Part shown: piece after piece, positions 1 to 64,000 of the stretch
Layout of the letters: each line of letters starts with the position of its first letter
How positions within the stretch are numbered: the first letter of the stretch is position 1
From: a virus
IMG/VR virus record: IMGVR_UViG_3300042691_036129
Coordinates: 1 to 64,000 of that record
Direction: 5' to 3' (one strand)
DNA: 64,000 nt
Notes under the pieces: generated by a model
What the model saw: only the letters and a program-made list of their open reading frames with translations
Databases searched by the model: none
Told to the model about the DNA's origin: nothing
Position numbers and translations under genes: made by a program

Positions 1-2
1 AA

Positions 3-104
3 GGTATCATGACTAGATACGCTAAGAAAATGGTGAACAACAGATTCTACGGTAGAATCACAGTTGATGGTGTTAGAACATTCGATTTGAAAGAGTTGAG
101 ATAA
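3..104 (+). CDS. C-terminal end of an unidentified protein (5' partial)
   Basis: The window opens inside this gene. One frame stays open for 33 codons and ends in TAA at 102-104; the other two plus-strand frames hit stops almost at once. The visible tail is basic and aromatic (TRYAKKMVNNRFYGRI, then TVDGVRTFDLKEL). It is followed closely by a strong terminator, so this is the last gene of a plus-strand unit. I cannot assign a function; a virion protein is possible because most plus-strand genes here are structural, but that is only context. Confidence 0.55.
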   Translation, partial: GIMTRYAKKMVNNRFYGRITVDGVRTFDLKELR

Positions 105-124
105 TATGGTCTAACCAAAATATA

Positions 125-152
125 AAAGGGTCCTTCGGGACCCTTTTTTTTT
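125..152 (+). terminator. Rho-independent terminator with UUCG tetraloop
   Basis: GGGTCC (128-133) pairs with GGACCC (138-143) around a TTCG loop. Flanking A's (124-127) pair with the first T's of the T tract 144-152. This is a textbook intrinsic terminator for the gene ending at 104. A TATTTAT box starts only 8 bases after the T tract. Confidence 0.92.
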
Positions 153-159
153 ATTATGA

Positions 160-166
160 TATTTAT
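160..166 (+). promoter_or_regulatory. TATTTAT box (candidate late promoter)
   Basis: TATTTAT directly follows a terminator and lies 4 bases before the ATG at 171; an overlapping second copy spans 164-170. If it is a -10 type element, the transcript would start at or near the start codon. Confidence 0.45.
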
Positions 167-170
167 TTAT

Positions 171-737
171 ATGACCAAGAAAATAATAAGATTAACGGAA
201 TCGGAATTTGTGGAAATTGTTAATAGAGTAATTAATGAACAACAGCAAAACTATGATTTTATTTTTTCAAGAAACACATCCTTAACGGAACCTACCAAGG
301 CGGAGGAAATATATTTGGTTAAAAATGGAGATACCTATGATGTTTTTGCGAAAAGACCTAAAAGTAACATCATTGAGAAAACTGAATTTAGTTTACCGAA
401 ACTTTCTGAGTTATCGCTAAGGTGGAATGGTTCCACATTCGAAAATAATGAGACAACCGAAACCGCGAATATGATTGCCTCTTTGATTAAAACTAACTTC
501 GAAAGGAGTCAGGGTAATTGGGTTGTCTATACAAAAGAAAATGGTTTACCTGCTATCGGAAAATTATCTTTGGGTCCTGTGTATGATTTTGATATTTTAG
601 ACAAATACAAAAAAAATAGAAAGAAACTTAAGACTGGAGAATCCTACACCCCAAATGATTATTTCATTGTAAAACAAAACAAGGGTCGTTCTTTAGAAGT
701 TAAAGACGTGGAAGAAGCAAAACCCTACGAAGTTTAA
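171..737 (+). CDS. Hypothetical protein with LTES-type N-terminal element
   Basis: 188 residues. I chose the ATG at 171 over the upstream one at 156 because it begins the recurrent element KKIIRLTESEFVEIVNRVIN, seen in variant form in other proteins of this window, and because the TATTTAT box overlaps the upstream start. LTE|S matches the T4 prohead protease site pattern (I/L-x-E before a small residue), and VINE follows about 14 residues later. The rest is a soluble mixed alpha/beta protein with no family I recognise. The gene overlaps the convergent gene at 734 by four bases. Packaging into the capsid is an inference from the N-terminus. Confidence 0.75.
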   Translation: MTKKIIRLTESEFVEIVNRVINEQQQNYDFIFSRNTSLTEPTKAEEIYLVKNGDTYDVFAKRPKSNIIEKTEFSLPKLSELSLRWNGSTFENNETTETANMIASLIKTNFERSQGNWVVYTKENGLPAIGKLSLGPVYDFDILDKYKKNRKKLKTGESYTPNDYFIVKQNKGRSLEVKDVEEAKPYEV

Positions 738-1123
738 TAATATTGTTGCACCGTTATTTTTGAACCATTAGTATCCCTATTAACAAAAACCATGTATTTT
801 GGTTCCATCAGTGTTGCATTACGAAATAGTGTTTCAATTAAATAGTTTGTATAAGTTTGTGTTCTAGAATCCTTGAAAAGGTAATCACTTTTAACTACAG
901 CTTTTATATTACAGTTCAATAAAATTGGTGAATCATAAATTTCATCAACTCCTTTGATTGAATCAAGTTTAACATTTAGAGAATCCAAACATTCATTTAG
1001 TAAGATTTTTTCTGATTGTGATAAAAATTGATAACAATCTTTCGGATTTTTAAATCCGAGGTTTTGTCCGAAAGTGGAAAAAACAGATATAACAAACAAG
1101 ATAAATAAATAATATTTTTTCAT
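734..1123 (-). CDS. Small secreted protein with Bacteroidota-type signal peptide
   Basis: 129 residues from the ATG at 1123. I prefer this internal start to the one at 1198 because it gives a clean signal peptide: MKK, a hydrophobic core (YYLFILFVISVFS), then TFG and QN, the Gln-after-cleavage pattern common in flavobacterial secreted proteins. There is no lipobox Cys. The mature part contains two Cys (CYQFL and NECLD) plus one in LLNCN and has no family I recognise. Export to the periplasm or surface is predicted; superinfection exclusion or envelope modification would be a guess. Confidence 0.7.
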   Translation of the reverse strand: MKKYYLFILFVISVFSTFGQNLGFKNPKDCYQFLSQSEKILLNECLDSLNVKLDSIKGVDEIYDSPILLNCNIKAVVKSDYLFKDSRTQTYTNYLIETLFRNATLMEPKYMVFVNRDTNGSKITVQQYY

Positions 1124-1142
1124 ATCACACAAAATTAATCGA

Positions 1143-1340
1143 TTATTTTTTATCCACCAATTTTTTTTTACAATATGGACTATTGTAACCGAATACAATA
1201 CATCTCAATGTGTCAACTTCTTGTCTGAGAGGTTCTAAATAGTCACCAAAAAAAGGTTTATGTCCTTTAGAGATTTCTGAGGTAATGTGATATTCAATTT
1301 CTATAATTCGAGAAATTAATTGATTCTTGTTATCAAACAT
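1143..1340 (-). CDS. Small hypothetical protein
   Basis: 65 residues, helical and charged (NQLISRIIEIEYHITSEI), ending CKKKLVDKK. No family recognised. It lies 19 bases upstream of the secreted-protein gene on the same strand, so the two may be co-transcribed. Its start region faces the plus-strand gene at 1369, leaving a short divergent intergenic region. Confidence 0.6.
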   Translation of the reverse strand: MFDNKNQLISRIIEIEYHITSEISKGHKPFFGDYLEPLRQEVDTLRCIVFGYNSPYCKKKLVDKK

Positions 1341-1349
1341 TTTACAGGA

Positions 1350-1356
1350 TATTTAT
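1350..1356 (+). promoter_or_regulatory. TATTTAT box (candidate late promoter)
   Basis: TATTTAT, followed by A, lies 12 bases before the ATG at 1369 in a 28-base divergent intergenic region, in the same orientation relative to its gene as the other boxes. Confidence 0.45.
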
Positions 1357-1368
1357 ATTAAGAAATAT

Positions 1369-2262
1369 ATGAAAAAAAGATTCATTAATGAAGCCACTGG
1401 TTCAGGTAGTTCAGGTAGAATGAAAATACCATTAGTTCTTGCACCCCAAATATGGGAAAAAGAGCCCTTGGAACCTTTCACGAAACCAGTATCGAACTTT
1501 GTTAGTGCGGTGAATGCTTACGATAGTTATGATGGTGAAATGGAAAGGGACCAAACGTTAATAAGAAAAAACGAAACGAAGGCAATAAAAAGAGCTAAAA
1601 AAGCAAAAGAAATGTTTTCACAAAGCGATGATGACGGAAATCCAATAAATGGGTATTCACCCATGGGAAGTGATGCCCTTGGAACACCCAAAGAAGTAAA
1701 AAGAATTGCACATATACCAAAAACTGAATATGAACCAGTTTTAAAAGAGGATTTAGCGGTATGGTTTGGGACAAAAAAGAAACCAAAAGGTAGTAAACAA
1801 CCCAAAGGACCTTGGGTAAATATATGTAGAAAAAAAGAAGGTGGGGGACATCCTCCGTGTGGAAGACCCGAGGCAGATAGTAAGGGATATCCAAAATGTA
1901 GAGCGGCAGGTGTTGCTTCAAAAATGAGTGACTCTCAAAAAAAGAATGCATGTGCTCAAAAAAGGAAAGCTGAGAAAAAAGACCCTAAAATGGGAACAGG
2001 TAACAAACCAACAATGACTTCATATAAACCAAAAAATGAATCTTTGAGGGGATTAATTAAGAGGGTTTTAAAAGAAGAATATAGTCCCAATTTGTTATAT
2101 CCTGTTGAACAGGTTTACCTAATGACAAGTAAAGCCCCATATGAACTGAGAAAACTTGTAAAAAATCTAAAACCAATAGATTGTGTAAACAATAAAGGTG
2201 AAAAGAAAAGTTGTTTCAGAATACCTGAGGTATTATACGTATATTTTAGTGGGAGATACTAA
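1369..2262 (+). CDS. Lys/Cys-rich DUF5872-like protein with capsid-targeting-like N-terminus
   Basis: 297 residues from ATG 1369. The 1327 start is rejected because it overlaps the divergent gene and contains the promoter box. The N-terminus MKKRFINE|ATGSG resembles T4 internal-protein targeting sequences, which end FIAE|A. Around residues 140-215 lies a basic segment with regularly spaced Cys (WVNICRKK, HPPCGRPE, GYPKCRAA, KKNACAQK), similar to the DUF5872-type domain of aquatic phage and virus proteins; its function is unknown, and metal or nucleic-acid binding is plausible. A second element, SLRGLIKRVLKEE, occurs near residue 225. The last 60 residues look like a separate small domain. Confident as a gene, not as to function. 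Confidence 0.75.
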   Translation: MKKRFINEATGSGSSGRMKIPLVLAPQIWEKEPLEPFTKPVSNFVSAVNAYDSYDGEMERDQTLIRKNETKAIKRAKKAKEMFSQSDDDGNPINGYSPMGSDALGTPKEVKRIAHIPKTEYEPVLKEDLAVWFGTKKKPKGSKQPKGPWVNICRKKEGGGHPPCGRPEADSKGYPKCRAAGVASKMSDSQKKNACAQKRKAEKKDPKMGTGNKPTMTSYKPKNESLRGLIKRVLKEEYSPNLLYPVEQVYLMTSKAPYELRKLVKNLKPIDCVNNKGEKKSCFRIPEVLYVYFSGRY

Positions 2263-2669
2263 TCAAGTTTTTTTAAAATTTCCTCTAAAGAATGATTGAT
2301 ATTATTATTGATTTCAATCTCAAGTTTCATTCTTTCATCATCCAATTTCTTGTCAAATTTTTCGACTAACTCTACGTAAAGACTTGTGTCTGAGATATAC
2401 ACGGAATAACTGTATATATGATTTATTAGTTTTACACTATGGTCATGTAAAACAATAAACATATCCTTGGACTCGTTTTTTATAAATCTTTTATTAGATA
2501 ATGGGGCTAAAGTTAATTTTGAATCTGAGTCGTCAAGGACCTTTCTACATATTTCGTAGGTGATTCTTTCGTCAGCCGGCAACGGTTTTTTGGGGTCGAA
2601 CTTTTCCTTGAGTGCTAAAAAAACCTTATATAATATATTCGGGATGAAACCAACAACTTTGTTATCCAT
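2259..2669 (-). CDS. Hypothetical protein
   Basis: 136 residues, acidic and helical, ending in a long charged helix (NHSLEEILKKLD). No family or catalytic motif recognised. It overlaps the convergent gene at its 3' end by four bases and sits 27 bases downstream of the 2697-3167 gene on the same strand. Confidence 0.6.
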   Translation of the reverse strand: MDNKVVGFIPNILYKVFLALKEKFDPKKPLPADERITYEICRKVLDDSDSKLTLAPLSNKRFIKNESKDMFIVLHDHSVKLINHIYSYSVYISDTSLYVELVEKFDKKLDDERMKLEIEINNNINHSLEEILKKLD

Positions 2670-2696
2670 TAATCAAAGATAAAAATAATAATCAAA

Positions 2697-3167
2697 TTAA
2701 CAATATGCACCTGAACATTGTTTTTTTCCATCTAAACCTGGCATTTTTCCTTTACAAACCTGAACGGCATATCCATTTGCATAAGCTGATGGGTAAACTT
2801 TGAATTTACTCTTAGCCGCTGCCTTACCTCTTGCACAAAGTTTAGTTCCTGTTTTTTTTCTACCTTCACTCAAATCTTCGAAATCTAAATAATCTCCCAT
2901 TTTAGATTTTTCATTCATGAAAAAATCAAAAACTTGGTCCATGTTGGTTTTAGCCTCAGTAACGTGGTCATCGGCCCAGTCGTGACCGTTTTGTAAAATT
3001 TCATCTATCATCTGTGGGTCAAACTCCAACAACATTTTACATTGTCTCATAATCTGTTTGAGGTTAGAAAAAAACATGTAATTTTCATGCTCTTGGTATG
3101 ATTCATTGAGAACTTTGTTAACCAACTTGGTTATATCTGATTCGGTTAATTTTACAACTTTAGCCAT
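2697..3167 (-). CDS. CARGKAAAK-domain protein with LTES N-terminal element
   Basis: 156 residues. Residues 1-22 carry the recurrent element in its clearest form (MAKVVKLTESDI, then VLNES), with LTE|S and LNE|S both matching the T4 prohead-protease pattern. A helical middle is followed by a conserved phage C-terminal domain: KLCARGKAAAKSKF, VYPSAYANGYAVQVCKGK, and a CSGAYC tail. That domain is frequent in aquatic phages, basic, four-Cys and of unknown role. The start overlaps the end of the 3160-4668 gene by eight bases, so the two are translationally linked. Packaging with the DNA is an inference. Confidence 0.8.
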   Translation of the reverse strand: MAKVVKLTESDITKLVNKVLNESYQEHENYMFFSNLKQIMRQCKMLLEFDPQMIDEILQNGHDWADDHVTEAKTNMDQVFDFFMNEKSKMGDYLDFEDLSEGRKKTGTKLCARGKAAAKSKFKVYPSAYANGYAVQVCKGKMPGLDGKKQCSGAYC

Positions 3168-4668
3168 TTTGTTTCTGATTTACTATGTTAAACGTTAATT
3201 GTCTTTTATAAGTATCTTTCTCACCTGAAGTGTTAACTTGAATGTCAACATAATATTGATTAGGAATTTTATCTCTCATATCGAAAATGAAATAATACTC
3301 ATTTGGCGTTCTGTTTATTGGTGTCCAATCTTGAACTAATACTTCTGTTGTTCCTTCTTTGACATAAACCCTGTAAAATGCTGATACATCTAATAACATT
3401 TGTTGACCGGTGTATGCTTTTTTAATTGTGACACCAACCTTTCTAATGTCTGTATTCAAAATTTGTTCGTTCTGTAGAATCCCGTAAAAATTGAAACCAA
3501 ACTTTTGAGGTTCTTTGGATAGAGTTCCGATTTGTATTCCTGCAGAATATTGTTGAAGAGTGAAGGTATTCGATACGTTTGGAAGTGATTGACCATTAAT
3601 TGTTAATCCTGACCAAACATCGTAGTATTGACATGGGGTAGCACCTGTAAAACCATTCGGAACAATTACTTCATAAACCCCTTTAGTTCTTAAACAAGTT
3701 GTCAATGCCTCCATACCAGTTACAGCAACACCAACTCTATCTTCTATTCTCACAAACGGGTCACTATCAAGATTAACCAAATCACCATTCTGATAAATGT
3801 AGAGATATAATCTATTCTCTTGGTTCTTCAGAAATTGGTTTCTATCATCCTGAATCAAATCGTCGTAATTGGTCAAAAGGTATGGTTGGTAGAAAGTTTG
3901 GGTATGTCTCGAGAAGAATGCAACACTGTAACTATCGGTCAAACCTGTTATATTTTCAATCTGAGGAAGATATGCTAAACCCCAACCTGTTACACCCGTT
4001 ATAGAACCGTTTAAAACACCGTTAATTTCGTTTGTCATGTCCATGTTGAGGTCTTCATTACCCAACTCGAAATGTTGTCTAGAAACGACTGTAAGACCCG
4101 TATAATTAACACTGCCCTCATTCTTGTTATTGTAAATTCCTGCTTGTGACCAATCATCAATTGTGGTAGTCTGATACCAATTGGATGGTCTTGTAGAAAA
4201 GGCTCTTGGGTCAACGTATGTCAAAGGGGATTGACCACCTTGTGCACTGTTCTGTGCTAAATTAAAATTGTTATAATCGTATCCAACCCCTTCATCCCAT
4301 TCTTGAGGGTTACCTGTTGAGCCTGAGGTTTTGGGGATTCTGAATAATATTAAATCGAATGAGGTCGCCCTTCTCCTTGAGTCGGACATAAAGGTGTTGA
4401 GTAACTCGTTGTCAAAAGAAGACGTGTTTGTCATCTTAAGTGTATGTGTCATCGCCGATGTGCATCCTGTCGAAATTGTTCCGTTTGCAATCGAATCTCT
4501 TAGTTGTTGTAGGTCTAAATCAAAAATGAAACGTGTATATCCATAGTTTGGAACTATGTAATCCGACGCACCAAAATTCAATTGAACAACAGGGTTACGT
4601 CCTGTGTTCACGTATGAATTGGAAATAATTGTGTTATTTTTACTGAAATATGACCTTAAAATTGACAT
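3160..4668 (-). CDS. Putative virion structural protein with DNRLRE-like region
   Basis: 502 residues, rich in beta-strand, Tyr, Asn and Thr. A middle region (about 75-275) with SFDLILFRIPK, a WDEGVGYDY segment, DMTNEINGVLNG, GVTGWGLAY and FFSRHTQTFYQPYLL resembles DNRLRE-type beta-sandwich domains, where a D-x-T motif is followed by a GWG strand. The C-terminal half looks like further Ig-like sandwiches. It has its own TATTTAT box and sits beside baseplate genes, which supports a virion component such as a tail or fibre-associated protein. The exact T4 counterpart is unknown; the fold assignment is by eye. Confidence 0.65.
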   Translation of the reverse strand: MSILRSYFSKNNTIISNSYVNTGRNPVVQLNFGASDYIVPNYGYTRFIFDLDLQQLRDSIANGTISTGCTSAMTHTLKMTNTSSFDNELLNTFMSDSRRRATSFDLILFRIPKTSGSTGNPQEWDEGVGYDYNNFNLAQNSAQGGQSPLTYVDPRAFSTRPSNWYQTTTIDDWSQAGIYNNKNEGSVNYTGLTVVSRQHFELGNEDLNMDMTNEINGVLNGSITGVTGWGLAYLPQIENITGLTDSYSVAFFSRHTQTFYQPYLLTNYDDLIQDDRNQFLKNQENRLYLYIYQNGDLVNLDSDPFVRIEDRVGVAVTGMEALTTCLRTKGVYEVIVPNGFTGATPCQYYDVWSGLTINGQSLPNVSNTFTLQQYSAGIQIGTLSKEPQKFGFNFYGILQNEQILNTDIRKVGVTIKKAYTGQQMLLDVSAFYRVYVKEGTTEVLVQDWTPINRTPNEYYFIFDMRDKIPNQYYVDIQVNTSGEKDTYKRQLTFNIVNQKQNG

Positions 4669-4680
4669 TCACTTTTTTTT

Positions 4681-4687
4681 ATAAATA
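4681..4687 (-). promoter_or_regulatory. TATTTAT box (candidate late promoter, minus strand)
   Basis: Minus-strand TATTTAT (ATAAATA on the plus strand), 12 bases upstream of the start at 4668, in the short gap after the stop of the 4688-6220 gene. Confidence 0.45.
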
Positions 4688-6220
4688 TCAATTAATTCGG
4701 ATATTGGAGTTCAGAATTTTGTTTACCGCATTTTGTAGTTCAGTAAGTATTTCTTGAGACGTAGAACCGTCTTCTGTCACAGGTATTGGTGGTAATCCAG
4801 GATAAGCGTGAGTGTGTGTAATAAGATATCTTACAATCAAATTTATAAGTTCCAATAACTCTTCACCTCTAACGGTGCTAGATGTTTTAGATTCTATGTT
4901 TGCAAATTCTTCAGGACCGATACCATACAAGGTATTGTCAAAATTTATTTTTCCTTTACCTGGAATTTGAGAATTATGTGATAGTAAGAATAATTTGTCA
5001 CCACCTAGAGCCCCAACTGTATTTTGTTGGTTTATATATTTTACGTCAGGAACTTTAAGTTTTTTAATTGTTTGAGGTTCACCAACTTTATTTTTTGCAT
5101 ATATGAGACCATAACCACCTTTTATTCCTGATAATAATTTTATGTTATTATAAACATCCGAAATGTTCTTGACCTCAATTGATGTTGCATTAACACCTGA
5201 CGGGGTCGTAAGATTTAGTTTTTCACTCATCAATCGACTTGGTCTATAAAATATTGGGAACTTTTCGGCAGCGTTGTTATTCGGAAAAACAACTCTACCA
5301 CCTACGGTTCTATCTGAACTGTTACAGTCCCTGATAAAATTATTTATATATTTGATGGCATCCTCTTTTGACAACATTGTGAAACTTTGTTTCGTCACCA
5401 AGAATTTAAGATTTTCCTTAACTACACTATCAACTTTTAAGTTTTTAGAGTTTACGGTTGCGTCAGGTTTCAACTGATAAAGAAAAACCGAACCATTGAA
5501 TTTGTCTTGGGAATTTTCGGGATTGTTGAGAACCCATTCTATAAGATATTTTACCAAAACTACATTTTCTTGTAACTGATAAAACGTTCTATCTGGCTGA
5601 TTTCTTTTAATGTATTGAAATCTTGAAAGTTGAAGAAAACTCCTTTGGGGATTATTGACGGGGACAACATTAGGTTGTAAAGTTTCCCCTTTGAATTTAC
5701 CCGCTCTTAATAAAACGTCGTCCTGTTTGATGACTACGTCAGCACTACCCCTACCCAATAAAGCATTATCACCAGGTTCAGGAAAAACACCTTTATGTAT
5801 TGCCTTATCAGAATAAGTTCCATCTTGGTTTTTTAAAGGTTTTGGGCTTTTGATTTGCATACCCGTTCCTGTAAATTTATTTGCGCCAAATTGGAATTGA
5901 TTGAATGTTGAAGTTGGGCTAAAATATGTGTTTTGAACATAATATTGGTTCTGATATTTGAAATCTTTGTTCAAATATATAACCTGAACCATTTCCTCGT
6001 TTTTGGGGACTTGGTATAAGAAGTATGGTAGGAGCGGATTAAATACCAATGGGTCACGGGATGTCCAAGGGTCTTTCTCTGGATTCCACGGTGGGTCCGA
6101 CACTGCTCTTAAAATGTCCTCAACGTTATCAATTTCGAGACACCCTCTAATTCTACCGAGCATCATTGGGTCATTGTTATCGATAACTCTTACCTGAAAA
6201 AAAATTGAATTGTTATCCAT
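4688..6220 (-). CDS. gp5-like baseplate hub/spike protein (OB-fold N-terminus)
   Basis: 510 residues. The start (FFQVRVIDNNDPMMLGRIRG, then PYFLYQVPKNEEMVQVIY) fits the OB-fold of T4 gp5-type and VgrG-like hub proteins, which sit below the tail tube. The C-terminal region contains a THTHAYPGLPPIPV segment typical of phage spike or hub proteins. I see no lysozyme domain, unlike T4 gp5, so peptidoglycan digestion would have to come from another protein. Neighbours are other structural genes on the same strand. The start overlaps the 6213-6422 gene by eight bases. Confidence 0.72.
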   Translation of the reverse strand: MDNNSIFFQVRVIDNNDPMMLGRIRGCLEIDNVEDILRAVSDPPWNPEKDPWTSRDPLVFNPLLPYFLYQVPKNEEMVQVIYLNKDFKYQNQYYVQNTYFSPTSTFNQFQFGANKFTGTGMQIKSPKPLKNQDGTYSDKAIHKGVFPEPGDNALLGRGSADVVIKQDDVLLRAGKFKGETLQPNVVPVNNPQRSFLQLSRFQYIKRNQPDRTFYQLQENVVLVKYLIEWVLNNPENSQDKFNGSVFLYQLKPDATVNSKNLKVDSVVKENLKFLVTKQSFTMLSKEDAIKYINNFIRDCNSSDRTVGGRVVFPNNNAAEKFPIFYRPSRLMSEKLNLTTPSGVNATSIEVKNISDVYNNIKLLSGIKGGYGLIYAKNKVGEPQTIKKLKVPDVKYINQQNTVGALGGDKLFLLSHNSQIPGKGKINFDNTLYGIGPEEFANIESKTSSTVRGEELLELINLIVRYLITHTHAYPGLPPIPVTEDGSTSQEILTELQNAVNKILNSNIRIN

Positions 6221-6422
6221 TTCCTCTATCGTTGTAAATTTTCAAAATATTATTATATAACATTTCAACTTTATCTAAATAAATCGTCCCTGCGATAATA
6301 TTTTTCTTTGTTGATTCGAAATCATCTGTCAATAAATCCATGTATTTGACCAATAAGTTGTTTGGTAAATTATTCAGATTTGGTTGTTCTTTTACAATTT
6401 CGTCAAGTTGTTCTTTTGTCAT
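6213..6422 (-). CDS. Small hypothetical protein in the baseplate cluster
   Basis: 69 residues, helical (MTKEQLDEIVKEQPNLNNLP start), no family recognised. It lies between the 703-residue structural gene and the gp5-like gene with a 3-base gap upstream and an 8-base overlap downstream, so it is part of a translationally coupled unit. A small baseplate or assembly factor is possible from context only. Confidence 0.65.
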   Translation of the reverse strand: MTKEQLDEIVKEQPNLNNLPNNLLVKYMDLLTDDFESTKKNIIAGTIYLDKVEMLYNNILKIYNDRGNG

Positions 6423-6425
6423 AAA

Positions 6426-8537
6426 TTATATTGCTTTTCCGACTCCACTAATTGGGCTTGTTAATACGATTTCCACTTTTTCGTTTGCTGCTCTTTCCTC
6501 GTCAATTGCTCTATTGGTTAGTAAATTATACAAATTCATTAAATTGGGGGAGCCATCGGGTAATACACCTGTGGGTATTCCCAAGGCCTGTAATTTTTCC
6601 AAAAAGTTAATGTTTGCTCTTTGAGGTGAAAAACCTGGTAATATTGCTGCTGCGGGTAACAATGCCAAAGGGATTGCATTATTAGAAATTCCATTGATTG
6701 AGTTCAATAGTAATAAAATATTTTTTGTCAAATCTTTACACCTTGCAAAATCATTTACTAATTGAGATACTATTAATACAAGTTCAATTAATCTAAGTAT
6801 GATTGCATAGTTTTTTAATCTTTTGGAATTTTCGACATCTTTTATTATGATACTAATTAAATTCAATATGTCCCTTTTCAAAATATCATAAAGTGTTTTC
6901 AGAAATTCAGCATTGATTTTGGTGACCATGGAAATCATAAATTGTTTCCATTTTTTTGTAAAATCAGTTCCACTTGTGATGATGTTACTACCCTCTCGAC
7001 CAATTTCAGTAGCCATGGTGTTTCCTGAATTGATTATTGTATTCGCGGAATTTATGTAAGTGTTGGCACTTGTAACTGCTTGGTTATAGGTAAATGTTGC
7101 AGCCGATTGTGTTATGGCCATCACAGAGAATATTGGTAAAAGAACCTTTGGCGATAGAATATTTGCCACAACCGCTAATGGCAAAGTTTTCAGAATTTTG
7201 TTGTTCACAGAAACATCCAAATTCAAATTATTGATTCCATAAACTTTCCATTCAGGATTTTCTACTATTGAATCTAGAATTTGTTCCAAAACACCAACTT
7301 TTTCTTCTACTGTGGCACCAGTTAAATCCCTAAAAGCAATTAATTGGTCAACTAAATTTGTAGCGTCTACTGGGAGTTTGATATTATCACAGTCTTCAAA
7401 TTCCATCACACCATTTTTGATGTTTGAAATTTGTATATCAATATTTCTTAAATCAATCTCATTGAATTCAAAAAAGCTTTCATCAACCCCATCTAATTCG
7501 GCTATCTTTGCAATTCCACTGACATCAATCTCCCTTCTGTTATCAAAACATAATCCCAAAATCCTCTGTAATATGATTCCATATCTTGATTGATTATCGA
7601 TTTGCCCTGACCCTGTTTTGGCTTCAATATCAATTGCACCTGAAATTATGTTAACAAGCTGTGCACCAATATCCACTGGGTCATTTATGGTTATTGTGCT
7701 ATAGTAGTCCGAGATAAATTCACCAACCTTGTTAGAGGTTAACCCAGCATTATTTTCCCTATCAATTAACGCAACACGATAAAAGTTACCAGTAATACCC
7801 AATCCATTTGTTGTGGTATATTGAACATCAAATAAATTCTGTCCTGATTTTCCTTGGTAATTTTTTCCCAAGATTTGAGATAAACTTCTACCACTATTTG
7901 AAGGTTCCATGAGTTGATAGAGTTGTTTATTCATTGGATAATAATCAATCCCACCAAATGGTTTAAATTTTGGGTCAGCGGATGGCTCTGGTTTTTCGTA
8001 ATAAACTTTTCCTATCTTAGTATCGGGTGCATTTTTTAAATTTTCTAAAAAATCGATTGATTGCACGGGTATGTAAAGGAATCCATCATTAGGTCCCTGA
8101 GGAATTGTTGAGAGTGGTTGAAGTTGAAGTAAAGAAGGTGATACACCTTTATAGGTTTGTTCTTGTGAACAACCTAAAGCTTTTATAGATTCTTCTTTGA
8201 GAATTGCGGCGGCTTTTGGCTCTAAGGTAGTAGCTACCTCTAAAAGTTTTTTTCTTAGATATTTTAATGTTTCAGAACCTTGTCCTTTAGTTTGAAAGAT
8301 GTATCCTATTAATTGGTCTAACGAATTAGGGGGATTTCTTTGATACCTTTTTTGTAAATCTTTTACTTTATCGAGTTGACTTGTTGTAAAATTTTTTGAT
8401 TCGGCAAATGAGTTCGCAACTGACTTTGATAAATCTTTTTCAGCTTTAAGAGTTTCCACCGCGGCCTTGAGAGCGCTTATTCTTGAGTTTACTCTTTGTT
8501 CCCCACTTGTTAAATCTATGACATTGTTAGCTTGCAT
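6426..8537 (-). CDS. Large structural/baseplate-associated protein
   Basis: 703 residues. The N-terminal 130 residues are helical and coiled-coil-like. A mixed domain follows (PNDGFLYIPVQSIDF, GGIDYYPMNKQLYQL, NFYRVALIDREN). About residues 450-480 form a hydrophobic stretch (LAVVANILSPKVLLPIFSVM) and 575-640 another helical hydrophobic region, suggesting contact with a membrane or a buried helical bundle. No T4 protein recognised. Its position between small structural genes and the gp5-like hub supports a baseplate or tail role. Confidence 0.6.
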   Translation of the reverse strand: MQANNVIDLTSGEQRVNSRISALKAAVETLKAEKDLSKSVANSFAESKNFTTSQLDKVKDLQKRYQRNPPNSLDQLIGYIFQTKGQGSETLKYLRKKLLEVATTLEPKAAAILKEESIKALGCSQEQTYKGVSPSLLQLQPLSTIPQGPNDGFLYIPVQSIDFLENLKNAPDTKIGKVYYEKPEPSADPKFKPFGGIDYYPMNKQLYQLMEPSNSGRSLSQILGKNYQGKSGQNLFDVQYTTTNGLGITGNFYRVALIDRENNAGLTSNKVGEFISDYYSTITINDPVDIGAQLVNIISGAIDIEAKTGSGQIDNQSRYGIILQRILGLCFDNRREIDVSGIAKIAELDGVDESFFEFNEIDLRNIDIQISNIKNGVMEFEDCDNIKLPVDATNLVDQLIAFRDLTGATVEEKVGVLEQILDSIVENPEWKVYGINNLNLDVSVNNKILKTLPLAVVANILSPKVLLPIFSVMAITQSAATFTYNQAVTSANTYINSANTIINSGNTMATEIGREGSNIITSGTDFTKKWKQFMISMVTKINAEFLKTLYDILKRDILNLISIIIKDVENSKRLKNYAIILRLIELVLIVSQLVNDFARCKDLTKNILLLLNSINGISNNAIPLALLPAAAILPGFSPQRANINFLEKLQALGIPTGVLPDGSPNLMNLYNLLTNRAIDEERAANEKVEIVLTSPISGVGKAI

Positions 8538-8538
8538 C

Positions 8539-8904
8539 TTATCTCATTTTGTATGTTCCCTCGTCATTAGAAACATCCTTTTCAATGAGATTTTGAAGTA
8601 GGTCGTCATCCAAATCAGCCATTGAGAAGCTTTCCTGTGAATTATTGGATTTTTCCCAAATACTAGACTGTAGTTTCGAAAGACTTATTTTTTTCTCAAC
8701 ACAATCGTTTACAATTTTTTGTTGTTTCTCTATAACGGGACCTATGGTTGTCATGTCTTCAGGGTCCTTTAACATTGACAACATTTTATTTTGGATACGA
8801 ATAGCGGTTTGTCTTTGTTCTACAAGTTCGTTGTATATCTCTTGCATCAAGGCAAGGATGGAGTCCTTAGTGAAATTAATTTCTTTTCTTTGTGGTCTTG
8901 GCAT
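8539..8904 (-). CDS. Small helical protein, first gene of the baseplate unit
   Basis: 121 residues, predicted mostly helical with repeated QxxI and KxxL spacing, ending in an acidic stretch (SMADLDDDLLQNLIEKD). No family recognised. It starts right after a TATTTAT box and is followed after one base by the 703-residue gene, so it probably leads this structural operon. Chaperone or structural roles are both open. Confidence 0.65.
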   Translation of the reverse strand: MPRPQRKEINFTKDSILALMQEIYNELVEQRQTAIRIQNKMLSMLKDPEDMTTIGPVIEKQQKIVNDCVEKKISLSKLQSSIWEKSNNSQESFSMADLDDDLLQNLIEKDVSNDEGTYKMR

Positions 8905-8908
8905 ATCA

Positions 8909-8915
8909 ATAAATA
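8909..8915 (-). promoter_or_regulatory. TATTTAT box (candidate late promoter, minus strand)
   Basis: Minus-strand TATTTAT, 4 bases before the start codon at 8904 and just after the stop of the sigma-factor gene. The spacing predicts a leaderless mRNA if this is a -10 type element. Confidence 0.45.
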
Positions 8916-8923
8916 CTTTTTCA

Positions 8924-9670
8924 TTAATTTTTTAATTTATGTTGAATAACCAAGTATAACTTTTTGAATCTTTTGATTGAACTTCTGATTTCTTTGGTGC
9001 TTAGATTTGTCATCTCTCTCAATGACAATAAGATTACATTTTTATTGAATTTATTGTTATCTGCGCCGGAGAAAATACTTTCGTAGTTGTCAAACAAGTC
9101 TATGAGTGCATAACCCAACTTTTTTTCATTTTCATTCAAGTTTTCTACCTCAATAAAATCCTTCAATTCTTTGAGATATTCTACAATCAATACATCTGTT
9201 TCCAAAACGTCATCATCAATTGTGTAAATCATATCTGGACGCTCTTCAATCATTGAGGATATATCCTCATAAGATATTTTTCTGTTCGTCTCTTTTTGGT
9301 CTTTAATTATTTGACCCATCAAATAATTCTTACAAATAGTGCCGAAATAAGAATAAGCTTTTTTGTTTTTAGAGGGTTTGAATTTATCCACCTTTGTCAT
9401 CAGGAAAGAATGAGTGTCAGTGTGTATTTCAATGAAATCCATATCTTTACGATACAATTTGTATCTTCGGATAATAGATGATATCATCTTATCCAAAGGA
9501 GCTCTTAGGAATTCGTTATAGATTTTATTTTTTTCTTCTGAAGATTCGGCTAACAAAAAGTTTCTTACCGCAGTCTCTTCCCTTACGTCAAAATAATTTT
9601 CTTTAACTGCTTTCCTACCCCTTTTTTTCGATGATATATCTTCTGTTAAAGCGGAGAGGGTTTCTTGCAT
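8924..9670 (-). CDS. gp55-like late-transcription sigma factor
   Basis: 248 residues. The central segment KVDKFKPSKNKKAYSYFGTI followed by CKNYLMGQIIKDQKETNRK is the sigma-70 region-2-like core seen in T4 gp55, where the protein binds host RNA polymerase core and reads the late -10 element. The C-terminal part has a helix-turn-helix-like run (SLREMTNLSTKEIRSSIKRF), more than T4 gp55 (185 residues) is known for. It ends 20 bases before a structural operon led by a TATTTAT box. The family call is good; the promoter it recognises is an inference. Confidence 0.78.
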   Translation of the reverse strand: MQETLSALTEDISSKKRGRKAVKENYFDVREETAVRNFLLAESSEEKNKIYNEFLRAPLDKMISSIIRRYKLYRKDMDFIEIHTDTHSFLMTKVDKFKPSKNKKAYSYFGTICKNYLMGQIIKDQKETNRKISYEDISSMIEERPDMIYTIDDDVLETDVLIVEYLKELKDFIEVENLNENEKKLGYALIDLFDNYESIFSGADNNKFNKNVILLSLREMTNLSTKEIRSSIKRFKKLYLVIQHKLKN

Positions 9671-10476
9671 TACGCATTTGGTGATTCATATTTTATGACT
9701 CTGTCGTCAGTAAAGAAATATTCTTTCTTGGCTGTCTGTAGCCAAAACTTAACTTCATCTTCTAACATTTTCGAATCACCATTTTTGTAATTCCAAAATA
9801 TTGAACCCTCTCTAAGGTTAACGTGTTTGTAACCAAGTTTGGGTATAGTCATAATAGAAACTGAATTATACGTAAGTCTCAAAAGGAACTCATAAATAAA
9901 AGTGAGTTTGATTGAGGGTTTGAAACCACCAAAATCATCAATCAAAGATTTTTTGAATACTGACCCTGCGGTTTGGAAGTTCTGATAATCTTGAAGTGTG
10001 TCATTTGTCAAGAATCCCATTTCTTGTGTAAAGTTTGCCGCAAACGTTGCTTCATTTGTGAAACCAGCGAAGGTCCCTTTTTCGTCCACTTCGACAACTA
10101 CTGGTAAGAACATCTGAACATCAGGATATGATTCAGCGTATTTCTTTACATTTTTGAACCAAATATTTGAGTATTCATCATCAAATTCAAAAAGAGAAAT
10201 CCAAGTTGCTTTCGCATTTTTAATTCCGAAGTTGACTTGAGAACAGTAATTAGGTTTTTGACTCCACTCTAATAATTTTACATTCAGATTTTCGAAATTA
10301 TAACTTTTCAAAAATTCTTGAAGTGATTCTTCAATTGAATGAACGATTAGAATTTCCTCTAGCTCTACAGACTGATTTTTGATTGAATTGATTGCTTTAT
10401 TAAAATACTCTTCAAAGTCTTTTGCTTTAGAAGATTTGATAGGTAATATTACAGATACTGAAAATTTGTTTTCCAT
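9670..10476 (-). CDS. Family 2-like glycosyltransferase
   Basis: 268 residues. The start FSVSVILPIKSSKAKDF and INSIKNQSVELEEILIVHS match the GT-A/GT2 nucleotide-sugar fold. WISLFEFDDEYSNIW supplies the acidic DxD-like metal-binding site (FDDE). It probably transfers a sugar from a nucleotide donor in the cytoplasm; donor and acceptor cannot be read. Its start is one base from the next gene of the glycan block, and its stop overlaps the start codon of the sigma gene. Confidence 0.8.
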   Translation of the reverse strand: MENKFSVSVILPIKSSKAKDFEEYFNKAINSIKNQSVELEEILIVHSIEESLQEFLKSYNFENLNVKLLEWSQKPNYCSQVNFGIKNAKATWISLFEFDDEYSNIWFKNVKKYAESYPDVQMFLPVVVEVDEKGTFAGFTNEATFAANFTQEMGFLTNDTLQDYQNFQTAGSVFKKSLIDDFGGFKPSIKLTFIYEFLLRLTYNSVSIMTIPKLGYKHVNLREGSIFWNYKNGDSKMLEDEVKFWLQTAKKEYFFTDDRVIKYESPNA

Positions 10477-10477
10477 A

Positions 10478-11527
10478 TTAGTTTTCTGTTTTTGACATTT
10501 GTTCTTTAAATGAGTTTGCTCTTGTGGTTAGATACGATTGAAATAGTTCAACTGCGTTCTCTTCAAACTCTTGTTTATTTGAGAAAGTTTCTGCTGTTTT
10601 TTGAAATTGTTCGTAAAGTTCAGGTTTGATGTTATCCTCCAACCAATTTTGAACAAAATCTGCTAATACATCAGGGAATAATGTTTGGTCTGTAATCCAT
10701 ATCCCATTGTCTTCGTTCATCCAATCGGGCATCAAATCTGGAATTTTGCCAATACAAGGAACACCACATTTCATGGATTCTAAAGGAAATGTTCCAAATC
10801 CACTCTTATCGTCAATCCAAACGCTGACAAAACATTCTTTCAAAGAGTTTGCAAATTCTGTTTCCGACAACCCTCTTAAGTCTCGGAAGGTAAACCATCT
10901 ATATTGTGGAAACCTGAGATAAAAAGTTTTGATTATGTTCACCGCATCAGATTGTTCTTTGGTGTGAATACCAATAATCGGCATTGGTGGTAAATTTTTT
11001 GGTTGGAACTTATCATTTATATAAGGTTTCAAAACATCAATTGAGGATTGTCTCATTACCTTCTCGATATATTCTTTTTGTTTGAAATTGGTAGTTATAC
11101 ATTTGTAAAATCCAAACTGTGACCACGATTGACCTGGATTGAGAGTTTCTAACATGTGAGCATATTGTTGAGTTATAACAATTTTAGCACATGGCAATTG
11201 TTTAACTTGCTCCATAACGTATCCAAATATCTCGGGGATTACCAAAAAGTCTTCGGGAGAAATTTCTAAATTCTCACCTTCAATTGTTTTATGAGGAATC
11301 TTCATGTATTCCTCACCCATCCAATTTACACCTAAGTAATCTTTCTTTTCATGTAAAATGATTGGATTGAATCCATTATCCAAAAGGGTTTTTGCAACTT
11401 GATAGATAAATCTAACAGAAGCTTTAGCGTTGTTTTTGGTATCTTGAACCAAAAAATAAATTCTGGCTTTTTTGTCTTCCAAATTTTTGATTGAAATTTC
11501 TAATTTTTCTTTTACTGGTGCCTGCAT
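10478..11527 (-). CDS. GT-B (GT4-like) glycosyltransferase
   Basis: 349 residues. The first ARIYFLVQDTKNNAKASVRF domain and the C-terminal SGFGTFPLESMKCGVPCIG motif are the two halves of a GT-B enzyme; the latter is the donor-phosphate/ribose-binding E-x7-E-like region of GT4 family members. Retaining glycosyl transfer is expected. It is the downstream neighbour of an unknown small gene and directly precedes the GT2 gene. Confidence 0.8.
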   Translation of the reverse strand: MQAPVKEKLEISIKNLEDKKARIYFLVQDTKNNAKASVRFIYQVAKTLLDNGFNPIILHEKKDYLGVNWMGEEYMKIPHKTIEGENLEISPEDFLVIPEIFGYVMEQVKQLPCAKIVITQQYAHMLETLNPGQSWSQFGFYKCITTNFKQKEYIEKVMRQSSIDVLKPYINDKFQPKNLPPMPIIGIHTKEQSDAVNIIKTFYLRFPQYRWFTFRDLRGLSETEFANSLKECFVSVWIDDKSGFGTFPLESMKCGVPCIGKIPDLMPDWMNEDNGIWITDQTLFPDVLADFVQNWLEDNIKPELYEQFQKTAETFSNKQEFEENAVELFQSYLTTRANSFKEQMSKTEN

Positions 11528-11528
11528 A

Positions 11529-11810
11529 TCAATAATGATTTATTAATTTTTTGTTTAGTAAGGTATTAAATGCCAATTTGAACGGTATACTAACGTTCTT
11601 CGGATTGTTTAAACCTAACTTATCTTCGAGAGGTTCCTGTTCTGATAGAACAGTTTCTAATAATAATTTTATGAGTTCAAATTTAATAACATTTATTCTC
11701 ATTTCAGATGTTCCTGAAAGTGGCTCGTAGTTTTCATCATTGGACATGTCTAAATAATTTTCGACTTTATCCAAATCGATATAATAAGTTTCACCTAAAA
11801 CACTAATCAT
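11529..11810 (-). CDS. Hypothetical protein
   Basis: 93 residues, acidic and helical (VIKFELIKLLLETVLSEQEP). No family recognised. It overlaps the degenerate HAD gene by eight bases and precedes a glycosyltransferase by one base, so it is part of the same coupled transcript. Confidence 0.6.
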   Translation of the reverse strand: MISVLGETYYIDLDKVENYLDMSNDENYEPLSGTSEMRINVIKFELIKLLLETVLSEQEPLEDKLGLNNPKNVSIPFKLAFNTLLNKKLINHY

Positions 11811-12396
11811 AAAGTTTGTTCAATTTTGATTTCAATTCTCCTATCGACTGAATTGAATGGTTTGTATTTATATCCTTATTGTATGACGTTTCATATTTAA
11901 TGACTTCCACATTAGAAGGATGATTTAATAATAGGTTTGGATTTGCAGTAAGTAAAACGTCTACGCTGTCCCAAAGATAATTTATTGTAGATTCACTATA
12001 AAATTTGACGTTTTCTGTAAGACATCCGAACTTGGATAGAAAAAATAAAGAAGCTGGTTTCGATTTTCCTATTTCGTCAGAAACAACAATAATATCATGT
12101 TCTTCTCTCATGTCCAAATAAAAATCATTAAAATCATTCATACCGTTATATTCCTTAGAACCGGCATGACCGAATATTTCCATAGTATACTCTTTGTATA
12201 AGAAATTATATAATTCATCTTCATCTTTAAATTTAAGATGTTTCATAATTTCTAAGGAATTCAATTCTGAAAAAACTTCACCTTTAGGTTCTTCGTCATC
12301 ATCGAAACGATTTTCTATAAACCACTTCTCATAAACTTCTTGAATCTTTTTTAAGGTGTCTCTTAAAACTCCATTTATTTCGATTCCAATTCTCAT
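11803..12396 (-). CDS. HAD-like protein with catalytic aspartates replaced
   Basis: 197 residues with the layout of 5'(3')-deoxyribonucleotidase-like HAD proteins: a first strand plus loop IGIEINGVLRDT, a VVSDE strand end, and a KSKPASLFFLSKFG helix. Motif I should be DxDGV; here it reads EINGV, so both the nucleophile and the acid/base Asp are missing, and the motif IV position reads TANP rather than DD. Phosphatase activity is therefore unlikely; a binding or regulatory role is inferred. It overlaps the PhoH gene by four bases. Confidence 0.65.
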   Translation of the reverse strand: MRIGIEINGVLRDTLKKIQEVYEKWFIENRFDDDEEPKGEVFSELNSLEIMKHLKFKDEDELYNFLYKEYTMEIFGHAGSKEYNGMNDFNDFYLDMREEHDIIVVSDEIGKSKPASLFFLSKFGCLTENVKFYSESTINYLWDSVDVLLTANPNLLLNHPSNVEVIKYETSYNKDINTNHSIQSIGELKSKLNKLYD

Positions 12397-13127
12397 TGTT
12401 CGTATTTTTTTAATATTTTCGAAATCAATGGATTTCTAACTACATCATAAGGTTTGAATTCGAAAATGCCAACATCTTCAATGTCATCGAATCTTCTAAT
12501 CACGTCCCATAAACCTGTTTGTGTTTTATCTTTATGTCTGTCAAATTGTTCCAAATCCCCTGATATGAAAAATTTCGAATTGAATCCTATTCTTGTCAAT
12601 AATAATTTCATTTGACTCGGAGTTGAGTTTTGAGCTTCTTCGAAAATGAGTATTGAATTATCAATATTCATACCTCTCATATAAGCTAATGCAAAGACCT
12701 CAATAGCTTCAGCTTCCTTAAGTTTTTCTCTCGTCTCTTTACCTATTATTTTATTCAAAAGATAGTATGATGGAAAAATGTATGGGTCTAACTTTTCTTC
12801 AACGCCACCAGGTAAACTACCTAATTTTTCTTCTGCCTCCACCGCCGGTCTGACGATGATAATCTTTTCGAAAGGAGTTAGAGGGTCAGAAAGTAAGTCT
12901 ATTGCACATTTCATTGCAACATAACTTTTACCAACACCTGCTGGTCCTGAACAGATTGTAATTTGATTATTTAAAAGTGTGTCGTAATATATTTTTTGAT
13001 TTTCAGATAAAAATTTTTGTTTGGTTTTCTTTTTTACTATCGAACAAATTAAGTCTTTCTTTGTTTTTATTTGTGCCTCATCTCTCTGAGCGGTCGTTCC
13101 ACTCAACTTTCTCGTCGTTTTTGCCAT
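12393..13127 (-). CDS. phoH: PhoH-like ATPase
   Basis: 244 residues. Walker A GPAGVGKS at residues 61-68, Walker B region ILIFEEAQNS, then SQMKLLLTRIGFNSKFFISG and DLEQFD are diagnostic of PhoH. The family is a RecD-like P-loop ATPase common in aquatic phages; RNA helicase or RNase-linked roles have been proposed and its phage role is unsettled. A basic N-terminal extension of about 40 residues precedes the core. Confidence 0.92.
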   Translation of the reverse strand: MAKTTRKLSGTTAQRDEAQIKTKKDLICSIVKKKTKQKFLSENQKIYYDTLLNNQITICSGPAGVGKSYVAMKCAIDLLSDPLTPFEKIIIVRPAVEAEEKLGSLPGGVEEKLDPYIFPSYYLLNKIIGKETREKLKEAEAIEVFALAYMRGMNIDNSILIFEEAQNSTPSQMKLLLTRIGFNSKFFISGDLEQFDRHKDKTQTGLWDVIRRFDDIEDVGIFEFKPYDVVRNPLISKILKKYEQ

Positions 13128-13143
13128 TGTATAAATTTAATTT

Positions 13144-13530
13144 TTATCTTTTGTAGTTCACATATTCTTTTACTTCTCTTATTTCAGATGAAGTGATTGA
13201 ATTGATTTCGTTTTTCAATTCGAATCTTCTGTCGTTTGTGATATACACTTTTCTAGCCAAATCTATAAACTCACCCTCGAATTTACTTTCAAGTTCCAAA
13301 ACTCTGAGTCTATCCTCAATTTCCCACAGATTTGAGTTTGTGTTTACCAAATCGTGGTATAAATTTTCAATTGTCATATCGTTCAAATATTCTGAAGACA
13401 AGTTGTAAAGTAACTCGAATTCCTTTTTGATGTATTCAAGTTTTTCTGTATTTTTTACTTTTGTCTTTTTTACTTGAAGGATGGAAAGTTTATCAATTAA
13501 CTCTCCGACACTAACAGGGACATTTATCAT
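13144..13530 (-). CDS. DUF6165-like small protein
   Basis: 128 residues. INVPVSVGELIDKLSILQVK, the NLWEIEDRLRVLE segment and IDLARKVYITNDRRFELKN fit the DUF6165-type family, which often sits with LPS and glycosyltransferase genes. It is all-helical with no catalytic motif I can name. Location between the GDP-sugar epimerase and PhoH fits that association. Confidence 0.7.
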   Translation of the reverse strand: MINVPVSVGELIDKLSILQVKKTKVKNTEKLEYIKKEFELLYNLSSEYLNDMTIENLYHDLVNTNSNLWEIEDRLRVLELESKFEGEFIDLARKVYITNDRRFELKNEINSITSSEIREVKEYVNYKR

Positions 13531-13531
13531 T

Positions 13532-14632
13532 TTATTTAATTTTTTTTCTAATTGGATTGTTTATTTCTCTTCTATAAACTGTTTTACCATTGTCAGGTGT
13601 TTCATATATCCAAGGGGTTTGTGTCTCATAGTCATCAACCTGAGATTTAATCCATTGATATGTTTTTCTTATACCAACTTCTAAAGGTTGACTAACTTCC
13701 CATCCAATTTTTTCTCTATATAACTTGTTGTCTGAGTTTCTTCCCTTAACACCCAACGGACACTTGAAACCGTATTTTTTTTCAAACTCTCGACCTGCAA
13801 TATTTTTGACTTTTAATTTCTTACCTGAAATATTGATTGCTAGAATTGCTAATTCGTTGATTGAAACCATTTCTTCACTTCCTATGTTGACAGGTCCGGT
13901 AAAGTCAGACTTCATTAATCTTAACACAGCTTCTACACATTCGTCTACATAAAGAAATGAACGGGTTTGATTACCCTCTCCCCAAACCTCTATCTCATCA
14001 CCGTCTTTTGATTCTGCAGCTTTTCTACACATCGCTGCGGGTGATTTTTCTCTACCCCCTTTCCAAGTTCCTTGAGGTCCAAAAATATTATGAAATCTTG
14101 CTATTCTAACATTGAGTCCATAGTTTCTATGAAATGAAAGGAATACTCTCTCTGAGAATAACTTTTCCCATCCGTATTCCGAATCTGGATTTGCAGGATA
14201 TGCTGAAGATTCTTCACAATTTGGATTGTTGGGGTCTAATTGATTGTGCTCGGGATACATACAAGCAGAAGAAGAGTAAAAAACCTTTCCTACTTTTTTC
14301 TTAACACATTCTCTTGCAACATTGAGATTAATCATTGCTGAGTTATACATTACATCTGCATCGTGTTCTCCTGTGAAAATATACAAAGCACCCCCCATAT
14401 CTGCAGCTAACTGATAAATTTCGTCAACACCTTCTTCGATTACCAATTCCACAACCTTTGGGTCAGTCAAATCACCCAAAATAAATTCATCACATATTTC
14501 ATCTTGGAAAAAGTATTCATGTTTTTTTATATCACATATTCTAACGTGACATCCTTCTTCTTTTAATCTTTTAGCCAAATGCCCCCCTATGAATCCTCCA
14601 CCACCTAAAACAACTACTTTTTTTTGTTTCAT
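13532..14632 (-). CDS. GDP-mannose 3,5-epimerase-like SDR enzyme
   Basis: 366 residues, the usual length for the family. VVVLGGGGFIGGHLAKRL is the NAD Rossmann motif; AADMGGALYIF, SSSACMYPEHNQL, YGWEKLFSERV (YxxxK) and RFHNIFGPQGTWKGGREKSP are hallmarks of GDP-mannose 3',5'-epimerase, which makes GDP-L-galactose and GDP-L-gulose. It would supply an activated deoxy- or hexose sugar for the transferases around it. Exact product specificity cannot be read from sequence alone. Confidence 0.85.
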   Translation of the reverse strand: MKQKKVVVLGGGGFIGGHLAKRLKEEGCHVRICDIKKHEYFFQDEICDEFILGDLTDPKVVELVIEEGVDEIYQLAADMGGALYIFTGEHDADVMYNSAMINLNVARECVKKKVGKVFYSSSACMYPEHNQLDPNNPNCEESSAYPANPDSEYGWEKLFSERVFLSFHRNYGLNVRIARFHNIFGPQGTWKGGREKSPAAMCRKAAESKDGDEIEVWGEGNQTRSFLYVDECVEAVLRLMKSDFTGPVNIGSEEMVSINELAILAINISGKKLKVKNIAGREFEKKYGFKCPLGVKGRNSDNKLYREKIGWEVSQPLEVGIRKTYQWIKSQVDDYETQTPWIYETPDNGKTVYRREINNPIRKKIK

Positions 14633-14633
14633 A

Positions 14634-15449
14634 CTAATTTGTCATTTCATTTATAATTTTATTGATACCCTCTTTCAAGGATATCTCAGGTTTCCAAAAA
14701 TTCAATATGTAAGGGTCGGGTTCGTTCTTTTTATTAAGTTGAACAGAATCTTTTTCGGTTGAAGGAATGACTTCACAAGGAATTGTCTCACGAATAATAT
14801 TTGCAACTTCTAAAATTGTATTCCATTCAAAATTTGTTATGTGTAGGTTTTTTGACCTATCAATCTCATTATATTTTTGTGAAAGAATATACAAACAATT
14901 TGAACAATCCTCAGCATGTAAAAACTGTCTTTCTTCTGTTCCATCGGTCATCATTGTAATTTGACCTTTTTTAGCCTTTAATATGAAATCAGTCACAACG
15001 TGTGATTTTTCCAAATCATGTTCAGGTCCATACACGTTCCAAAACTTGACTGTGACTCCATTCAGTGCAGTTGAGAAAATCTCACCTAAACTTTTACAAA
15101 CTCCATATGGTGAATATGACATATTTGCCATTTGTGATGATGCAAATATAAAAGGTTTGTTATGTTTTTTCAAACTTTCAAAAGTGTATAGTGTTAGCTT
15201 TGTATTATTTTCAATAAATTCATATGTGTGTTGATATTTTTTCAAATATCTTGAACCACCAACATCAAAAGCCAAGAACATCACAAAATCAGATTCCATC
15301 ACCAAATCATCAATGATATTTGGTATTCTTAAATCTTGACTGGGTATTTTAGCGTTATCAAATTCTATTACTGTTTCCCCTTTGTTTCTGAGGAATTTAC
15401 ATAATTCCATTCCGATTTGTCCTTCGGAGCCTAAAACAAGATATTTCAT
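14634..15449 (-). CDS. NAD(P)-dependent nucleotide-sugar epimerase/dehydratase
   Basis: 271 residues. MKYLVLGSEGQIGMELCKFL is a GxxGxxG Rossmann start; FASSQMANMSYSPYGVCKSL holds the SDR Ser and the YxxxK pair; KFWNVYGPEHDLEKSHVV and ERQFLHAEDC are typical of extended SDR sugar epimerases. Substrate is unknown. The start codon overlaps the stop of the GT10 gene, implying co-translation. Confidence 0.82.
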   Translation of the reverse strand: MKYLVLGSEGQIGMELCKFLRNKGETVIEFDNAKIPSQDLRIPNIIDDLVMESDFVMFLAFDVGGSRYLKKYQHTYEFIENNTKLTLYTFESLKKHNKPFIFASSQMANMSYSPYGVCKSLGEIFSTALNGVTVKFWNVYGPEHDLEKSHVVTDFILKAKKGQITMMTDGTEERQFLHAEDCSNCLYILSQKYNEIDRSKNLHITNFEWNTILEVANIIRETIPCEVIPSTEKDSVQLNKKNEPDPYILNFWKPEISLKEGINKIINEMTN

Positions 15450-16282
15450 TAGAATAAATTTTTAAGATAGTTTTCCCACATGTAATCTTCTGCTAGTGGT
15501 AATTCCAACGCTTTCTTGAAATTTCTTTCAATTGCGGGCATCATGGACTGATATTTTTCTACAGTTAAACTTGACAAGTCGGGGTCATCCTCCAAGAATA
15601 TTACTCCTGTTGGGTCGAAGTATTTCTCAACGACCTTCCTCGAACCATAATATACAGGGACAGTTCCCATAACAAAATTATCTGTAAGTTTCTCTGTGAA
15701 GTATGTGTCAGAATTATCATTTTCAATTGAGACTGAAAACATATAATCTCTCAATCCATCCTCTTTATCGTTTATTTGGTGGGGTCTGCCTGAACCGAAT
15801 AGGTCCACTTTATCTTTCAATCTCTCAACCCATTGTAGTCTGTTTTGGTGACCCCTCAACCATCCTTTATTGGATGCAATCATGGATACAAGTTTAGTTT
15901 TTGGGTGTATCATTCTATTTCTTTCCCAAATCCAAGGAACCGCATTTGATATATTGTAAACAAATGGTGCACCCATTTCGACAAGACTATCCATACAAGT
16001 GAATATCCACTTATAATGTTCCCTTGTTTTGTCAATATTATCTAAGAGATATTTGATTGTGTGCTCATTCATCTGTGGTGATTCGAGTAACCATCCAATT
16101 TTTTCTCTTGATGGGTCATTGAATCCCCAATCTTTAATGTAGTTATCAACATATACACTAACTTCGTGTGGTGTTTCAGTTTCTCTAGATAGCCATTGTA
16201 TATACTTTGGCATGTTGCGGTTTGATGAACAATCATATTCACCCCACCAATCTGATACTTTCCTGATTAATTTTTTTTCCAT
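15449..16282 (-). CDS. GT10-like alpha-1,3-fucosyltransferase
   Basis: 277 residues. The C-terminal core FSVSIENDNSDTYFTEKLTD followed by NFVMGTVPVYYGSRKV is the GT10 signature, the GDP-fucose-binding region. The N-terminal half holds acceptor-side sequence (FTCMDSLVEMGAPFVYN). Inverting transfer of L-fucose or a related GDP-sugar is expected. It follows the two TylF-like methyltransferases, which could methylate the sugars added. Confidence 0.82.
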   Translation of the reverse strand: MEKKLIRKVSDWWGEYDCSSNRNMPKYIQWLSRETETPHEVSVYVDNYIKDWGFNDPSREKIGWLLESPQMNEHTIKYLLDNIDKTREHYKWIFTCMDSLVEMGAPFVYNISNAVPWIWERNRMIHPKTKLVSMIASNKGWLRGHQNRLQWVERLKDKVDLFGSGRPHQINDKEDGLRDYMFSVSIENDNSDTYFTEKLTDNFVMGTVPVYYGSRKVVEKYFDPTGVIFLEDDPDLSSLTVEKYQSMMPAIERNFKKALELPLAEDYMWENYLKNLF

Positions 16283-16285
16283 TTT

Positions 16286-16894
16286 TTATCTTTTAATATA
16301 TGCTCCACCATAAGTCCCATTATGGGTTAATTCAAATTGGAGATTATGTTTATTTATCCATTCGTTGAAGGCCTGCCTTTCGTGATGGTCATATTCAGAA
16401 TTCCCACCATGCCAATCATCAAATCTTATGAAAACCTCTGACCATTCACATTTTAACAAAAATTCGAGTGATGATACCGTTGGTTCATATATGTCTACAT
16501 CAACATTACATATAGAAATTTTTCCGATTCCGTAATCTGATGGATGTGTTAATTTGTGAATATCTGAGATAATTGGTTTTATATTTGGCTTACTTGATAG
16601 TTTTTGCAGGGCCTCATCTATTGTTTTTGGAAACTCGCAACCTTTTGCGTTCCATGCACCCAACGCAAAAGAACCTTCCCTCCAATCACTTGAGGATGGT
16701 AATGGTTTGGAACTTTTTCCAAGTCCTTGAAAATGGTCAATTGTGAATACTGTTTTGTCAGGAAACATTGTGGCAAGTTGGATTGCACTTTGACAAGTGC
16801 AAGTTCCAAACTCCAAAACATCACCAATTAGAGAATATTTTTTCGATATCTCTTTTAAAATTTCTAATTTACATGAAAGGTTTGAGTTGTTCAT
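16286..16894 (-). CDS. TylF/MycF-like O-methyltransferase, copy 1
   Basis: 202 residues. GDVLEFGTCTCQSAIQLATM is the SAM-binding motif I; VFTIDHFQGL the motif II acid region; ISICNVDVDIYEPTVSSLEF and IRFDDWHGG carry the metal-binding Asp residues of macrocin-type sugar O-methyltransferases. Likely substrate is a sugar hydroxyl. It overlaps its paralogue's stop by four bases. One oddity is CTCQS in place of GTFTGGS in the SAM loop of the paralogue, so activity may differ. Confidence 0.8.
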   Translation of the reverse strand: MNNSNLSCKLEILKEISKKYSLIGDVLEFGTCTCQSAIQLATMFPDKTVFTIDHFQGLGKSSKPLPSSSDWREGSFALGAWNAKGCEFPKTIDEALQKLSSKPNIKPIISDIHKLTHPSDYGIGKISICNVDVDIYEPTVSSLEFLLKCEWSEVFIRFDDWHGGNSEYDHHERQAFNEWINKHNLQFELTHNGTYGGAYIKR

Positions 16895-17523
16895 CTTGCT
16901 CTTTTTACGTGGACCCCACCTATATAACCACCGTGAGTTATTTGGAAATCATATTTATATTTTTCAATCCACTCTACGAATGCTAAACGTTCATGTTGGT
17001 CGTATTCGGATTCACCTCCGTGCCAATCGTCAAACCTGATGAATATCTCGGACCATTCGCATTTTGTTAAAAACTCTAATGAAGAAACTGCTGGTTCATA
17101 AATGTCAACATCAAGGTTACATATGGAAATTTTTGAGATATTATAATCCGAAGGTTCAGTTAAGTCATGGATATCCGATATAATCATTTCGATATTATTA
17201 TGACCTTTGAATCTATTTTTAAGTTCTTCTATAGATTTTGGAACACTAGAAATATGTTTATACAAAGGATTGTCCAAAGCAAATGCTCTCTCAATCCAAT
17301 CACTATCTTTAGGAACGTTTTTGTTTGTTTTTTCTAACCCTTGAAAATGGTCTATTGTGAAGATGGTTTTATCGGGGAAAAGACCTGAAAGGACTTTGGT
17401 GCTCCCACCTGTGAAAGTTCCAAATTCAATTACATCACCATCCAATTTGAAGTTTCGAGATGTAACAATTTTTTTTACGTCAGATATTTGACAAGATTCG
17501 CTGTTTGGACTTGTATTAATCAT
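16891..17523 (-). CDS. TylF/MycF-like O-methyltransferase, copy 2
   Basis: 210 residues, closely related to the downstream copy over the whole length (shared FPDKT-FTIDHFQGL, DVDIYEP-VSSLEF and IRFDDWHGG segments). The SAM loop is the more standard FGTFTGGSTKVL. The tandem arrangement and similarity indicate a gene duplication followed by divergence in the substrate-side region around residues 60-110. It overlaps the GT11 gene by eight bases. Confidence 0.8.
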   Translation of the reverse strand: MINTSPNSESCQISDVKKIVTSRNFKLDGDVIEFGTFTGGSTKVLSGLFPDKTIFTIDHFQGLEKTNKNVPKDSDWIERAFALDNPLYKHISSVPKSIEELKNRFKGHNNIEMIISDIHDLTEPSDYNISKISICNLDVDIYEPAVSSLEFLTKCEWSEIFIRFDDWHGGESEYDQHERLAFVEWIEKYKYDFQITHGGYIGGVHVKRAR

Positions 17524-18346
17524 TTTTTAGAGGAATTAATCTTCCACCCTCAACCCAATCACAATTTATAGTGTGCCAGTAAGATTCGTAGATATCCTTT
17601 GCATTAGGACCTTTAGGACCGAACCAACGAGATGGGGCGACAATTTTTTTATTTAAGTTTTTGTTCAAAAATACACCCCACCATGAAAAAGTGGAGTTTG
17701 ATATTATGTGATTTTGACAGAGTCCCATTAAGTATAATTCTCTCCAATCCTCAGACTCATTTACATAAACTACACTTGGAAAATTTAAATTTTGTTTAAC
17801 AAAATCGTGGTCATCACTGAAAACAAATACTGTTGAGTATTCCCCAATTACTTTTAGAGCTTCTTGAATATACTCTAAACTAATTGTTGGGTGAATCTCA
17901 GGGAATTGAAGATATTCACTTCTTCTGACGTGGAGAGATAAAGTATTTGGTTGGGATAATTGAGGATATTTTAATTTCATTTCTTCGACCAATTCAGGGT
18001 TAGGTTGAAAAATATCTCTTATTTTTTCATCGTATCCAAACCAATTTTTGGAACTTTGATAGTATCCATAGAATGAGGTATTGGTTTCCAGTGGATTCAC
18101 TTCAGAATACTCGAAAGGTCCTTCATATACGTGTGTAAAACCTTCAATCTTATCTGAAAATTCCAAGTTTCTGAATACGTTATCGATGTAATTTTTAGCA
18201 TTTCTCCCTTGACCTGGTGTCCAAGAATCAGGAAAGAATTTTACCTCTCTGTTGTGTTTCCAGCCTTGAGCTAAAGCGTGTGCAGCCTCAAACAATTGAT
18301 TTCCTAATCCACCCATAAGGTGTGCTGATATTAAATTCGACATCAC
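17516..18346 (-). CDS. GT11-like alpha-1,2-fucosyltransferase
   Basis: 276 residues. HLMGGLGNQLFEAAHALAQG at the N-terminus, SLHVRRSEY (GDP-fucose-binding HxRRxxY motif) and the ISNSTFSWWGVFL segment are the three conserved GT11 motifs. It should transfer L-fucose, or the GDP-L-galactose produced by the neighbouring epimerase, onto a galactose-like acceptor. Together with the GT10 gene this points to a fucosylated-type glycan. Confidence 0.88.
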   Translation of the reverse strand: MMSNLISAHLMGGLGNQLFEAAHALAQGWKHNREVKFFPDSWTPGQGRNAKNYIDNVFRNLEFSDKIEGFTHVYEGPFEYSEVNPLETNTSFYGYYQSSKNWFGYDEKIRDIFQPNPELVEEMKLKYPQLSQPNTLSLHVRRSEYLQFPEIHPTISLEYIQEALKVIGEYSTVFVFSDDHDFVKQNLNFPSVVYVNESEDWRELYLMGLCQNHIISNSTFSWWGVFLNKNLNKKIVAPSRWFGPKGPNAKDIYESYWHTINCDWVEGGRLIPLKND

Positions 18347-18347
18347 T

Positions 18348-18995
18348 TTAATTTTTTACATATAGAGTATCACCCCAAACACTATGAAATTGGTGATAGT
18401 ATTTTTTATGAAATCCCTTGGACTCCATTAATGAATCTATTTCTGTGTCAATTTTCTGACCTTCGTATAATTCTACTTTAGCCGTCTCAATTACTATTAT
18501 ATTCGCATTAAAAATTAATTCACTCGAATTAAGTATTTCAAAATCATGTCCTTGTGTATCAAGACTGACTAAATCGAAATTAGACTCTAAATTATTTTCA
18601 GAAATGAATTCATCTATGTTGATTGTATTAACTTGGCAAGTATCAACTTTCTGTATATCTTGATAAAGTTCCAAGTGGATTTTCAAATCCTGAAGGGATG
18701 AACATCCTGGGTTTGTTTTCGATGTGTTTTCAATTATGTTGAAACTAGCAACTCCTTTCTTATTGCTTACCGCATAGGGAAATAATGAGTTTTCAAAATT
18801 ATATCCTGCAAGGTTTTTTTCTAATTGGCTCAATAGTTTTGGGTTTGGTTCGAACCAGTAAACTTTTTTTGGATTGAGTCTGTTGTAAAAAGTTACTTCT
18901 TCACCTAAACACGCTCCGATGTGGAGGATGTTGTCTATTTTTTTTGTTTGGTTAATTTCCAAAATAATGTTTTCTATACTTGAATCAAAACTCAT
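18348..18995 (-). CDS. FkbM-family methyltransferase
   Basis: 215 residues. LHIGACLGEEVTFYNRL and KVYWFEPNPKLLSQLEKNL form the SAM site; INIDEFISEN, LVSLDTQGHDFEIL and IVIETAKVELYEGQ match the FkbM C-terminal signature. Members methylate sugar or polyketide hydroxyls, and glycan blocks commonly carry them. It overlaps the next GT2 gene by four bases. Confidence 0.88.
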   Translation of the reverse strand: MSFDSSIENIILEINQTKKIDNILHIGACLGEEVTFYNRLNPKKVYWFEPNPKLLSQLEKNLAGYNFENSLFPYAVSNKKGVASFNIIENTSKTNPGCSSLQDLKIHLELYQDIQKVDTCQVNTINIDEFISENNLESNFDLVSLDTQGHDFEILNSSELIFNANIIVIETAKVELYEGQKIDTEIDSLMESKGFHKKYYHQFHSVWGDTLYVKN

Positions 18996-19702
18996 AGTTT
19001 TGTGTAGGGGGTTTTGTTTCTGATTTTATTGACCGTTTCAATAACCTTGTTCATATTGACTTTATGGTCATTGAGTGGGTTAGATTCATTGTAAATATAA
19101 TTTATGTCGGTCAAAAATCTATAATGTTCCATACCTGACATTTCAAACATCGGAAACATAAAAGATAGGTCACCAGCAACATCCCAATAGTTACCTTTGT
19201 CGTCTCTCAAGTCTTTTTCGTCAATTTTTTTCCAAAGCCAAGATTTCCATGTTCTCATGTGAGAAAGGGTGAAAACTTGTTTTCTTACATCTACATTTGT
19301 CGTAGGTGGATTTGCAAAACCTGGTCTTCCGTCATGATACTTGAACGAACCACTTGTCATCCAAACATTTTTATCTTCATAGACTTTTGCAATATTGGAC
19401 AGAACTTGTGAGTTTGGTAACCAATCGTCTCCATCAATCTCAACACAGATTTCTTCCCCTTCAATACCTCTCCATCTTATTATTTGGTCGTAGTTGCCTG
19501 GTTGATAAAACTTGATATGATTTTCAATAAGAATAAACCTTGGGTCGTCAGATATAGTCCTTTTGATGATTTCTCTAGTTTTATCCGTAGATAAATCATC
19601 AGTTATGTAACATATAAAATCTTTGAATTTTTGACCCATTATACTCAACAAACACCTTTCAATGAATTGTTCGCAGTTAAAAGTGGTGGTTAGAATAATC
19701 AT
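18992..19702 (-). CDS. Family 2 glycosyltransferase
   Basis: 236 residues. MIILTTTFNCEQFIERCLLS, YITDDLSTDKT and VEIDGDDWLPNSQ (the DGDD metal site) are standard GT2 motifs. HMRTWKSWLWKK in the acceptor half is typical of this subgroup. It overlaps genes on both sides by four bases, consistent with one tightly coupled operon. Confidence 0.88.
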   Translation of the reverse strand: MIILTTTFNCEQFIERCLLSIMGQKFKDFICYITDDLSTDKTREIIKRTISDDPRFILIENHIKFYQPGNYDQIIRWRGIEGEEICVEIDGDDWLPNSQVLSNIAKVYEDKNVWMTSGSFKYHDGRPGFANPPTTNVDVRKQVFTLSHMRTWKSWLWKKIDEKDLRDDKGNYWDVAGDLSFMFPMFEMSGMEHYRFLTDINYIYNESNPLNDHKVNMNKVIETVNKIRNKTPYTKL

Positions 19703-21327
19703 GATAAAACTTCTCTGTATATATTTTTTATTTTTTCACTTACTTTACTACTGTGGTATTTCTCAACGTCATCGGGAACTTGATAAAGTTCTTTAGAAAT
19801 AATAAATCCATTCGAATCTACCTTATATATCCAACCTGGTTTCTGGCATAACCAACCCTCTATTGTTGTTCTACCCAATTGTATTCCGGCTGTCTCTGAA
19901 CATCTATTTATAAAACTTTCAACATTCCAAGTTGGTGGGAAATGCTTGACGTGTGAATTCAAAAGAATTTGTGGAAGATAATTCGATTTATCCTCTCCAA
20001 CAATCCAAAGTTCCTTTTCATTTTCTTTTGTGTAGTCAATCAAATCCATTATTGTTTCTCTTCTAAGATAATCTATAGTCCCAACAAACAATATCGCGTT
20101 TTCTTTTTTTACATTCTTAGTAACAAATTTGTTTTCATCTATAGGGTTATAAATCACTTCAATCTCATTTTCAGAAATCTGAAAATTTTCAATCATATAA
20201 TTTTTTATTTCAGGTCTGATTGCAATGTATTTTTTTATAGATTCATGTTTGATTGGATTTTCTAATTCAATGACTTCAGAATGTATCGAATAAACTTTTT
20301 CAACCTCAGGATAGAATTGAATCATCCTTTCCGCAACAGGTTTGTGTTGCATATGAATAATATCGAATGGCGCCTCTGTAACTCTATACATCATATTTGG
20401 TGTAGAAGGTTGAAATCCTTTTTCCGTTGTAAATCCCCATTTCCCGTCACCCAATTTAAAACCAGGCGCTTGTTCGAAACTTATAACCTTGATACCTTGT
20501 CTTTTTGCCATATCGGTTAACACTCCACCTATTTGAGACATGATTGTAACATCACAACCCAATTTTTGTAATTTTTGTGCTAATTCATAAACGTATAATT
20601 CAGAACCGGTAAAAGTTTTAAAAAATAAACAACTCAATAAAACTCTAATTTTTCTTTGAGTATCATATGGTATTTTGACAGGTAGGTTTTGGCTGTATTT
20701 GGTTTCGAATAACTGTCTATTTTTTTCCCATTGGTCATTGGTGGCACCGATTGATTTGTGAGTTATTCTTATATTTGTGATTACTCCAATCTTAACACCT
20801 TCCATAAAGTTTTCAAAACAAAATGGGATATCATAGAAATGAAATCCTTCGAATTCTTCATTGAAGTTTTTCTTAATTCGACTTTTACTGACAGCAATGA
20901 AAACACCGTCCAAGACAATCACAGGAGTCACCGAACTACCAATTGATTCCGAGTATTTTGATTCCCATTTTTTTCCTCCACTTTCGTGATTAACAATTCC
21001 TATCATTTTTCTTCTATCCTCCCACCATTTTCCACTCGCGGGCATAGATGTTGTTCCTGCCATACCGATAATACCATAGTCGGTTTTTTCGAAATGTTTA
21101 GTGATTTTGGAATACCAGGAGTTTGTATCGAAATAAATGTCATCATGACAAAATACGATAATATCAGTTTCTGATTCTTTCAGAATTTCGTTATAAACTT
21201 GAGCCAATGATTTTTCTCCGTTATTTATTTTTTCAATAACGTTAATTTTTTTGTATCCTGATGACTTTTTTAAATATTCTATAAATTCAGGCTTGTGTTC
21301 TCTGCTTGAATAACCAACTGTTATCAT
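19699..21327 (-). CDS. Two-domain glycosyltransferase (GT-A plus GT-B)
   Basis: 542 residues. Residues 1-225 form a GT-A-like domain (VGYSSREHKPEFIEYL start, IIVFCHDDIYFD metal site, VIVLDGVFIAVSKSRI, FHFYDIPFCFENF). Residues 226-542 form a GT-B domain (IRVLLSCLFFKTFTGSELYV, IIHMQHKPVAERMI, AILFVGTIDYLRRE, GRTTIEGWLCQKPGW). The fusion would let one polypeptide make two successive linkages. Both donor sites look intact, although the GT-B C-terminal Glu motif (TTIEGWLC) is slightly unusual. Confidence 0.8.
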   Translation of the reverse strand: MITVGYSSREHKPEFIEYLKKSSGYKKINVIEKINNGEKSLAQVYNEILKESETDIIVFCHDDIYFDTNSWYSKITKHFEKTDYGIIGMAGTTSMPASGKWWEDRRKMIGIVNHESGGKKWESKYSESIGSSVTPVIVLDGVFIAVSKSRIKKNFNEEFEGFHFYDIPFCFENFMEGVKIGVITNIRITHKSIGATNDQWEKNRQLFETKYSQNLPVKIPYDTQRKIRVLLSCLFFKTFTGSELYVYELAQKLQKLGCDVTIMSQIGGVLTDMAKRQGIKVISFEQAPGFKLGDGKWGFTTEKGFQPSTPNMMYRVTEAPFDIIHMQHKPVAERMIQFYPEVEKVYSIHSEVIELENPIKHESIKKYIAIRPEIKNYMIENFQISENEIEVIYNPIDENKFVTKNVKKENAILFVGTIDYLRRETIMDLIDYTKENEKELWIVGEDKSNYLPQILLNSHVKHFPPTWNVESFINRCSETAGIQLGRTTIEGWLCQKPGWIYKVDSNGFIISKELYQVPDDVEKYHSSKVSEKIKNIYREVLS

Positions 21328-21497
21328 TATCCTAATCTTTTTTTCTTTGCTTCTTTTATAATTTCGTGTGGTGTTTTGTTGGGGTCAATTTTGGATATTT
21401 GGATGCAATCCAAAATAAACTCAGCGAGCAAATGTTTCCTCTCTAGTTTTTTGATTAATTCAATCAAAGTGTCCAGATTTTCGTAGTATTTTCCCAT
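21327..21497 (-). CDS. Small hypothetical protein downstream of dUTPase
   Basis: 56 residues from the ATG at 21497 (MGKYYENLDTLIELIKKLER). A longer reading from 21566 would overlap the dUTPase by 59 bases, so I prefer the internal start, which lies 10 bases past the dUTPase stop. It is helical and basic at the end (HEIIKEAKKKRLG), with no family recognised. It abuts the two-domain glycosyltransferase, overlapping by one base. Confidence 0.55.
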   Translation of the reverse strand: MGKYYENLDTLIELIKKLERKHLLAEFILDCIQISKIDPNKTPHEIIKEAKKKRLG

Positions 21498-21507
21498 TAT
21501 CAAAAAT

Positions 21508-22113
21508 TTAAATTCCTGTGCTTCCAAAACCATTGTCTCCCCTGTCTTTTTGACCAATCTCATCAACAGGAACTAAATTGACAAATCTTCCGTTTTTCAC
21601 AGGACAAAGAACTGCTTGAGCAACTTTCATGTTTTTTGAGATTGTAAATTTGGTTGGGTTTGCATTAAAAACAGGCACTTTTATTTCCCCTGTGTATCCT
21701 TGGTCTACGGTGCCTGGCGAGTTTAAGACCATTAAACCTTGATTAACTGCTAATCCACTTTTGGTTCTTATTTGTATTTCATATCCCTCTTCGAAATTGA
21801 ACTTTAGACCAGTAGAAACCAAACCTCTTCCAAATGGTTCTAAGGTCATTTCATCAACAGAATATAAATCAAATCCTGAATCAGTTGGGTAGTTATATGA
21901 TGGAAAGATTGCGTCCTCATGAATTAGTTCAATCTCAACCGTTTGTGTCTGTAATGCAATTGTTGCGTCGGCATTCATTTGTTCCATGGACATCCCAAAT
22001 AAATCTTCCAACTCACGTTGGTAATTCTCATCAGGTTCCATACCTACCTCATCCTTTATCCTTTGGAATTGTTCCATGATTTCTTTCAGAAGTTCTTCAT
22101 CTTTTTTTTGCAT
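21508..22113 (-). CDS. dut: dUTP pyrophosphatase
   Basis: 201 residues. TDSGFDLYSVD (motif I), RTKSGLAVNQG (II), NSPGTVDQGYTGEIKV (III), NGRFVNLVPV and the C-terminal RGDNGFGSTG (motif V) are all present, so an active trimeric dUTPase is expected, hydrolysing dUTP to dUMP to keep uracil out of phage DNA. A helical N-terminal extension of about 55 residues (EELLKEIMEQFQRIKDEVGM) is not part of the usual enzyme. Confidence 0.93.
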   Translation of the reverse strand: MQKKDEELLKEIMEQFQRIKDEVGMEPDENYQRELEDLFGMSMEQMNADATIALQTQTVEIELIHEDAIFPSYNYPTDSGFDLYSVDEMTLEPFGRGLVSTGLKFNFEEGYEIQIRTKSGLAVNQGLMVLNSPGTVDQGYTGEIKVPVFNANPTKFTISKNMKVAQAVLCPVKNGRFVNLVPVDEIGQKDRGDNGFGSTGI

Positions 22114-22114
22114 G

Positions 22115-22816
22115 TTATTTAAGTTTTTGAATTTTTTTAATTACATCAATTAATACAGACACATCTTTCTCACAATATTTTACAATACCTTCAATATCTT
22201 TTTTTACCCAAAAAGCGTCATGAACCTTATTACCTGTAATTTCCATGGTCTTCGAAGATTCTACACCCAAACATACACACATAAGTTCCAAGGATGCAAT
22301 TGAGCCATAGCCACCGTATTGCCAAAATTCCTTAGTGTCAAAAGCCTTTATTTCCCAAGGTTTCGTATCGTGTCCTGGTAATATCTTTGGTGGTTGAAAA
22401 CCGTTTATAATCATTCTTTTAGCCAACATTGGAATGTCAAAACCTTTTACATTATGTCCACAAAGAAAAAAACCTAACTCCCCAACTTTTTGTAAAAGTT
22501 TCTGAACTTCAAATAATATCTTTTTCTCATCAGGGTCACTGAAAGATTGCATTCGTGTGTTACCTTGTTCGGTCACAAATGCAACACTTATACATGCAAT
22601 TCTTGCAAACTCAGGGACAAGTGCCGCTCTATTGACGAACATATCACCGATTGGTTTGTCCGCATCTTCTGGGAATCTTTTTTGAAACCAATCAAAATAG
22701 TTTTCAAATTGGAAAGACAACGCTGGTTGGTTTTTTACCAAGGAATCCCAATTGGGTTGGACTCCAACGGTTTCGATATCTAAAAAAAGAATCTTACTAA
22801 GTGGAATGTTTATCAT
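22115..22816 (-). CDS. DEDDy 3'-5' exonuclease (PolB-exonuclease-like)
   Basis: 233 residues. ILFLDIETVG (Exo I, D and E), CGHNVKGFDIPMLAKRM (Exo II) and YCEKDVSVLIDVI (Exo III, YxxxD) are intact. LMCVCLGVESSK and DAFWVKKDIEGI match the stand-alone exonuclease family related to PolB proofreading domains. The phage polymerase has its own exonuclease domain, so this enzyme may act in recombination, repair or host DNA breakdown. It overlaps the upstream glycosyltransferase by four bases. Confidence 0.82.
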   Translation of the reverse strand: MINIPLSKILFLDIETVGVQPNWDSLVKNQPALSFQFENYFDWFQKRFPEDADKPIGDMFVNRAALVPEFARIACISVAFVTEQGNTRMQSFSDPDEKKILFEVQKLLQKVGELGFFLCGHNVKGFDIPMLAKRMIINGFQPPKILPGHDTKPWEIKAFDTKEFWQYGGYGSIASLELMCVCLGVESSKTMEITGNKVHDAFWVKKDIEGIVKYCEKDVSVLIDVIKKIQKLK

Positions 22817-24024
22817 AATATAGATTTATAAAACTCTGCTCTATGTTTGGTGACTATGTTCAAATCATATTTGTCCTTCACGGTTTCATACAACCTTTCA
22901 CCTAAATCGGTAACCCAATTTCTATTTTTTTCTAATTTTTCTATAAACTTAGCCCAATCTGAATGATTTCTATTTTCTTCAACTAAAAGAGCATTACCGT
23001 CTGTAAATTCTCCATTTTTTAAAGCGTGTTTTAAATCTATTGTATAAGGACCTAAGTTAGAAGCAATTATTGCTTTTTTGTAAAAACCAGCCTCAATTAC
23101 TTTAAGTTGAGATTTCATTCTGTTGAACATATGATTTTTAATTGGTGCTAAAGATATGTCGAACTTTGAATAGTTTTTTGCATATGACTGAACTGGTTTG
23201 GTCCAGACTCTGATATATGATTCTTTGTTTTCTTCAGGGTAAGATTCTTGAGAGTATTTCAAAAGATAATTTTTATATTCTTCGGATACAATAGAGAAAT
23301 CTTGTGTGAATATTTTTTCGTAATTAGCCCAAACAGTTTCGTGTGGTAATATGTTTCTTTTTTTATGTTCTCCTGTTTGTTGGTTGATTTCAGTTATTGT
23401 TCCTCTTGTGTCAAATCCACAAATTACAAACTGTAGTTTGTCTGAAAGTTTAGATAACTTACTGAATGATTGGTCTAACAACTGTAGGTCGTGTAGATGA
23501 GAAGAACCTCCAAGCCAACCTACTCGTAATCTGTCTGATTCAGGTGTTGGTTCCTTAAATTGTGATTCTGTTGGGTTAATTGCGTTTGGAAAAACGAAAA
23601 CGTTTTTGTTCAATTTTTTTATTTCGTCTGCAAATATTGAGGTAGTTGTTGTAACAAATTCGGCGACTTTGAGATTGTTTGTAATTTTCTCATTTATTTT
23701 GTTGAATCTTATTACATCGTGGATTGGGTGTTCCTTACCTGGCATCCAATAGTCATCGATGTCACATATTGTTTTAATTCCCATTGATTTCAATCTCGGA
23801 ATCAATTCATAGGCTTTTTCGAAATCAGCACCTAAACTTCTATGGAACGCAACTATTTGGTATTTCTTCCAAAAAGAATCATCGTTATACGGAACTTCAT
23901 ATATAATATCGACATGAAACTCTTCAGGATATAAATTTTGTAGAAAAATGTGAGGGTCTACAGACCTAAATTTGCCAACACCTGTTCTATCTGATGGGAC
24001 AACTAATACGTTAATTTTGGGCAT
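22813..24024 (-). CDS. GT-B (GT4-like) glycosyltransferase
   Basis: 403 residues. INVLVVPSDRTGVGKFRSVD opens the N-terminal Rossmann domain; TICDIDDYWMPGKEHP, VFVFPNAINP, LRVGWLGGSSHLHDLQLL and LKVIEAGFYKKAIIASNLGP are typical of GT4-like enzymes in phage glycan blocks. It is the first gene after a terminator hairpin placed just before its start codon, so it may lead the long minus-strand block. Confidence 0.8.
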   Translation of the reverse strand: MPKINVLVVPSDRTGVGKFRSVDPHIFLQNLYPEEFHVDIIYEVPYNDDSFWKKYQIVAFHRSLGADFEKAYELIPRLKSMGIKTICDIDDYWMPGKEHPIHDVIRFNKINEKITNNLKVAEFVTTTTSIFADEIKKLNKNVFVFPNAINPTESQFKEPTPESDRLRVGWLGGSSHLHDLQLLDQSFSKLSKLSDKLQFVICGFDTRGTITEINQQTGEHKKRNILPHETVWANYEKIFTQDFSIVSEEYKNYLLKYSQESYPEENKESYIRVWTKPVQSYAKNYSKFDISLAPIKNHMFNRMKSQLKVIEAGFYKKAIIASNLGPYTIDLKHALKNGEFTDGNALLVEENRNHSDWAKFIEKLEKNRNWVTDLGERLYETVKDKYDLNIVTKHRAEFYKSIL

Positions 24025-24057
24025 AAAAAAATTGTTATATTGGAGAAATATAACAAT
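24025..24057 (-). terminator. Hairpin plus T tract abutting a start codon (minus strand)
   Basis: ATTGTTATA (24031-24039) pairs with TATAACAAT (24049-24057). On the minus strand the hairpin is followed by a run of T's that ends directly at the ATG of the glycosyltransferase at 24024. It can end the 24080-24685 transcript, or act as an attenuator or 5' structure of the next gene. Confidence 0.65.
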
Positions 24058-24079
24058 CTATGTTGAATAAAGAAATATG

Positions 24080-24685
24080 TTAGGATAACTTTTTAATCTT
24101 TGTAACCTTTCCTTCGAAAATATGTTTACCAACCTTGAAAGAGAAAATCTCATTAGTTTTTTCTGCACTTTCAACCAAAAGTCCATTTTTTTCTAATGCT
24201 TTCTCTACGGCCTCTTCAATCATTTTTTGAATCATGTTGTAGTCAATACCTGAGGATACTTTTGTTGTTTGTTTGTTCTTAGCAGATTCAGGAATGTAGT
24301 TACTATCTTCTCTCTTCATTAATCTTGAAGCTTTTTCTACTAAGTCATTTGATAGAGTTGCTTGTTGTTGTTGTGCTTGCGCAATCGGATGTTCAATCAT
24401 TAATCTTTTGATTTCGTCAGGTAATTTTGAGTTCTTGATTGCATCGACACTAGGAACTCCAACAGGTTTAGTATTTTCTCTTGGGATTTGACTCAGAAGA
24501 GGTGCAGATTGTTGTTCTTGTAAATACTCCTGTGGAATATTGTATTTTGCTTGTGGGACATCGAAGTCTTGTAAAGATGTTGGTGGCAATCCACCACTAA
24601 TACTATTTCTAGATTGGTTGAATTTTGGACTGTCCATTATGGCTTTTGAAGCCACTAATCTACTCATTAAATCGTTCTCGTTCAT
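24080..24685 (-). CDS. Gln-rich hypothetical protein
   Basis: 201 residues from the ATG at 24685, chosen over 24727 because it begins 4 bases past the previous stop. The N-terminal half is low-complexity and Gln/Pro/Ser-rich (PQEYLQEQQSAPLLSQIP, HPIAQAQQQQATLS). The C-terminal part has a helix (YNMIQKMIEEAVEKALEKNG) followed by a small beta domain (FSFKVGKHIFEGKVTKIKK). No family recognised; a scaffold or virion-linked role is possible but unproven. Confidence 0.6.
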   Translation of the reverse strand: MNENDLMSRLVASKAIMDSPKFNQSRNSISGGLPPTSLQDFDVPQAKYNIPQEYLQEQQSAPLLSQIPRENTKPVGVPSVDAIKNSKLPDEIKRLMIEHPIAQAQQQQATLSNDLVEKASRLMKREDSNYIPESAKNKQTTKVSSGIDYNMIQKMIEEAVEKALEKNGLLVESAEKTNEIFSFKVGKHIFEGKVTKIKKLS

Positions 24686-24689
24686 AAAA

Positions 24690-25094
24690 TTATGTTGTTT
24701 GAGGTTGAGTATTATCAAACTTAGCAATCGTAATTACTGATACCATACTCTTATCTCCGTTAAAATTATAATTTGGTTTCGGAGTATTGTAAACTTCACC
24801 TGTTGGTTTCATAGATAGGATTTTATCAAGTCTAAATAATCTCCATCCAGGTAAAGGTTGTTCACCCTTATATCCTGTGTGAGATGCTCCTTCTCTATCC
24901 CAACCTCTCATGACTAAATTACCTGCCTTACTTTTACCTAAAGCCACGGGCTCTATTTCACGAAGTCCTCTACCACCTGGCTCGTCACCATCGTAGTATA
25001 TCACACAAACTTTTCTCCCATTGACAGCATCTTGAACTGTTTGTATGGAAGCAATCTCCGTGAGTAAACCTTTTAGTGTGTTCGTTAGATTCAT
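24690..25094 (-). CDS. Single WYL-like domain protein
   Basis: 134 residues. VQDAVNGRKVCVIYYDGDEP, LREIEPVALGKSKAGNLVMR and WRLFRLDKILSMKPTGEVY follow the WYL-domain pattern of Sm-like beta strands that bind nucleic acid or nucleotide ligands in regulators and defence-linked proteins. There is no helix-turn-helix partner. The N-terminus TNTLKGLLTE|IAS resembles, more weakly, the targeting-like element found in other proteins here. It overlaps its upstream neighbour by one base. Confidence 0.72.
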   Translation of the reverse strand: MNLTNTLKGLLTEIASIQTVQDAVNGRKVCVIYYDGDEPGGRGLREIEPVALGKSKAGNLVMRGWDREGASHTGYKGEQPLPGWRLFRLDKILSMKPTGEVYNTPKPNYNFNGDKSMVSVITIAKFDNTQPQTT

Positions 25095-25387
25095 TAGAAA
25101 TCAGGGTAAGTTTTACTTGAATTGAATTTGTTGATTTTTATTTCATTTTTTCTTTCAACAATGTCTGTGATTGTTCCTGCATTAACATTGTAAACATCTA
25201 AAAATGTTCCCGTTCCTCTACCCATTGAATCACCGTCGGCAACAGCGTCTCTATTAACTGATGAGTATTCATTCCCAACCGCATTAAAATCGTTTTTTGG
25301 AATTAACTTTGCTCTCTCAGCGTCTGCGATAGCGGTAAGGGTATTAGGTATGTTCTGTGATAAATCAACATTGATTTGTTCTGACAT
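25094..25387 (-). CDS. Small hypothetical protein
   Basis: 97 residues. A helical start (NTLTAIADAERAKLIPKNDF) is followed by a Gly/Asp-rich, probably beta region (ADGDSMGRGTGTFLDVYNV). No family recognised. Placed between the WYL-like gene and a basic hypothetical gene, with 1-base and 3-base junctions, so part of a coupled unit. Confidence 0.6.
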   Translation of the reverse strand: MSEQINVDLSQNIPNTLTAIADAERAKLIPKNDFNAVGNEYSSVNRDAVADGDSMGRGTGTFLDVYNVNAGTITDIVERKNEIKINKFNSSKTYPDF

Positions 25388-25390
25388 AAA

Positions 25391-25858
25391 TTACAATTTT
25401 GAAATTATTTCGTTTATCCTTTTCAGACTTTCAGTTACCGCGGCAGTATATTTGTCCACGGTTTTCGAATGTTCTTTTGAAGGTCTCACATTTGTAAAAT
25501 CCTTTTTTTCGTGAGGTTTTATAAATTGATTCTGCATTCCTGCATCCATCTTATTTCTTTTAGTAAGGTGACCAAATTCCCTCATTTTTCTTAACTCATC
25601 ATTCACAAAATTTTTCATCAGATGACCACCGTTTAGAATGAATTCCTTTTCGTTTTGATTTCCCTTAAAACTATCGAAAAAGTTTTTTATTCTTTTCAAT
25701 TGTTTATACCCAATAAATCTTTTGTCTTGAAGTTCTTTATTTCTTTTAAGTCCTTCAGTGTTTTCATCAACTTCTCCCACATATTTGAAAGATTTTTTTA
25801 GATGCTTTCTTATGTGTGCGGGTAATTCAATTTCCTTATCGTATAAATCTTTATTCAC
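25391..25858 (-). CDS. Basic hypothetical protein
   Basis: 155 residues, strongly basic and helical (ELPAHIRKHLKKSFKYVGEV, YKQLKRIKNFFDSFKG). No family recognised. The charge suggests DNA, RNA or scaffold contacts, but this is only composition. It overlaps the upstream 25851-26669 gene by eight bases. Confidence 0.6.
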   Translation of the reverse strand: MNKDLYDKEIELPAHIRKHLKKSFKYVGEVDENTEGLKRNKELQDKRFIGYKQLKRIKNFFDSFKGNQNEKEFILNGGHLMKNFVNDELRKMREFGHLTKRNKMDAGMQNQFIKPHEKKDFTNVRPSKEHSKTVDKYTAAVTESLKRINEIISKL

Positions 25859-26669
25859 CGTCTAGTAATTTCAAAAAGTCTTTTTTAGATAATCCTTCTT
25901 TTTCCATTTGTTTCAACAAAGATTTCGCATTTTTCTTAAGCAGACTTGAAACTTCTATATTTTTTTCTTTTTCTGAAATGTCTGCGTTCGACGAATCCTT
26001 TTTCTTGGCCAACATATCCTCTAACATTTTTATTGCTTTTTGTTTTTGGATTTCAGGTAAAATTTGTCTTGAAATAAAATTAGGGTCTTTTCTGTATTTT
26101 GACTTTTTGTCTCTTTTACCTGAAGGGTCTTTGCCTTGTTGTTCTGTTCGGTCCTTGGCCTCTTCGGAACCCATTTCTAATTCATCTTTGAAATACTTGA
26201 AAGTTTCTTTTCCGTCGAGGTCTTTTGTTTCTTCATATCCGAAAGCTGCAGACATATCCTCTTCGCTCATTTCTTCGATTGACTCGCCATAGTAAGTTCT
26301 GTAACCACGTGAAATTGGGTCGTTTGTTATACGGGAAGCTGCAACAGTTTGGTCCATAGTTTTTCTAGGGTGAAGTTTCGGGTCTAAGATTGGGATTTTA
26401 GAGTTTGTCATTGAACCATCGGTTGCAACTAGCTCCTCAATTTCCCCTTTCATGTCTTTTGTGTTTTTATTTGATTTATTTTTCAATAATTTTTCCAAAT
26501 AATTTAAGACGTGTTTAACCTTAGATTTAGGGACCTTAATCATTTCATCTTTTTTTCTTGCTTCCACAAGAGTTGGCTCTACAGAGAAATATAATGAATA
26601 GTCTTTTCCTTTATCTCTTAAAAAGAAATAATATGGTGAAGAATAAAATTCTTTATCTGTTGTAATCAT
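25851..26669 (-). CDS. Charged hypothetical protein, first gene of its unit
   Basis: 272 residues. An N-terminal globular part (YYFFLRDKGKDYSLYFSVEP) is followed by a long Lys/Glu/Asp-rich region (DRTEQQGKDPSGKRDKKSKY) and a helical C-terminus with repeated LLKK and KQMEKEG segments. A core or scaffold protein would look like this, but I see no signature. It has a TATTTAT box 16 bases upstream. Confidence 0.6.
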   Translation of the reverse strand: MITTDKEFYSSPYYFFLRDKGKDYSLYFSVEPTLVEARKKDEMIKVPKSKVKHVLNYLEKLLKNKSNKNTKDMKGEIEELVATDGSMTNSKIPILDPKLHPRKTMDQTVAASRITNDPISRGYRTYYGESIEEMSEEDMSAAFGYEETKDLDGKETFKYFKDELEMGSEEAKDRTEQQGKDPSGKRDKKSKYRKDPNFISRQILPEIQKQKAIKMLEDMLAKKKDSSNADISEKEKNIEVSSLLKKNAKSLLKQMEKEGLSKKDFLKLLDGE

Positions 26670-26685
26670 CGCTTCTTTTTAAACT

Positions 26686-26692
26686 ATAAATA
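26686..26692 (-). promoter_or_regulatory. TATTTAT box (minus strand, divergent pair)
   Basis: Minus-strand TATTTAT followed by A, 16 bases upstream of the start at 26669. It lies back to back with the plus-strand box at 26706-26712, only 13 bases apart. Confidence 0.5.
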
Positions 26693-26705
26693 CTATGACA
26701 CAAGG

Positions 26706-26712
26706 TATTTAT
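26706..26712 (+). promoter_or_regulatory. TATTTAT box (plus strand, divergent pair)
   Basis: Plus-strand TATTTAT, 9 bases before the ATG at 26722 of the large fibre gene, facing away from the minus-strand box at 26686-26692. Confidence 0.5.
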
Positions 26713-26721
26713 CATTAGTTT

Positions 26722-29700
26722 ATGTCGTATCAGAATATTAATCAATACAATTTTAGAAGGTTAGGCCTATTACCTGTTAATGAAATAACGGATATTTGTC
26801 TTGCGTCAGACGAAAAAACCTTTGACCAAGAGGTAATTTTTTCACCATTATTAATTGGTGATGATGACGGTAATAGAATGCCTTTTAAATTTGAATTTAA
26901 TTCGACAGGGACAACTGTTGCGACAGTCTCTGCGGTAACATTTGATTTTGATACCATAGTATCCGAAAACTACTGGAACCCAGACAACCTCGACCCAAAT
27001 TTTTGTCCATCAGCACAAACTCTTTGTGATGTTGGTCTTACGGGTATTGATAATGGTTTAGTAAAAAGAATGTCGGGTGAAACAATTGAGATAACGACTG
27101 GTCTATATACAAACATATCCGACAAGTTTTCAAGATACAAATATGATAGGAGAATGAAACTTCATCCTATCACAGGTTTTACAACAACAAGTAACCGTCT
27201 TTGGAATGATGATTCATATACCTACGATTTATCGTATGACAGTTATGGTGATTTAGTAGGAAATTTTGCCAGATTGAATGGAGGATTTTACCAAGGATTC
27301 TATAAGTTACCAGGTTATACCTATCAAGTATTCCCTCAAAGACCTCATTGGGGTTGGACAACTGAGGTTATGTTACGTTATAGATGGACTGGTGATACAA
27401 ATGTAGGTTTGAATAAAAGATACCCTGAAAATAAAGGGGCATTCTTCTACATGGGTGCGAGAGCCGAAAACAAATTTTATCATTATGCGGACGGACACCC
27501 AAAACAAGATACAGGTTACACAAGAGTTACATCTGGGTTGACTTGTATGCATACCTGCGAATGTCTACTGACGGGAATTACCGCTGAACATTCTTGTATG
27601 AAAGTTTATCAACAATCGGGAGGAACATCAACAAATTGCTCCTGTGGTTGTCCGTGTAATTGTGAAACAACTGTCAAGTATCCTGAGCTAGACCCACTAT
27701 ATGACGGAGTGTCAAATGCACTTTCTTTGAGATTGAGTGGGGACACTGGTAATCCAAGACTGTGTGTTAAAACATATAGAATTACAGGGGATTGTGAATT
27801 TACAGGTGCATGCCTGTCGGGTTTAACTTATGTTACTGGTGTTACAGTAAATGAATGGTGTTCAACAAGGGGTATCTTCCATGATTGTGAACAAACTGAT
27901 TATTCAAAGCTTGAGCATTGGGTACAAATAGATGCTGTTTTTGAAAGAAATGAATGGTTTGATACTTGTGATTTATATGAAAAAGGGGGATTAGGTTTGA
28001 TAACAGAAACAATCTATACCGCTACTCCTGCTCACAATAGTGTTAGTCTTATTGAACCTCCTCTAACCCATGAGAAAGATTATGACCCGGCAACAACTGA
28101 AATTGTAACTTTTAATGACAATTGGACACTTGAACAAATATACCGTTTGGGTAAATTCAAGTTATACGTAAATGGTAGACTTTTCATGGTTGTTGAAAAC
28201 TTTGAAGAGATTATTCCGAGACTTTTAGACACACCAAGAGAAAAACAAATAGGCGTTTCTTATAACATTTCTGTTGGTGGTGGAACACAGGGATTACACG
28301 ACAACCTTACATTCTCAGGAGGATGTCCTGAAACTGTTGACGAAATAGTTTATCAACAAGACCCAGAGTGTTTAACAACACATGATTTGGACAACACAAT
28401 CTATTCAGGTTTAACAACACACATCAAACTTGAAGAATATTTTGGTGGCAGTTTAATTGGGGACATTAGTGCATTTAGAATGTATACAGAGCCTTTAAAT
28501 GCTTCACAGATTTGGCACAATTTCAAAATTCAAAAAGACAAATATGATTTGTTAGACCCTAAGTGTCCTGACTGTAGAGTTTTAATTTTACCAACACCTT
28601 CACCTACAGTAACTCCTACTGTAACACCAACACCTTCGATTACCGCTTCGGAAACACCAACCTTGACACCAACAAGTACGGAAACACCAACCGTTACGCC
28701 ATCAGAAACCCCAACAAATACTCCTACACCTTCAATTACTGCAAGTCCTGGTCAAACTCCAACTGCAACTGAAACTCAAACACCTACACCTACCGAGACA
28801 CCAACAAATACTCCTACAGAAACATCAACTCCTACATCCACACCTTCGGAGACACCAACTGAAACTCCAACCGAAACACCTACCAACACTCCAACACCGA
28901 CGAAATTGAGATTCGCGTTTAATGTTTGTTCGGGAACTACTTTGATTGATGCATGTCAATGTGTTGATAATGGAATTATATATGGTGAGTTTGAGAACTT
29001 CGATGAGAATAATCAATTCTTTGATTCTCCTACGGGTTCAAACACGGTTAATCTTTCTGGATATTATTCATATAATAACATTGTGGTTGAACTTGATTCA
29101 GAGGGGTTCACAATTGGTAGTTTCTCAATATGTCCTACAACAACACCAACATCAACGGTTACACAGACTCCGAGTGAGACGCCAACACAAACTCCGAGTG
29201 AAACCCCAACAAATACCCCAACTCAAACTGAGACACCAACACAAACTCCTACTGAGACTCCAACAGAAACCATAACACAAACTCCAACTAACACCGGAAC
29301 TCCTACAGAGACTCCTACTAACACTCCGACTGAGACACCAACTCAAACTGAGACTCCAACAGAAACTCCTACTAACACTCCAACAGGAACCCCGATAGAA
29401 ACCGTAACCCAAACACCAACAGAAACTCCTACTAACACTCCAACTGAAACTCCTACAAATACGCCAACTGAGTCTCCAACTCAAACACCTACTAATACTG
29501 TAACACCAACCATAACCGATACTTCTACATCTACGCCTACTCCAACAATTACAGATACACCTACTAATACTCCTACTAATACTACAACTCCAACAATTAC
29601 AGATACACCTACTAATACTCCTACTAATACTACAACTCCAACAATCACAGATACACCTACTAATACTCCTACTAATACTGAAACTCCAACTCAAACACCA

Positions 29701-30651
29701 ACACCTGATGTAACACCTAATCCTGTTTGTGATATTCAAATAACCTTACTACCAACACCTACTCCTTCGTCAACTCAGACACCAACACCAACAAATGAAC
29801 CAAGTCCAACACCTACTGAAACTCCAACTCAAACACCAACACCTGAGGTAACAAGTACTCCAACACAAACCAACACACCAGATGTAACACCTACACCAAC
29901 TCAAGCGATTGTACCAAGTGACCCAACCCTTGAAATTTATTATCAAGGTCAGACTGGTGACCAATTTAACCCTAATGCAACAAGTGGTTCGACATTTACA
30001 CAATGGGAAGATTCATCTGCAAGTGCGCACAATGCCAACCCAATTGGTGGTGGAGCTGGTCCTTCTCCTGAATGGTGGAGCGGTGTTCAAAATGGTTTAG
30101 GAGGAGTTTGGTTCAATGGAACCTCAGATGGTTTAAGTGTAAACCCTCTTGTTGACTTATCATCAAAATCAGGACAAACAATCATTATGGTTGTTAAGAC
30201 ACTCAATTCAACTAATACGGCTCAATATATTCAGGGAGGTTCTGATGGAAATACAGGGTTGGATGCAACATACATAAGACAAAGTGGTTCAACATACAAC
30301 ATTGCGGCTGGTGGTGGTTTTGCTACGGGTGGTGTTGTTAATACAAATCCACACATTATATCTTATGTGTTTAGTGGAACAGGTGTGACCAATCAAGATA
30401 AATTAAAGTTTTATATTGATGGTTCAGGACAAACCTTGACCTATATAACTAATGTTGGAACAACAACAAATGCACTTCTTGATTATGTGTTCTTGGGAGT
30501 ATCCTATACGGGAGCACCCGCGGGAACCACACAGTTCTTCTATAATGGATTTTTGTTTGATGTGTTAGCTTACAGTAGAGCTTTATCTCCATCGGAGTTA
30601 CAATCTGTCCAACAATATCTATCAAATAAATGGAATATACCACTATTATAA
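26722..30651 (+). CDS. Large fibre/adhesin: LamG-like ends, Pro-Thr linkers, bead domain
   Basis: 1309 residues. Residues 1-620 form a concanavalin/LamG-like structural part ([38 protein letters not shown]) with a Cys-rich insertion near 275-315 ([18 protein letters not shown]). Pro-Thr linkers span about 623-728, 806-1000 and 1010-1067. A bead domain of about 77 residues (729-805; [35 protein letters not shown]) interrupts them. Residues 1070-1309 are a second LamG-like domain ([33 protein letters not shown]). It is probably a receptor-binding or decoration fibre; the Thr-rich linkers are plausible O-glycosylation targets. Confidence 0.75.
29542..29685 (+). repeat. Three tandem 48-bp repeats within the Pro-Thr linker
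   Basis: Copies begin at 29542, 29590 and 29638. The first two are nearly identical at the DNA level (CCAACAATTACAGATACACC and so on), the third has small changes near its start and end. Each encodes 16 residues of the [16 protein letters not shown] type. DNA identity beyond what the protein needs suggests recent slippage or recombination expansion of linker length. Confidence 0.85.
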
Positions 30652-30652
30652 A

Positions 30653-30928
30653 ATGACTACAGGAGTACAAATATCAAGCACGAATTTTAATGGTCAGATA
30701 GCCAATATTACCTTTTATCCTGATACGGGAGGAACTGTGAGCTTGGGTGCAAATGTGTTACCATATACGGTTGAGTTGGAATATTTTAATGGAAGTTATG
30801 AACTTTATTTTGGGGCTTTTGACCAAACATGTTATACCTATATTTCTAACCCCGATACAAACTATTTATTACAAGAAGATTATTCAACCCTTGACCAAGA
30901 GGATAATTACAAAATTTTAATTACATAA
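30653..30928 (+). CDS. Small beta-rich virion-like protein
   Basis: 91 residues (NGQIANITFYPDTGGTVSLG, YNGSYELYF-like strand pattern, TCYTYIS). No family recognised. It starts one base after the fibre gene's stop and ends one base before the next structural gene, so it is likely a fibre-associated or head-decoration protein made from the same transcript. Confidence 0.65.
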   Translation: MTTGVQISSTNFNGQIANITFYPDTGGTVSLGANVLPYTVELEYFNGSYELYFGAFDQTCYTYISNPDTNYLLQEDYSTLDQEDNYKILIT

Positions 30929-30929
30929 T

Positions 30930-31565
30930 ATGCCTAATTTACCAATATCTGCATTACCAGAATTAACCGCGATGACTGCCAACGCTGAATTCGCAGTTGC
31001 TCAAGGAGGAGTAACTTATCGTGTTAAAAATAGCACATTAGCACCATTTCCAACTGTTTATGGATTATTTTCCCAAACGGCAAATAGCGTATCAATTAGT
31101 GCAACAACTGTTGAAGGGACTTTAATCAATGGGGGTGTTGGAACTCTTACCGTTGGTGCGAATCAATTTCAAATTGGGGATTCTTTTAGAGCGGATTTTG
31201 GTGGGTTATTGTCTTCAAAAAATGGAGACACAATTCAAATCCGTGTGAAGGCGGGTTCAGTTGTGTTGGCGGACAGTGGTGTACAAACTATGAGTTCAGC
31301 GACAGACGATGTTTGGCAGTTCTCAATAAATTTTACAATTAGAACTCTTGGTGTTGCTGGAGTTGCCGATATTGTATCTCTTGGAGTATTTCATACAACA
31401 AAACAATCAAGTGGTGTTCCTGCAGGTTTTGCGTTCAATACTGTAAACGATACAACCTTTGATACAACTATTCCGAATACTCTGAATGTGACTGCTCAGT
31501 TTAGTTCTAATAGTCCTTTGAACTCAATTTTCAGTGATATTTTTGTTCTGAATAAGATTTATTAA
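30930..31565 (+). CDS. Fibre-like virion protein
   Basis: 211 residues. The N-terminus LPISALPELTAMTANAEFAV followed by AQGGVTYRVKNSTL is a motif widely found at the start of phage tail and head fibre proteins, where it precedes a beta-rich shaft. The remainder is Gly/Thr/Ser-rich beta sequence, plausibly a jelly-roll or TNF-like head. No enzymatic motif. Same unit as the upstream fibre genes. Confidence 0.7.
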   Translation: MPNLPISALPELTAMTANAEFAVAQGGVTYRVKNSTLAPFPTVYGLFSQTANSVSISATTVEGTLINGGVGTLTVGANQFQIGDSFRADFGGLLSSKNGDTIQIRVKAGSVVLADSGVQTMSSATDDVWQFSINFTIRTLGVAGVADIVSLGVFHTTKQSSGVPAGFAFNTVNDTTFDTTIPNTLNVTAQFSSNSPLNSIFSDIFVLNKIY

Positions 31566-31595
31566 AAAAGAAAATAAAATTGAGCGAGTTCTCAG

Positions 31596-31602
31596 TATTT
31601 AT
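31596..31602 (+). promoter_or_regulatory. TATTTAT box (candidate late promoter)
   Basis: TATTTAT followed by A, 14 bases before the ATG at 31617, in a 51-base gap after the preceding fibre gene. Confidence 0.45.
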
Positions 31603-31616
31603 ATAAAAAAAGTAAA

Positions 31617-33635
31617 ATGGCTTGTAGTAAATATATTTTAACAAACACAGGTTCCACAATAGCAACTTTCAACTATAGAAGATGCGAAGATTCAATGTGG
31701 GATTACCAAGTAGAATTAGAACCAAATCAGGTAAAAAACATTTGGTTGATAGATGGAACATATTCCACGGCGAATACAACAATCGTTCTCCAAAATATGG
31801 GTGCGTTCCCACCAACTGGACCCACACCTACTCCGACATCTAGTCCGACTCAAACACCTTCGAACACTGCAACGCCTACAACAACACCAACCAATACTCA
31901 GACACCAACTGCGTCAGAAACACCGACAAATACTCCAACGTTCACACAGACTCCGACTAACACGGAAACTCCAACGCAAACTCCAACACCTACAAACGTT
32001 GAGAGAACTGCTATTGTGAGATGTCACGATGAGACGGATATATTACTAACTTGTGATTGTGTTCAAACAGCAAACATATTTGTAAATGGAACAAGTTTGG
32101 CGGATTCAACATTAGTTTGGTCAGATGCTACAGGTCCAAATACAGGTAATCCGGAAGGTTATTATACTGAAGATGGTATTATTTACATAGTTGCTTCTGG
32201 TTGTGGACCAGGTTGTATTACGGGAGCTACAATTACAGTTGATGGAAATTGTGGTCCAACACCAACTCCTACTTCAAGTCAAACACCTACACCAACTCCA
32301 ACTAACACAGAAACACCAACTCAAACTCCAACACCTACACCGACACCAGTAAGATTTGAGTTTTCAGTAGGTTCAGGTTCAACTGAGAATGAAGCATGTT
32401 CTTCAGGAATAGTTGGAAATATTTGGGGTAATGCGGTTCTTTTCGATAACTGCACACAATTCTATCCTGAAAGTTTTGGTCCGTCAACAATGTTGGCAGG
32501 TTTTTATAACAGTTCAAATATTGTAACAGAAATAGATTCGAATGGTGCTCAAGTGGGTGCATTCAGTTCTTGTTTGGTTGTTCCAACACCAACAGCAACT
32601 GTAACCGCATCTCCAACTGAAACACCAACACCGACTCCAACTACAACACCAACAGCAACATTTGGATACTATACATATAATTTAGGTTCAGGTTCAACTC
32701 CGAATGAAGCTTGTTTGGGTTCAACTAATCCTGTCTACGGAACTGTAGCGGGTGGAGTAGGTCCAAACGTTGGTGAGTCACTTTATCAAAATACAGCTCT
32801 GACAGTTCCTGTTATTGATGGTTATTATTCTAATGGGATTGCTTGGTTTATTGTTAGCGGTGGAGCAGGATTGATTACAAGTTCCGACCCTAACGGATGT
32901 TCGAACTTACCGACACCGACACCTACAGTGACTTCAACATCTACACCAATATCATCACCAACACCAACAACAACTCAAACACCAACCAACACAGAAACTC
33001 CAACTCAAACACCAACCAACACAGAAACTCCAACTCAAACACCATCTCAAACTGCAACATACACACCAACACCTACTGAAACACCAGGAACTTTCGCATT
33101 AATTGGTGCAACTAAATTTTCAACAGTGTCTGGATTGGACGCTTGTTCAGGAGGAACTTCGACAACTTCTTATTACTATAATCAACCGTCATATCCGAAT
33201 GATATCATATTTAGTGGGGCATCTTTCTCAGATATTTATCCATCAGGATGGCTTAACTTACTTGGCGGTGGCGGATGGGAATTAACTAACGGTGAAATAA
33301 CAGGAACTCTTATTTGTCCCGAAATCATAGCGGTTAACGAATCAACAGGTGGAGCGGAAATTATAGATTTTGTTGATGATGGTGGAAGTATAACACTTAC
33401 CAATCTATCAGGAGCTTTACCTGTAACATCAGGTCAAACTTTTACAGCACTACACGGTCTAACATTCGGTAATCCAAGAGCTTCTATAACAGGAACTCCT
33501 GTTAATTTTATAGTTGAACTTAATGGGTCGTTCTTATATTCAGGGTCAACAATCCCACCATCAATGATTGGATTAACTAGTGGTGGAGTTCCTTTACAAG
33601 ATACAGATGTAGCAAAAATCACACTTACAGATTAA
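31617..33635 (+). CDS. Beads-on-a-string Pro-Thr fibre protein
   Basis: 672 residues. An N-terminal domain (1-65; ILTNTGSTIATFNYRRCEDS, VELEPNQVKNIWLIDGTYS) is followed by four Pro-Thr linkers (67-128, 213-244, 332-358, 442-500) separating three bead domains (129-212, 245-331, 359-441) that share two or more Cys, a GYY/GFY turn and a terminal IV-x-E/V-D-x-x-G strand. The same bead occurs once in the 1309-residue fibre. A distinct C-terminal domain (501-672) ends the protein. It is likely an extended surface fibre. The modular repeats suggest domain-number variation between related phages. Confidence 0.75.
   Translation: MACSKYILTNTGSTIATFNYRRCEDSMWDYQVELEPNQVKNIWLIDGTYSTANTTIVLQNMGAFPPTGPTPTPTSSPTQTPSNTATPTTTPTNTQTPTASETPTNTPTFTQTPTNTETPTQTPTPTNVERTAIVRCHDETDILLTCDCVQTANIFVNGTSLADSTLVWSDATGPNTGNPEGYYTEDGIIYIVASGCGPGCITGATITVDGNCGPTPTPTSSQTPTPTPTNTETPTQTPTPTPTPVRFEFSVGSGSTENEACSSGIVGNIWGNAVLFDNCTQFYPESFGPSTMLAGFYNSSNIVTEIDSNGAQVGAFSSCLVVPTPTATVTASPTETPTPTPTTTPTATFGYYTYNLGSGSTPNEACLGSTNPVYGTVAGGVGPNVGESLYQNTALTVPVIDGYYSNGIAWFIVSGGAGLITSSDPNGCSNLPTPTPTVTSTSTPISSPTPTTTQTPTNTETPTQTPTNTETPTQTPSQTATYTPTPTETPGTFALIGATKFSTVSGLDACSGGTSTTSYYYNQPSYPNDIIFSGASFSDIYPSGWLNLLGGGGWELTNGEITGTLICPEIIAVNESTGGAEIIDFVDDGGSITLTNLSGALPVTSGQTFTALHGLTFGNPRASITGTPVNFIVELNGSFLYSGSTIPPSMIGLTSGGVPLQDTDVAKITLTD
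32985..33044 (+). repeat. Two tandem 30-bp repeats in a Pro-Thr linker
   Basis: Two near-identical copies of a 30-bp unit (CCAACCAACACAGAAACTCC, then AACTCAAACA) encode [10 protein letters not shown] twice. As in the neighbouring fibre gene, DNA-level identity points to recent expansion. Confidence 0.75.
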
Positions 33636-33654
33636 ATTTAAAAATAATAAAGAT

Positions 33655-33684
33655 AAAACCCTCTACTTTCGTGGAGGGTTTTTT
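33655..33684 (+). terminator. Rho-independent terminator after the fibre genes
   Basis: AAAACCCTC (33655-33663) pairs with GAGGGTTTT (33674-33682); the stem extends inward with TAC/GTG (one wobble) around a TTTC loop, and a T tract follows. It separates the fibre unit from the glycosyltransferase unit that starts at 33706. Confidence 0.92.
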
Positions 33685-33705
33685 ATTTTTAGACAAAAAG
33701 ATAAT

Positions 33706-34980
33706 ATGTCTAACAGTAAAATTTTTATTCAAATCGCATCATACAGGGACCCACAGTTAGTTCCAACACTCAAAGATATGATTGCAAACGCTAAAAAACC
33801 AAAGAACTTGGTTTTCTCAATCGCAAGACAATTTAGTGAAACAGATGGATTTGACAACTTAGATGAGTTTAGAGAAGATAAAAGATTCAAGATTTTAGAT
33901 ATACCTTATCAAGAATCTAGAGGCGTTTGTTGGGCAAGAAACTTAACCCAACAACTTTACGATGGTGAAGGATACACAATGCAAATTGATTCCCACATGA
34001 GATTTGTAAAGGATTGGGATGAAATATTAATAAAAATGATTAAGGGTCTACAAAAGGATGGGTATGAAAAACCTCTACTTACGGGTTATGTGCCCTCCTT
34101 TGACCCTGAAAATGACCCAGCGGGAAGGGCACAAGATGCTTGGAGAATGGCATTTGATAGATTCATTCCTGAGGGTGCTGTGTTTTTTCTCCCTGAAACA
34201 ATTCCTGGTTGGAGAGAGATGACAAAACCCGTAACAGCGAGATTTTATTCTGCACATTTTTGTTTTACTTTGGGTCAGTTTTCTCTAGAAGTCCAACACA
34301 ATCCTGAATATTACTTCCACGGAGAAGAAATCTCAATTGCAGCTAGAGCTTACACATGGGGTTATGATTTATTTCACCCTCACATTCCTGTTGTCTATCA
34401 TGAATACACACGTAAGGGTAGGACAAAACAATGGGATGATGACAAAACTTGGGGTGAGAAAAACAAAGTATCCCATTTGACCAACAGAAAACTTTTTGGT
34501 ATGGATGGTGAAACCCAAGAGGGTCATGATGGACCTTATGGTTTTGGTCCTGTGAGAACTTTAAGAGAATATGAGAAGTATGCTGGTATTTTATTTGAAA
34601 AGAGAGCTGTTCAAAAATATACACTCGATAAGAATTATCCTCCAAACCCATATAACTATTCATCAGAGGAAGATTGGAAAAATGATTTTGCTAAGGTATT
34701 CAAACATTGTATAGATATTGGATACTCACAGGTTCCTGAAACGGATTATGATTTTTGGGTTGTGGCTTTCCACGGACCTAACGACGAAACTTTATTCAGA
34801 AAGGACTCCGACAAAAATGAAATTGCTGGTTATATGAGAGACCCTGACAAATATTGTAAGATTTGGAGAGAATTTCAAACGGACGTTACTCCCACATATT
34901 GGGTTGTTTGGCCTCACTCGGTATCAAAAGGATGGTGTGATAGAATCACTGGACAATTAAATCATAATGTTGTAAGCTAA
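33706..34980 (+). CDS. GlcNAc-transferase-like glycosyltransferase (Skp1 GnT1-type)
   Basis: 424 residues. FIQIASYRDPQLVPTLKDMI, SRGVCWARNLTQQLYDGEGY, TMQIDSHMRFVKDWDEIL and YYFHGEEISIAARAYTWGYD match the bacterial and phage relatives of Skp1 hydroxyproline GlcNAc-transferase (the GlcNAc family of GT-A enzymes), with DSH as the metal site. The UDP-GlcNAc donor is inferred from the family. The gene directly follows Pro/Thr-rich fibre genes and shares a 1-base overlap with the next transferase. No TATTTAT box precedes it. Confidence 0.82.
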   Translation: MSNSKIFIQIASYRDPQLVPTLKDMIANAKKPKNLVFSIARQFSETDGFDNLDEFREDKRFKILDIPYQESRGVCWARNLTQQLYDGEGYTMQIDSHMRFVKDWDEILIKMIKGLQKDGYEKPLLTGYVPSFDPENDPAGRAQDAWRMAFDRFIPEGAVFFLPETIPGWREMTKPVTARFYSAHFCFTLGQFSLEVQHNPEYYFHGEEISIAARAYTWGYDLFHPHIPVVYHEYTRKGRTKQWDDDKTWGEKNKVSHLTNRKLFGMDGETQEGHDGPYGFGPVRTLREYEKYAGILFEKRAVQKYTLDKNYPPNPYNYSSEEDWKNDFAKVFKHCIDIGYSQVPETDYDFWVVAFHGPNDETLFRKDSDKNEIAGYMRDPDKYCKIWREFQTDVTPTYWVVWPHSVSKGWCDRITGQLNHNVVS

Positions 34981-35723
34981 TGATTTTCAAAGACATACCA
35001 AAATTTGTTATAAATTTGGAAAGTAGACCTGACAGACTTGAAGATATAAAGTTCGAGATGAATTACATCGGTTGGGATTACGATTTGTTTAAGGCTGTTC
35101 CACGTAACGATTATATGGGTTGTGCTCTTTCTCATTTGTCAATAATTGAAATGGCTAAAGAAAGAGGTTACAAGAGAGTAATGGTGATAGAAGATGATTG
35201 TGTATTTATGCCTTATGCAAAAAATTTCATTGAGGATTTGGAGAGAAATATAAATGGAATTGATTTTGGTGTATTGAATCTTTCTCCAACACTCAATCGT
35301 CCAATGAACGTCAGTGAAAAATACAGTATGCTTTTGGATTTGACAAACTTACCTCCAAAACCACATGAAAGATTGACCGAAACTTTCGCAACAAATATTC
35401 TGATATACGATGAATCATCTTTCGAAAAAATAGAAAAAATTAAAGATAAGTGTTTTTATAGTGGTGATTTTATCATTCCTATTGATGAACAATTGGTAAA
35501 ACATGTGTATCCTTCAATTCAATCATATGCACCAATCTTACCAATTGCCCCTCAGAAAAATTCTTATTCTGATGTGTCGCAGGGAATGTATAACAATTTC
35601 TACGCCCAAACATACAATTGGAATGTCTATTCACCAATCAAGATTAATCACAGATTTTTGAATGAATCAGAAAATAAAAAAATGAAAACAGAAAAAAAAT
35701 ATTTACCTTATAATGTCAACTAA
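34980..35723 (+). CDS. GT25-like glycosyltransferase
   Basis: 247 residues. KFVINLESRPDRLEDIKFEM, YMGCALSHLSIIEMAKERGY and KRVMVIEDDCVF are the conserved GT25 motifs of LPS beta-galactosyltransferases and collagen Gal-transferase relatives. EDD is the metal site. It overlaps the preceding gene's stop (TAATG junction) and the following gene by eleven bases. Confidence 0.82.
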   Translation: MIFKDIPKFVINLESRPDRLEDIKFEMNYIGWDYDLFKAVPRNDYMGCALSHLSIIEMAKERGYKRVMVIEDDCVFMPYAKNFIEDLERNINGIDFGVLNLSPTLNRPMNVSEKYSMLLDLTNLPPKPHERLTETFATNILIYDESSFEKIEKIKDKCFYSGDFIIPIDEQLVKHVYPSIQSYAPILPIAPQKNSYSDVSQGMYNNFYAQTYNWNVYSPIKINHRFLNESENKKMKTEKKYLPYNVN

Positions 35724-36597
35724 GTTTATAACCGCAATTTATAGTGACCTTTATGGAACTGAATTTGGTGGTAGACCTAACAGAGGTGCCCACTATAGAT
35801 ATAGTTTATTGTCATTATTGAAGATGACCGATGCGGATTTTTTATGTTATACCTCGGATAGAGAAATAGATTCCCTAAAGAAATTTTTCTATGAAGAAAA
35901 CAATATACCAGAATCCAAGTTGAAATTTACAACATACGATATTTCAAATTCCAAGTTTAAACATTTAATTGATTCGAGAAAAAATGTCGATGAGATTAAA
36001 AGAGGGGATAGATGTATCGAAATACAATATTCTAAATTTTCATGGTGGTGGAATGAGGATAAATCCTACGATAACTATTATTGGATAGACGCGGGATTAT
36101 CCCATTGTGGTTTAATACCTCTCAAGTATTTGACTGAAACAAAACATGCCTTAAGAAGATTTTATGAAAGCAATTTGTTTGATAATGATTTTTTGAAAAA
36201 TTTGATAGAAGACACTAAAGACAAATTTTTAATTTTAGGAAAAGAAAATGAAAGAAACTATTGGTCAGGAACTGTAAGTCCAAGATGGTATAAAAATTAT
36301 GATAGAAGTATTCATATCATAGGAGGATTGTTTGGTGGTCACAGGGACAAGTGGGATAATATAGTCAATATATTCGAAAACTATGTCCAAGAAGTTTTAT
36401 CTAACGATGAGGGTTTACCTCATGAAGAACAAATAATGACTCTTATGTATTTCAATCATATTGAGTTATTTGAGAGAAAACATTTTGATATTTGGTGGTG
36501 CAGGGATAATGCACCTCAAGGTGTAACAGATGAGTTATTTCAGAAAAATAAAAGTTTCTATAAAATATTAGAAGAATTTAAAAGAATTTATGAGTAA
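35713..36597 (+). CDS. HtrL/YibB-like glycosyltransferase-family protein
   Basis: 294 residues. FITAIYSDLYGTEFGGRPNR, YSKFSWWWNEDKSYDNYYWI and DAGLSHCGLIP, then HIIGGLFGGHRDKWDN and LPHEEQIMTLMYF follow the pattern of HtrL/YibB-type proteins found in LPS and phage glycan loci. A sugar-transfer role is likely but the enzymatic activity of the family is poorly characterised. It overlaps the next gene by eight bases. Confidence 0.68.
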   Translation: MSTKFITAIYSDLYGTEFGGRPNRGAHYRYSLLSLLKMTDADFLCYTSDREIDSLKKFFYEENNIPESKLKFTTYDISNSKFKHLIDSRKNVDEIKRGDRCIEIQYSKFSWWWNEDKSYDNYYWIDAGLSHCGLIPLKYLTETKHALRRFYESNLFDNDFLKNLIEDTKDKFLILGKENERNYWSGTVSPRWYKNYDRSIHIIGGLFGGHRDKWDNIVNIFENYVQEVLSNDEGLPHEEQIMTLMYFNHIELFERKHFDIWWCRDNAPQGVTDELFQKNKSFYKILEEFKRIYE

Positions 36598-38263
36598 TAT
36601 AACACTTGTAACAGGAATTTGGGACATCGGAAGAGGTGATTTAAGTGAAGGTTGGTCAAGACCTTTTCAACATTATTTGGATAAATTTGAAAAACTATTG
36701 GATGTCAATACCAATATGATTATCTATGGTGATAAAAGTTTAGAGGAATTTGTTTTTTCAAAAAGGGATAAGTCAAATACACAATTTATTGTAAGAGACA
36801 TGTCTTGGTTCAGGAATAATGAATTTTTTGATAAAATCCAAAACATAAGAAATAACCCTGAGTGGTATAATCAAGTTGGTTGGTTAAAAGATTCAACTCA
36901 ATCGAGATTGGAAAACTATAACCCGTTGGTTATGTCAAAAGTTTATCTTTTGAATGATGCAAAAATAATGGATAGGTTTGATTCAGAATATCTGTTTTGG
37001 ATTGACGGTGGGTTGACAAATACTGTGCATCCTGGTTACTTTACACACGACAAGGTTTTGGATAAATTAGTAAAATATATCTCCAAATTCAGTTTCGTTT
37101 GTTTTCCTTATGAAGCTAATACAGAAGTCCACGGGTTCAATTTCGATAAGATGAACTCTATGGCAGGTGCTAAAGTTGAGAGGGTTGCTAGAGGTGGGTT
37201 CTTCGGTGGACCAAAACACTCAATATCAGAAATCAATTCAATATATTATTCTCTGATGAAAGAAACCTTGGATTCGGGATATATGGGAACTGAAGAATCT
37301 TTATTCAGCATAATGTGTTATAGACACTCCGAGTTAATAAATTATTTTGAAATAGAATCAAATGGTTTGTTAGGTAAATTTTTTGAGGATTTGAAGAACG
37401 ATGATTTGAAAGTAAAAACAGAATCAGTTCATAGACAAGTTTCAAATTTGGATATTAACAAAGTTGGTCTATATGTTATAACTTTCAATAGTCCAAACCA
37501 ATTCAAAACGTTGATTAATTCAATGTTAATGTATGATAAAGAATTCATACTTAAAACAAAAAAATTCTTACTTGATAACTCAAGTGATTTGTCAACAACA
37601 GAAGAGTATAAACAACTTTGTGATGAATATAATTTTGAACATATCAAAAAAGATAACTTGGGTATTTGTGGAGGAAGGCAGTGGATTGCAGAACATTTTG
37701 AAGAAACAGATTTGGATTATTATTTGTTTTTTGAAGATGACATGTTTTTTTATCCGAATGAAGGTTCGAAATGTAAAAACGGTTTTTCAAGATACGAACC
37801 AAATCTATTTTCAATCTCGATGCAAATAATGCAAAAGGAAAACTTTGATTTCTTAAAATTGAATTATTCTGAATTCTACGGAGATAACGGGACTCAATGG
37901 TCTTGGTATAATGTTCCTCAAGATGTTAGGTCAAAGTATTGGCCCTTAAATCCAAGATTACCACAAATAGGATTGGACCCGAATGCGCCAAAGACAGAGT
38001 TCAAAAAAGTTCTTTCACACAGAAAAGTTCCATATGCGACAGGCGACATATATTATTGTAACTGGCCTCAAATTATTTCAAGACCAGGTAACAAAAAAAT
38101 GTTTTTGGATGTTACTTGGGCACATCCATTTGAACAAACGTGGATGAGTCATATGTATCAACTGACAAAAGAAGAAAAATTAAATCCTGGTTTACTTCTA
38201 ATGACACCAACTGAACACGACCGTTTCGAACATTACAACAGAGAGTTACGTAAAGAGTCCTAA
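36590..38263 (+). CDS. Two-domain protein: HtrL/YibB-like plus GT-A-like
   Basis: 557 residues. The N-terminal ~275 residues (ITLVTGIWDIGRGDLSEGWS, YLFWIDGGLTNTVHPGYF, GGFFGGPKHSISEINSIYYS, TEESLFSIMCYRH) are a second HtrL/YibB-like domain. From about residue 285 (VGLYVITFNSPNQFKTLINS, NLGICGGRQWIAEHF, YYLFFEDDMFFYPNEG) a GT2-like GT-A domain follows, with FEDDM as the acidic site. Homology to the preceding gene's single domain suggests duplication plus fusion. It ends the plus-strand glycan block. Confidence 0.75.
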   Translation: MSNITLVTGIWDIGRGDLSEGWSRPFQHYLDKFEKLLDVNTNMIIYGDKSLEEFVFSKRDKSNTQFIVRDMSWFRNNEFFDKIQNIRNNPEWYNQVGWLKDSTQSRLENYNPLVMSKVYLLNDAKIMDRFDSEYLFWIDGGLTNTVHPGYFTHDKVLDKLVKYISKFSFVCFPYEANTEVHGFNFDKMNSMAGAKVERVARGGFFGGPKHSISEINSIYYSLMKETLDSGYMGTEESLFSIMCYRHSELINYFEIESNGLLGKFFEDLKNDDLKVKTESVHRQVSNLDINKVGLYVITFNSPNQFKTLINSMLMYDKEFILKTKKFLLDNSSDLSTTEEYKQLCDEYNFEHIKKDNLGICGGRQWIAEHFEETDLDYYLFFEDDMFFYPNEGSKCKNGFSRYEPNLFSISMQIMQKENFDFLKLNYSEFYGDNGTQWSWYNVPQDVRSKYWPLNPRLPQIGLDPNAPKTEFKKVLSHRKVPYATGDIYYCNWPQIISRPGNKKMFLDVTWAHPFEQTWMSHMYQLTKEEKLNPGLLLMTPTEHDRFEHYNRELRKES

Positions 38264-38268
38264 CAATA

Positions 38269-38275
38269 TATTTAT
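38269..38275 (+). promoter_or_regulatory. TATTTAT box (candidate late promoter)
   Basis: TATTTAT, 4 bases before the ATG at 38280, inside the 16-base gap after the glycosyltransferase gene. This spacing would give a leaderless mRNA. Confidence 0.45.
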
Positions 38276-38279
38276 TGTT

Positions 38280-38657
38280 ATGGAATTTTATATCAAACAA
38301 AATGCTACGTTACCAGTTTTGAAAATGCAAGTCGTAAAAGACGGTAGAGCGGGGTATATTCAGTTTATGGAAGCGTTGGAGGTTTCCACAATATATTTCA
38401 CTATGATAGATTATGAGACTGGGATTCCAAAAATAGTTTCAGCCCCATGTGAAATAGTTAATCTCATTTTGGACCCTGGTGCTCCTGCAGAATACTACAT
38501 TTATTTCAAATTTACTTCGAGAGATACTGATACGCCAGGAAGATACGAAGGACAATTCTTAATCAAAAATGATGAAGGAAATTTAATTCTTCCAATCAGA
38601 GAACAACTTTATATTAATATTCAACCAAGTTTCATTTCCGAAACTGCGTGTTGTTGA
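38280..38657 (+). CDS. Small beta-sandwich virion-like protein
   Basis: 125 residues. FYIKQNATLPVLKMQVVKDG at the start and the TPGRYEGQFLIKNDEGNLIL, PIREQLYINIQPSF ending follow a pattern I associate with small phage structural proteins (the ending resembles baseplate/upper-fibre N-domains). It ends ETACC. It has its own TATTTAT box, separating its expression from the glycosyltransferases. Confidence 0.62.
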   Translation: MEFYIKQNATLPVLKMQVVKDGRAGYIQFMEALEVSTIYFTMIDYETGIPKIVSAPCEIVNLILDPGAPAEYYIYFKFTSRDTDTPGRYEGQFLIKNDEGNLILPIREQLYINIQPSFISETACC

Positions 38658-38661
38658 TTTG

Positions 38662-38680
38662 ATTAAGACTTAATTTTTTT
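38662..38680 (+). terminator. Weak AT-rich hairpin with T8 tract
   Basis: ATTAA / TTAAT around GAC, followed by eight T's (38673-38680). The stem is short and AT-rich, so termination may be partial. It ends just before the TATTTAT box of the polymerase unit. Confidence 0.4.
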
Positions 38681-38682
38681 TA

Positions 38683-38689
38683 TATTTAT
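38683..38689 (+). promoter_or_regulatory. TATTTAT box in the DNA polymerase leader
   Basis: TATTTAT 64 bases before the polymerase ATG. It is 6 bases before a nine-codon reading frame (38696-38725), similar to the spacing of other boxes to start codons. Confidence 0.4.
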
Positions 38690-38695
38690 TATTGA

Positions 38696-38725
38696 ATGAG
38701 TAAGGTGAATTTCACGATAGTGTGA
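38696..38725 (+). CDS. Possible nine-codon leader peptide upstream of DNA polymerase
   Basis: ATG at 38696 reads MSKVNFTIV and stops at TGA 38723-38725, inside the leader hairpin at 38710-38727. The spacing to the TATTTAT box resembles that of real genes. If translated, a ribosome stopping here would disturb the hairpin 28 bases before the polymerase start. A chance reading frame is equally possible. Confidence 0.25.
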   Translation: MSKVNFTIV

Positions 38726-38727
38726 AA
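38710..38727 (+). promoter_or_regulatory. Leader hairpin upstream of DNA polymerase
   Basis: TTTCAC (38710-38715) pairs with GTGAAA (38722-38727) around GATAGT. In addition a 10-base inverted repeat brackets the leader (TGATTAAGAC at 38660-38669, GTCTTAATCA at 38743-38752), its second arm ending just before the ATG at 38754. T4 DNA polymerase represses its own translation by binding an mRNA hairpin near the start codon; a similar operator here is an inference. Confidence 0.4.
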
Positions 38728-38753
38728 GCCAATAAACCACTCGTCTTAATCAT

Positions 38754-41486
38754 ATGTTCAGTCACGAAGCAATTGAGTCTTTCCTATTAGGAAACGACCC
38801 CGAAGAATTTATTGTAGCAATAGAATTTGACTACGTCTCCAATTCAATTTTCAAGGTAAAAGAAATACCTGGTAAAGGTAAGGAAATACGTAAAGACACT
38901 TTTATCCCATTCGCATGGGTCGGTGATTTACGTGGTGTAAATTTCTACAACGATTCCAAAATGGCTCAAAAAGAAGCCATGACAAAATATGGAATTGTAA
39001 TACAAAAATTAGATACAAAGGATAATGAAAGATTAGAAAACGGTTTGACCTATATGGTAAAATCGCTCAAGGGATACAGAGAACTGATTCAGTTTTTTAG
39101 AGATGGTGGATGCGACCCATGGGGAGAAAAAACGAAAGATAAAATATTAATCCTTCCACCTGTAGAACAATATTTGGTCTCTAAAGAAAAAAGATTATTC
39201 AAGGGGTTTACTGATTATGATGATGTGACACGTCTTGTATTTGACTTGGAAACAAATGCGTTAGACCCCAAAGATGGTAGAATATTCATGATAGGAATTA
39301 AGACCAATAAAGGATATCATAGAGTAATTGAATGTTTGGATGAATCACAAGAGAAGGGTGCTATACAGGAGTTCTTCAATGTGATTGACCAACTCAAACC
39401 ATCAATCATAGGTGGATATAATTCGGCAAACTTCGACTGGCACTGGATATTCGAAAGAGGTCAAAGACTTGGTTTAGATATGAGGAAGGCGATTAAATCC
39501 TTACATCCCCAACACTCATACACAAGAAAAGATACGATTCTCAAATTAGCAAATGAAGTCGAAGATTTTCTTCAAACATCAATTTGGGGATATAATGTAA
39601 TCGATATAATTCATGCTGTTCGAAGAGCTCAAGCCATCAATTCAAATATCAAGGCGGCTGGTTTGAAGTATATCACAAAGTTTATTAATAAAGAGGCTCC
39701 TGACCGTGTTTATATCGAACACACGGACATTGGAAAATTTTATGCCGCTAAGGAAGAATATTGGTTAAATATTAAAAACGGTAATTACAAGAAGGTTGGT
39801 TTGGACCCAAAGATTGATGAGGTATGTGAAAAAAGAAATGACATTTATATCAAAACTACTGGTGACAATCTTGTTGAGAGATATCTTGATGATGACTTGG
39901 AAGAAACCTTGGCTGTGGATAAAGAATTTAACCAAGCGTCATTTCTACTTGCATCTATGATTCCTACGACTTACGAAAGAGTATCAACCATGGGAACTGC
40001 GACTCTTTGGAAAATGCTGATGCTTGCTTGGTCATACAAACACGGACTGGCAATCCCTGCCAAACAATCGAAGACAGACTTCGTAGGAGGTCTTTCTCGA
40101 CTACTTAAGGTTGGTTATAGTAAGAATGTATTAAAGCTCGACTTCTCCTCTCTATACCCCTCTATTCAGCTTGTGCATGATGTATTTCCTGATTGTGATG
40201 TGACAGGTGCGATGAAAGGAATGTTGAAGTATTTCCGTGACACACGTATTCGTTACAAACAACTTGCGGAAGAGTTTGAAAAGTCTGACCCACAAAAGTC
40301 CGCATCATATTCAAACAAACAATTGCCCATCAAAATATTCATCAACTCCATGTTTGGTGCTTTGTCTGCTCCACAAGTTTTTGCTTGGGGTGACATGTAT
40401 ATGGGGGAACAGATTACTTGCACAGGTAGACAATATCTGAGACAAATGATTAAATTTTTTATGTCTAAGGGTTATGTCCCACTTGTAATGGATACAGACG
40501 GTGTAAACTTCTCCAGTCCCGATGATGTGGAAAGTCATCACTATGTTGGTCGTGGGTTGAATTGGAAGGTAAAGGCGGGAAAAGTTTATAAAGGTCCTGA
40601 AGCGGACGTTGCAGAATACAATGACATATTCATGAGGGGTGAGATGGCTCTCGATACTGATGGTGTGTGGCCTTCATGTATTAATCTTGCCAGAAAAAAT
40701 TATGCGGTCATGGACGCCAAAGGAAAGATTAAATTGACTGGCAATTCCATCAAATCAAAAAAACTTCCATTGTATATCGAGGAGTTTTTGGATAAAGGTA
40801 TCAAATTACTTTTGGAGGGTAAGGGTAAAGACTTCGTGGAATATTATTATGAGTATCTTCAAAAAATATTCAACCAACAAATTCCCCTTTCAAAGATTGC
40901 ACAAAGAGCGAAAGTTAAGTTAACACTCGAGGATTATAAAAAAAGATTAACCCAAAAGACTAAAGCAGGGAATACAATGTCCCGTATGGCACACATGGAA
41001 CTTGCACTTCAAACGGGGATAGGTGTAAACTTGGGAGATGTTATTATGTATGTTAATAATGGTGTCAAAGCCTCTCATGGTGATGTCCAAAAAAAGGGAG
41101 ACAGTGTTCAGATTAATTGTTACATGTTGGATGCAAACATATTAGAAAATAACCCCAATCTGACAGGTGAATATAATGTTCCAAGAGCAATTGTAACTTT
41201 CAACAAAAGAATTGAACCTTTACTTGTTGTTTATAAACAAGACGTTCGTGACCAACTACTTGTTACGAATCCTGAAGAAAGGGGAATTTTTACGGGAGAA
41301 CAATGTGAACTAATCAACGGTATGCCATTCGAAGATGGAGACCAAGATAAACTTCAAGAAGATGTTTTAGATATAACATCGGATGAACTATCTTATTGGG
41401 AAAAACGTGGACTTGACCCTAATTACATGTATGAATTAGCCGAAGAAAATTGGGAAACTAAATTAGGATTGCTTAAGACCGTCTGA
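38754..41486 (+). CDS. Family B DNA polymerase (T4 gp43-like)
   Basis: 910 residues, close to T4 gp43 (898). Exonuclease motifs: VFDLETNALDP (Exo I), GGYNSANFDWHW (II), YLDDDLEET (III). Polymerase motifs: LDFSSLYPSIQL (A), KIFINSMFGALS (B), VMDTDGVNF (C). All catalytic acids are present, so replication with proofreading is expected. Motif C has DTDG where DTDS is usual. The 3' end overlaps the convergent 41463 gene by 24 bases. Confidence 0.95.
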   Translation: MFSHEAIESFLLGNDPEEFIVAIEFDYVSNSIFKVKEIPGKGKEIRKDTFIPFAWVGDLRGVNFYNDSKMAQKEAMTKYGIVIQKLDTKDNERLENGLTYMVKSLKGYRELIQFFRDGGCDPWGEKTKDKILILPPVEQYLVSKEKRLFKGFTDYDDVTRLVFDLETNALDPKDGRIFMIGIKTNKGYHRVIECLDESQEKGAIQEFFNVIDQLKPSIIGGYNSANFDWHWIFERGQRLGLDMRKAIKSLHPQHSYTRKDTILKLANEVEDFLQTSIWGYNVIDIIHAVRRAQAINSNIKAAGLKYITKFINKEAPDRVYIEHTDIGKFYAAKEEYWLNIKNGNYKKVGLDPKIDEVCEKRNDIYIKTTGDNLVERYLDDDLEETLAVDKEFNQASFLLASMIPTTYERVSTMGTATLWKMLMLAWSYKHGLAIPAKQSKTDFVGGLSRLLKVGYSKNVLKLDFSSLYPSIQLVHDVFPDCDVTGAMKGMLKYFRDTRIRYKQLAEEFEKSDPQKSASYSNKQLPIKIFINSMFGALSAPQVFAWGDMYMGEQITCTGRQYLRQMIKFFMSKGYVPLVMDTDGVNFSSPDDVESHHYVGRGLNWKVKAGKVYKGPEADVAEYNDIFMRGEMALDTDGVWPSCINLARKNYAVMDAKGKIKLTGNSIKSKKLPLYIEEFLDKGIKLLLEGKGKDFVEYYYEYLQKIFNQQIPLSKIAQRAKVKLTLEDYKKRLTQKTKAGNTMSRMAHMELALQTGIGVNLGDVIMYVNNGVKASHGDVQKKGDSVQINCYMLDANILENNPNLTGEYNVPRAIVTFNKRIEPLLVVYKQDVRDQLLVTNPEERGIFTGEQCELINGMPFEDGDQDKLQEDVLDITSDELSYWEKRGLDPNYMYELAEENWETKLGLLKTV

Positions 41487-41798
41487 AGAAAGAATATACC
41501 AATTACCTCCAACGTATTGGAATTCTACACAGGCAAACTTATCTAATACAATTTCGTCCCATTCCTCGTCAATTTTTCCGACATCGGGTCTTACTGTTAC
41601 CATAGTCATAGCTTTGACTACAACATGGTCTGTTGTTTTTGAATCTAAGACTAAAAATGATTGTGGGATTCCTCTAACAATTATACAAAATTCACCGTTG
41701 GTTCTATAATCCAATTCGGATACAACTGAAAGTTCAGATGTATTGATTGCATGACCATTAATAATTCTTTTGGATGGGATTGATTTTACTATTGCCAT
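41463..41798 (-). CDS. Small virion-associated-like protein
   Basis: 111 residues, beta-rich (FCIIVRGIPQSFLVLDSKTT, VVVKAMTMVTVRPD), ending YVGGNWYILSSDGLKQS, a tail seen in small phage structural proteins. Function unknown. It follows the neck candidate by one base and converges on the DNA polymerase gene with a 24-base overlap, so strong read-through from either side would give antisense RNA. Confidence 0.6.
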   Translation of the reverse strand: MAIVKSIPSKRIINGHAINTSELSVVSELDYRTNGEFCIIVRGIPQSFLVLDSKTTDHVVVKAMTMVTVRPDVGKIDEEWDEIVLDKFACVEFQYVGGNWYILSSDGLKQS

Positions 41799-41799
41799 A

Positions 41800-42927
41800 T
41801 TAGATTACGTAGATTTGACGAGGCATTGCTCTGAATTTCATTTGTTTATTTAAATTTTCAGCAATTTGTGCTTCTCTTTCCATAACCTTTTCAGGTCTTA
41901 GTCTTGTAAGCCATCCTTCAGCGCCCGTCAATTCTTCCATCAGTTTAGATTTTTCATCCTTGGCTTCAGTTAAAAGACTGGTGTAATCCATTGTAATTTC
42001 AGAATCAGGTGTCTTAAGATTCCCACTGTATTTACCTCTCACTCTTGCTAAGGTTTCTTTACAATATGCTGTAAACCATCTTCTTATCCATTGTTGTCCA
42101 GGAACATTGATATCTTCCCAACTCAAGGATTCAAGAGGAACGTCAGTCGGTAGTTTGATAATGTCAGGATTGTTTTTAAGACAATCAGCTCTACTGTCTG
42201 GTGTTACATCATAATACCAATACCAAACCGCTTTACCAGCATACATGTTGAAATTAGCCCAGTTAAATTTACCACCAGGGGTATTCATCAAGTGTATCAA
42301 CTTTTTACCATCAGGTAATGCGGTAATCCTATATGTCATAGAACCACCGAGAATTCTATTCAAGATATTTGCTTCTTGCATTCTGATGAGGTAATCAAAA
42401 CCAGACATCATAAAATAAGAACCTTGGTATCCCATCTGAGCGTATCCTGCTTCATTGGCACCCAAACCTATACCACCGAATCCAAATCCACCAAGACCTC
42501 CAAGTCCGAATGCTGTCCAAGCCTGATTACTAAACCAAAGAAGTTCATTGACTTCTCTGTTGGCTGGTATTTCGTATGTCTGAACATTCTTTTCAATTAT
42601 GAAATAATCTTTCTTCAAGACCCATGGTCCTACGGTCTGAAGTCCAACAATCTTAGAATACGAATATGCAAATTGTTGTTCGAAGTCCATTGTCCTTGTA
42701 ACCAAAGCTCTGGCAACAGACTTTTCATTCATATTGAGGTTTACTAAGTTAACCCATTGTGAATCGATTAGCCATTGTAGAATATATTCTTCATAATCAC
42801 CAATAGATAATTCCATTAGCGAGTCCATCATTTCGTCTTCTAATTCTACACTTCTTAAGGGTGCTCCCAACAAGTGTTTGACTCTTGTATAAATTTTACT
42901 TCTTTCTGGTTCTGGTAGTGCTGCCAT
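41800..42927 (-). CDS. Candidate neck/head-tail connector protein
   Basis: 375 residues. The start IYTRVKHLLGAPLRSVELED followed by a helical DYEEYILQWLIDSQW segment resembles the neck proteins (gp13-type) of T4-like aquatic phages. A Gly-rich loop (GLGGLGGFGFGGIGLGA) lies near residue 150; the C-terminal half has amphipathic helices (TGAEGWLTRLRPEKVMERE). Its own TATTTAT box and structural neighbour support a virion role. The T4 equivalence is moderate. Confidence 0.6.
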   Translation of the reverse strand: MAALPEPERSKIYTRVKHLLGAPLRSVELEDEMMDSLMELSIGDYEEYILQWLIDSQWVNLVNLNMNEKSVARALVTRTMDFEQQFAYSYSKIVGLQTVGPWVLKKDYFIIEKNVQTYEIPANREVNELLWFSNQAWTAFGLGGLGGFGFGGIGLGANEAGYAQMGYQGSYFMMSGFDYLIRMQEANILNRILGGSMTYRITALPDGKKLIHLMNTPGGKFNWANFNMYAGKAVWYWYYDVTPDSRADCLKNNPDIIKLPTDVPLESLSWEDINVPGQQWIRRWFTAYCKETLARVRGKYSGNLKTPDSEITMDYTSLLTEAKDEKSKLMEELTGAEGWLTRLRPEKVMEREAQIAENLNKQMKFRAMPRQIYVI

Positions 42928-42932
42928 ATCAA

Positions 42933-42939
42933 ATAAATA
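42933..42939 (-). promoter_or_regulatory. TATTTAT box (candidate late promoter, minus strand)
   Basis: Minus-strand TATTTAT, 5 bases upstream of the start codon at 42927, in the 18-base gap downstream of the SOD-nuclease gene. The spacing would place transcript start on the ATG. Confidence 0.45.
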
Positions 42940-42945
42940 TCTTTA

Positions 42946-44484
42946 TTATTCTATTTCGTGTAGTAGTGAACTAACGTTGAAGACATATTGGTTTTTATCA
43001 CTTATAGGGTCGTTTTTGAATATAAGTATCTTATTTGTTTTAGGATTAATAAAAATATACCAATCGACTTCGTAATGCTTAACATTTCCTGTATCCAAAA
43101 GTTTAACTCTGTCCTCGATTATTGAAACATTAGAGAATGGTTTAACCTGTGCAGAAAACTTTTTTCCATCTAAAATCACATTTACATCAATACCTTTGAA
43201 GGCGTCTTGTTTTCCACCATGTGAACCAATCTTTTCAATTTTAGCATTACCATCAAAATAGTCTTCTATTTTTTTAATTGCGTTGTCTTCAGACTTTTGA
43301 CCCCTATCCCAAAGTTTTTTAAGGACTTTGATTATATTGATAAAGTCTTCGTTATTCTCTGTAAAGATTTCGTTTCTGAAGTGGTCCAATGCTGAAATAA
43401 ATCTAGTTGTTTCCTTTAGAGTTCTTTTTTCTTTTTTTGAAAAATCAAACTTCTTTTCTGACCTTCCAATTAATTCAATCTGTTTGTTTACTGCTTTTAC
43501 CAATAAACAAAATGTATTGAAATTTGTATTAAGGTTATTGAGTATAGACCTACCCTCGGGTGATTCTACACCATAAAATCCTGACATCTCTTCAGTATTA
43601 CCCTCAACCCAAAAATGTGAAAATACTTTTTTTAGAACGTAGGATACTCCCTCCTGATATCTTTTTTTGATTGCGTAATTATTAATCAAGTCTCTATAGA
43701 ACAATACTTCTTTTGGATTACAGAATTGTGGTTCTTTTGATTCAGTAATTATTCCTTGAAATTTGTTCGACTCTAGTAGTTTTGTTTCAACTTTCATTTC
43801 ATAAAGTTTCTGAACAAAATCCCAATTGACCACCTTCCAAAAATTTGAAATGTATTCGTCTCTCTTATTTCTGTATTTCAAATAGTAGGCGTGTTCCCAA
43901 AGGTCCAAACCTAATAGAGGGAAACCTCCACCTTCGATAACATTCATAAGTGGATTGTCTTGATTTGGTGTCGACATTATTTTCAAAGTATTTTTTGAGG
44001 TTAAAATTAACCATACCCAACCTGAGCCAAATCTATCCTTTGCAACAGTTTCAAATTTCTTTTTGAATAGATTGAAACTACCGTATTCTTTGGTAATTTT
44101 TTTATACAATTCCCCTGTTAATTTTTTTGGTGTTGGAGACAACATATTCCAAAAAAGTGCGTGATTGAATGCTCCTCCAGCGTTGTTCCTTACTACTTGG
44201 TCGTATCGACTAATGTTTTTGACAATTTTTTCTAAGTCTAAATCTCCATGTTTTTTCTTTGACAGGGCGGCATTTAATTTATCTACATATCCCTTATAGT
44301 GTTTGTTGTAGTGGAAATTCATCGTTTCTGCGTCGATGAATCCTTTGAGGGCTGAATAAGAATAGGGTAGTTTTTCTATTCCAATTTTTTTCATTTCTGT
44401 AATCAACAATTGTTTTTCTGTTTCGATATGGTTTTCGGTAATTTGTTTTTCAATTTGTTGAATTCTTTCTTCTATTTTTTTCAT
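42946..44484 (-). CDS. Fe/Mn superoxide dismutase domain fused to PD-(D/E)XK-like nuclease
   Basis: 512 residues. Residues 38-235 align by eye with bacterial Fe/Mn SOD: LPYSYSALKGFIDAETMNFH, FGSGWVWLI, LDLWEHAYYLKYRN, WKVVNWDF. All four metal ligands are present (H58, H108, D194, H198). Residues 240-390 are a helical linker of unknown family. Residues 395-512 contain GIDVNV (D433) and SAQVKPF (Q446-x-K448), the D-(E/Q)xK pattern of restriction-endonuclease-fold enzymes. A helical N-terminal extension (1-37) precedes. SOD would remove superoxide; the nuclease call is tentative. Confidence 0.75.
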   Translation of the reverse strand: MKKIEERIQQIEKQITENHIETEKQLLITEMKKIGIEKLPYSYSALKGFIDAETMNFHYNKHYKGYVDKLNAALSKKKHGDLDLEKIVKNISRYDQVVRNNAGGAFNHALFWNMLSPTPKKLTGELYKKITKEYGSFNLFKKKFETVAKDRFGSGWVWLILTSKNTLKIMSTPNQDNPLMNVIEGGGFPLLGLDLWEHAYYLKYRNKRDEYISNFWKVVNWDFVQKLYEMKVETKLLESNKFQGIITESKEPQFCNPKEVLFYRDLINNYAIKKRYQEGVSYVLKKVFSHFWVEGNTEEMSGFYGVESPEGRSILNNLNTNFNTFCLLVKAVNKQIELIGRSEKKFDFSKKEKRTLKETTRFISALDHFRNEIFTENNEDFINIIKVLKKLWDRGQKSEDNAIKKIEDYFDGNAKIEKIGSHGGKQDAFKGIDVNVILDGKKFSAQVKPFSNVSIIEDRVKLLDTGNVKHYEVDWYIFINPKTNKILIFKNDPISDKNQYVFNVSSLLHEIE

Positions 44485-44506
44485 ATTGGCGAGTTATTCG
44501 TTTTAT

Positions 44507-44513
44507 ATAAATA
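44507..44513 (-). promoter_or_regulatory. TATTTAT box (candidate late promoter, minus strand)
   Basis: Minus-strand TATTTAT followed by A, 22 bases upstream of the SOD-nuclease start at 44484. Confidence 0.45.
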
Positions 44514-44543
44514 ACTCAGAATTGTTTTAAGGTTTGATTGACT

Positions 44544-44756
44544 TTAATTTATTTTAACATAAATGTCACTGTTGGTTGGTAGGGCTAATGTATTATGATG
44601 ATATATAATTTTTCCGTTTTCTGAAAAACTTGTTATGACAACCTCTTCATTTAGGTCAACGTTAGCTAGTAATTTTGAATGTAATTTGTCTGATATAATT
44701 TTAATTCTATCACCAACTCTCAATTCAACTCCTTGGTGATTAGTTACTTTCTCCAT
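44544..44756 (-). CDS. Small SH3/KOW-like hypothetical protein
   Basis: 70 residues. VELRVGDRIKIISDKLHSKL followed by alternating strands (EEVVITSFSENGKIIYH) is consistent with a small beta-barrel of KOW/SH3 type, a fold that often contacts nucleic acid or protein. No defined family. It follows the helicase gene by 5 bases and is probably co-transcribed with it. Confidence 0.6.
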   Translation of the reverse strand: MEKVTNHQGVELRVGDRIKIISDKLHSKLLANVDLNEEVVITSFSENGKIIYHHNTLALPTNSDIYVKIN

Positions 44757-44761
44757 CTATG

Positions 44762-46522
44762 TTAAGGGCGTAATTCGTTTATTCTTTTCAGAATTTCTTC
44801 GGCAGTGTCACCGATGTTTTGATTGTCACCCATAACGGTCGCGATGACTTGCTTCTTATTATTAAGTATGTCATATATCGCGCCTTCGATTGTGTTTTCA
44901 AATATTGGATAATAGACTAACACATTATTTTTTTGTCCAAATCTGTATGCCCTATCTTCAGCCTGAGAGTGGTCCGATGGTAGGAATGATAAGTCGTTCA
45001 TAATAACCGCTTCTGCGGAAGTCAAAGTAAGTCCAACACCCGCAGCCTTTATGTTACCGACAAAAACTTTTATTTTATCATTTTCTTGAAATTGGTCAAC
45101 ACTAAATTGTCTATCTTGTTTTGTCATTGACCCATCAACTTTGACGGCAGTTTTTCCAAAATGTTGAACAATTTGATTTAGTGAATCTGTGAAGTTACAA
45201 AATATGATAACTTTTTTGTCCTGCTCTAATATGTTTTCGGCAAGTTCTATTGTTTGAGATATTTTCTCGTTGGCAATAACTTGTCTAACTTTTGTAAGTT
45301 TTGAAAATTGAACTGTTAACGATTTTGACTCGTCGGGGTTTTTATCATACCAATTATAATATTCCCCCATGAGTTCTTCATAGTCCTTTGATTTGAGTCT
45401 GAGATAAACAGGTGTGATAATTTTTTCAGGTAAATCCAAAACGTCTTCTTTCAATCTCCTTAGGATTGTATTCGAGGTTCTATCCCTTAGTTCATCTAAA
45501 TTAGACGCACCCATTACGTTCCATACTTTCCTTGCTCCGACCTTGAATTGATATCCACTGCAATATCTTATGACGTAGGCCATCCAGTTCTTGGCAACAG
45601 GGGAATCTACGAGACTCAATAAATTATAATAATCAATTGGTCTTGATGTCATCGGTGTTCCTGTTAATAACCAAAGTCTGTCAATTTTTTTTATGAAGTC
45701 GTTTATAAGTTTGGTTCTTTGTGCTTGAGCATTTTTGATATAGTGTGCTTCATCAATAACAACCAAATCAAAATTGGCTCTAAGAATTTGCGAATCATCT
45801 TTCTTTTTAGGGTCATGGAAGTTTTTTAGAATGTCGTAGTTTATGATTACAAAGTCGTGTTCTGTGCTAAAGTTTTTACCCTCCGCTATGTATATTGTCC
45901 TGTCAGAGTAATTTTCAATTTCACGCTTCCAGTTTATCTTCAAAGTTGCGGGACATATGATTAAAACCTTTTTAGCCCCTGTTTCTAAGGCTGCAATTAT
46001 AGTTGAGGTTGTTTTACCCAAACCCATATCATCGGCCAAAATATATTTTTTATTTTCAACCAGTTTCTGAATGGATTCTTTTTGATGGTTTAACGGGGGT
46101 CTGTTTGAATATTTTTCAAAATCGATGACAACGTCTTTAACGGTGTTGTCTTTTATTATAGAAGCCTTGGGTAACCAAAAATCATGTAGTTGTTCAGAGT
46201 CCCAAATCTTTCCCCAAATATGATAAGCTTTGTCCTTCTCCGCTAGAAGTTTTTCAACCCAGACTTTTTGTGGGATTTCAGTATACATCTTGTCGTCAGC
46301 TAATTTCTGTGCAAAATATGCGTCTAAAATTACCCACTTTTTGGCAACTTTGGGTTGTTTGTCGTGGTTATTGATTATGTATTCTGATTGACTTCTTGTT
46401 GGGTAGAATTTTTTATTTACTTGGGATTTCCTTTGTAGTTCCAAGATATAATTGTTATACCCCTCATATTGTTCAAGAAGTGTTAGTGCTTTTGACTCGA
46501 GTGATATTTCTGATAAGCTCAT
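44762..46522 (-). CDS. SNF2-family DNA helicase/translocase
   Basis: 586 residues. ILADDMGLGKTTSTIIAALE (motif I/Ia), LVVIDEAHYIKNAQAQR (II), LWLLTGTPMTSRPIDYYNLL (III), KVFVGNIKAAGVGLTLTSAE (V) and QAEDRAYRFGQKNNV (VI) define a SNF2-type ATPase. T4 UvsW is a related superfamily 2 helicase, but the QAEDRAYRFGQ motif is SNF2-like (SMARCAL1 and phage groups). A 130-residue N-terminal region is outside the core. Roles in fork remodelling, recombination or protein removal from DNA are likely. Its start overlaps the SET gene by four bases. Confidence 0.88.
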   Translation of the reverse strand: MSLSEISLESKALTLLEQYEGYNNYILELQRKSQVNKKFYPTRSQSEYIINNHDKQPKVAKKWVILDAYFAQKLADDKMYTEIPQKVWVEKLLAEKDKAYHIWGKIWDSEQLHDFWLPKASIIKDNTVKDVVIDFEKYSNRPPLNHQKESIQKLVENKKYILADDMGLGKTTSTIIAALETGAKKVLIICPATLKINWKREIENYSDRTIYIAEGKNFSTEHDFVIINYDILKNFHDPKKKDDSQILRANFDLVVIDEAHYIKNAQAQRTKLINDFIKKIDRLWLLTGTPMTSRPIDYYNLLSLVDSPVAKNWMAYVIRYCSGYQFKVGARKVWNVMGASNLDELRDRTSNTILRRLKEDVLDLPEKIITPVYLRLKSKDYEELMGEYYNWYDKNPDESKSLTVQFSKLTKVRQVIANEKISQTIELAENILEQDKKVIIFCNFTDSLNQIVQHFGKTAVKVDGSMTKQDRQFSVDQFQENDKIKVFVGNIKAAGVGLTLTSAEAVIMNDLSFLPSDHSQAEDRAYRFGQKNNVLVYYPIFENTIEGAIYDILNNKKQVIATVMGDNQNIGDTAEEILKRINELRP

Positions 46523-46914
46523 TTTACTTCAATGTGACTTCTACCGTCAGACCAATAACTTTCATCACCATAATAAGTTGTGACTTCCTCATCTTTCGAA
46601 ATTGGTTTTGTTGCTTTAAATCTTAAAATGTCTTTGTCCAAATCGTCTTCCCATGTTGCGTTATAGTTTTCGGAATGGTTATATAGTGAACCATATCCAA
46701 GAGCAATAACGTGGTTTTGCCAATTCTCTCCTTTTGGAAATACAAATGTATAGTCAATTAAGGTGTAGTTTGTTTCTCCTCTTTGAACAGGTAATCTAAG
46801 AATCGGACACTCTTCAATAACCTCACCCTCGTTTATGTCTTCACATGCGAAAACCCCCCAACCGTGAATTGAACTTTTTCTTACTTGTAGTTTTGTATTT
46901 CTTTGAATTTCCAT
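46519..46914 (-). CDS. SET-domain protein (putative lysine methyltransferase)
   Basis: 131 residues, essentially one SET domain. HGWGVFACEDINEGEVIEEC (18-36) holds the GxG SAM loop, LGYGSLYNHSENY (72-84) the NHS motif, and EEVTTYYG (109-116) the catalytic Tyr region. It should methylate lysine on a protein using SAM. It is co-directional with the SNF2 helicase gene and overlaps it by four bases (ATGA), so the pair is translationally coupled. The substrate is unknown: host histone-like protein, RNA polymerase or phage proteins are guesses. Confidence 0.85.
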   Translation of the reverse strand: MEIQRNTKLQVRKSSIHGWGVFACEDINEGEVIEECPILRLPVQRGETNYTLIDYTFVFPKGENWQNHVIALGYGSLYNHSENYNATWEDDLDKDILRFKATKPISKDEEVTTYYGDESYWSDGRSHIEVK

Positions 46915-46941
46915 TTGGATTAAATATAATAAACTTAAAAG

Positions 46942-46948
46942 TATTTAT
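46942..46948 (+). promoter_or_regulatory. TATTTAT box at the head of the tail operon
   Basis: TATTTAT 24 bases before the ATG at 46973, in the divergent region between the SET gene and the tail module. Confidence 0.48.
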
Positions 46949-46972
46949 CAATATAAACAAGTTCAGCTGACT

Positions 46973-47488
46973 ATGGCAGAGAAATTAGTTCCAATTACAA
47001 GACTCGGTAAATTTTTTGGCGGTGAGGATTACGCTCTCGACATTGGTATGGGTGAGGAGTGGTTAATTGGTGATATGAATTTCACCGTAATTTTATATAG
47101 AATAGATAGATACAAAACCAAAACTGATGATGTATATGGTGAAGTTTTGGAAGATGGTATTCAGTTCTTAGCTCCCGTTGAATTGAAGGGTTACGTTCAG
47201 GTTATGGCTCCTACAAATAAAACTGTTGGTAACTCTAGAGTTGAGTTACAAGAACCAGGTAATATGAGATTTAGTATTTACCAAAAAACTTTGGATGACA
47301 TGGGTGTTGATATATTCATGGGTGATTATTTTGGATATTATGAAAGTGAAGATAGAGTAAGATATTATGTTGTTAGTGATGATGGATATGTAAAGTCAGA
47401 CAATAAACACACCTATGGTGGTTACAAACCTTTCTATAGAACTGTTGTTGCCACATGGGTTAGTGAAAACGAATTTAACGGAATCTAA
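46973..47488 (+). CDS. Conserved head-tail connector/neck candidate
   Basis: 171 residues. GGEDYALDIGMGEEWLIGDM, FTVILYRIDRYKTKTDDVYG and FSIYQKTLDDMGVDIFMGDY are a conserved pattern of T4-like aquatic phages next to neck and sheath genes. The beta-rich composition with no enzyme motif fits a virion protein. It is first in the plus-strand tail unit. The gp14 slot is possible by synteny; I am not certain. Confidence 0.6.
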   Translation: MAEKLVPITRLGKFFGGEDYALDIGMGEEWLIGDMNFTVILYRIDRYKTKTDDVYGEVLEDGIQFLAPVELKGYVQVMAPTNKTVGNSRVELQEPGNMRFSIYQKTLDDMGVDIFMGDYFGYYESEDRVRYYVVSDDGYVKSDNKHTYGGYKPFYRTVVATWVSENEFNGI

Positions 47489-47490
47489 TT

Positions 47491-48183
47491 ATGAGATTTA
47501 TTTTAAAAGAATCACAATTGGGTTTTTTATTAGAACAAATATCCTATGACCCAAATGTTGAAATCATACAAAAGTATCTGATAAAAAAGGGGTATGATTT
47601 GGGTAAGTATGGTCCAAACAAAGATGGAGTGGATGGTAAGTTAGGACCTTTGACAAGAGGTGCGATGGAACAAGAGTTTGGTTTGAAAATTGTGAGAAAA
47701 GGTTCCTCATCACAAAAAACATCTGGTGAGTATGATGCAATTTTAGTTGGGGGGTTAGATAATAGGTCTGGTGACTTAAATATAGATTCACAAGTAAGTT
47801 TATTGAAACAGGGGATTGGAACTGAAAAGAATGTTAAAGGTTTTAGGTTTAACACACCATCCTCTACAATTATAGATTTTATCAATAAAAACCCAGGAAT
47901 CCCGATTTATCTTTTCAGTGCGGGATGCAGGAAATCTAATGAGATTTCAAATGTCTTGGGTCAAAATAAAAATAACTTGTTCATCATTGAGCCATATGCT
48001 GCTGGAAGTGAAACGAAAAATAATGTAAGAAATGCTGTGAACAACGGAGTTCCTGCTTCAAATGTTTTTGTTGGAAACTCAGTCGGGAGAGGACAAGGGA
48101 TTGTGATTGGGGCGAGTTCATCCAAGTCAGACTCTCATTGGAATGCACTTAAAACTGTGGGTTCAATGACTAAAAATAATTAA
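47491..48183 (+). CDS. Peptidoglycan-binding-domain protein with targeting-like N-terminus
   Basis: 230 residues. Residues 23-65 (VEIIQKYLIKKGYDLGKYGP, VDGKLGPLTRGAMEQEFG) are a PG-binding-1-like domain. MRFILKE|SQLGFLLEQ at the start resembles the element shared with other small proteins here. The C-terminal region (AILVGGLDNRSGD, GIPIYLFSAGCRKSNEIS, GVPASNVFVGNSVGRGQG) is an alpha/beta fold I cannot name. A role in wall contact during infection or lysis is inferred. It is sandwiched between neck and sheath-stabiliser genes. Confidence 0.68.
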   Translation: MRFILKESQLGFLLEQISYDPNVEIIQKYLIKKGYDLGKYGPNKDGVDGKLGPLTRGAMEQEFGLKIVRKGSSSQKTSGEYDAILVGGLDNRSGDLNIDSQVSLLKQGIGTEKNVKGFRFNTPSSTIIDFINKNPGIPIYLFSAGCRKSNEISNVLGQNKNNLFIIEPYAAGSETKNNVRNAVNNGVPASNVFVGNSVGRGQGIVIGASSSKSDSHWNALKTVGSMTKNN

Positions 48184-48184
48184 T

Positions 48185-49225
48185 ATGCCATTACCAAAAC
48201 AAGTCATACCAACTTTACCATTAGTTCCCAAGAAGACTCTTTCTGCAAGGAGGGAGCAACTCTTAGAATATATTAATAAGGATGGGACTTATCTTCCTAA
48301 ATCAGTATTACATGCGGATTTGGACAGAGGTATGTTGGACTTTGTAAAAAACGATTTGAAGGTTGTTACTGGAGGTAAAACTGTTCCGATGATTGACATA
48401 CTATTGACAACACAAAATTGGAGTCAGTATGTTGAAACTGCAACATTTGTTAACTTAGATTATAATGTCGAACCTCCATTCGTTACTGTTGTGAGAAATC
48501 CTGAGGTGAAATACGGAACCAATCCATCTTTACAATACACAATACCAAACAGAAAACAATTTTATTATGCATCTGTTCCGACTTGGAATGGTAACGAACA
48601 AGGTATGGACATATATACAATTCCACAACCAGTTCCTGTTGATATTAATTATAGTGTGAAGATTGTGTGTAACAGAATGAGAGAATTGAATCAGTTAAAT
48701 AAAATTACACTTCAGAAGTTTTCTTCGCGTCAAGCCTATACCTTCATAAAAGGGCAGTATGTTCCGATAATTATGAACAATATTTCAGATGAATCACAAA
48801 TGACATTGGAGTCAAGGAAGTATTATGTTCAATCATATGATTTTACAATGTTGGGTTACTTGATTGATGAGGAGGAGTTTCAGGTGAAACCAGCCATTGC
48901 TCGCGTCGCTCAAGTTGTGGAACTTGACACATCTACGATTAGTAAAAGAAGAAGGAAGTTTCCTGAAAATCCTGACGAGTTTTTGTCAAATTTTCAATAC
49001 GTGGTTGGTAATGACTCTTTGTCTGAGTTCATTGATTTCACTGCAGATATGACTTGGGTTGGTTCTGAGAACATCTCTAATTTTGATGTCTTTATTAATG
49101 GAGATTATTTCGGTTCGAATGTTAATAAAATACAAATAACAACCAACGACATTCTTACAATATCCGTAATGAAACAAGACAACCTGAAAGAAGGTTCTAT
49201 AAAGTTTGATAGTAAGTTGGTTTAG
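48185..49225 (+). CDS. gp15-like tail sheath stabiliser
   Basis: 346 residues. GTYLPKSVLHADLDRGMLDF, TVPMIDILLTTQNWSQYVET and VPVDINYSVKIVCNRMRELN fit the T4 gp15 sheath-stabiliser family, which caps the sheath/tube top and joins it to the neck. T4 gp15 is 272 residues; the extra C-terminal ~75 residues may be a separate small beta domain. Its position directly before the sheath gene agrees. Confidence 0.78.
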   Translation: MPLPKQVIPTLPLVPKKTLSARREQLLEYINKDGTYLPKSVLHADLDRGMLDFVKNDLKVVTGGKTVPMIDILLTTQNWSQYVETATFVNLDYNVEPPFVTVVRNPEVKYGTNPSLQYTIPNRKQFYYASVPTWNGNEQGMDIYTIPQPVPVDINYSVKIVCNRMRELNQLNKITLQKFSSRQAYTFIKGQYVPIIMNNISDESQMTLESRKYYVQSYDFTMLGYLIDEEEFQVKPAIARVAQVVELDTSTISKRRRKFPENPDEFLSNFQYVVGNDSLSEFIDFTADMTWVGSENISNFDVFINGDYFGSNVNKIQITTNDILTISVMKQDNLKEGSIKFDSKLV

Positions 49226-49383
49226 TCCTCCCCATACAAATCTTTCTTTTCTTTACACTTCTCTAATATTAAATTTTCTAAGAATTTATAAATCTTTATC
49301 CCCCTTTTATCACAGTATTTTTTCAATACCTCGTGAACCTCAGGTGCTATCTTTATATTCTTTATTTCTTTCTTTTTATTCAT
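49222..49383 (-). CDS. Small ribbon-helix-helix-like protein, antisense to the tail operon
   Basis: 53 residues from ATG 49383, chosen over 49416 because the upstream part has no pattern. KEIKNIKIAPEVHEVLKKYC, then KRGIKIYKFLENLILEK resembles ribbon-helix-helix DNA-binding proteins, with a short strand followed by two helices. It is the only minus-strand gene within the 47-64 kb tail module and ends four bases inside the gp15 gene. Operator-binding near the sheath promoter is possible. Confidence 0.55.
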   Translation of the reverse strand: MNKKKEIKNIKIAPEVHEVLKKYCDKRGIKIYKFLENLILEKCKEKKDLYGED

Positions 49384-49463
49384 AGGTAGAAAAAAGGTAG
49401 AATTTATTCTCACCATTTACAAATAGATATTCAAAAGTCAAGTTTTTTCATTCAGATTAGAAT

Positions 49464-49470
49464 ATTTATC
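49464..49470 (+). promoter_or_regulatory. TATTTAT box upstream of the tail sheath gene
   Basis: TATTTAT 32 bases before the ATG at 49503, giving the major sheath gene its own strong unit. Confidence 0.5.
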
Positions 49471-49502
49471 ATTAAAATAAATCTGCATAGAATAATTTAA
49501 TA

Positions 49503-52500
49503 ATGGCAACAGCACAAGCAAATCAAAAAGTTTATGTTTCACCTGGTGTTTATACCTCTGAAACGGATTTATCATTCGTGGCTCAGAGTGTGGGTGTTAC
49601 TACGTTAGGTTTAGTTGGGGAAACAATTAAGGGTCCCGCATTTGAACCGATTTTTATAACGAACTACGATGAATTTCAGGCATATTTCGGGGGGTCCGAG
49701 CCTGTAAAATTTGTTAATACACAAATCCCTAAATATGAAGCGGCTTACATTGCCAAATCTTACTTACAACAATCTAATCAATTGTTCGTAACAAGAATCC
49801 TTGGTCTTTCAGGATACGACGCAGGTCCGTCTTGGAGTATCAAAGTTGTTGCTAATGTTGACCCAACTACGGTTGGTTTCAATCCTGCAACAGCTACCCC
49901 TTGGGTGGTAAACTTTACAGGAAGTTCGACAGGGAATACAATTTCTTTTCTTAATTCATTCCCTTCACAAATTAACAATTCGTTGACTTCACTTTATAGA
50001 ATGAGTGACGGAAGCACATCTAATATCCAATCCGATATTTTAGGGTTTGTGAAAGATGTTCTAACAACAAATTCATTGTCTTCAACAACTGCAAATGTAT
50101 ATGGTGCAATTCCAGAAAGTGACTATTATAGTTTGTCTACAGGACGTAACTTAGTCAACGTATATAATTGTGATAATATAAATTATCCTCTTAATGATTT
50201 AACAAGTGGTTTGAATGATTCTTGGTTCTATGCAAACTTTAACAACTATTCCAATGATAACTATTCAGGTTATTCTATGGACTATATTGTTTCATCAATA
50301 GCAACAGGAGCTTCTAATAGTTTCTCGGGTAGTATTTCTGGTAATGTATATACATGGTCAGGAACTGCTTTCAGTGAATATAATAACATGGTTGTAGCGA
50401 CAATCCGTTCAAGAGGTATATCACTTTTTGAAAATAGTGCAGCAAGTAATGCTCACGGTCCAATTTACGAGGTAAACTCGGGTGGAACTGTTTCAGGATT
50501 GAGTGCATTAACTATGGTTTGTTCGGGACAATACTCAGGGGTTACAATTAATCCTTACGAAACCTTCTTGTTATCAGGTATAACGAAAGATAATGATAAT
50601 TTCAGTTTTGAAGTTTCATTGTCGGCACTTTCTTCTAAGTTTATAACTAAAGTATTAGGGACGGACAATTTCGGAAAATCTAGACAGGAGGTTCCTGTAT
50701 TCGTTGAGGAAGTTTATCCAGCTTCTTTGGCTTATGCTTATAATCAAAGTTATATCCGTGGATTAGATTGTCAGTTGATTGGTTTACCTGGAGCAAGAAC
50801 AGAAGACCCAAGTTCAATTGCTTATAACGTAGAAAAATATCAATCACCTATGACACCATTCTTGGTTTCAGAGTTGAGAGGTAATAAAGTTTATAAATTA
50901 TTCAGATTCATATCAATCTCTGATGGAGATGCAGCTAACGTTGAAGTAAAAGTTTCAATCGCGAACTTGTCTTTTAACAACATGACATTTGATGTTTTAG
51001 TTAGAAATTTCTTTGACACCGATGCGAACCCTGTTGTGATTGAGAAATTCACAAATTGCACTATGGACCCAGCTTCAAATAACTTTGTGGCTAAAAAGAT
51101 TGGTTCTTCTAATGGTGAGTTTGCTTTAATATCAAAATATGTGATGGTTGAAATGTCTGAAGAGGCACCAATAGATGCACTTCCTTGTGGATTCTACGGA
51201 TACACTCAAAGAGAATATGCATCTGTTAGTAATCCATCTCCTGTTCCAAAGTTCAAAACAAAATACTACTTCCCTGGTGAAGTTATCTATAACCCACCTT
51301 TCGGTGCAGCAACTGGAGGTGATAATTTAGTCGAGTCACCTGGTGATATAGTGAGAAGAAGTTACTTAGGTTTTTCAACTCAGTTCGGAATTGACGAATC
51401 ATTCCTTTCTTATAAAGGTAAACAAAATCCACCTTCTTGGGTCATTGCTCCAATCCCTGTCGAGGGTGCTACTTGGAACTACTTAAGTAAAGGTTTCCAT
51501 ATGGACTCAGGTGCAACTGTAGTTACTATTGGTAATGTTTATCAAACAAGTGGAACACCGGCATTTGAGTGTGGGGTTGCTGATTTCAGATTTGACCCAG
51601 AAACACAAGAAAATCCTTACTACTTTATCTACTCAAGAAAATACACAGTATGTTTCGCTGGTGGGTTTGATGGTTGGGACATTTATAGAGAATATAGAAC
51701 AAACCAAGATAGATTCCAATTGGGAGCATCAGGTTACTTGGCGGGTGCATCTGCATCATCAAGATATCCTTCAGCAACTGGTCAAGGTTTATTTAAGAGA
51801 ATTGTGGTTGAAAACAATACACAAGATTTTGCTAACACTGACTATTATGCTTATCTATTAGGTATTCTTACGTTCAGAAATCCTGAAGCTACTAATATCA
51901 ATGTATTTGCAACTTCAAGTATCGATTATTACAATAACTCAAACCTTGTTGAAGAAGCTATCGACATGATTCAGTTCCAAAGGGCTGATTCTGTTTATAT
52001 AGCAACGACACCAGATTATAACATGTATACTCCTGATGGAACAAACTCTTTGGATATTATTTATCCTCAGGAAGCGGTTGATAACTTAGATAACACAGGA
52101 ATTGATTCTAACTATACATCTACTTACTATCCTTGGATTTTGGTGAGAGATACAGTAAACAATACACAGATTTACTTACCACCAACAGGTGAAGTTTGTA
52201 GAAATTTAGCTCTTACAGATAACATATCCTTCCCATGGTTCGCGTCAGCGGGTTACACAAGAGGTCTTGTAAATTCAATAAAGGCAAGATTGAAGTTGAC
52301 TCAAGAGGATAGAGATACTCTTTATCAAGGAAGAATCAACCCTATTGCAACTTTTGCGGACGTTGGAACTGTAATTTGGGGTAACAAAACCCTACAGGTT
52401 GCGGATACCGCTCTAAACAGACTTAACGTAAGAAGATTGTTACTTCAGGCTCGTAAGTTAATTTCAGCGGTGGCTGTAAGATTACTGTTCGAACAGAACG

Positions 52501-52727
52501 ACCAAGTAGTAAGACAACAATTCTTGGATAGTGTGAACCCAATCCTTGATTCAATTAGAAGAGATAGAGGTCTATATGATTTCCGTGTGACAGTATCTTC
52601 TTCACCTGAAGATTTAGACAGAAACACATTAACAGGAAAGATTTACTTAAAACCAACGAAGGCTCTCGAATTCATAGATATTGAATTCTTTATTACACCA
52701 ACAGGAGCTTCGTTCGAAAATATCTAA
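49503..52727 (+). CDS. Tail sheath protein (gp18-like)
   Basis: 1074 residues. The start QKVYVSPGVYTSETDLSFVA and GLVGETIKGPAFEPIFITNY are the sheath N-terminal domain; the C-terminal domain (FPWFASAGYTRGLVNSIKAR, IATFADVGTVIWGNKTLQ, LNRLNVRRLLLQARKLISAV) is diagnostic. T4 gp18 has 659 residues, so about 400 residues of outward-facing insertions are present in the middle (about 120-700). Contracts to drive the tube through the cell envelope. A separate promoter and terminator flank it. Confidence 0.93.
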   Translation: MATAQANQKVYVSPGVYTSETDLSFVAQSVGVTTLGLVGETIKGPAFEPIFITNYDEFQAYFGGSEPVKFVNTQIPKYEAAYIAKSYLQQSNQLFVTRILGLSGYDAGPSWSIKVVANVDPTTVGFNPATATPWVVNFTGSSTGNTISFLNSFPSQINNSLTSLYRMSDGSTSNIQSDILGFVKDVLTTNSLSSTTANVYGAIPESDYYSLSTGRNLVNVYNCDNINYPLNDLTSGLNDSWFYANFNNYSNDNYSGYSMDYIVSSIATGASNSFSGSISGNVYTWSGTAFSEYNNMVVATIRSRGISLFENSAASNAHGPIYEVNSGGTVSGLSALTMVCSGQYSGVTINPYETFLLSGITKDNDNFSFEVSLSALSSKFITKVLGTDNFGKSRQEVPVFVEEVYPASLAYAYNQSYIRGLDCQLIGLPGARTEDPSSIAYNVEKYQSPMTPFLVSELRGNKVYKLFRFISISDGDAANVEVKVSIANLSFNNMTFDVLVRNFFDTDANPVVIEKFTNCTMDPASNNFVAKKIGSSNGEFALISKYVMVEMSEEAPIDALPCGFYGYTQREYASVSNPSPVPKFKTKYYFPGEVIYNPPFGAATGGDNLVESPGDIVRRSYLGFSTQFGIDESFLSYKGKQNPPSWVIAPIPVEGATWNYLSKGFHMDSGATVVTIGNVYQTSGTPAFECGVADFRFDPETQENPYYFIYSRKYTVCFAGGFDGWDIYREYRTNQDRFQLGASGYLAGASASSRYPSATGQGLFKRIVVENNTQDFANTDYYAYLLGILTFRNPEATNINVFATSSIDYYNNSNLVEEAIDMIQFQRADSVYIATTPDYNMYTPDGTNSLDIIYPQEAVDNLDNTGIDSNYTSTYYPWILVRDTVNNTQIYLPPTGEVCRNLALTDNISFPWFASAGYTRGLVNSIKARLKLTQEDRDTLYQGRINPIATFADVGTVIWGNKTLQVADTALNRLNVRRLLLQARKLISAVAVRLLFEQNDQVVRQQFLDSVNPILDSIRRDRGLYDFRVTVSSSPEDLDRNTLTGKIYLKPTKALEFIDIEFFITPTGASFENI

Positions 52728-52734
52728 TAAAAAC

Positions 52735-52760
52735 GGGGGGACAAAATCCCCCCATTTTTT
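52735..52760 (+). terminator. Rho-independent terminator after the sheath gene
   Basis: GGGGGG (52735-52740) pairs with CCCCCC (52748-52753) around ACAAAAT, followed by A and six T's. The unusually GC-rich stem in an AT-rich genome implies strong termination, isolating sheath expression from the next gene. Confidence 0.93.
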
Positions 52761-52771
52761 AGCCATACTAA

Positions 52772-53602
52772 ATGAGAAAAGAGATTACAGAAGGTTTCAA
52801 AGACGAGAAAACCCCGGATTTAAAATATTACGCTTTCGACTGGGATGACAATATTGTGCACATGCCGACAAAGATAATTCTGAAAGATTCAGACGGAGAA
52901 GAGGTAGGTATGTCAACCGAAGATTTTGCAGAATACCGACACATTGTAGGAAAAGAAGATTTTGAATATAACGGACATAAGATTGTTGGGTTCGGTGACA
53001 ATCCGTTTAGAAACTTTCGAACTGAAGGAGACAAAGACTTTTTGATTGATTCTATGCAAGCAAAGAAGGGACCAGCTTTTGATGACTTTAGAGAAGCAAT
53101 AAATAATGGTTCAATATTTGCAATAATCACTGCAAGGGGTCATAATCCCGAAACCCTGAAACAATCCGTCTACAATTATATTGTAAATGATTTCGGCGGG
53201 ATATCCAAAGATGAACTAATCAAAAATTTAAAAAAATATAGGAACTTTACAGGTGAAGAAGATTTATCTGATAAAGAACTTATCGACCTTTATTTGGATT
53301 TAAACAAATACCATCCCGTTTCTTTTGGAGATGAGTCGGGTGCCACAAATCCCGAGGAGGCGAAGGTTAGAGCGATGAATGATTTTGTGGACTACATTAA
53401 GAATATGGCAGCATTACTTAATAAAAGAGCATGGTTAAAAAACGACATAGGAAACAAATTTACACCATCTAAACCATCAATTGGTTTTTCAGACGATGAC
53501 CCAAGAAATGTAGAAGTAATGAGAAAAGCCTTTAAAGATAAACCAGATAATTTAGTTAAAACATATTCTACTGCTGGAGGAACTAAGAAGGAAGTGCAAT
53601 AA
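52772..53602 (+). CDS. HAD-superfamily phosphatase-like protein
   Basis: 276 residues. YYAFDWDDNIVHMPTKI (motif I), FAIITARGHNPETL (motif II with Thr) and SIGFSDDDPRNVEVM (motif IV) are intact, so a phosphatase is plausible. Residues 165-200 form a helical cap-like insert. The N-terminus MRKEITE|GFK fits the I-x-E|G targeting-like pattern. It lies between the sheath terminator and the tube promoter with no clear box of its own. Related genes are common beside tail genes in aquatic T4-like phages. The substrate is unknown. Confidence 0.75.
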   Translation: MRKEITEGFKDEKTPDLKYYAFDWDDNIVHMPTKIILKDSDGEEVGMSTEDFAEYRHIVGKEDFEYNGHKIVGFGDNPFRNFRTEGDKDFLIDSMQAKKGPAFDDFREAINNGSIFAIITARGHNPETLKQSVYNYIVNDFGGISKDELIKNLKKYRNFTGEEDLSDKELIDLYLDLNKYHPVSFGDESGATNPEEAKVRAMNDFVDYIKNMAALLNKRAWLKNDIGNKFTPSKPSIGFSDDDPRNVEVMRKAFKDKPDNLVKTYSTAGGTKKEVQ

Positions 53603-53653
53603 GAATACTTTTTTTAAAAATTAAAGTAAAGAGAAATATTTTCTAACAGACTA

Positions 53654-53660
53654 TATTTAT
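53654..53660 (+). promoter_or_regulatory. TATTTAT box upstream of the tail tube gene
   Basis: TATTTAT followed by A, 34 bases before the ATG at 53695, in a 92-base gap. Confidence 0.5.
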
Positions 53661-53694
53661 AACATATAAACACTGAAAACAAAAAATTAATTAT

Positions 53695-54183
53695 ATGGCT
53701 GATTTACTGATGAAAATGCCCATACCTTACGAACCGAAACGTCAGAATCGATTCATTCTAAGGTTTCCGTCAAGTTTAGGTATTAATGAGTGGTTCGTGG
53801 AGTCTGCTTCAAGACCATCTATCAAGATAAACTCAACTGAAATTCAATTCTTAAACACTTCAACATTTGTTGCAGGTAGATTTAACTGGGATGAAATTCA
53901 GGTAAAATTTAGAGACCCAATTGGTCCTTCAGCTGCACAAGCACTTATGGAATGGGTTCGTCTACACGCTGAGTCGGTAACAGGTCGTATGGGTTACGCA
54001 GCGGGTTATAAAAAAGATATTGACCTTGAGATGTTGGACCCAACAGGGGTGGTGGTAGAAAAATGGATTCTCTATGGAACCTTCCTAACAAGTGCAAACT
54101 TCGGAAGTCTGTCTTACAGTCAGGACGCTCTTGCAGATATTACTTGTGGATTGAGAATGGATAGATGTGTGTTAGTTTACTAA
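53695..54183 (+). CDS. Tail tube protein (gp19-like)
   Basis: 162 residues, the length of T4 gp19 (163). NRFILRFPSSLGINEWFVES, RFNWDEIQVKFRDPIGPSAA and KDIDLEMLDPTGVVVEKWIL with a final GTFLTSANFGSLSYSQDA are the conserved tube fold. It stacks as hexameric rings inside the sheath. It has its own promoter box and terminator, in line with high-level expression. Confidence 0.93.
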   Translation: MADLLMKMPIPYEPKRQNRFILRFPSSLGINEWFVESASRPSIKINSTEIQFLNTSTFVAGRFNWDEIQVKFRDPIGPSAAQALMEWVRLHAESVTGRMGYAAGYKKDIDLEMLDPTGVVVEKWILYGTFLTSANFGSLSYSQDALADITCGLRMDRCVLVY

Positions 54184-54217
54184 TACTCTTTATAAAAAAT
54201 CGTTTCTAATTATATTT

Positions 54218-54252
54218 AACCGTAGACATAAACTCTACGGTTATTTTTTTTT
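54218..54252 (+). terminator. Rho-independent terminator after the tail tube gene
   Basis: AACCGTAGA (54218-54226) pairs with TCTACGGTT (54234-54242) around CATAAAC, followed by a T tract (54244-54252) that ends immediately before the ATG at 54254. Confidence 0.92.
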
Positions 54253-54253
54253 T

Positions 54254-55136
54254 ATGGATGAACAAACAAGAAATTATGCACAGAGTAATTTAACATTACC
54301 TCACGATATCGTGCCCTTACCATCTGAAGGGGTATTTTACAAGAATAAAAAGAAATCTGTGAAGGTTGGTTATCTGACCGCAGCTGATGAAAACATTCTT
54401 ATGGCTGGTGGATTGGATATTACCACTAATCTTTTGAGAAATAAATTATACGAACCTGACATGAGGATTGATGATTTATTGGAAGGAGATGTGGAAGCTA
54501 TTTTAGTATTTTTAAGAAACACAGGTTTTGGACCAGAGATGAACTTAAACCTTACCGACCCACAAACCAAAAAGACTTTTCCTGCGACAATTGTATTGGA
54601 CGAATTGAATGTAAATAAAGGACAAAAACCAAATGAAGACGGAACTTTTATCACTACTTTACCAAAATCAAATTCAACAGTCAAACTCAAACCTATTACA
54701 TATGGTGAGATAAACGAAATACAAAAAATCATAGATACATATCCCCAAGGGAGAGTTGCACCAAAAGTTACTCTCAGGCTTAATAAAGAAATTGTTGAGG
54801 TAAATGGAACTAGTGACAGAGCGGAAATTGCCAAGTTTGTAGAACAAATGCCAATTATGGACTCCAAGTATATTCGTAAGTTCATGGATGAAAATGAACC
54901 TAAATTGGATTTGAGAAGAGAAGTAATAGCCCCATCAGGAGAAAGACTAACAGTCAACGTTGGTTTTGGGGTTGAATTTTTTCGCCCTTTCTTCGGATTA
55001 TAGGAAAGGTCAAATTGATGAATTCTATTATTTGAATAGATTGTTGAATATAAGTTGGACCGATTTTGAAAAAATGCCTCTTTTTGTGAGAAGATATATT
55101 TTGGATAAATGGGTTGAAGAAAATCAAAAGGACTGA
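54254..55136 (+). CDS. Tail assembly chaperone (gp26-like) with +1 frameshifted gp51-like extension
   Basis: Unshifted product: 249 residues, stopping at TAG 55001-55003 (LPHDIVPLPSEGVFYKNKKK, VGYLTAADENILMAGGLD, DLLEGDVEAILVFLRNTGFG). It matches the T4 baseplate hub-assembly family (gp26). At 54977-54985 the sequence TTT TTT CGC permits a +1 slip (UUU to UUC) before a rare CGC Arg codon. The +1 frame stays open to TGA 55134-55136, giving ALSSDYRKGQIDEFYYLNRL and MPLFVRRYILDKWVEEN, a gp51-like tail, 293 residues in all. This gene sits between tube and tape measure, the usual position of frameshifted tail chaperones. An erroneous extra T is the main alternative. Confidence 0.75.
54977..54985 (+). 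promoter_or_regulatory. Candidate +1 ribosomal frameshift site (T6-CGC)
   Basis: In the zero frame, UUU UUU CGC (codons 242-244). Slipping tRNA-Phe (anticodon GAA) by +1 from UUU to UUC improves its pairing, and CGC is a rarely used Arg codon in these AGA-biased genes, so the A site would be slow. The zero-frame stop is 6 codons after the UUU run. Confidence 0.6.
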
Positions 55137-55151
55137 AAAATCAGTCCTTTT
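55126..55151 (+). terminator. Long-stem hairpin overlapping the chaperone extension stop
   Basis: An 11-bp stem (AAAAGGACTGA at 55126-55136, TCAGTCCTTTT at 55141-55151) with an AAAA loop. The 5' arm contains the last codons and the TGA of the frameshifted extension. Only four T's follow, so termination may be incomplete. The TATTTAT box of the next gene starts two bases later. Confidence 0.7.
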
Positions 55152-55152
55152 G

Positions 55153-55159
55153 TATTTAT
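55153..55159 (+). promoter_or_regulatory. TATTTAT box upstream of the tape measure gene
   Basis: TATTTAT followed by A, 16 bases before the ATG at 55176 and directly after the terminator-like hairpin. Confidence 0.48.
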
Positions 55160-55175
55160 ATAATATTACTAAATT

Positions 55176-57026
55176 ATGCAAGCAGATTACGGAGGACAAA
55201 TAGGCGGGGAAACAACACCAGAAGGATTTGCCGCAAGGATAAAATCGCTTTTAGATATTGGTGTAGAAGACTTTGCTTCAGCGGTCACAAGATTGAGTCA
55301 GGCCTCAACCGATATCAATAAGGTATTCACCCAAGGAAGACAAAGAGTAGTTGAACTTCAGCAGGCAGTTGCGGATTCAGTTCCTGACGTTCTTAGACTT
55401 GGAGGTTCAGTTCAAGATGTTAGTAGTGCAATCGAAGGAGTTGCCAAAGCGGCAAACAGGAATGTGTTGGCAACACAAGAACAAATCGAAAAGTTATATG
55501 CTGCAAATAAAATTCTAGACCTGAGTGCAGAGAGTCTTACCAACAGTTTCATGAATGTTGGTATGTCTGTGAAAGACATTGGAAAGAATTTAGAGTCATC
55601 AATACAGTATGTTCAAAGTATAGGAGGAAACGCTGCTGAGGTTGTCAAAGACATGACTGCAAACATGGACCAACTCAACCGTTATCAGTTTGAGGGTGGT
55701 GTGAAAGGTTTAACAAAAATGGCAGCACAAGCCTCAATGTTAAGGTTTGACATGAACCAAACTTTTCAATTGGCGGAAAAGGTTCTGAGCCCTGAGGGTG
55801 CAATTCAAGTAGCATCAGCATTCCAAAGATTAGGTGTTTCCGTAGGAAACTTAGTTGACCCTTTTCAACTGATGAATCAATCCATCAACGACCCATCAGG
55901 TTTACAAGATAGTTTAGCCCAAATGACAAAACAGTTTTCTTATTTCGATGAGGAAACTAAAACATTCAAAATCAATCCACAGGGAGTTCTGACAATTAAT
56001 GAGATTGCAAATCAAACTCAAATGAGTGCTAAAGAACTTAGAGAAATGTCTTTAGCTGCTTTAGAATTGGACAGGAGATTATCTGCGGTAAGTGCTGCAG
56101 GTCTTTCTATTGCAAGTGAAGAGGACAAACAATACTTAGCTAACATAGCCACAATGACGAGTGAGGGGACCTATGAAGTAAAAATCAAAGATGAAAAGTC
56201 TGGTGAGTATATTACAAAAGAACTTTCACAAGTTACTCAAACAGAATTTGACAAATTGATACAGGAACAAAAAAAAGGACCAAAAACTTTAGAGGATTTG
56301 GTTAGAAGTCAAATGAATTATACGGAGTCAATTGAGGCTGACGTATCTGCAATAAGAAATAAGTTGGTTGGTGGACTTGCCTCTGCTTCTCCTGTCTTAA
56401 GAGGATTTGAGGGTGCAAGAAATGTTATCTCTACAATTGGTGGTGAACTTTCGGATATAGGTGGAACAAAAGAAGTTAGAGAAAAGGTTCAAAAATTCAT
56501 GTCGGGTATGGGAAGTATTGTTGATGAATTAGCAGACCCAAACACAAATAAGTTGTCGGTTATCCAAAAATACATGGCAAGTTTTGGAACTGAACTTGAT
56601 GATATAAAAAATGATTTGAATAAAGCAATAAAAAGTGCTTTAGAAAAATCAAAAAACAAACTCAATACAGATAATAAAGTTGAAGCTGCTGGTTCGTGGG
56701 TGCTCGGTAAAGTTCTTGGTCAAGAAACAACTAACACAAAGGCAAGTAAACAAGCTGAAATTTTGAATGACGCTTCGAAAAAAGCAGAATCTTTAGCCAA
56801 AGAAGGTAAGATTCCTTATGGGACACAGGTAAATTCAAAAGTGGAGTTTGGTGTATTGAAAGTTGATTTGAACATCCAAGGAAACCAAACCTTAAACGAA
56901 ACGCAAAAACAAGAGATAGTTAAAATTTTAAGTGATAAATTTAGAGAAATTGGGGTCCAAAATTATATGGTTCAGGTTAGCCAAAAGAATCCTTCAACAG
57001 CATCTGGTATAGCCAAAGCCAAATAA
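55176..57026 (+). CDS. Tape measure protein (gp29-like)
   Basis: 616 residues, similar to T4 gp29 (590). Predicted mostly helical with long runs of Ala, Gln, Ser and Val (GVEDFASAVTRLSQASTDIN, LRLGGSVQDVSSAIEGVAKA, IGKNLESSIQYVQSIGG). The C-terminal 70 residues are a small beta domain (NSKVEFGVLKVDLNIQGNQ). It sets tail length with the tube polymerising around it. Position directly after the chaperone is the canonical place. The call is from architecture and synteny, not a recognised domain. Confidence 0.75.
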   Translation: MQADYGGQIGGETTPEGFAARIKSLLDIGVEDFASAVTRLSQASTDINKVFTQGRQRVVELQQAVADSVPDVLRLGGSVQDVSSAIEGVAKAANRNVLATQEQIEKLYAANKILDLSAESLTNSFMNVGMSVKDIGKNLESSIQYVQSIGGNAAEVVKDMTANMDQLNRYQFEGGVKGLTKMAAQASMLRFDMNQTFQLAEKVLSPEGAIQVASAFQRLGVSVGNLVDPFQLMNQSINDPSGLQDSLAQMTKQFSYFDEETKTFKINPQGVLTINEIANQTQMSAKELREMSLAALELDRRLSAVSAAGLSIASEEDKQYLANIATMTSEGTYEVKIKDEKSGEYITKELSQVTQTEFDKLIQEQKKGPKTLEDLVRSQMNYTESIEADVSAIRNKLVGGLASASPVLRGFEGARNVISTIGGELSDIGGTKEVREKVQKFMSGMGSIVDELADPNTNKLSVIQKYMASFGTELDDIKNDLNKAIKSALEKSKNKLNTDNKVEAAGSWVLGKVLGQETTNTKASKQAEILNDASKKAESLAKEGKIPYGTQVNSKVEFGVLKVDLNIQGNQTLNETQKQEIVKILSDKFREIGVQNYMVQVSQKNPSTASGIAKAK

Positions 57027-57042
57027 AAAATACTATATAACC

Positions 57043-57049
57043 TATTTAT
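57043..57049 (+). promoter_or_regulatory. TATTTAT box upstream of the large baseplate gene
   Basis: TATTTAT followed by A, 13 bases before the ATG at 57063. Confidence 0.48.
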
Positions 57050-57062
57050 AGAAAAATAATTG

Positions 57063-60000
57063 ATGGCGAGTTTATTAGAATTTTCATCTTCCTCAGGATT
57101 CAGAAAAAAGTTACTCACAAGGAACCTTACACCATATGCTAAGGCTCCTAATAGACCGTCACAACCGATAGACACGGAATATATCCAAAGCGATTCTTCT
57201 GTTCAAGACAGTCCAGACCAACTTATTGATGAACCTAGTTTTGCTAACAGACTCTACCCTCTCAACCAATGGGGGTCAGACGGTGGATATAAACAAGCAC
57301 CAGACCCGACAGGATTACTTAATACGAAGTCAAATCAAGGAGAATATGGACCAGGTCAACAAGATGCAAGATTACTTGGTCAGGCCGAACCTGAATCGTT
57401 GAGATGGAAAACGGTTAACGCATATTCAAATGGTTCTGAAGCTCTGTTAGACAGTGGGGAATATATTACTGAACCTAATTTTGTTATAGGTGGAACAAGA
57501 TTATATAATAATCAACCCTACCCGACAACATTCGTCCCTTCATTATATGGACCTGTTACTATTCTATTAACCAAAGACCCACTGGGTAGTAATGGGTTAT
57601 TGAGTCAAGATTCCTTCATTGCCAAGTTGGGAGCTCAAACCTTGAGGAAATCTTTTGAGGAAAGAATTGCTGCACAAATAAGACAAAATACATTAGGTAG
57701 AGTAAATCTATTCAATGTTGACAGCGGGAACGATGTTTTGAATTTAATAACAGGAAGAGTTCCATTGTTGGAACCAAACTGGACTATTACAACCCCAAGT
57801 AACCCAATATTAGCCGCAACAGATTTTGCGCTCAGACTTGCTGGAAGTATATTACCTGTATCCCCAATCCCAGGTTCTTATTGGGACCCATCAATAAATT
57901 CAGGACAGCCAACAACAATACAACAACTACAGAATGCATTTAGAAGAAGTGCTGTTGGAAACTTTTTCAATAGACTTTTAGGTGCCCCTCAATCAGGTTC
58001 TCAACTCTTCCTTAATAACACAGGTGGAGGACAAAAGTCTAGACTTTTCGCCAACATCGATTTTAACAAATTCAAACCGAACTACGAAAGAACTTTCTTG
58101 GACAGAGCCGCTGGTGCAATTGTTGGTGGTTTATCAGACAATAGTAACTATTATGTTGGTTCAAGAACATCAGAACCATCACAAGTCTTTTCTCCTGCGG
58201 GTGCATTACCCGTAAATGAGTTTGGGGTAGTCCAACAATCTCCTGTTTTTGGACCAACTGAGTTAGCTCAACTTTATGAAGGACCTAGTCAAGATGTAAA
58301 ATTAGGTGCTAATGGACCAACGTATAGTGACGGTGGTGGTATCGAAGGTGGGTTTACTTGGGTTTCACCGAAATACAAGGGAAATGCTGGTAAGAGAGTG
58401 GGTCTTGGTGGGGAGGTGACAAGAGAAGATGAAGATTTCAGACCATCATCCTATAACTCAACAGAATCAACTGAAAGAAGATTTAGAGAGGGTTCAATTC
58501 TTGATGACACTCAAAGATTAATAGACAGTCAACCACAAGGAGGAAAAAGATTACAACACGTAGGTAATGCCATAGACCAAGTATCCAAAGTTTTCAACGA
58601 CGGATATAAAGAAATGACAAAGGGTTCTAGAGTTTATAGATACGAAGGGGCTGTAGGACAGGAAGTTGGAACAGAATATTGTAGAGTTTTTGCTAAGGAT
58701 ACTCCATATCTTCAATATAATGATTTACAAAAGGTAGATGGTATAACAATTAATGGAAGAAGATTTGTAGATTCAGTTTTAGATAACACATATAATTTGA
58801 ACATTGCTCCAAACAAACAAGAAGGTGGTCAAAGTTCTACAAATTTAATAGGAACTACAAATACCGCATTTGCAAAAAAATACATGTTCTCATTGGAAAA
58901 TCTTGCTTGGAGAACCTCTTCTACACCAGGAGCATCAGTCTCTGATTTACCTGTTTGTGAGAGAGGACCTAATGGAGGAAGGGTTATGTGGTTCCCACCT
59001 TATGGACTTACCTTTAATGAAAACGTATCTGCGTCATGGAACACTAGTGAGTTCCTTGGTAGACCAGAGCCAATATATACATATAAGTCAACAAGTAGAG
59101 GTGGGACTTTGGCTTGGAAGATAGTTGTTGACCATCCTTCAGTTTTGAATGTTATAGTCAACAAGGTTCTTGCAAATGAAACCAATAGAACAAGAGTTAA
59201 TAGTATTATAGATTCATTCTTTGCGGGATGTAGGAAATACGATTTATATGAATTAGCTAAGAAGTATTACACAATCAATCCGAATGACTTGTATCAATTA
59301 CAAGAAGCTATTACCTCAAAGAAGTTGACAAGAGAACAAATTGAATGGTCTAAACTTGAGATTCAAACAGGGGTTGATGGTGGACAAGGTCAAGACATCA
59401 GTCAACCTGGACCCACTGAAAGTGAACTATTAAAATATAAAGATGTTGGTTTGTATTTCGCAAATGATTATCCAAAAAAAGGGGACGTTACAGGATATGA
59501 CCAGCAGAAACTGATATATGATGGTCAACGTGCAAAGTATGACACAAGTGCAGATACAAAAAGTTTTTTCGATGTTGTTGTAGATACTAACTTTAAAGTT
59601 GCTCAAAAACTAATTGATGATTTAGTTGCAAAATTAAAACAAACTAAAGGGTCTATTACAATCGTAATTGACTCAAGTTGTTCCGCACCACAAACACAAA
59701 GTTATAACGTAGAGTTATCAAAAAGAAGAATTGAGTCTGCTCAATTATTTTTCAATAAAAACCCTAAATTGTCCCAATACGTTAGTGAAGGGAGATTATT
59801 AGTTCAAGCTGGTAAAGGGTTTGGAGAATCTTTCATTTCTCAACCAAGAAAGTTTGAAGGACCTGAACCATATGATTTATCTGTTAAAAATTTGGGAAAC
59901 TCATATAATTGCACTGACACCGATAGTAGCGTTGTGGGTGGAGATATACAAGTTCAAGCTAAAGATGTTTTCACACCAGGAGCAATGGCCTGTAGGAGGG

Positions 60001-62084
60001 CTTATATCTATAATATCATAGATAATACCACCGACAACACCCCTGAACCAGTTCCCACACCTCAATATACCGATGTATTAGTGTCTAATACAGTTGTAAC
60101 AACAACTGAGACAGAGGAGATTTCAAGAGAATGGAGAAGAAGAGATAACATTACTAAAAGGGTTATTAGGTCCCTTCTATCTGAGTGTGATTACTTTGAG
60201 ACAATAAAGGCAGAAACACCTATGGTTTTTGACAACCTAAAAGACAAACTAAAGTTCTTCACACCGGCATTCCACTCAATGACACCAGAGGGATTAAACT
60301 CGAGGTTAACATTCTTACAACAGTGTATGAGACCTGGTGACACAATTCCTACAATCAAAGAAGTCAATGGTTCACCTGTGTTACAATACAACAATGCTGT
60401 AAACACAACATTTGGAGCACCTCCAGTTTTAGTTTTGAGAATTGGTGATTTTTATAATACCAAAATCATACCTGAGAGTTTATCATTACAATATGAGGAG
60501 TTGGACATAAATCCTGAGGGTATAGGGGTTCAACCAATGATTGCAAATGTTAGTTTGAATTTCAAGTTCGTTGGGGGTAGCGGTCTAAAAGAATCTGTTG
60601 ATAGATTACAAAACGCTTTGACATTCAATTATTATGCGAATACTGAGATATATGATGACAGAGCCGATGTTACAGCACAAGAGGATTTCTTGAAAGTCTT
60701 AGATGACGAGTTTCTGGCAATGGCGGTTCCACCAAAACCACCTGCAGCTAATCAAGCGGCACCAAATAATGGACAAAATAATAACCAAACAATCGGTAGT
60801 ATTCTAAACAGAACGAATCAACCTTTTGGTGAAAACGGAACTATTTCATATTCTGATTTCATGGTAAATTTTGTCAATCAAACTCAAACTTATTTTCAAA
60901 ATGTTGTTAACAAACAAATTACAATCACATCTCAGTATAATAACGCGGTAAGGCAACAATGGATGGCTGAGAGAAATTATACATACGGAGGAACATCTGT
61001 GGATACCGCACCAGTATCAATATACATTTTTGGAAAACCAAATAATGTTGAGAACAGATTCAATCAGATATTTGCTAATTTGGAGGAAGACATTACAAAT
61101 GATGATGACCAATTTATCAACTTCATTTCAGATACCACAAAAAATCTGACTCCAAGAGTAATAAATGCAATTAAGACAAACTATTCAAATGTTATTAAAA
61201 ACAAGAGGGGTGTTTTCCAAAATGCCGTAACCCAAATAACACAAGAGTTGGTTACACTGGAGACACAATATATTCAAAGTTGGTCAAGAGCCAACATAAT
61301 TACTTATGATTATACGACTGGTTTTGCTTTCGATGGATTCCAATCAGCGAAAGGTGATGTGACGGTTTATGAAATATCAGGATTATCTGAAGTAGATGTT
61401 TCATCCACTTCTGCAACTGATACCTTGGATGAGTTGGTGATTGATTTACAAAAAGTGAGAGATAATATTTCAGAATTTAATGATATTATTTGGGCGACAA
61501 ATTCTTTTGTTTATTCTCAAGACAATTTAACTTATGATGGTGTTATGGTTTATAAAACTGAGAATGGAATTGCAGACGGAGCACCTTCAACCGACGTAGT
61601 GTTTGAACCTTTTTCAAAAAAGGATGAGTTCACAAACGGTAATTTCAAAAGACAATATATGATATTCTCTGATGACATTTTGGATGACAAGAAATATCAA
61701 ACATTCAAACAATCAATTATCGGAGACGTTATTAATAACACTGCACTCATAGGAGATTCAACAGCCGACGTTAGTAAGATTTTTGACGACTTTTGGATTG
61801 TAAAATCCAAACCTTTATATATTGAGGAAAATAACATAACTAAAGGATTCTTGGATAGTGTGGCTAAGAATGAGTTGAAAGATTTCTTAATCTATACACC
61901 ATTCCCCAAAAAGAATAGAATCCTTGGATTTTCAACGGAAAACGTGTTTCCTGACCCAAGTTTGTTCGACCTTGAAAAATCTTGGATTAAAAGTTTGGCT
62001 GCACAAACAAACAGCTCGAACGACCAAGCCACTTGGAATGATGACATTTCAGGGGCATTAATATCTAAAGCAAAACTTAACTAA
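57063..62084 (+). CDS. Very large baseplate/tail-tube-initiator protein with OmpA-like domain
   Basis: 1673 residues from ATG 57063 (the codon at 57060 is TTG). Around residues 590-700 (VMWFPPYGLTFNENVSASWN, FLGRPEPIYTYKSTSRGGTL) and 1100-1200 (PPVLVLRIGDFYNTKIIPES, VSLNFKFVGGSGLKESVDRL) lie two tube/LysM-associated-type domains, as in gp48/gp54-type tube initiators. Residues about 835-935 hold an OmpA-like segment (ITIVIDSSCS, YNVELSKRRIESAQLFF, fitting NxxLSxxR). The N-terminal 500 residues are Gly/Pro/Gln-rich. It follows the tape measure gene as T4 gp48/gp54 do, but is several times larger, so it may fuse several baseplate functions. Confidence 0.7.
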   Translation: MASLLEFSSSSGFRKKLLTRNLTPYAKAPNRPSQPIDTEYIQSDSSVQDSPDQLIDEPSFANRLYPLNQWGSDGGYKQAPDPTGLLNTKSNQGEYGPGQQDARLLGQAEPESLRWKTVNAYSNGSEALLDSGEYITEPNFVIGGTRLYNNQPYPTTFVPSLYGPVTILLTKDPLGSNGLLSQDSFIAKLGAQTLRKSFEERIAAQIRQNTLGRVNLFNVDSGNDVLNLITGRVPLLEPNWTITTPSNPILAATDFALRLAGSILPVSPIPGSYWDPSINSGQPTTIQQLQNAFRRSAVGNFFNRLLGAPQSGSQLFLNNTGGGQKSRLFANIDFNKFKPNYERTFLDRAAGAIVGGLSDNSNYYVGSRTSEPSQVFSPAGALPVNEFGVVQQSPVFGPTELAQLYEGPSQDVKLGANGPTYSDGGGIEGGFTWVSPKYKGNAGKRVGLGGEVTREDEDFRPSSYNSTESTERRFREGSILDDTQRLIDSQPQGGKRLQHVGNAIDQVSKVFNDGYKEMTKGSRVYRYEGAVGQEVGTEYCRVFAKDTPYLQYNDLQKVDGITINGRRFVDSVLDNTYNLNIAPNKQEGGQSSTNLIGTTNTAFAKKYMFSLENLAWRTSSTPGASVSDLPVCERGPNGGRVMWFPPYGLTFNENVSASWNTSEFLGRPEPIYTYKSTSRGGTLAWKIVVDHPSVLNVIVNKVLANETNRTRVNSIIDSFFAGCRKYDLYELAKKYYTINPNDLYQLQEAITSKKLTREQIEWSKLEIQTGVDGGQGQDISQPGPTESELLKYKDVGLYFANDYPKKGDVTGYDQQKLIYDGQRAKYDTSADTKSFFDVVVDTNFKVAQKLIDDLVAKLKQTKGSITIVIDSSCSAPQTQSYNVELSKRRIESAQLFFNKNPKLSQYVSEGRLLVQAGKGFGESFISQPRKFEGPEPYDLSVKNLGNSYNCTDTDSSVVGGDIQVQAKDVFTPGAMACRRAYIYNIIDNTTDNTPEPVPTPQYTDVLVSNTVVTTTETEEISREWRRRDNITKRVIRSLLSECDYFETIKAETPMVFDNLKDKLKFFTPAFHSMTPEGLNSRLTFLQQCMRPGDTIPTIKEVNGSPVLQYNNAVNTTFGAPPVLVLRIGDFYNTKIIPESLSLQYEELDINPEGIGVQPMIANVSLNFKFVGGSGLKESVDRLQNALTFNYYANTEIYDDRADVTAQEDFLKVLDDEFLAMAVPPKPPAANQAAPNNGQNNNQTIGSILNRTNQPFGENGTISYSDFMVNFVNQTQTYFQNVVNKQITITSQYNNAVRQQWMAERNYTYGGTSVDTAPVSIYIFGKPNNVENRFNQIFANLEEDITNDDDQFINFISDTTKNLTPRVINAIKTNYSNVIKNKRGVFQNAVTQITQELVTLETQYIQSWSRANIITYDYTTGFAFDGFQSAKGDVTVYEISGLSEVDVSSTSATDTLDELVIDLQKVRDNISEFNDIIWATNSFVYSQDNLTYDGVMVYKTENGIADGAPSTDVVFEPFSKKDEFTNGNFKRQYMIFSDDILDDKKYQTFKQSIIGDVINNTALIGDSTADVSKIFDDFWIVKSKPLYIEENNITKGFLDSVAKNELKDFLIYTPFPKKNRILGFSTENVFPDPSLFDLEKSWIKSLAAQTNSSNDQATWNDDISGALISKAKLN

Positions 62085-62407
62085 TGGCGTATCCATATTG
62101 GAATAGATATAGTCAATTTATCATTAATGGAGAACAAACAGTTGTCCCTTATGTTCAATTGCCTTCAAAACCAACCGATAAGGCTTACATTTATAAAGTT
62201 GGTAGAAGTAGGTTAGATAGAGTCTCACAAGAATATTACAACTCACCATTTTTTGGTTGGTTGATATTACAAGCCAACCCTCAGTTTGGGGGTTTAGAAA
62301 ATAATATTTTCGATGGTGCAATTTTGAGTATTCCATTTCCATTGATACCATCATTACAAGATTATAAAGCGGCAATAGACAACCAATTCTTTTATTATGG
62401 CAGGTAA
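62084..62407 (+). CDS. gp53-like baseplate wedge protein (LysM-like)
   Basis: 107 residues. YIYKVGRSRLDRVSQEYYNS followed by PFFGWLILQANPQFGGLENN and the ILSIPFPLIPSLQDYKA ending are the LysM-like pattern of gp53-type wedge proteins of T4-like phages. T4 gp53 has 196 residues, so this is a short version. Its start overlaps the stop of the large upstream gene by one base and it overlaps the next gene by eleven bases. Confidence 0.78.
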   Translation: MAYPYWNRYSQFIINGEQTVVPYVQLPSKPTDKAYIYKVGRSRLDRVSQEYYNSPFFGWLILQANPQFGGLENNIFDGAILSIPFPLIPSLQDYKAAIDNQFFYYGR

Positions 62408-64000
62408 TGTACAAGCGGACAACAGTGGGAATATCCTTGTCGAGTTTGATTATAACAACATTATCGTAGTCGACCCAAACAAAACAATTGATGCTTTCGG
62501 AAAGATAAGAGAAAGATTAGTCGACCACGAAAATTTAGTTATGTATGCTAACTTGGAAGCCGAAGTGTTACCAAGAACAAAACTTGCTGTGGGGGCATCA
62601 CCCGAAGATAGAGTAAGAATTGTTTCAATAGCGAAAATGAATTTTTTAAAACCGACAAAAGATTCATTCTTAGGAACAGGTTATTATGATGAGATTACTG
62701 GAGACAACACAACAAAGTTTAAAGGGGTCAATCAAATGTATACGGGAACTGTTGTTCCTAAAGATGGGACTAAGGCTTATATAGTCGATAGACCAAATGA
62801 TTTATCTGATGTGTTGGATAACGGTTTGTTGGGGATTACACAAATCACTATCGACACAAACATGTCCTTCATACCAAGTGTGAGAATTTCTTTGGAGGAT
62901 ATTCAAGGAAGAGCCTTATTTCAGTTGGGTAATAACTCACCCTATGCGGCTTTCTTTAACTTACCATATCCACCATTTTATCTAACACTCAAAGGTTTTT
63001 ATGGTCAAGCAATAAGATATCAATTGAATTTGGAAACCTTTAATGCCAGGTTCAACACGTTTAGTGGGAATTATCAAATTGATTTAGATTTCAAAGGATA
63101 TAAGTTTAATATATTAAATGAGATTGCGGTAGGACATCTTATTGCGACACCGCACATGTATTCTCAACAATTCAATGTAACAACAAACCCTGTTGGTCCA
63201 CAATCTAATCTGAAATCACAGGAAACAAATGCTGCAACCCAAACTAAACTTCTTACCGCCACAGACGGAAGACAAAATGAGAATACTGTCCAAATAACTG
63301 CAGAGAGAGGGTATCAAAAAATACGAGAAGTTTATAGTGAATATAAATCCAAGGGTTTGATACCTCCTGACTTCCCTGAGTATTCATTCCCACAATTTGT
63401 AAACGCTCTTGAGTTATTTGAACAAAACGTTGCTAGTCAGTTTAACCCTGTTGAAGTTGCGCCTTTGACTAACATTCGAAACTATAAAACTTCACTCAGA
63501 AACTATTTTGAAGGTGTAAGGGGAGGTCAAACGTCATGGTTCAATAGATACTTGAACCCTAACCCAGTTATTCTAAAAACAGGTGAGAGAGCGTATTTCT
63601 TCAAAGAAATTGATTTGAAAGCTAAGTTAGAGGCCGAATCACAGTTACAGAAAATTATTACAGAATATAATTTACAACTTTCAAAAAATCCAACTTTAGG
63701 GGATGACGGACCATCTAAAATTACTAACCCGATTGTATATTCTACAATTAGTATCAAACCAGCACCTACAGAAAGTCAGATTAATTGGGAGGAAACAACA
63801 AAAATCCAAACGGGTATTTTGAAACCGAATCCTACGCAGATTAATCAATTGAAAGACCAGCTAAAAAACTTAACAACACCAATATATGAAACAAAAAATG
63901 TAAACGGTCAAACAACATTAGAAGATGTAAGACCTCCTTTTTTTGTTTTTGAGGGTAAAAACAGATTTGACAAAATAATTGCACTTCTTGAAACCCAAGC
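62397..64000 (+). CDS. Large baseplate protein (3' partial)
   Basis: The frame opens at ATG 62397 and stays open to the window end, at least 534 residues. AGNVQADNSGNILVEFDYNN, ITIDTNMSFIPSVRISLEDI, QGRALFQLGNNSPYAAFFNL and YPPFYLTLKGFYGQAIRYQL suggest a beta-rich baseplate hub or wedge protein with tube-like strands. A coiled, polar stretch follows (KLEAESQLQKIITEYNLQL). The overlap with the gp53-like gene places it in the baseplate operon. The exact T4 counterpart is not clear without the rest. Confidence 0.7.
   Translation, partial: MAGNVQADNSGNILVEFDYNNIIVVDPNKTIDAFGKIRERLVDHENLVMYANLEAEVLPRTKLAVGASPEDRVRIVSIAKMNFLKPTKDSFLGTGYYDEITGDNTTKFKGVNQMYTGTVVPKDGTKAYIVDRPNDLSDVLDNGLLGITQITIDTNMSFIPSVRISLEDIQGRALFQLGNNSPYAAFFNLPYPPFYLTLKGFYGQAIRYQLNLETFNARFNTFSGNYQIDLDFKGYKFNILNEIAVGHLIATPHMYSQQFNVTTNPVGPQSNLKSQETNAATQTKLLTATDGRQNENTVQITAERGYQKIREVYSEYKSKGLIPPDFPEYSFPQFVNALELFEQNVASQFNPVEVAPLTNIRNYKTSLRNYFEGVRGGQTSWFNRYLNPNPVILKTGERAYFFKEIDLKAKLEAESQLQKIITEYNLQLSKNPTLGDDGPSKITNPIVYSTISIKPAPTESQINWEETTKIQTGILKPNPTQINQLKDQLKNLTTPIYETKNVNGQTTLEDVRPPFFVFEGKNRFDKIIALLETQ

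Follow-up and report, generated by a model that had tools for sequence, protein, structure and literature searches.

In bacteriophage T4 the gp21 protease cleaves after L/I-X-E, and the propeptides of internal proteins run to 10-19 residues (passages of PMC9026906). In giants of the phiKZ type (SPN3US, 201phi2-1 and phiKZ), many head proteins are cut after Glu and ejected with the DNA, according to passages of PMC5694885 and PMC9026906; the propeptides described there often exceed 100 residues and the sites are S/A-x-E, whereas the leaders we describe here are short, repeated and exchangeable. The publications on the capsid targeting sequence (CTS) that we found concern, to judge by titles and opening lines of abstracts, T4, T4-based design, P1, P22 and SPN3US, and a literature search for LTES strings and for these leaders showed nothing relevant among the matches listed. 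The present system resembles the T4 CTS and gp21 in placing a short N-terminal leader that ends in L/I-x-E on unrelated proteins, with an S77 protease encoded in relatives. By eye the T4 leader, MKTYQEFIAE, has no likeness to the leaders here, and we claim no homology.

The 64,000 nucleotides analysed here (the window) come from a T4-like phage, and its full-length relatives correspond to the bS21 'huge phages' known from freshwater Bacteroidetes. Gene order puts the relatives of the window in the same clade as the bS21-encoding huge Bacteroidetes phages of PMC9723584, whose abstract, section 13 and further passages make no mention of leaders. Full-length relatives are about 321 kb long, and in relatives bS21 is encoded on the opposite strand amid the terminase, portal, protease and capsid genes. 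The translation of positions 1..104 ends in VRTFDLKELR and a stop, the C-terminus of a 603-aa protein at G001:103335-105146(-) that matches phrog_138, major head protein. Tail genes lie further along, with the sheath at 49503 and the tube at 53695. A first-pass annotation of the window had listed six N-termini as bearing one recurrent element, and all six read as it stated them: MTKKIIRLTESEFVEIVNRVINEQ at M171, MKKRFINEATG at M1369, MAKVVKLTESDITKLVNKVLNES at 3167(-), MNLTNTLKGLLTEIAS at 25094(-), MRFILKESQLGFLLEQ at 47491 and MRKEITEGF at 52772. The features are as follows, with a slash for a putative cut.

1..104, plus strand: 3' end of the major capsid protein (gp23-like) gene, the remainder lying beyond the record edge
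171..737, plus strand: putative cargo protein, no family match
171..239, plus strand: type A leader MTKKIIRLTESEFVEIVNRVINE of the 171-737 protein, predicted cut after E23
1369..1392, plus strand: short leader MKKRFINE/ of the 1369-2262 protein, P1 Glu kept in orthologues
2035..2076, plus strand: second half-element NESLRGLIKRVLKE in the 1369 protein, putative cut at its end, L and E invariant in the alignment
2697..3167, minus strand: putative cargo protein with CARGKAAAK region (phrog_27331, function unknown, E 6e-16)
3102..3167, minus strand: type A leader MAKVVKLTESDITKLVNKVLNE of the 2697-3167 protein, predicted cut after E22
25056..25094, minus strand: weak candidate leader MNLTNTLKGLLTE on a WYL-domain protein (PF13280, E 1.3e-4)
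47491..47535, plus strand: type D leader MRFILKE/SQLGFLLE/ of a peptidoglycan-binding-like protein, MKYIITES group, found blind
52772..52792, plus strand: short leader MRKEITE/ on a HAD-like protein, [LIVFM]xE kept in orthologues

The leader shared by the 171 and 3167 proteins is, to judge from the alignments, a real element and the strong signal of this analysis. It spans 22-23 residues, M.KK[IV][IV][KR]LTESDL.RLVK[RK]V[IL]xE/Q, and scores 47-51 bits against the element HMMs at 171 and 45-48 bits at 3167, where E9 and E22 are invariant in 45 aligned sequences. Both carriers are encoded downstream of the capsid gene at a distance of no more than about 3 kb, and the 171 gene follows it directly; the 171-737 protein has no match in Pfam or PHROGs at E<=0.001. 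In a sample of viral contigs the type A leader stands on 96 blast-distinct bodies, and three near-full genomes hold 13, 10 and 10 copies. An HMM built from 22 seeds and run over 5209 ORFs from 291 loci that overlap in part marked 276 places at 15 bits or more, 260 of them within the first 45 residues, and only one between 10 and 15 bits. Leader genes often stand in tandem runs.

Across the 96 cluster representatives E9 is invariant, and M1, K3, L7, T8, D11, L12 and E22 are each kept in at least 90%. The site itself was read in 88 of the 96, with P3 I, V, L or M in 88/88, P2 variable and P1' mostly Gln (57/88); these 88 were picked with a pattern loosely fixing positions 7-11, so conservation at those positions in that set is partly selection, and the count over all 96 is free of the pick. 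All four Thr codons are in use at T8, so the leader is conserved as protein and not as DNA. Cleavage most likely follows the second Glu (E22), because conservation continues through the helix and ends there. The main boundary proposed earlier, LTE/S, is correspondingly less likely, though a first cut may occur at that point. The element's second half and its near-invariant final Glu had been missed, and so had an LxE towards the C-terminus in the 1369 protein. A basic start followed by hydrophobic residues might suggest secretion signals of the Sec or lipoprotein type, but by eye there is no hydrophobic core, charges recur every few positions, and Sec-like starts form separate items in the list from the Flavobacterium phage immuto; we give this reading almost no credence.

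The other window proteins carry leaders of other kinds. One leader is common to 171 and 3167, another belongs to 47491, and those of 1369 and 52772 are short, so the list of six mixes at least three leader kinds; the recurrence is above chance and larger than had been claimed, and a single element common to all six proteins is ruled out. The motif [LI]xE[SAGTI] falls within the first 30 residues of 15/63 window ORFs, against 5.4 (sd 2.3) after shuffling, with 1 in 1000 shuffles reaching 15, and within the first 13 residues of 9/63, against 2.0 (1/1000). Alone it is a weak pattern, and by eye chance seems to account for several of the 15 (17516, 36590, 46519). The 1369 and 52772 leaders are short, basic and variable, with [ILV]xE retained in orthologues. 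In the 1369 family P1 is Glu in 39/39 distinct anchored N-termini (P3 I/L/V, 35/3/1), and E8 is invariant in 42 aligned sequences. Among orthologues of the HAD-like protein, [LIVFM]xE precedes the body in 51/55 distinct N-termini, against 24.9 (sd 3.2) shuffled, a count we prefer to an earlier column table made with a pattern that demanded E. The 25094 leader had rightly been called a weaker match: its counterparts in three genomes end LLTE, LICE and LICE. The 47491 protein matches PF01471 at E 6e-4, below cut-off. The half-element at 2035..2076 lies close to the C-terminus in most orthologues shown; here a further domain of about 60 residues follows, predicted better than most of an otherwise poor structure model (mean pLDDT was 57 and 59 for the two window proteins modelled).

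Several leader families occur in the phage: A, LTESDL...VIxE; B, KIRHIQEANxRLEKRLxxE; D, MKYIITES; G, MNLxENIxRIKEVMG..[LIV]xE; and further short ones such as MKKNRISE. Their common trait is a terminal [L/I/V]-x-E, with P1 Glu in at least 90% of the 96 type A representatives; MKYIITES-type sequences were tallied with a pattern that itself demanded E or Q. Against the 10-19 residues of T4, the LTESDL leader is too long at 22-23, MRFILKESQLGFLLE (15) fits, and the shortest (7-8) fall below. In a blind test we paired proteins with non-homologous bodies whose first 30 residues were similar (score >=52), using mid-protein and C-terminal 30-mers as controls. Three genomes gave 82, 57 and 31 N-terminal pairs, against 1, 0 and 3 mid-protein and 0, 1 and 0 C-terminal pairs. 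With the 96 body clusters, these pairs bear out the earlier statement that the bodies behind a leader are otherwise unrelated. One group of six shares the start of a structural protein and shows no leader features. In T4 the only N-terminal pair was IPII/IPIII, the known capsid-targeting sequence, with no mid-protein pair and C-terminal pairs numbering 2 at >=45 and 1 at >=52. Where T4 thus gives a single pair, several families occur here at once, on 34/441, 29/423 and 21/425 ORFs (21-34 class-assigned carriers per genome). The LTESDL leader also differs from the T4 CTS in its length, its long helix and its predominant E/Q junction.

Some homologous bodies carry different leaders, with the switch at the Glu of [LIV]xE. 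The clearest pair, ..KKVIAE/TGTDSKVRF and ..RLVENVITE/TGTDSKVRF, is identical at 7/19 leader positions and 72/76 thereafter; a second, ..KKVMYE/Q and ..NYLSE/Q, at 4/19 and 95/111. Among the five exchange pairs aligned at full length, one reaches 3/19 and 31/111 and one is weak (7/19 and 54/111). Of 14 clusters with a seemingly untagged homologue, four proved to be leader changes with a readable junction (two clear, two consistent), five had another leader or architecture without one, two lacked a recognisable leader, two were truncated pieces and one had the same leader below threshold; queries for untagged homologues began at residue 26, and junctions were therefore verified on full sequences. 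A thioredoxin, a cargo-like homologue, has no leader. Recombination near the gene start probably swaps leaders between bodies. Alternatively, the leaders may be uncut docking helices for another assembly (tail or baseplate, replication compartment, host complex), with the final Glu closing the helix or taking part in binding. In sequence the element looks like a single amphipathic helix, residues 9-22 of the 3167 protein are modelled as helix at low confidence, and the 47491 and 52772 genes sit among the tail genes. Nevertheless, leader families that are not related to one another all end in [LIV]xE with variable P2, leaders switch at that Glu in the two clear cases, and the window's two type A carriers are encoded close behind the capsid gene; we consider uncut helices unlikely.

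An S77 protease is encoded in 10/11 and 16/23 long relatives (25/33 distinct records), including 7/7 searched relatives of at least 282 kb; the 8/33 long records without it are all shorter than 165 kb. It matches PF03420 at 77-88 bits (cut-off 27) and, among PHROGs, the head maturation protease (phrog_207; E 6e-43), and by the gene order of G001 it lies inside the head gene cluster. The search suggested earlier, for the element together with a gp21-type protease, thus finds both in relatives, but the protease lies outside the window's own record, where none was found; in a 321 kb relative it is about 4 kb beyond the spot matching window position 1. The capsid protein of relatives has LINE/A in 9/9 distinct anchored N-termini, closing a propeptide of about 60 residues with [LI]xE/A as in T4 gp23 (..FLTE/A). 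A scaffold-like gene (in G001 at 105182-106759) has KESLSEQ or a near variant in 56/67.

Sites of T4 gp21 have Ala, Gly or Ser at P1'. The Gln after most type A leaders is odd on that count, and as cleavage here is a prediction, the proteins might be packaged yet processed by another protease or not at all. We think this improbable: the S77 protease of relatives and the LINE/A site in their capsid protein obey the same [LI]xE rule, and the LSE then Q of the scaffold-like gene matches the Gln after the leaders. Depletion of [LI]xE within bodies, expected if bodies meet the protease, is mixed, with a ratio of 0.85 in the 96 representatives and, in three genomes, 1.26 in 30 type A and 1.05 in 36 type D proteins against 1.15 elsewhere.

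Upstream of the genes, TATTTAT occurs within 70 bases of 49/84 leader genes and within 100 bases of 20/31 structural against 2/24 replication or metabolism genes; capsid and terminase genes lack it, and the T4-type TATAAATA is not enriched upstream. The shared motif and the tandem runs could reflect a common promoter and start region copied among genes, the peptide being incidental. This is very improbable, as residues are fixed while synonymous codons vary, and sheath, tube and portal genes have the motif without such a leader.

We therefore regard as probable a targeting and cleavage system like the T4 CTS, with several leader families and a cut after E22. An amphipathic N-terminal helix would dock each carrier on the scaffold core during prohead assembly, the leader would be cut off after loading into the head, and the virus would deliver the carriers into the host; we infer docking, cleavage, packaging and delivery alike. 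The T4-like leaders with a gp21-type site proposed in the first-pass annotation fit the S77 protease, LINE/A, the leader changes and the recovery of the T4 CTS, with the amendment that there are several families and not one. Counting against the model are the predominant P1' Gln, the protease-free records, the leaderless thioredoxin, the capsid and terminase genes without TATTTAT, the mixed site depletion and the weaker exchange pairs. It is tempting to speculate, though we hold it doubtful, that the families are different addresses on core components or assembly steps, loading separate cargo sets in set amounts (cell-wall enzymes, redox and protease-like proteins, anti-defence proteins), and that exchange is selection re-addressing cargo. 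On that view sequence alone would suffice to recognise some 5-8% of ORFs as packaged effectors, and proteins of the 1369 type would be processed at their N- and C-terminal ends alike, with a second protein set free.

Delivered phage proteins are usually known through virion proteomics, and uncultured phages have no such data. Should the leaders indeed target proteins to the capsid, sequence would be enough to read off what an entire clade of huge, uncultured Bacteroidetes phages delivers; most of that set would have no known function, and it would be a likely source of proteins for anti-defence and takeover. The leaders would also offer new packaging tags. The CTS idea also becomes testable outside T4, for example in the Flavobacterium isolate immuto, whose blind test placed 14 proteins in pairs (four look like Sec signals, two like tail fibres) with leaders of another family than LTESDL. 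In immuto (MW353176) the leader-bearing proteins are QQO91921, QQO92096, QQO92111 and QQO92112, whose leader resembles FDLKKFLVENKLTxNSxxLxE. Searched by tblastn against 50,697 phage records, the leaders of the two window proteins and a consensus found a single weak match (E 6) and nothing else, the LTESDL HMM had 0 matches in the isolates Mel-JY01 and immuto and one weak match (E 0.043) in uncultured LR756508, and across the phage records and these two isolates we found no isolate with the LTESDL leader and no virion proteome of such a phage. One bacterial-genome scan gave 61 pattern matches with 2 confirmed, both on MAG contigs, and hence no sign of a host feature at its sensitivity.

Agrobacterium phage Atu_ph07, which like the relatives here has an S77 protease, begins eleven consecutive genes with M[KR][WL].[QD]L.E (CDS-list positions 53-63, a numbering that may be off by a few; 39.5-50.6 kb). 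Two bodies from this phage look ART-like by eye, a reading we dropped as neither has a Pfam match. The array lies inside CDS 31-76, for which section 29 of PMC6102473 reports 29 proteins found in virions by MS. Its leader differs from those here, having 8 residues and another sequence.

The LTESDL element (the type A leader, on the window proteins starting at 171 and 3167) recurs in the relatives and lies chiefly at protein starts. A first pattern for it matched within the first 80 residues of 14/441, 11/423 and 10/425 ORFs in three near-full relatives, and beyond residue 80 only 1, 2 and 0 times. Run over 5209 ORFs taken from 291 loci that partly overlap, an LTESDL HMM scored at least 15 bits in 276 places (260 of them N-terminal) and between 10 and 15 in just one; the loci, collected via the element itself, a tail gene and the 3167 gene, are a sample and no census. 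The 275 carriers (196 distinct) form 96 blast clusters of bodies, of which 76 are singletons and the largest is the 3167 family with 62 members. Copies number 1-14 per contig on 23 long contigs (E<=0.001), and an IMG/VR scan confirmed at least 286 rows among the at least 600 matches listed. The leader was not found in any cultured phage at the sensitivity used.

Judged from its sequence, the element is selected at the protein level. Across all 96 representatives E9 is invariant and M1, K3, L7, T8, D11, L12 and E22 reach at least 90%. In a subset of 88 of the 96, all four Thr codons are in use at position 8 and Ser10 is chiefly TCN; position 22 is Glu in 87/88, position 21 is free, and conservation stops at Q23. 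An end of I-x-E form whose middle residue can vary corresponds to the cleavage rule of gp21, L/I-X-E (PMC9026906); the residue that would follow the cut is mostly Gln, which counts against a T4-like cleavage reading. One gene holds a stretch that looks like the type A element, though not at the extreme N-terminus:

L178:566-1444 (-), adjoining the terminase gene; LSESQIDILVDRFVISEQ (G004: LTESQIDVLYSKLINEQ) at residues ~22-40

The first-pass annotation had proposed one common N-terminal element. Its recurrence holds, with 13, 10 and 10 HMM copies (E<=1, a few of them marginal) in the near-full relatives; its unity does not, as the LTESDL element is, by our comparison of N-termini, one among several leaders. 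When 30-residue segments were compared blind among proteins with non-homologous bodies, 754 N-terminal pairs scored at least 45, versus 28 mid and 50 C-terminal pairs (1163 proteins; mid 873). Per genome, at a score of at least 52, the counts were 82/57/31 N-terminal versus 1/0/3 mid and 0/1/0 C-terminal.

Leader groups from the blind test
Group D: MKYIITES, 33 proteins
Group A: LTESDL, 29 proteins
Group G: MNLxENIxRIKEVMG, 12 proteins
Group B: KIRHIQEAN, 5 proteins

A group of six proteins proved to hold no leader, and further groups are small. Class-assigned carriers number 34, 29 and 21 in the three near-full relatives, a count that leaves out short leaders of the 1369 and 52772 kind. In G001, a near-full relative, most leader genes of types A, B, D and G lie in a mostly minus-strand region at about 183-242 kb (L181-L184), which looks like a cargo island.

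Most of the 96 bodies had no known family in Pfam and PHROGs searches. Pfam (E<=0.01) gave two PG_binding, one each of thioredoxin, YkuD and DUF5872, and weak singletons; PHROGs gave endolysins, one anti-restriction protein (E 9e-5), ParB C-terminal, HNH and homing endonuclease. An additional protein, C39-peptidase-like, opens with an LTE-type start. Elsewhere in the window, a minus-strand gene run (9670-24024) includes, by eye, glycosyltransferase-, sugar-nucleotide-enzyme- and methyltransferase-like proteins.

Five leader-exchange pairs were aligned over their full length (a slash marks the leader end). Exchange is clear for VIAE/TGTDSKVRF vs VITE/TGTDSKVRF (identity 7/19 in the leader, 72/76 after) and VMYE/Q vs YLSE/Q (4/19, 95/111). 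IISE/K vs LINE/K (7/19, 54/111) and ILIE/T vs ILLE/A (4/19, 63/111, homology restarting a few residues on) are consistent with it, and ILKE/Q vs VIQE/Q gave 3/19 and 31/111. The two clear and two consistent pairs suggest that leaders have been swapped between bodies while keeping an end in common. In the 1369 family, P3 I/L/V and P1 Glu occur in 39/39 distinct anchored N-termini and the remainder is variable; in the 52772 family, [LIVFM]xE occurs in 51/55 versus 24.9 expected. Once type A carriers are left out, the density of [LIV]xE[SAGTQN] over residues 1-40 is still 1.6-2.0x that beyond residue 120, and a control pattern with D/Q/K replacing E showed no N-terminal rise. Another LxE, likewise invariant, lies close to the C-terminal end in the 1369 family, and we liken these two predicted end sites to T4 Alt, which is cut at both ends (PMC9026906). 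Most orthologues shown end at this LxE, after which the window protein continues:

2077-2262, extra C-terminal domain of the 1369 protein, possibly a second protein released by the predicted cleavage

The source record of the window is an IMG/VR fragment of 71,215 bases. The tube and 3167 proteins, which served as queries, match segments of ~321 kb records at 100% identity, and window position p falls at about 103,439 - p on G001 (321,139 b). The first 104 bases of the window are the 3' end of the capsid gene, and just past the window start G001 carries a T4-like head cluster.

Head cluster of G001
Capsid protein, phrog_138
Scaffold-like acidic protein
Head maturation protease, phrog_207; PF03420
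Portal
Large terminase
L177:13711-13896 (+) = G001:108711-108896, bS21 ribosomal protein gene, opposite strand within the cluster

Because the bS21 gene lies inside the cluster, we assign the window to the bS21 huge-phage clade; the cluster agrees with that of the huge phages of freshwater Bacteroidetes that encode bS21 (PMC9723584). The gp21-type protease on which the first-pass proposal of cleavage depended is present in the relatives: PF03420 occurs in 10/11 and 16/23 long records (25/33 distinct), among them all seven searched records of at least 282 kb (two nearly identical), and the 8/33 distinct records in which it is absent are all <165 kb. The propeptide of the relatives' capsid protein ends in LINE/A, identical across 9 distinct anchored N-termini, compared with FLTE/A in T4 gp23. 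Among 67 sequences of the scaffold-like protein, 56 carry KESLSEQ or a near variant of it and 11 went unmatched by the pattern.

In T4 itself, the blind N-terminal test returned one pair, IPII/IPIII, which is the known capsid-targeting sequence (mid 0, C-terminal 2). The isolate immuto, a Flavobacterium phage, gave 11 pairs among 14 proteins: four proteins share an FDLKKFLVENKLTxNSxxLxE leader, two further pairs have different starts, and others begin like Sec signals or tail fibres. In the first 50 kb of Agrobacterium phage Atu_ph07, two M[KR]W.QL.E pairs (score at least 45) belong to a longer run:

MF403008 39484-50592 (L315, L316), eleven consecutive genes starting M[KR][WL].[QD]L.E

This run lies within the CDS 31-76 region (numbering approximate), for which PMC6102473 gives 29 proteins detected in virions. 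Its bodies carry YRG motifs and look ADP-ribosyltransferase-like by eye; the two tested had no Pfam match. In the sequence features tested, the leaders resemble the T4 targeting sequence, except that the LTESDL leader is longer than 10-19 residues. We infer that leader proteins are packaged in the virion and their leaders cleaved; mixed depletion of protease sites in their bodies and poor structure models count against this reading.

Many leader genes of G001, G003 and G004 (L172-L223) share an upstream TATTTAT, whose first base is usually 11-25 bases ahead of the start codon. It occurs within 70 bases of 49/84 leader genes versus 259/1203 others, and within 100 bases of 20/31 structural versus 2/24 replication/metabolism genes; the capsid and terminase genes are without it. 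TATTTAT may be a late promoter of the clade.
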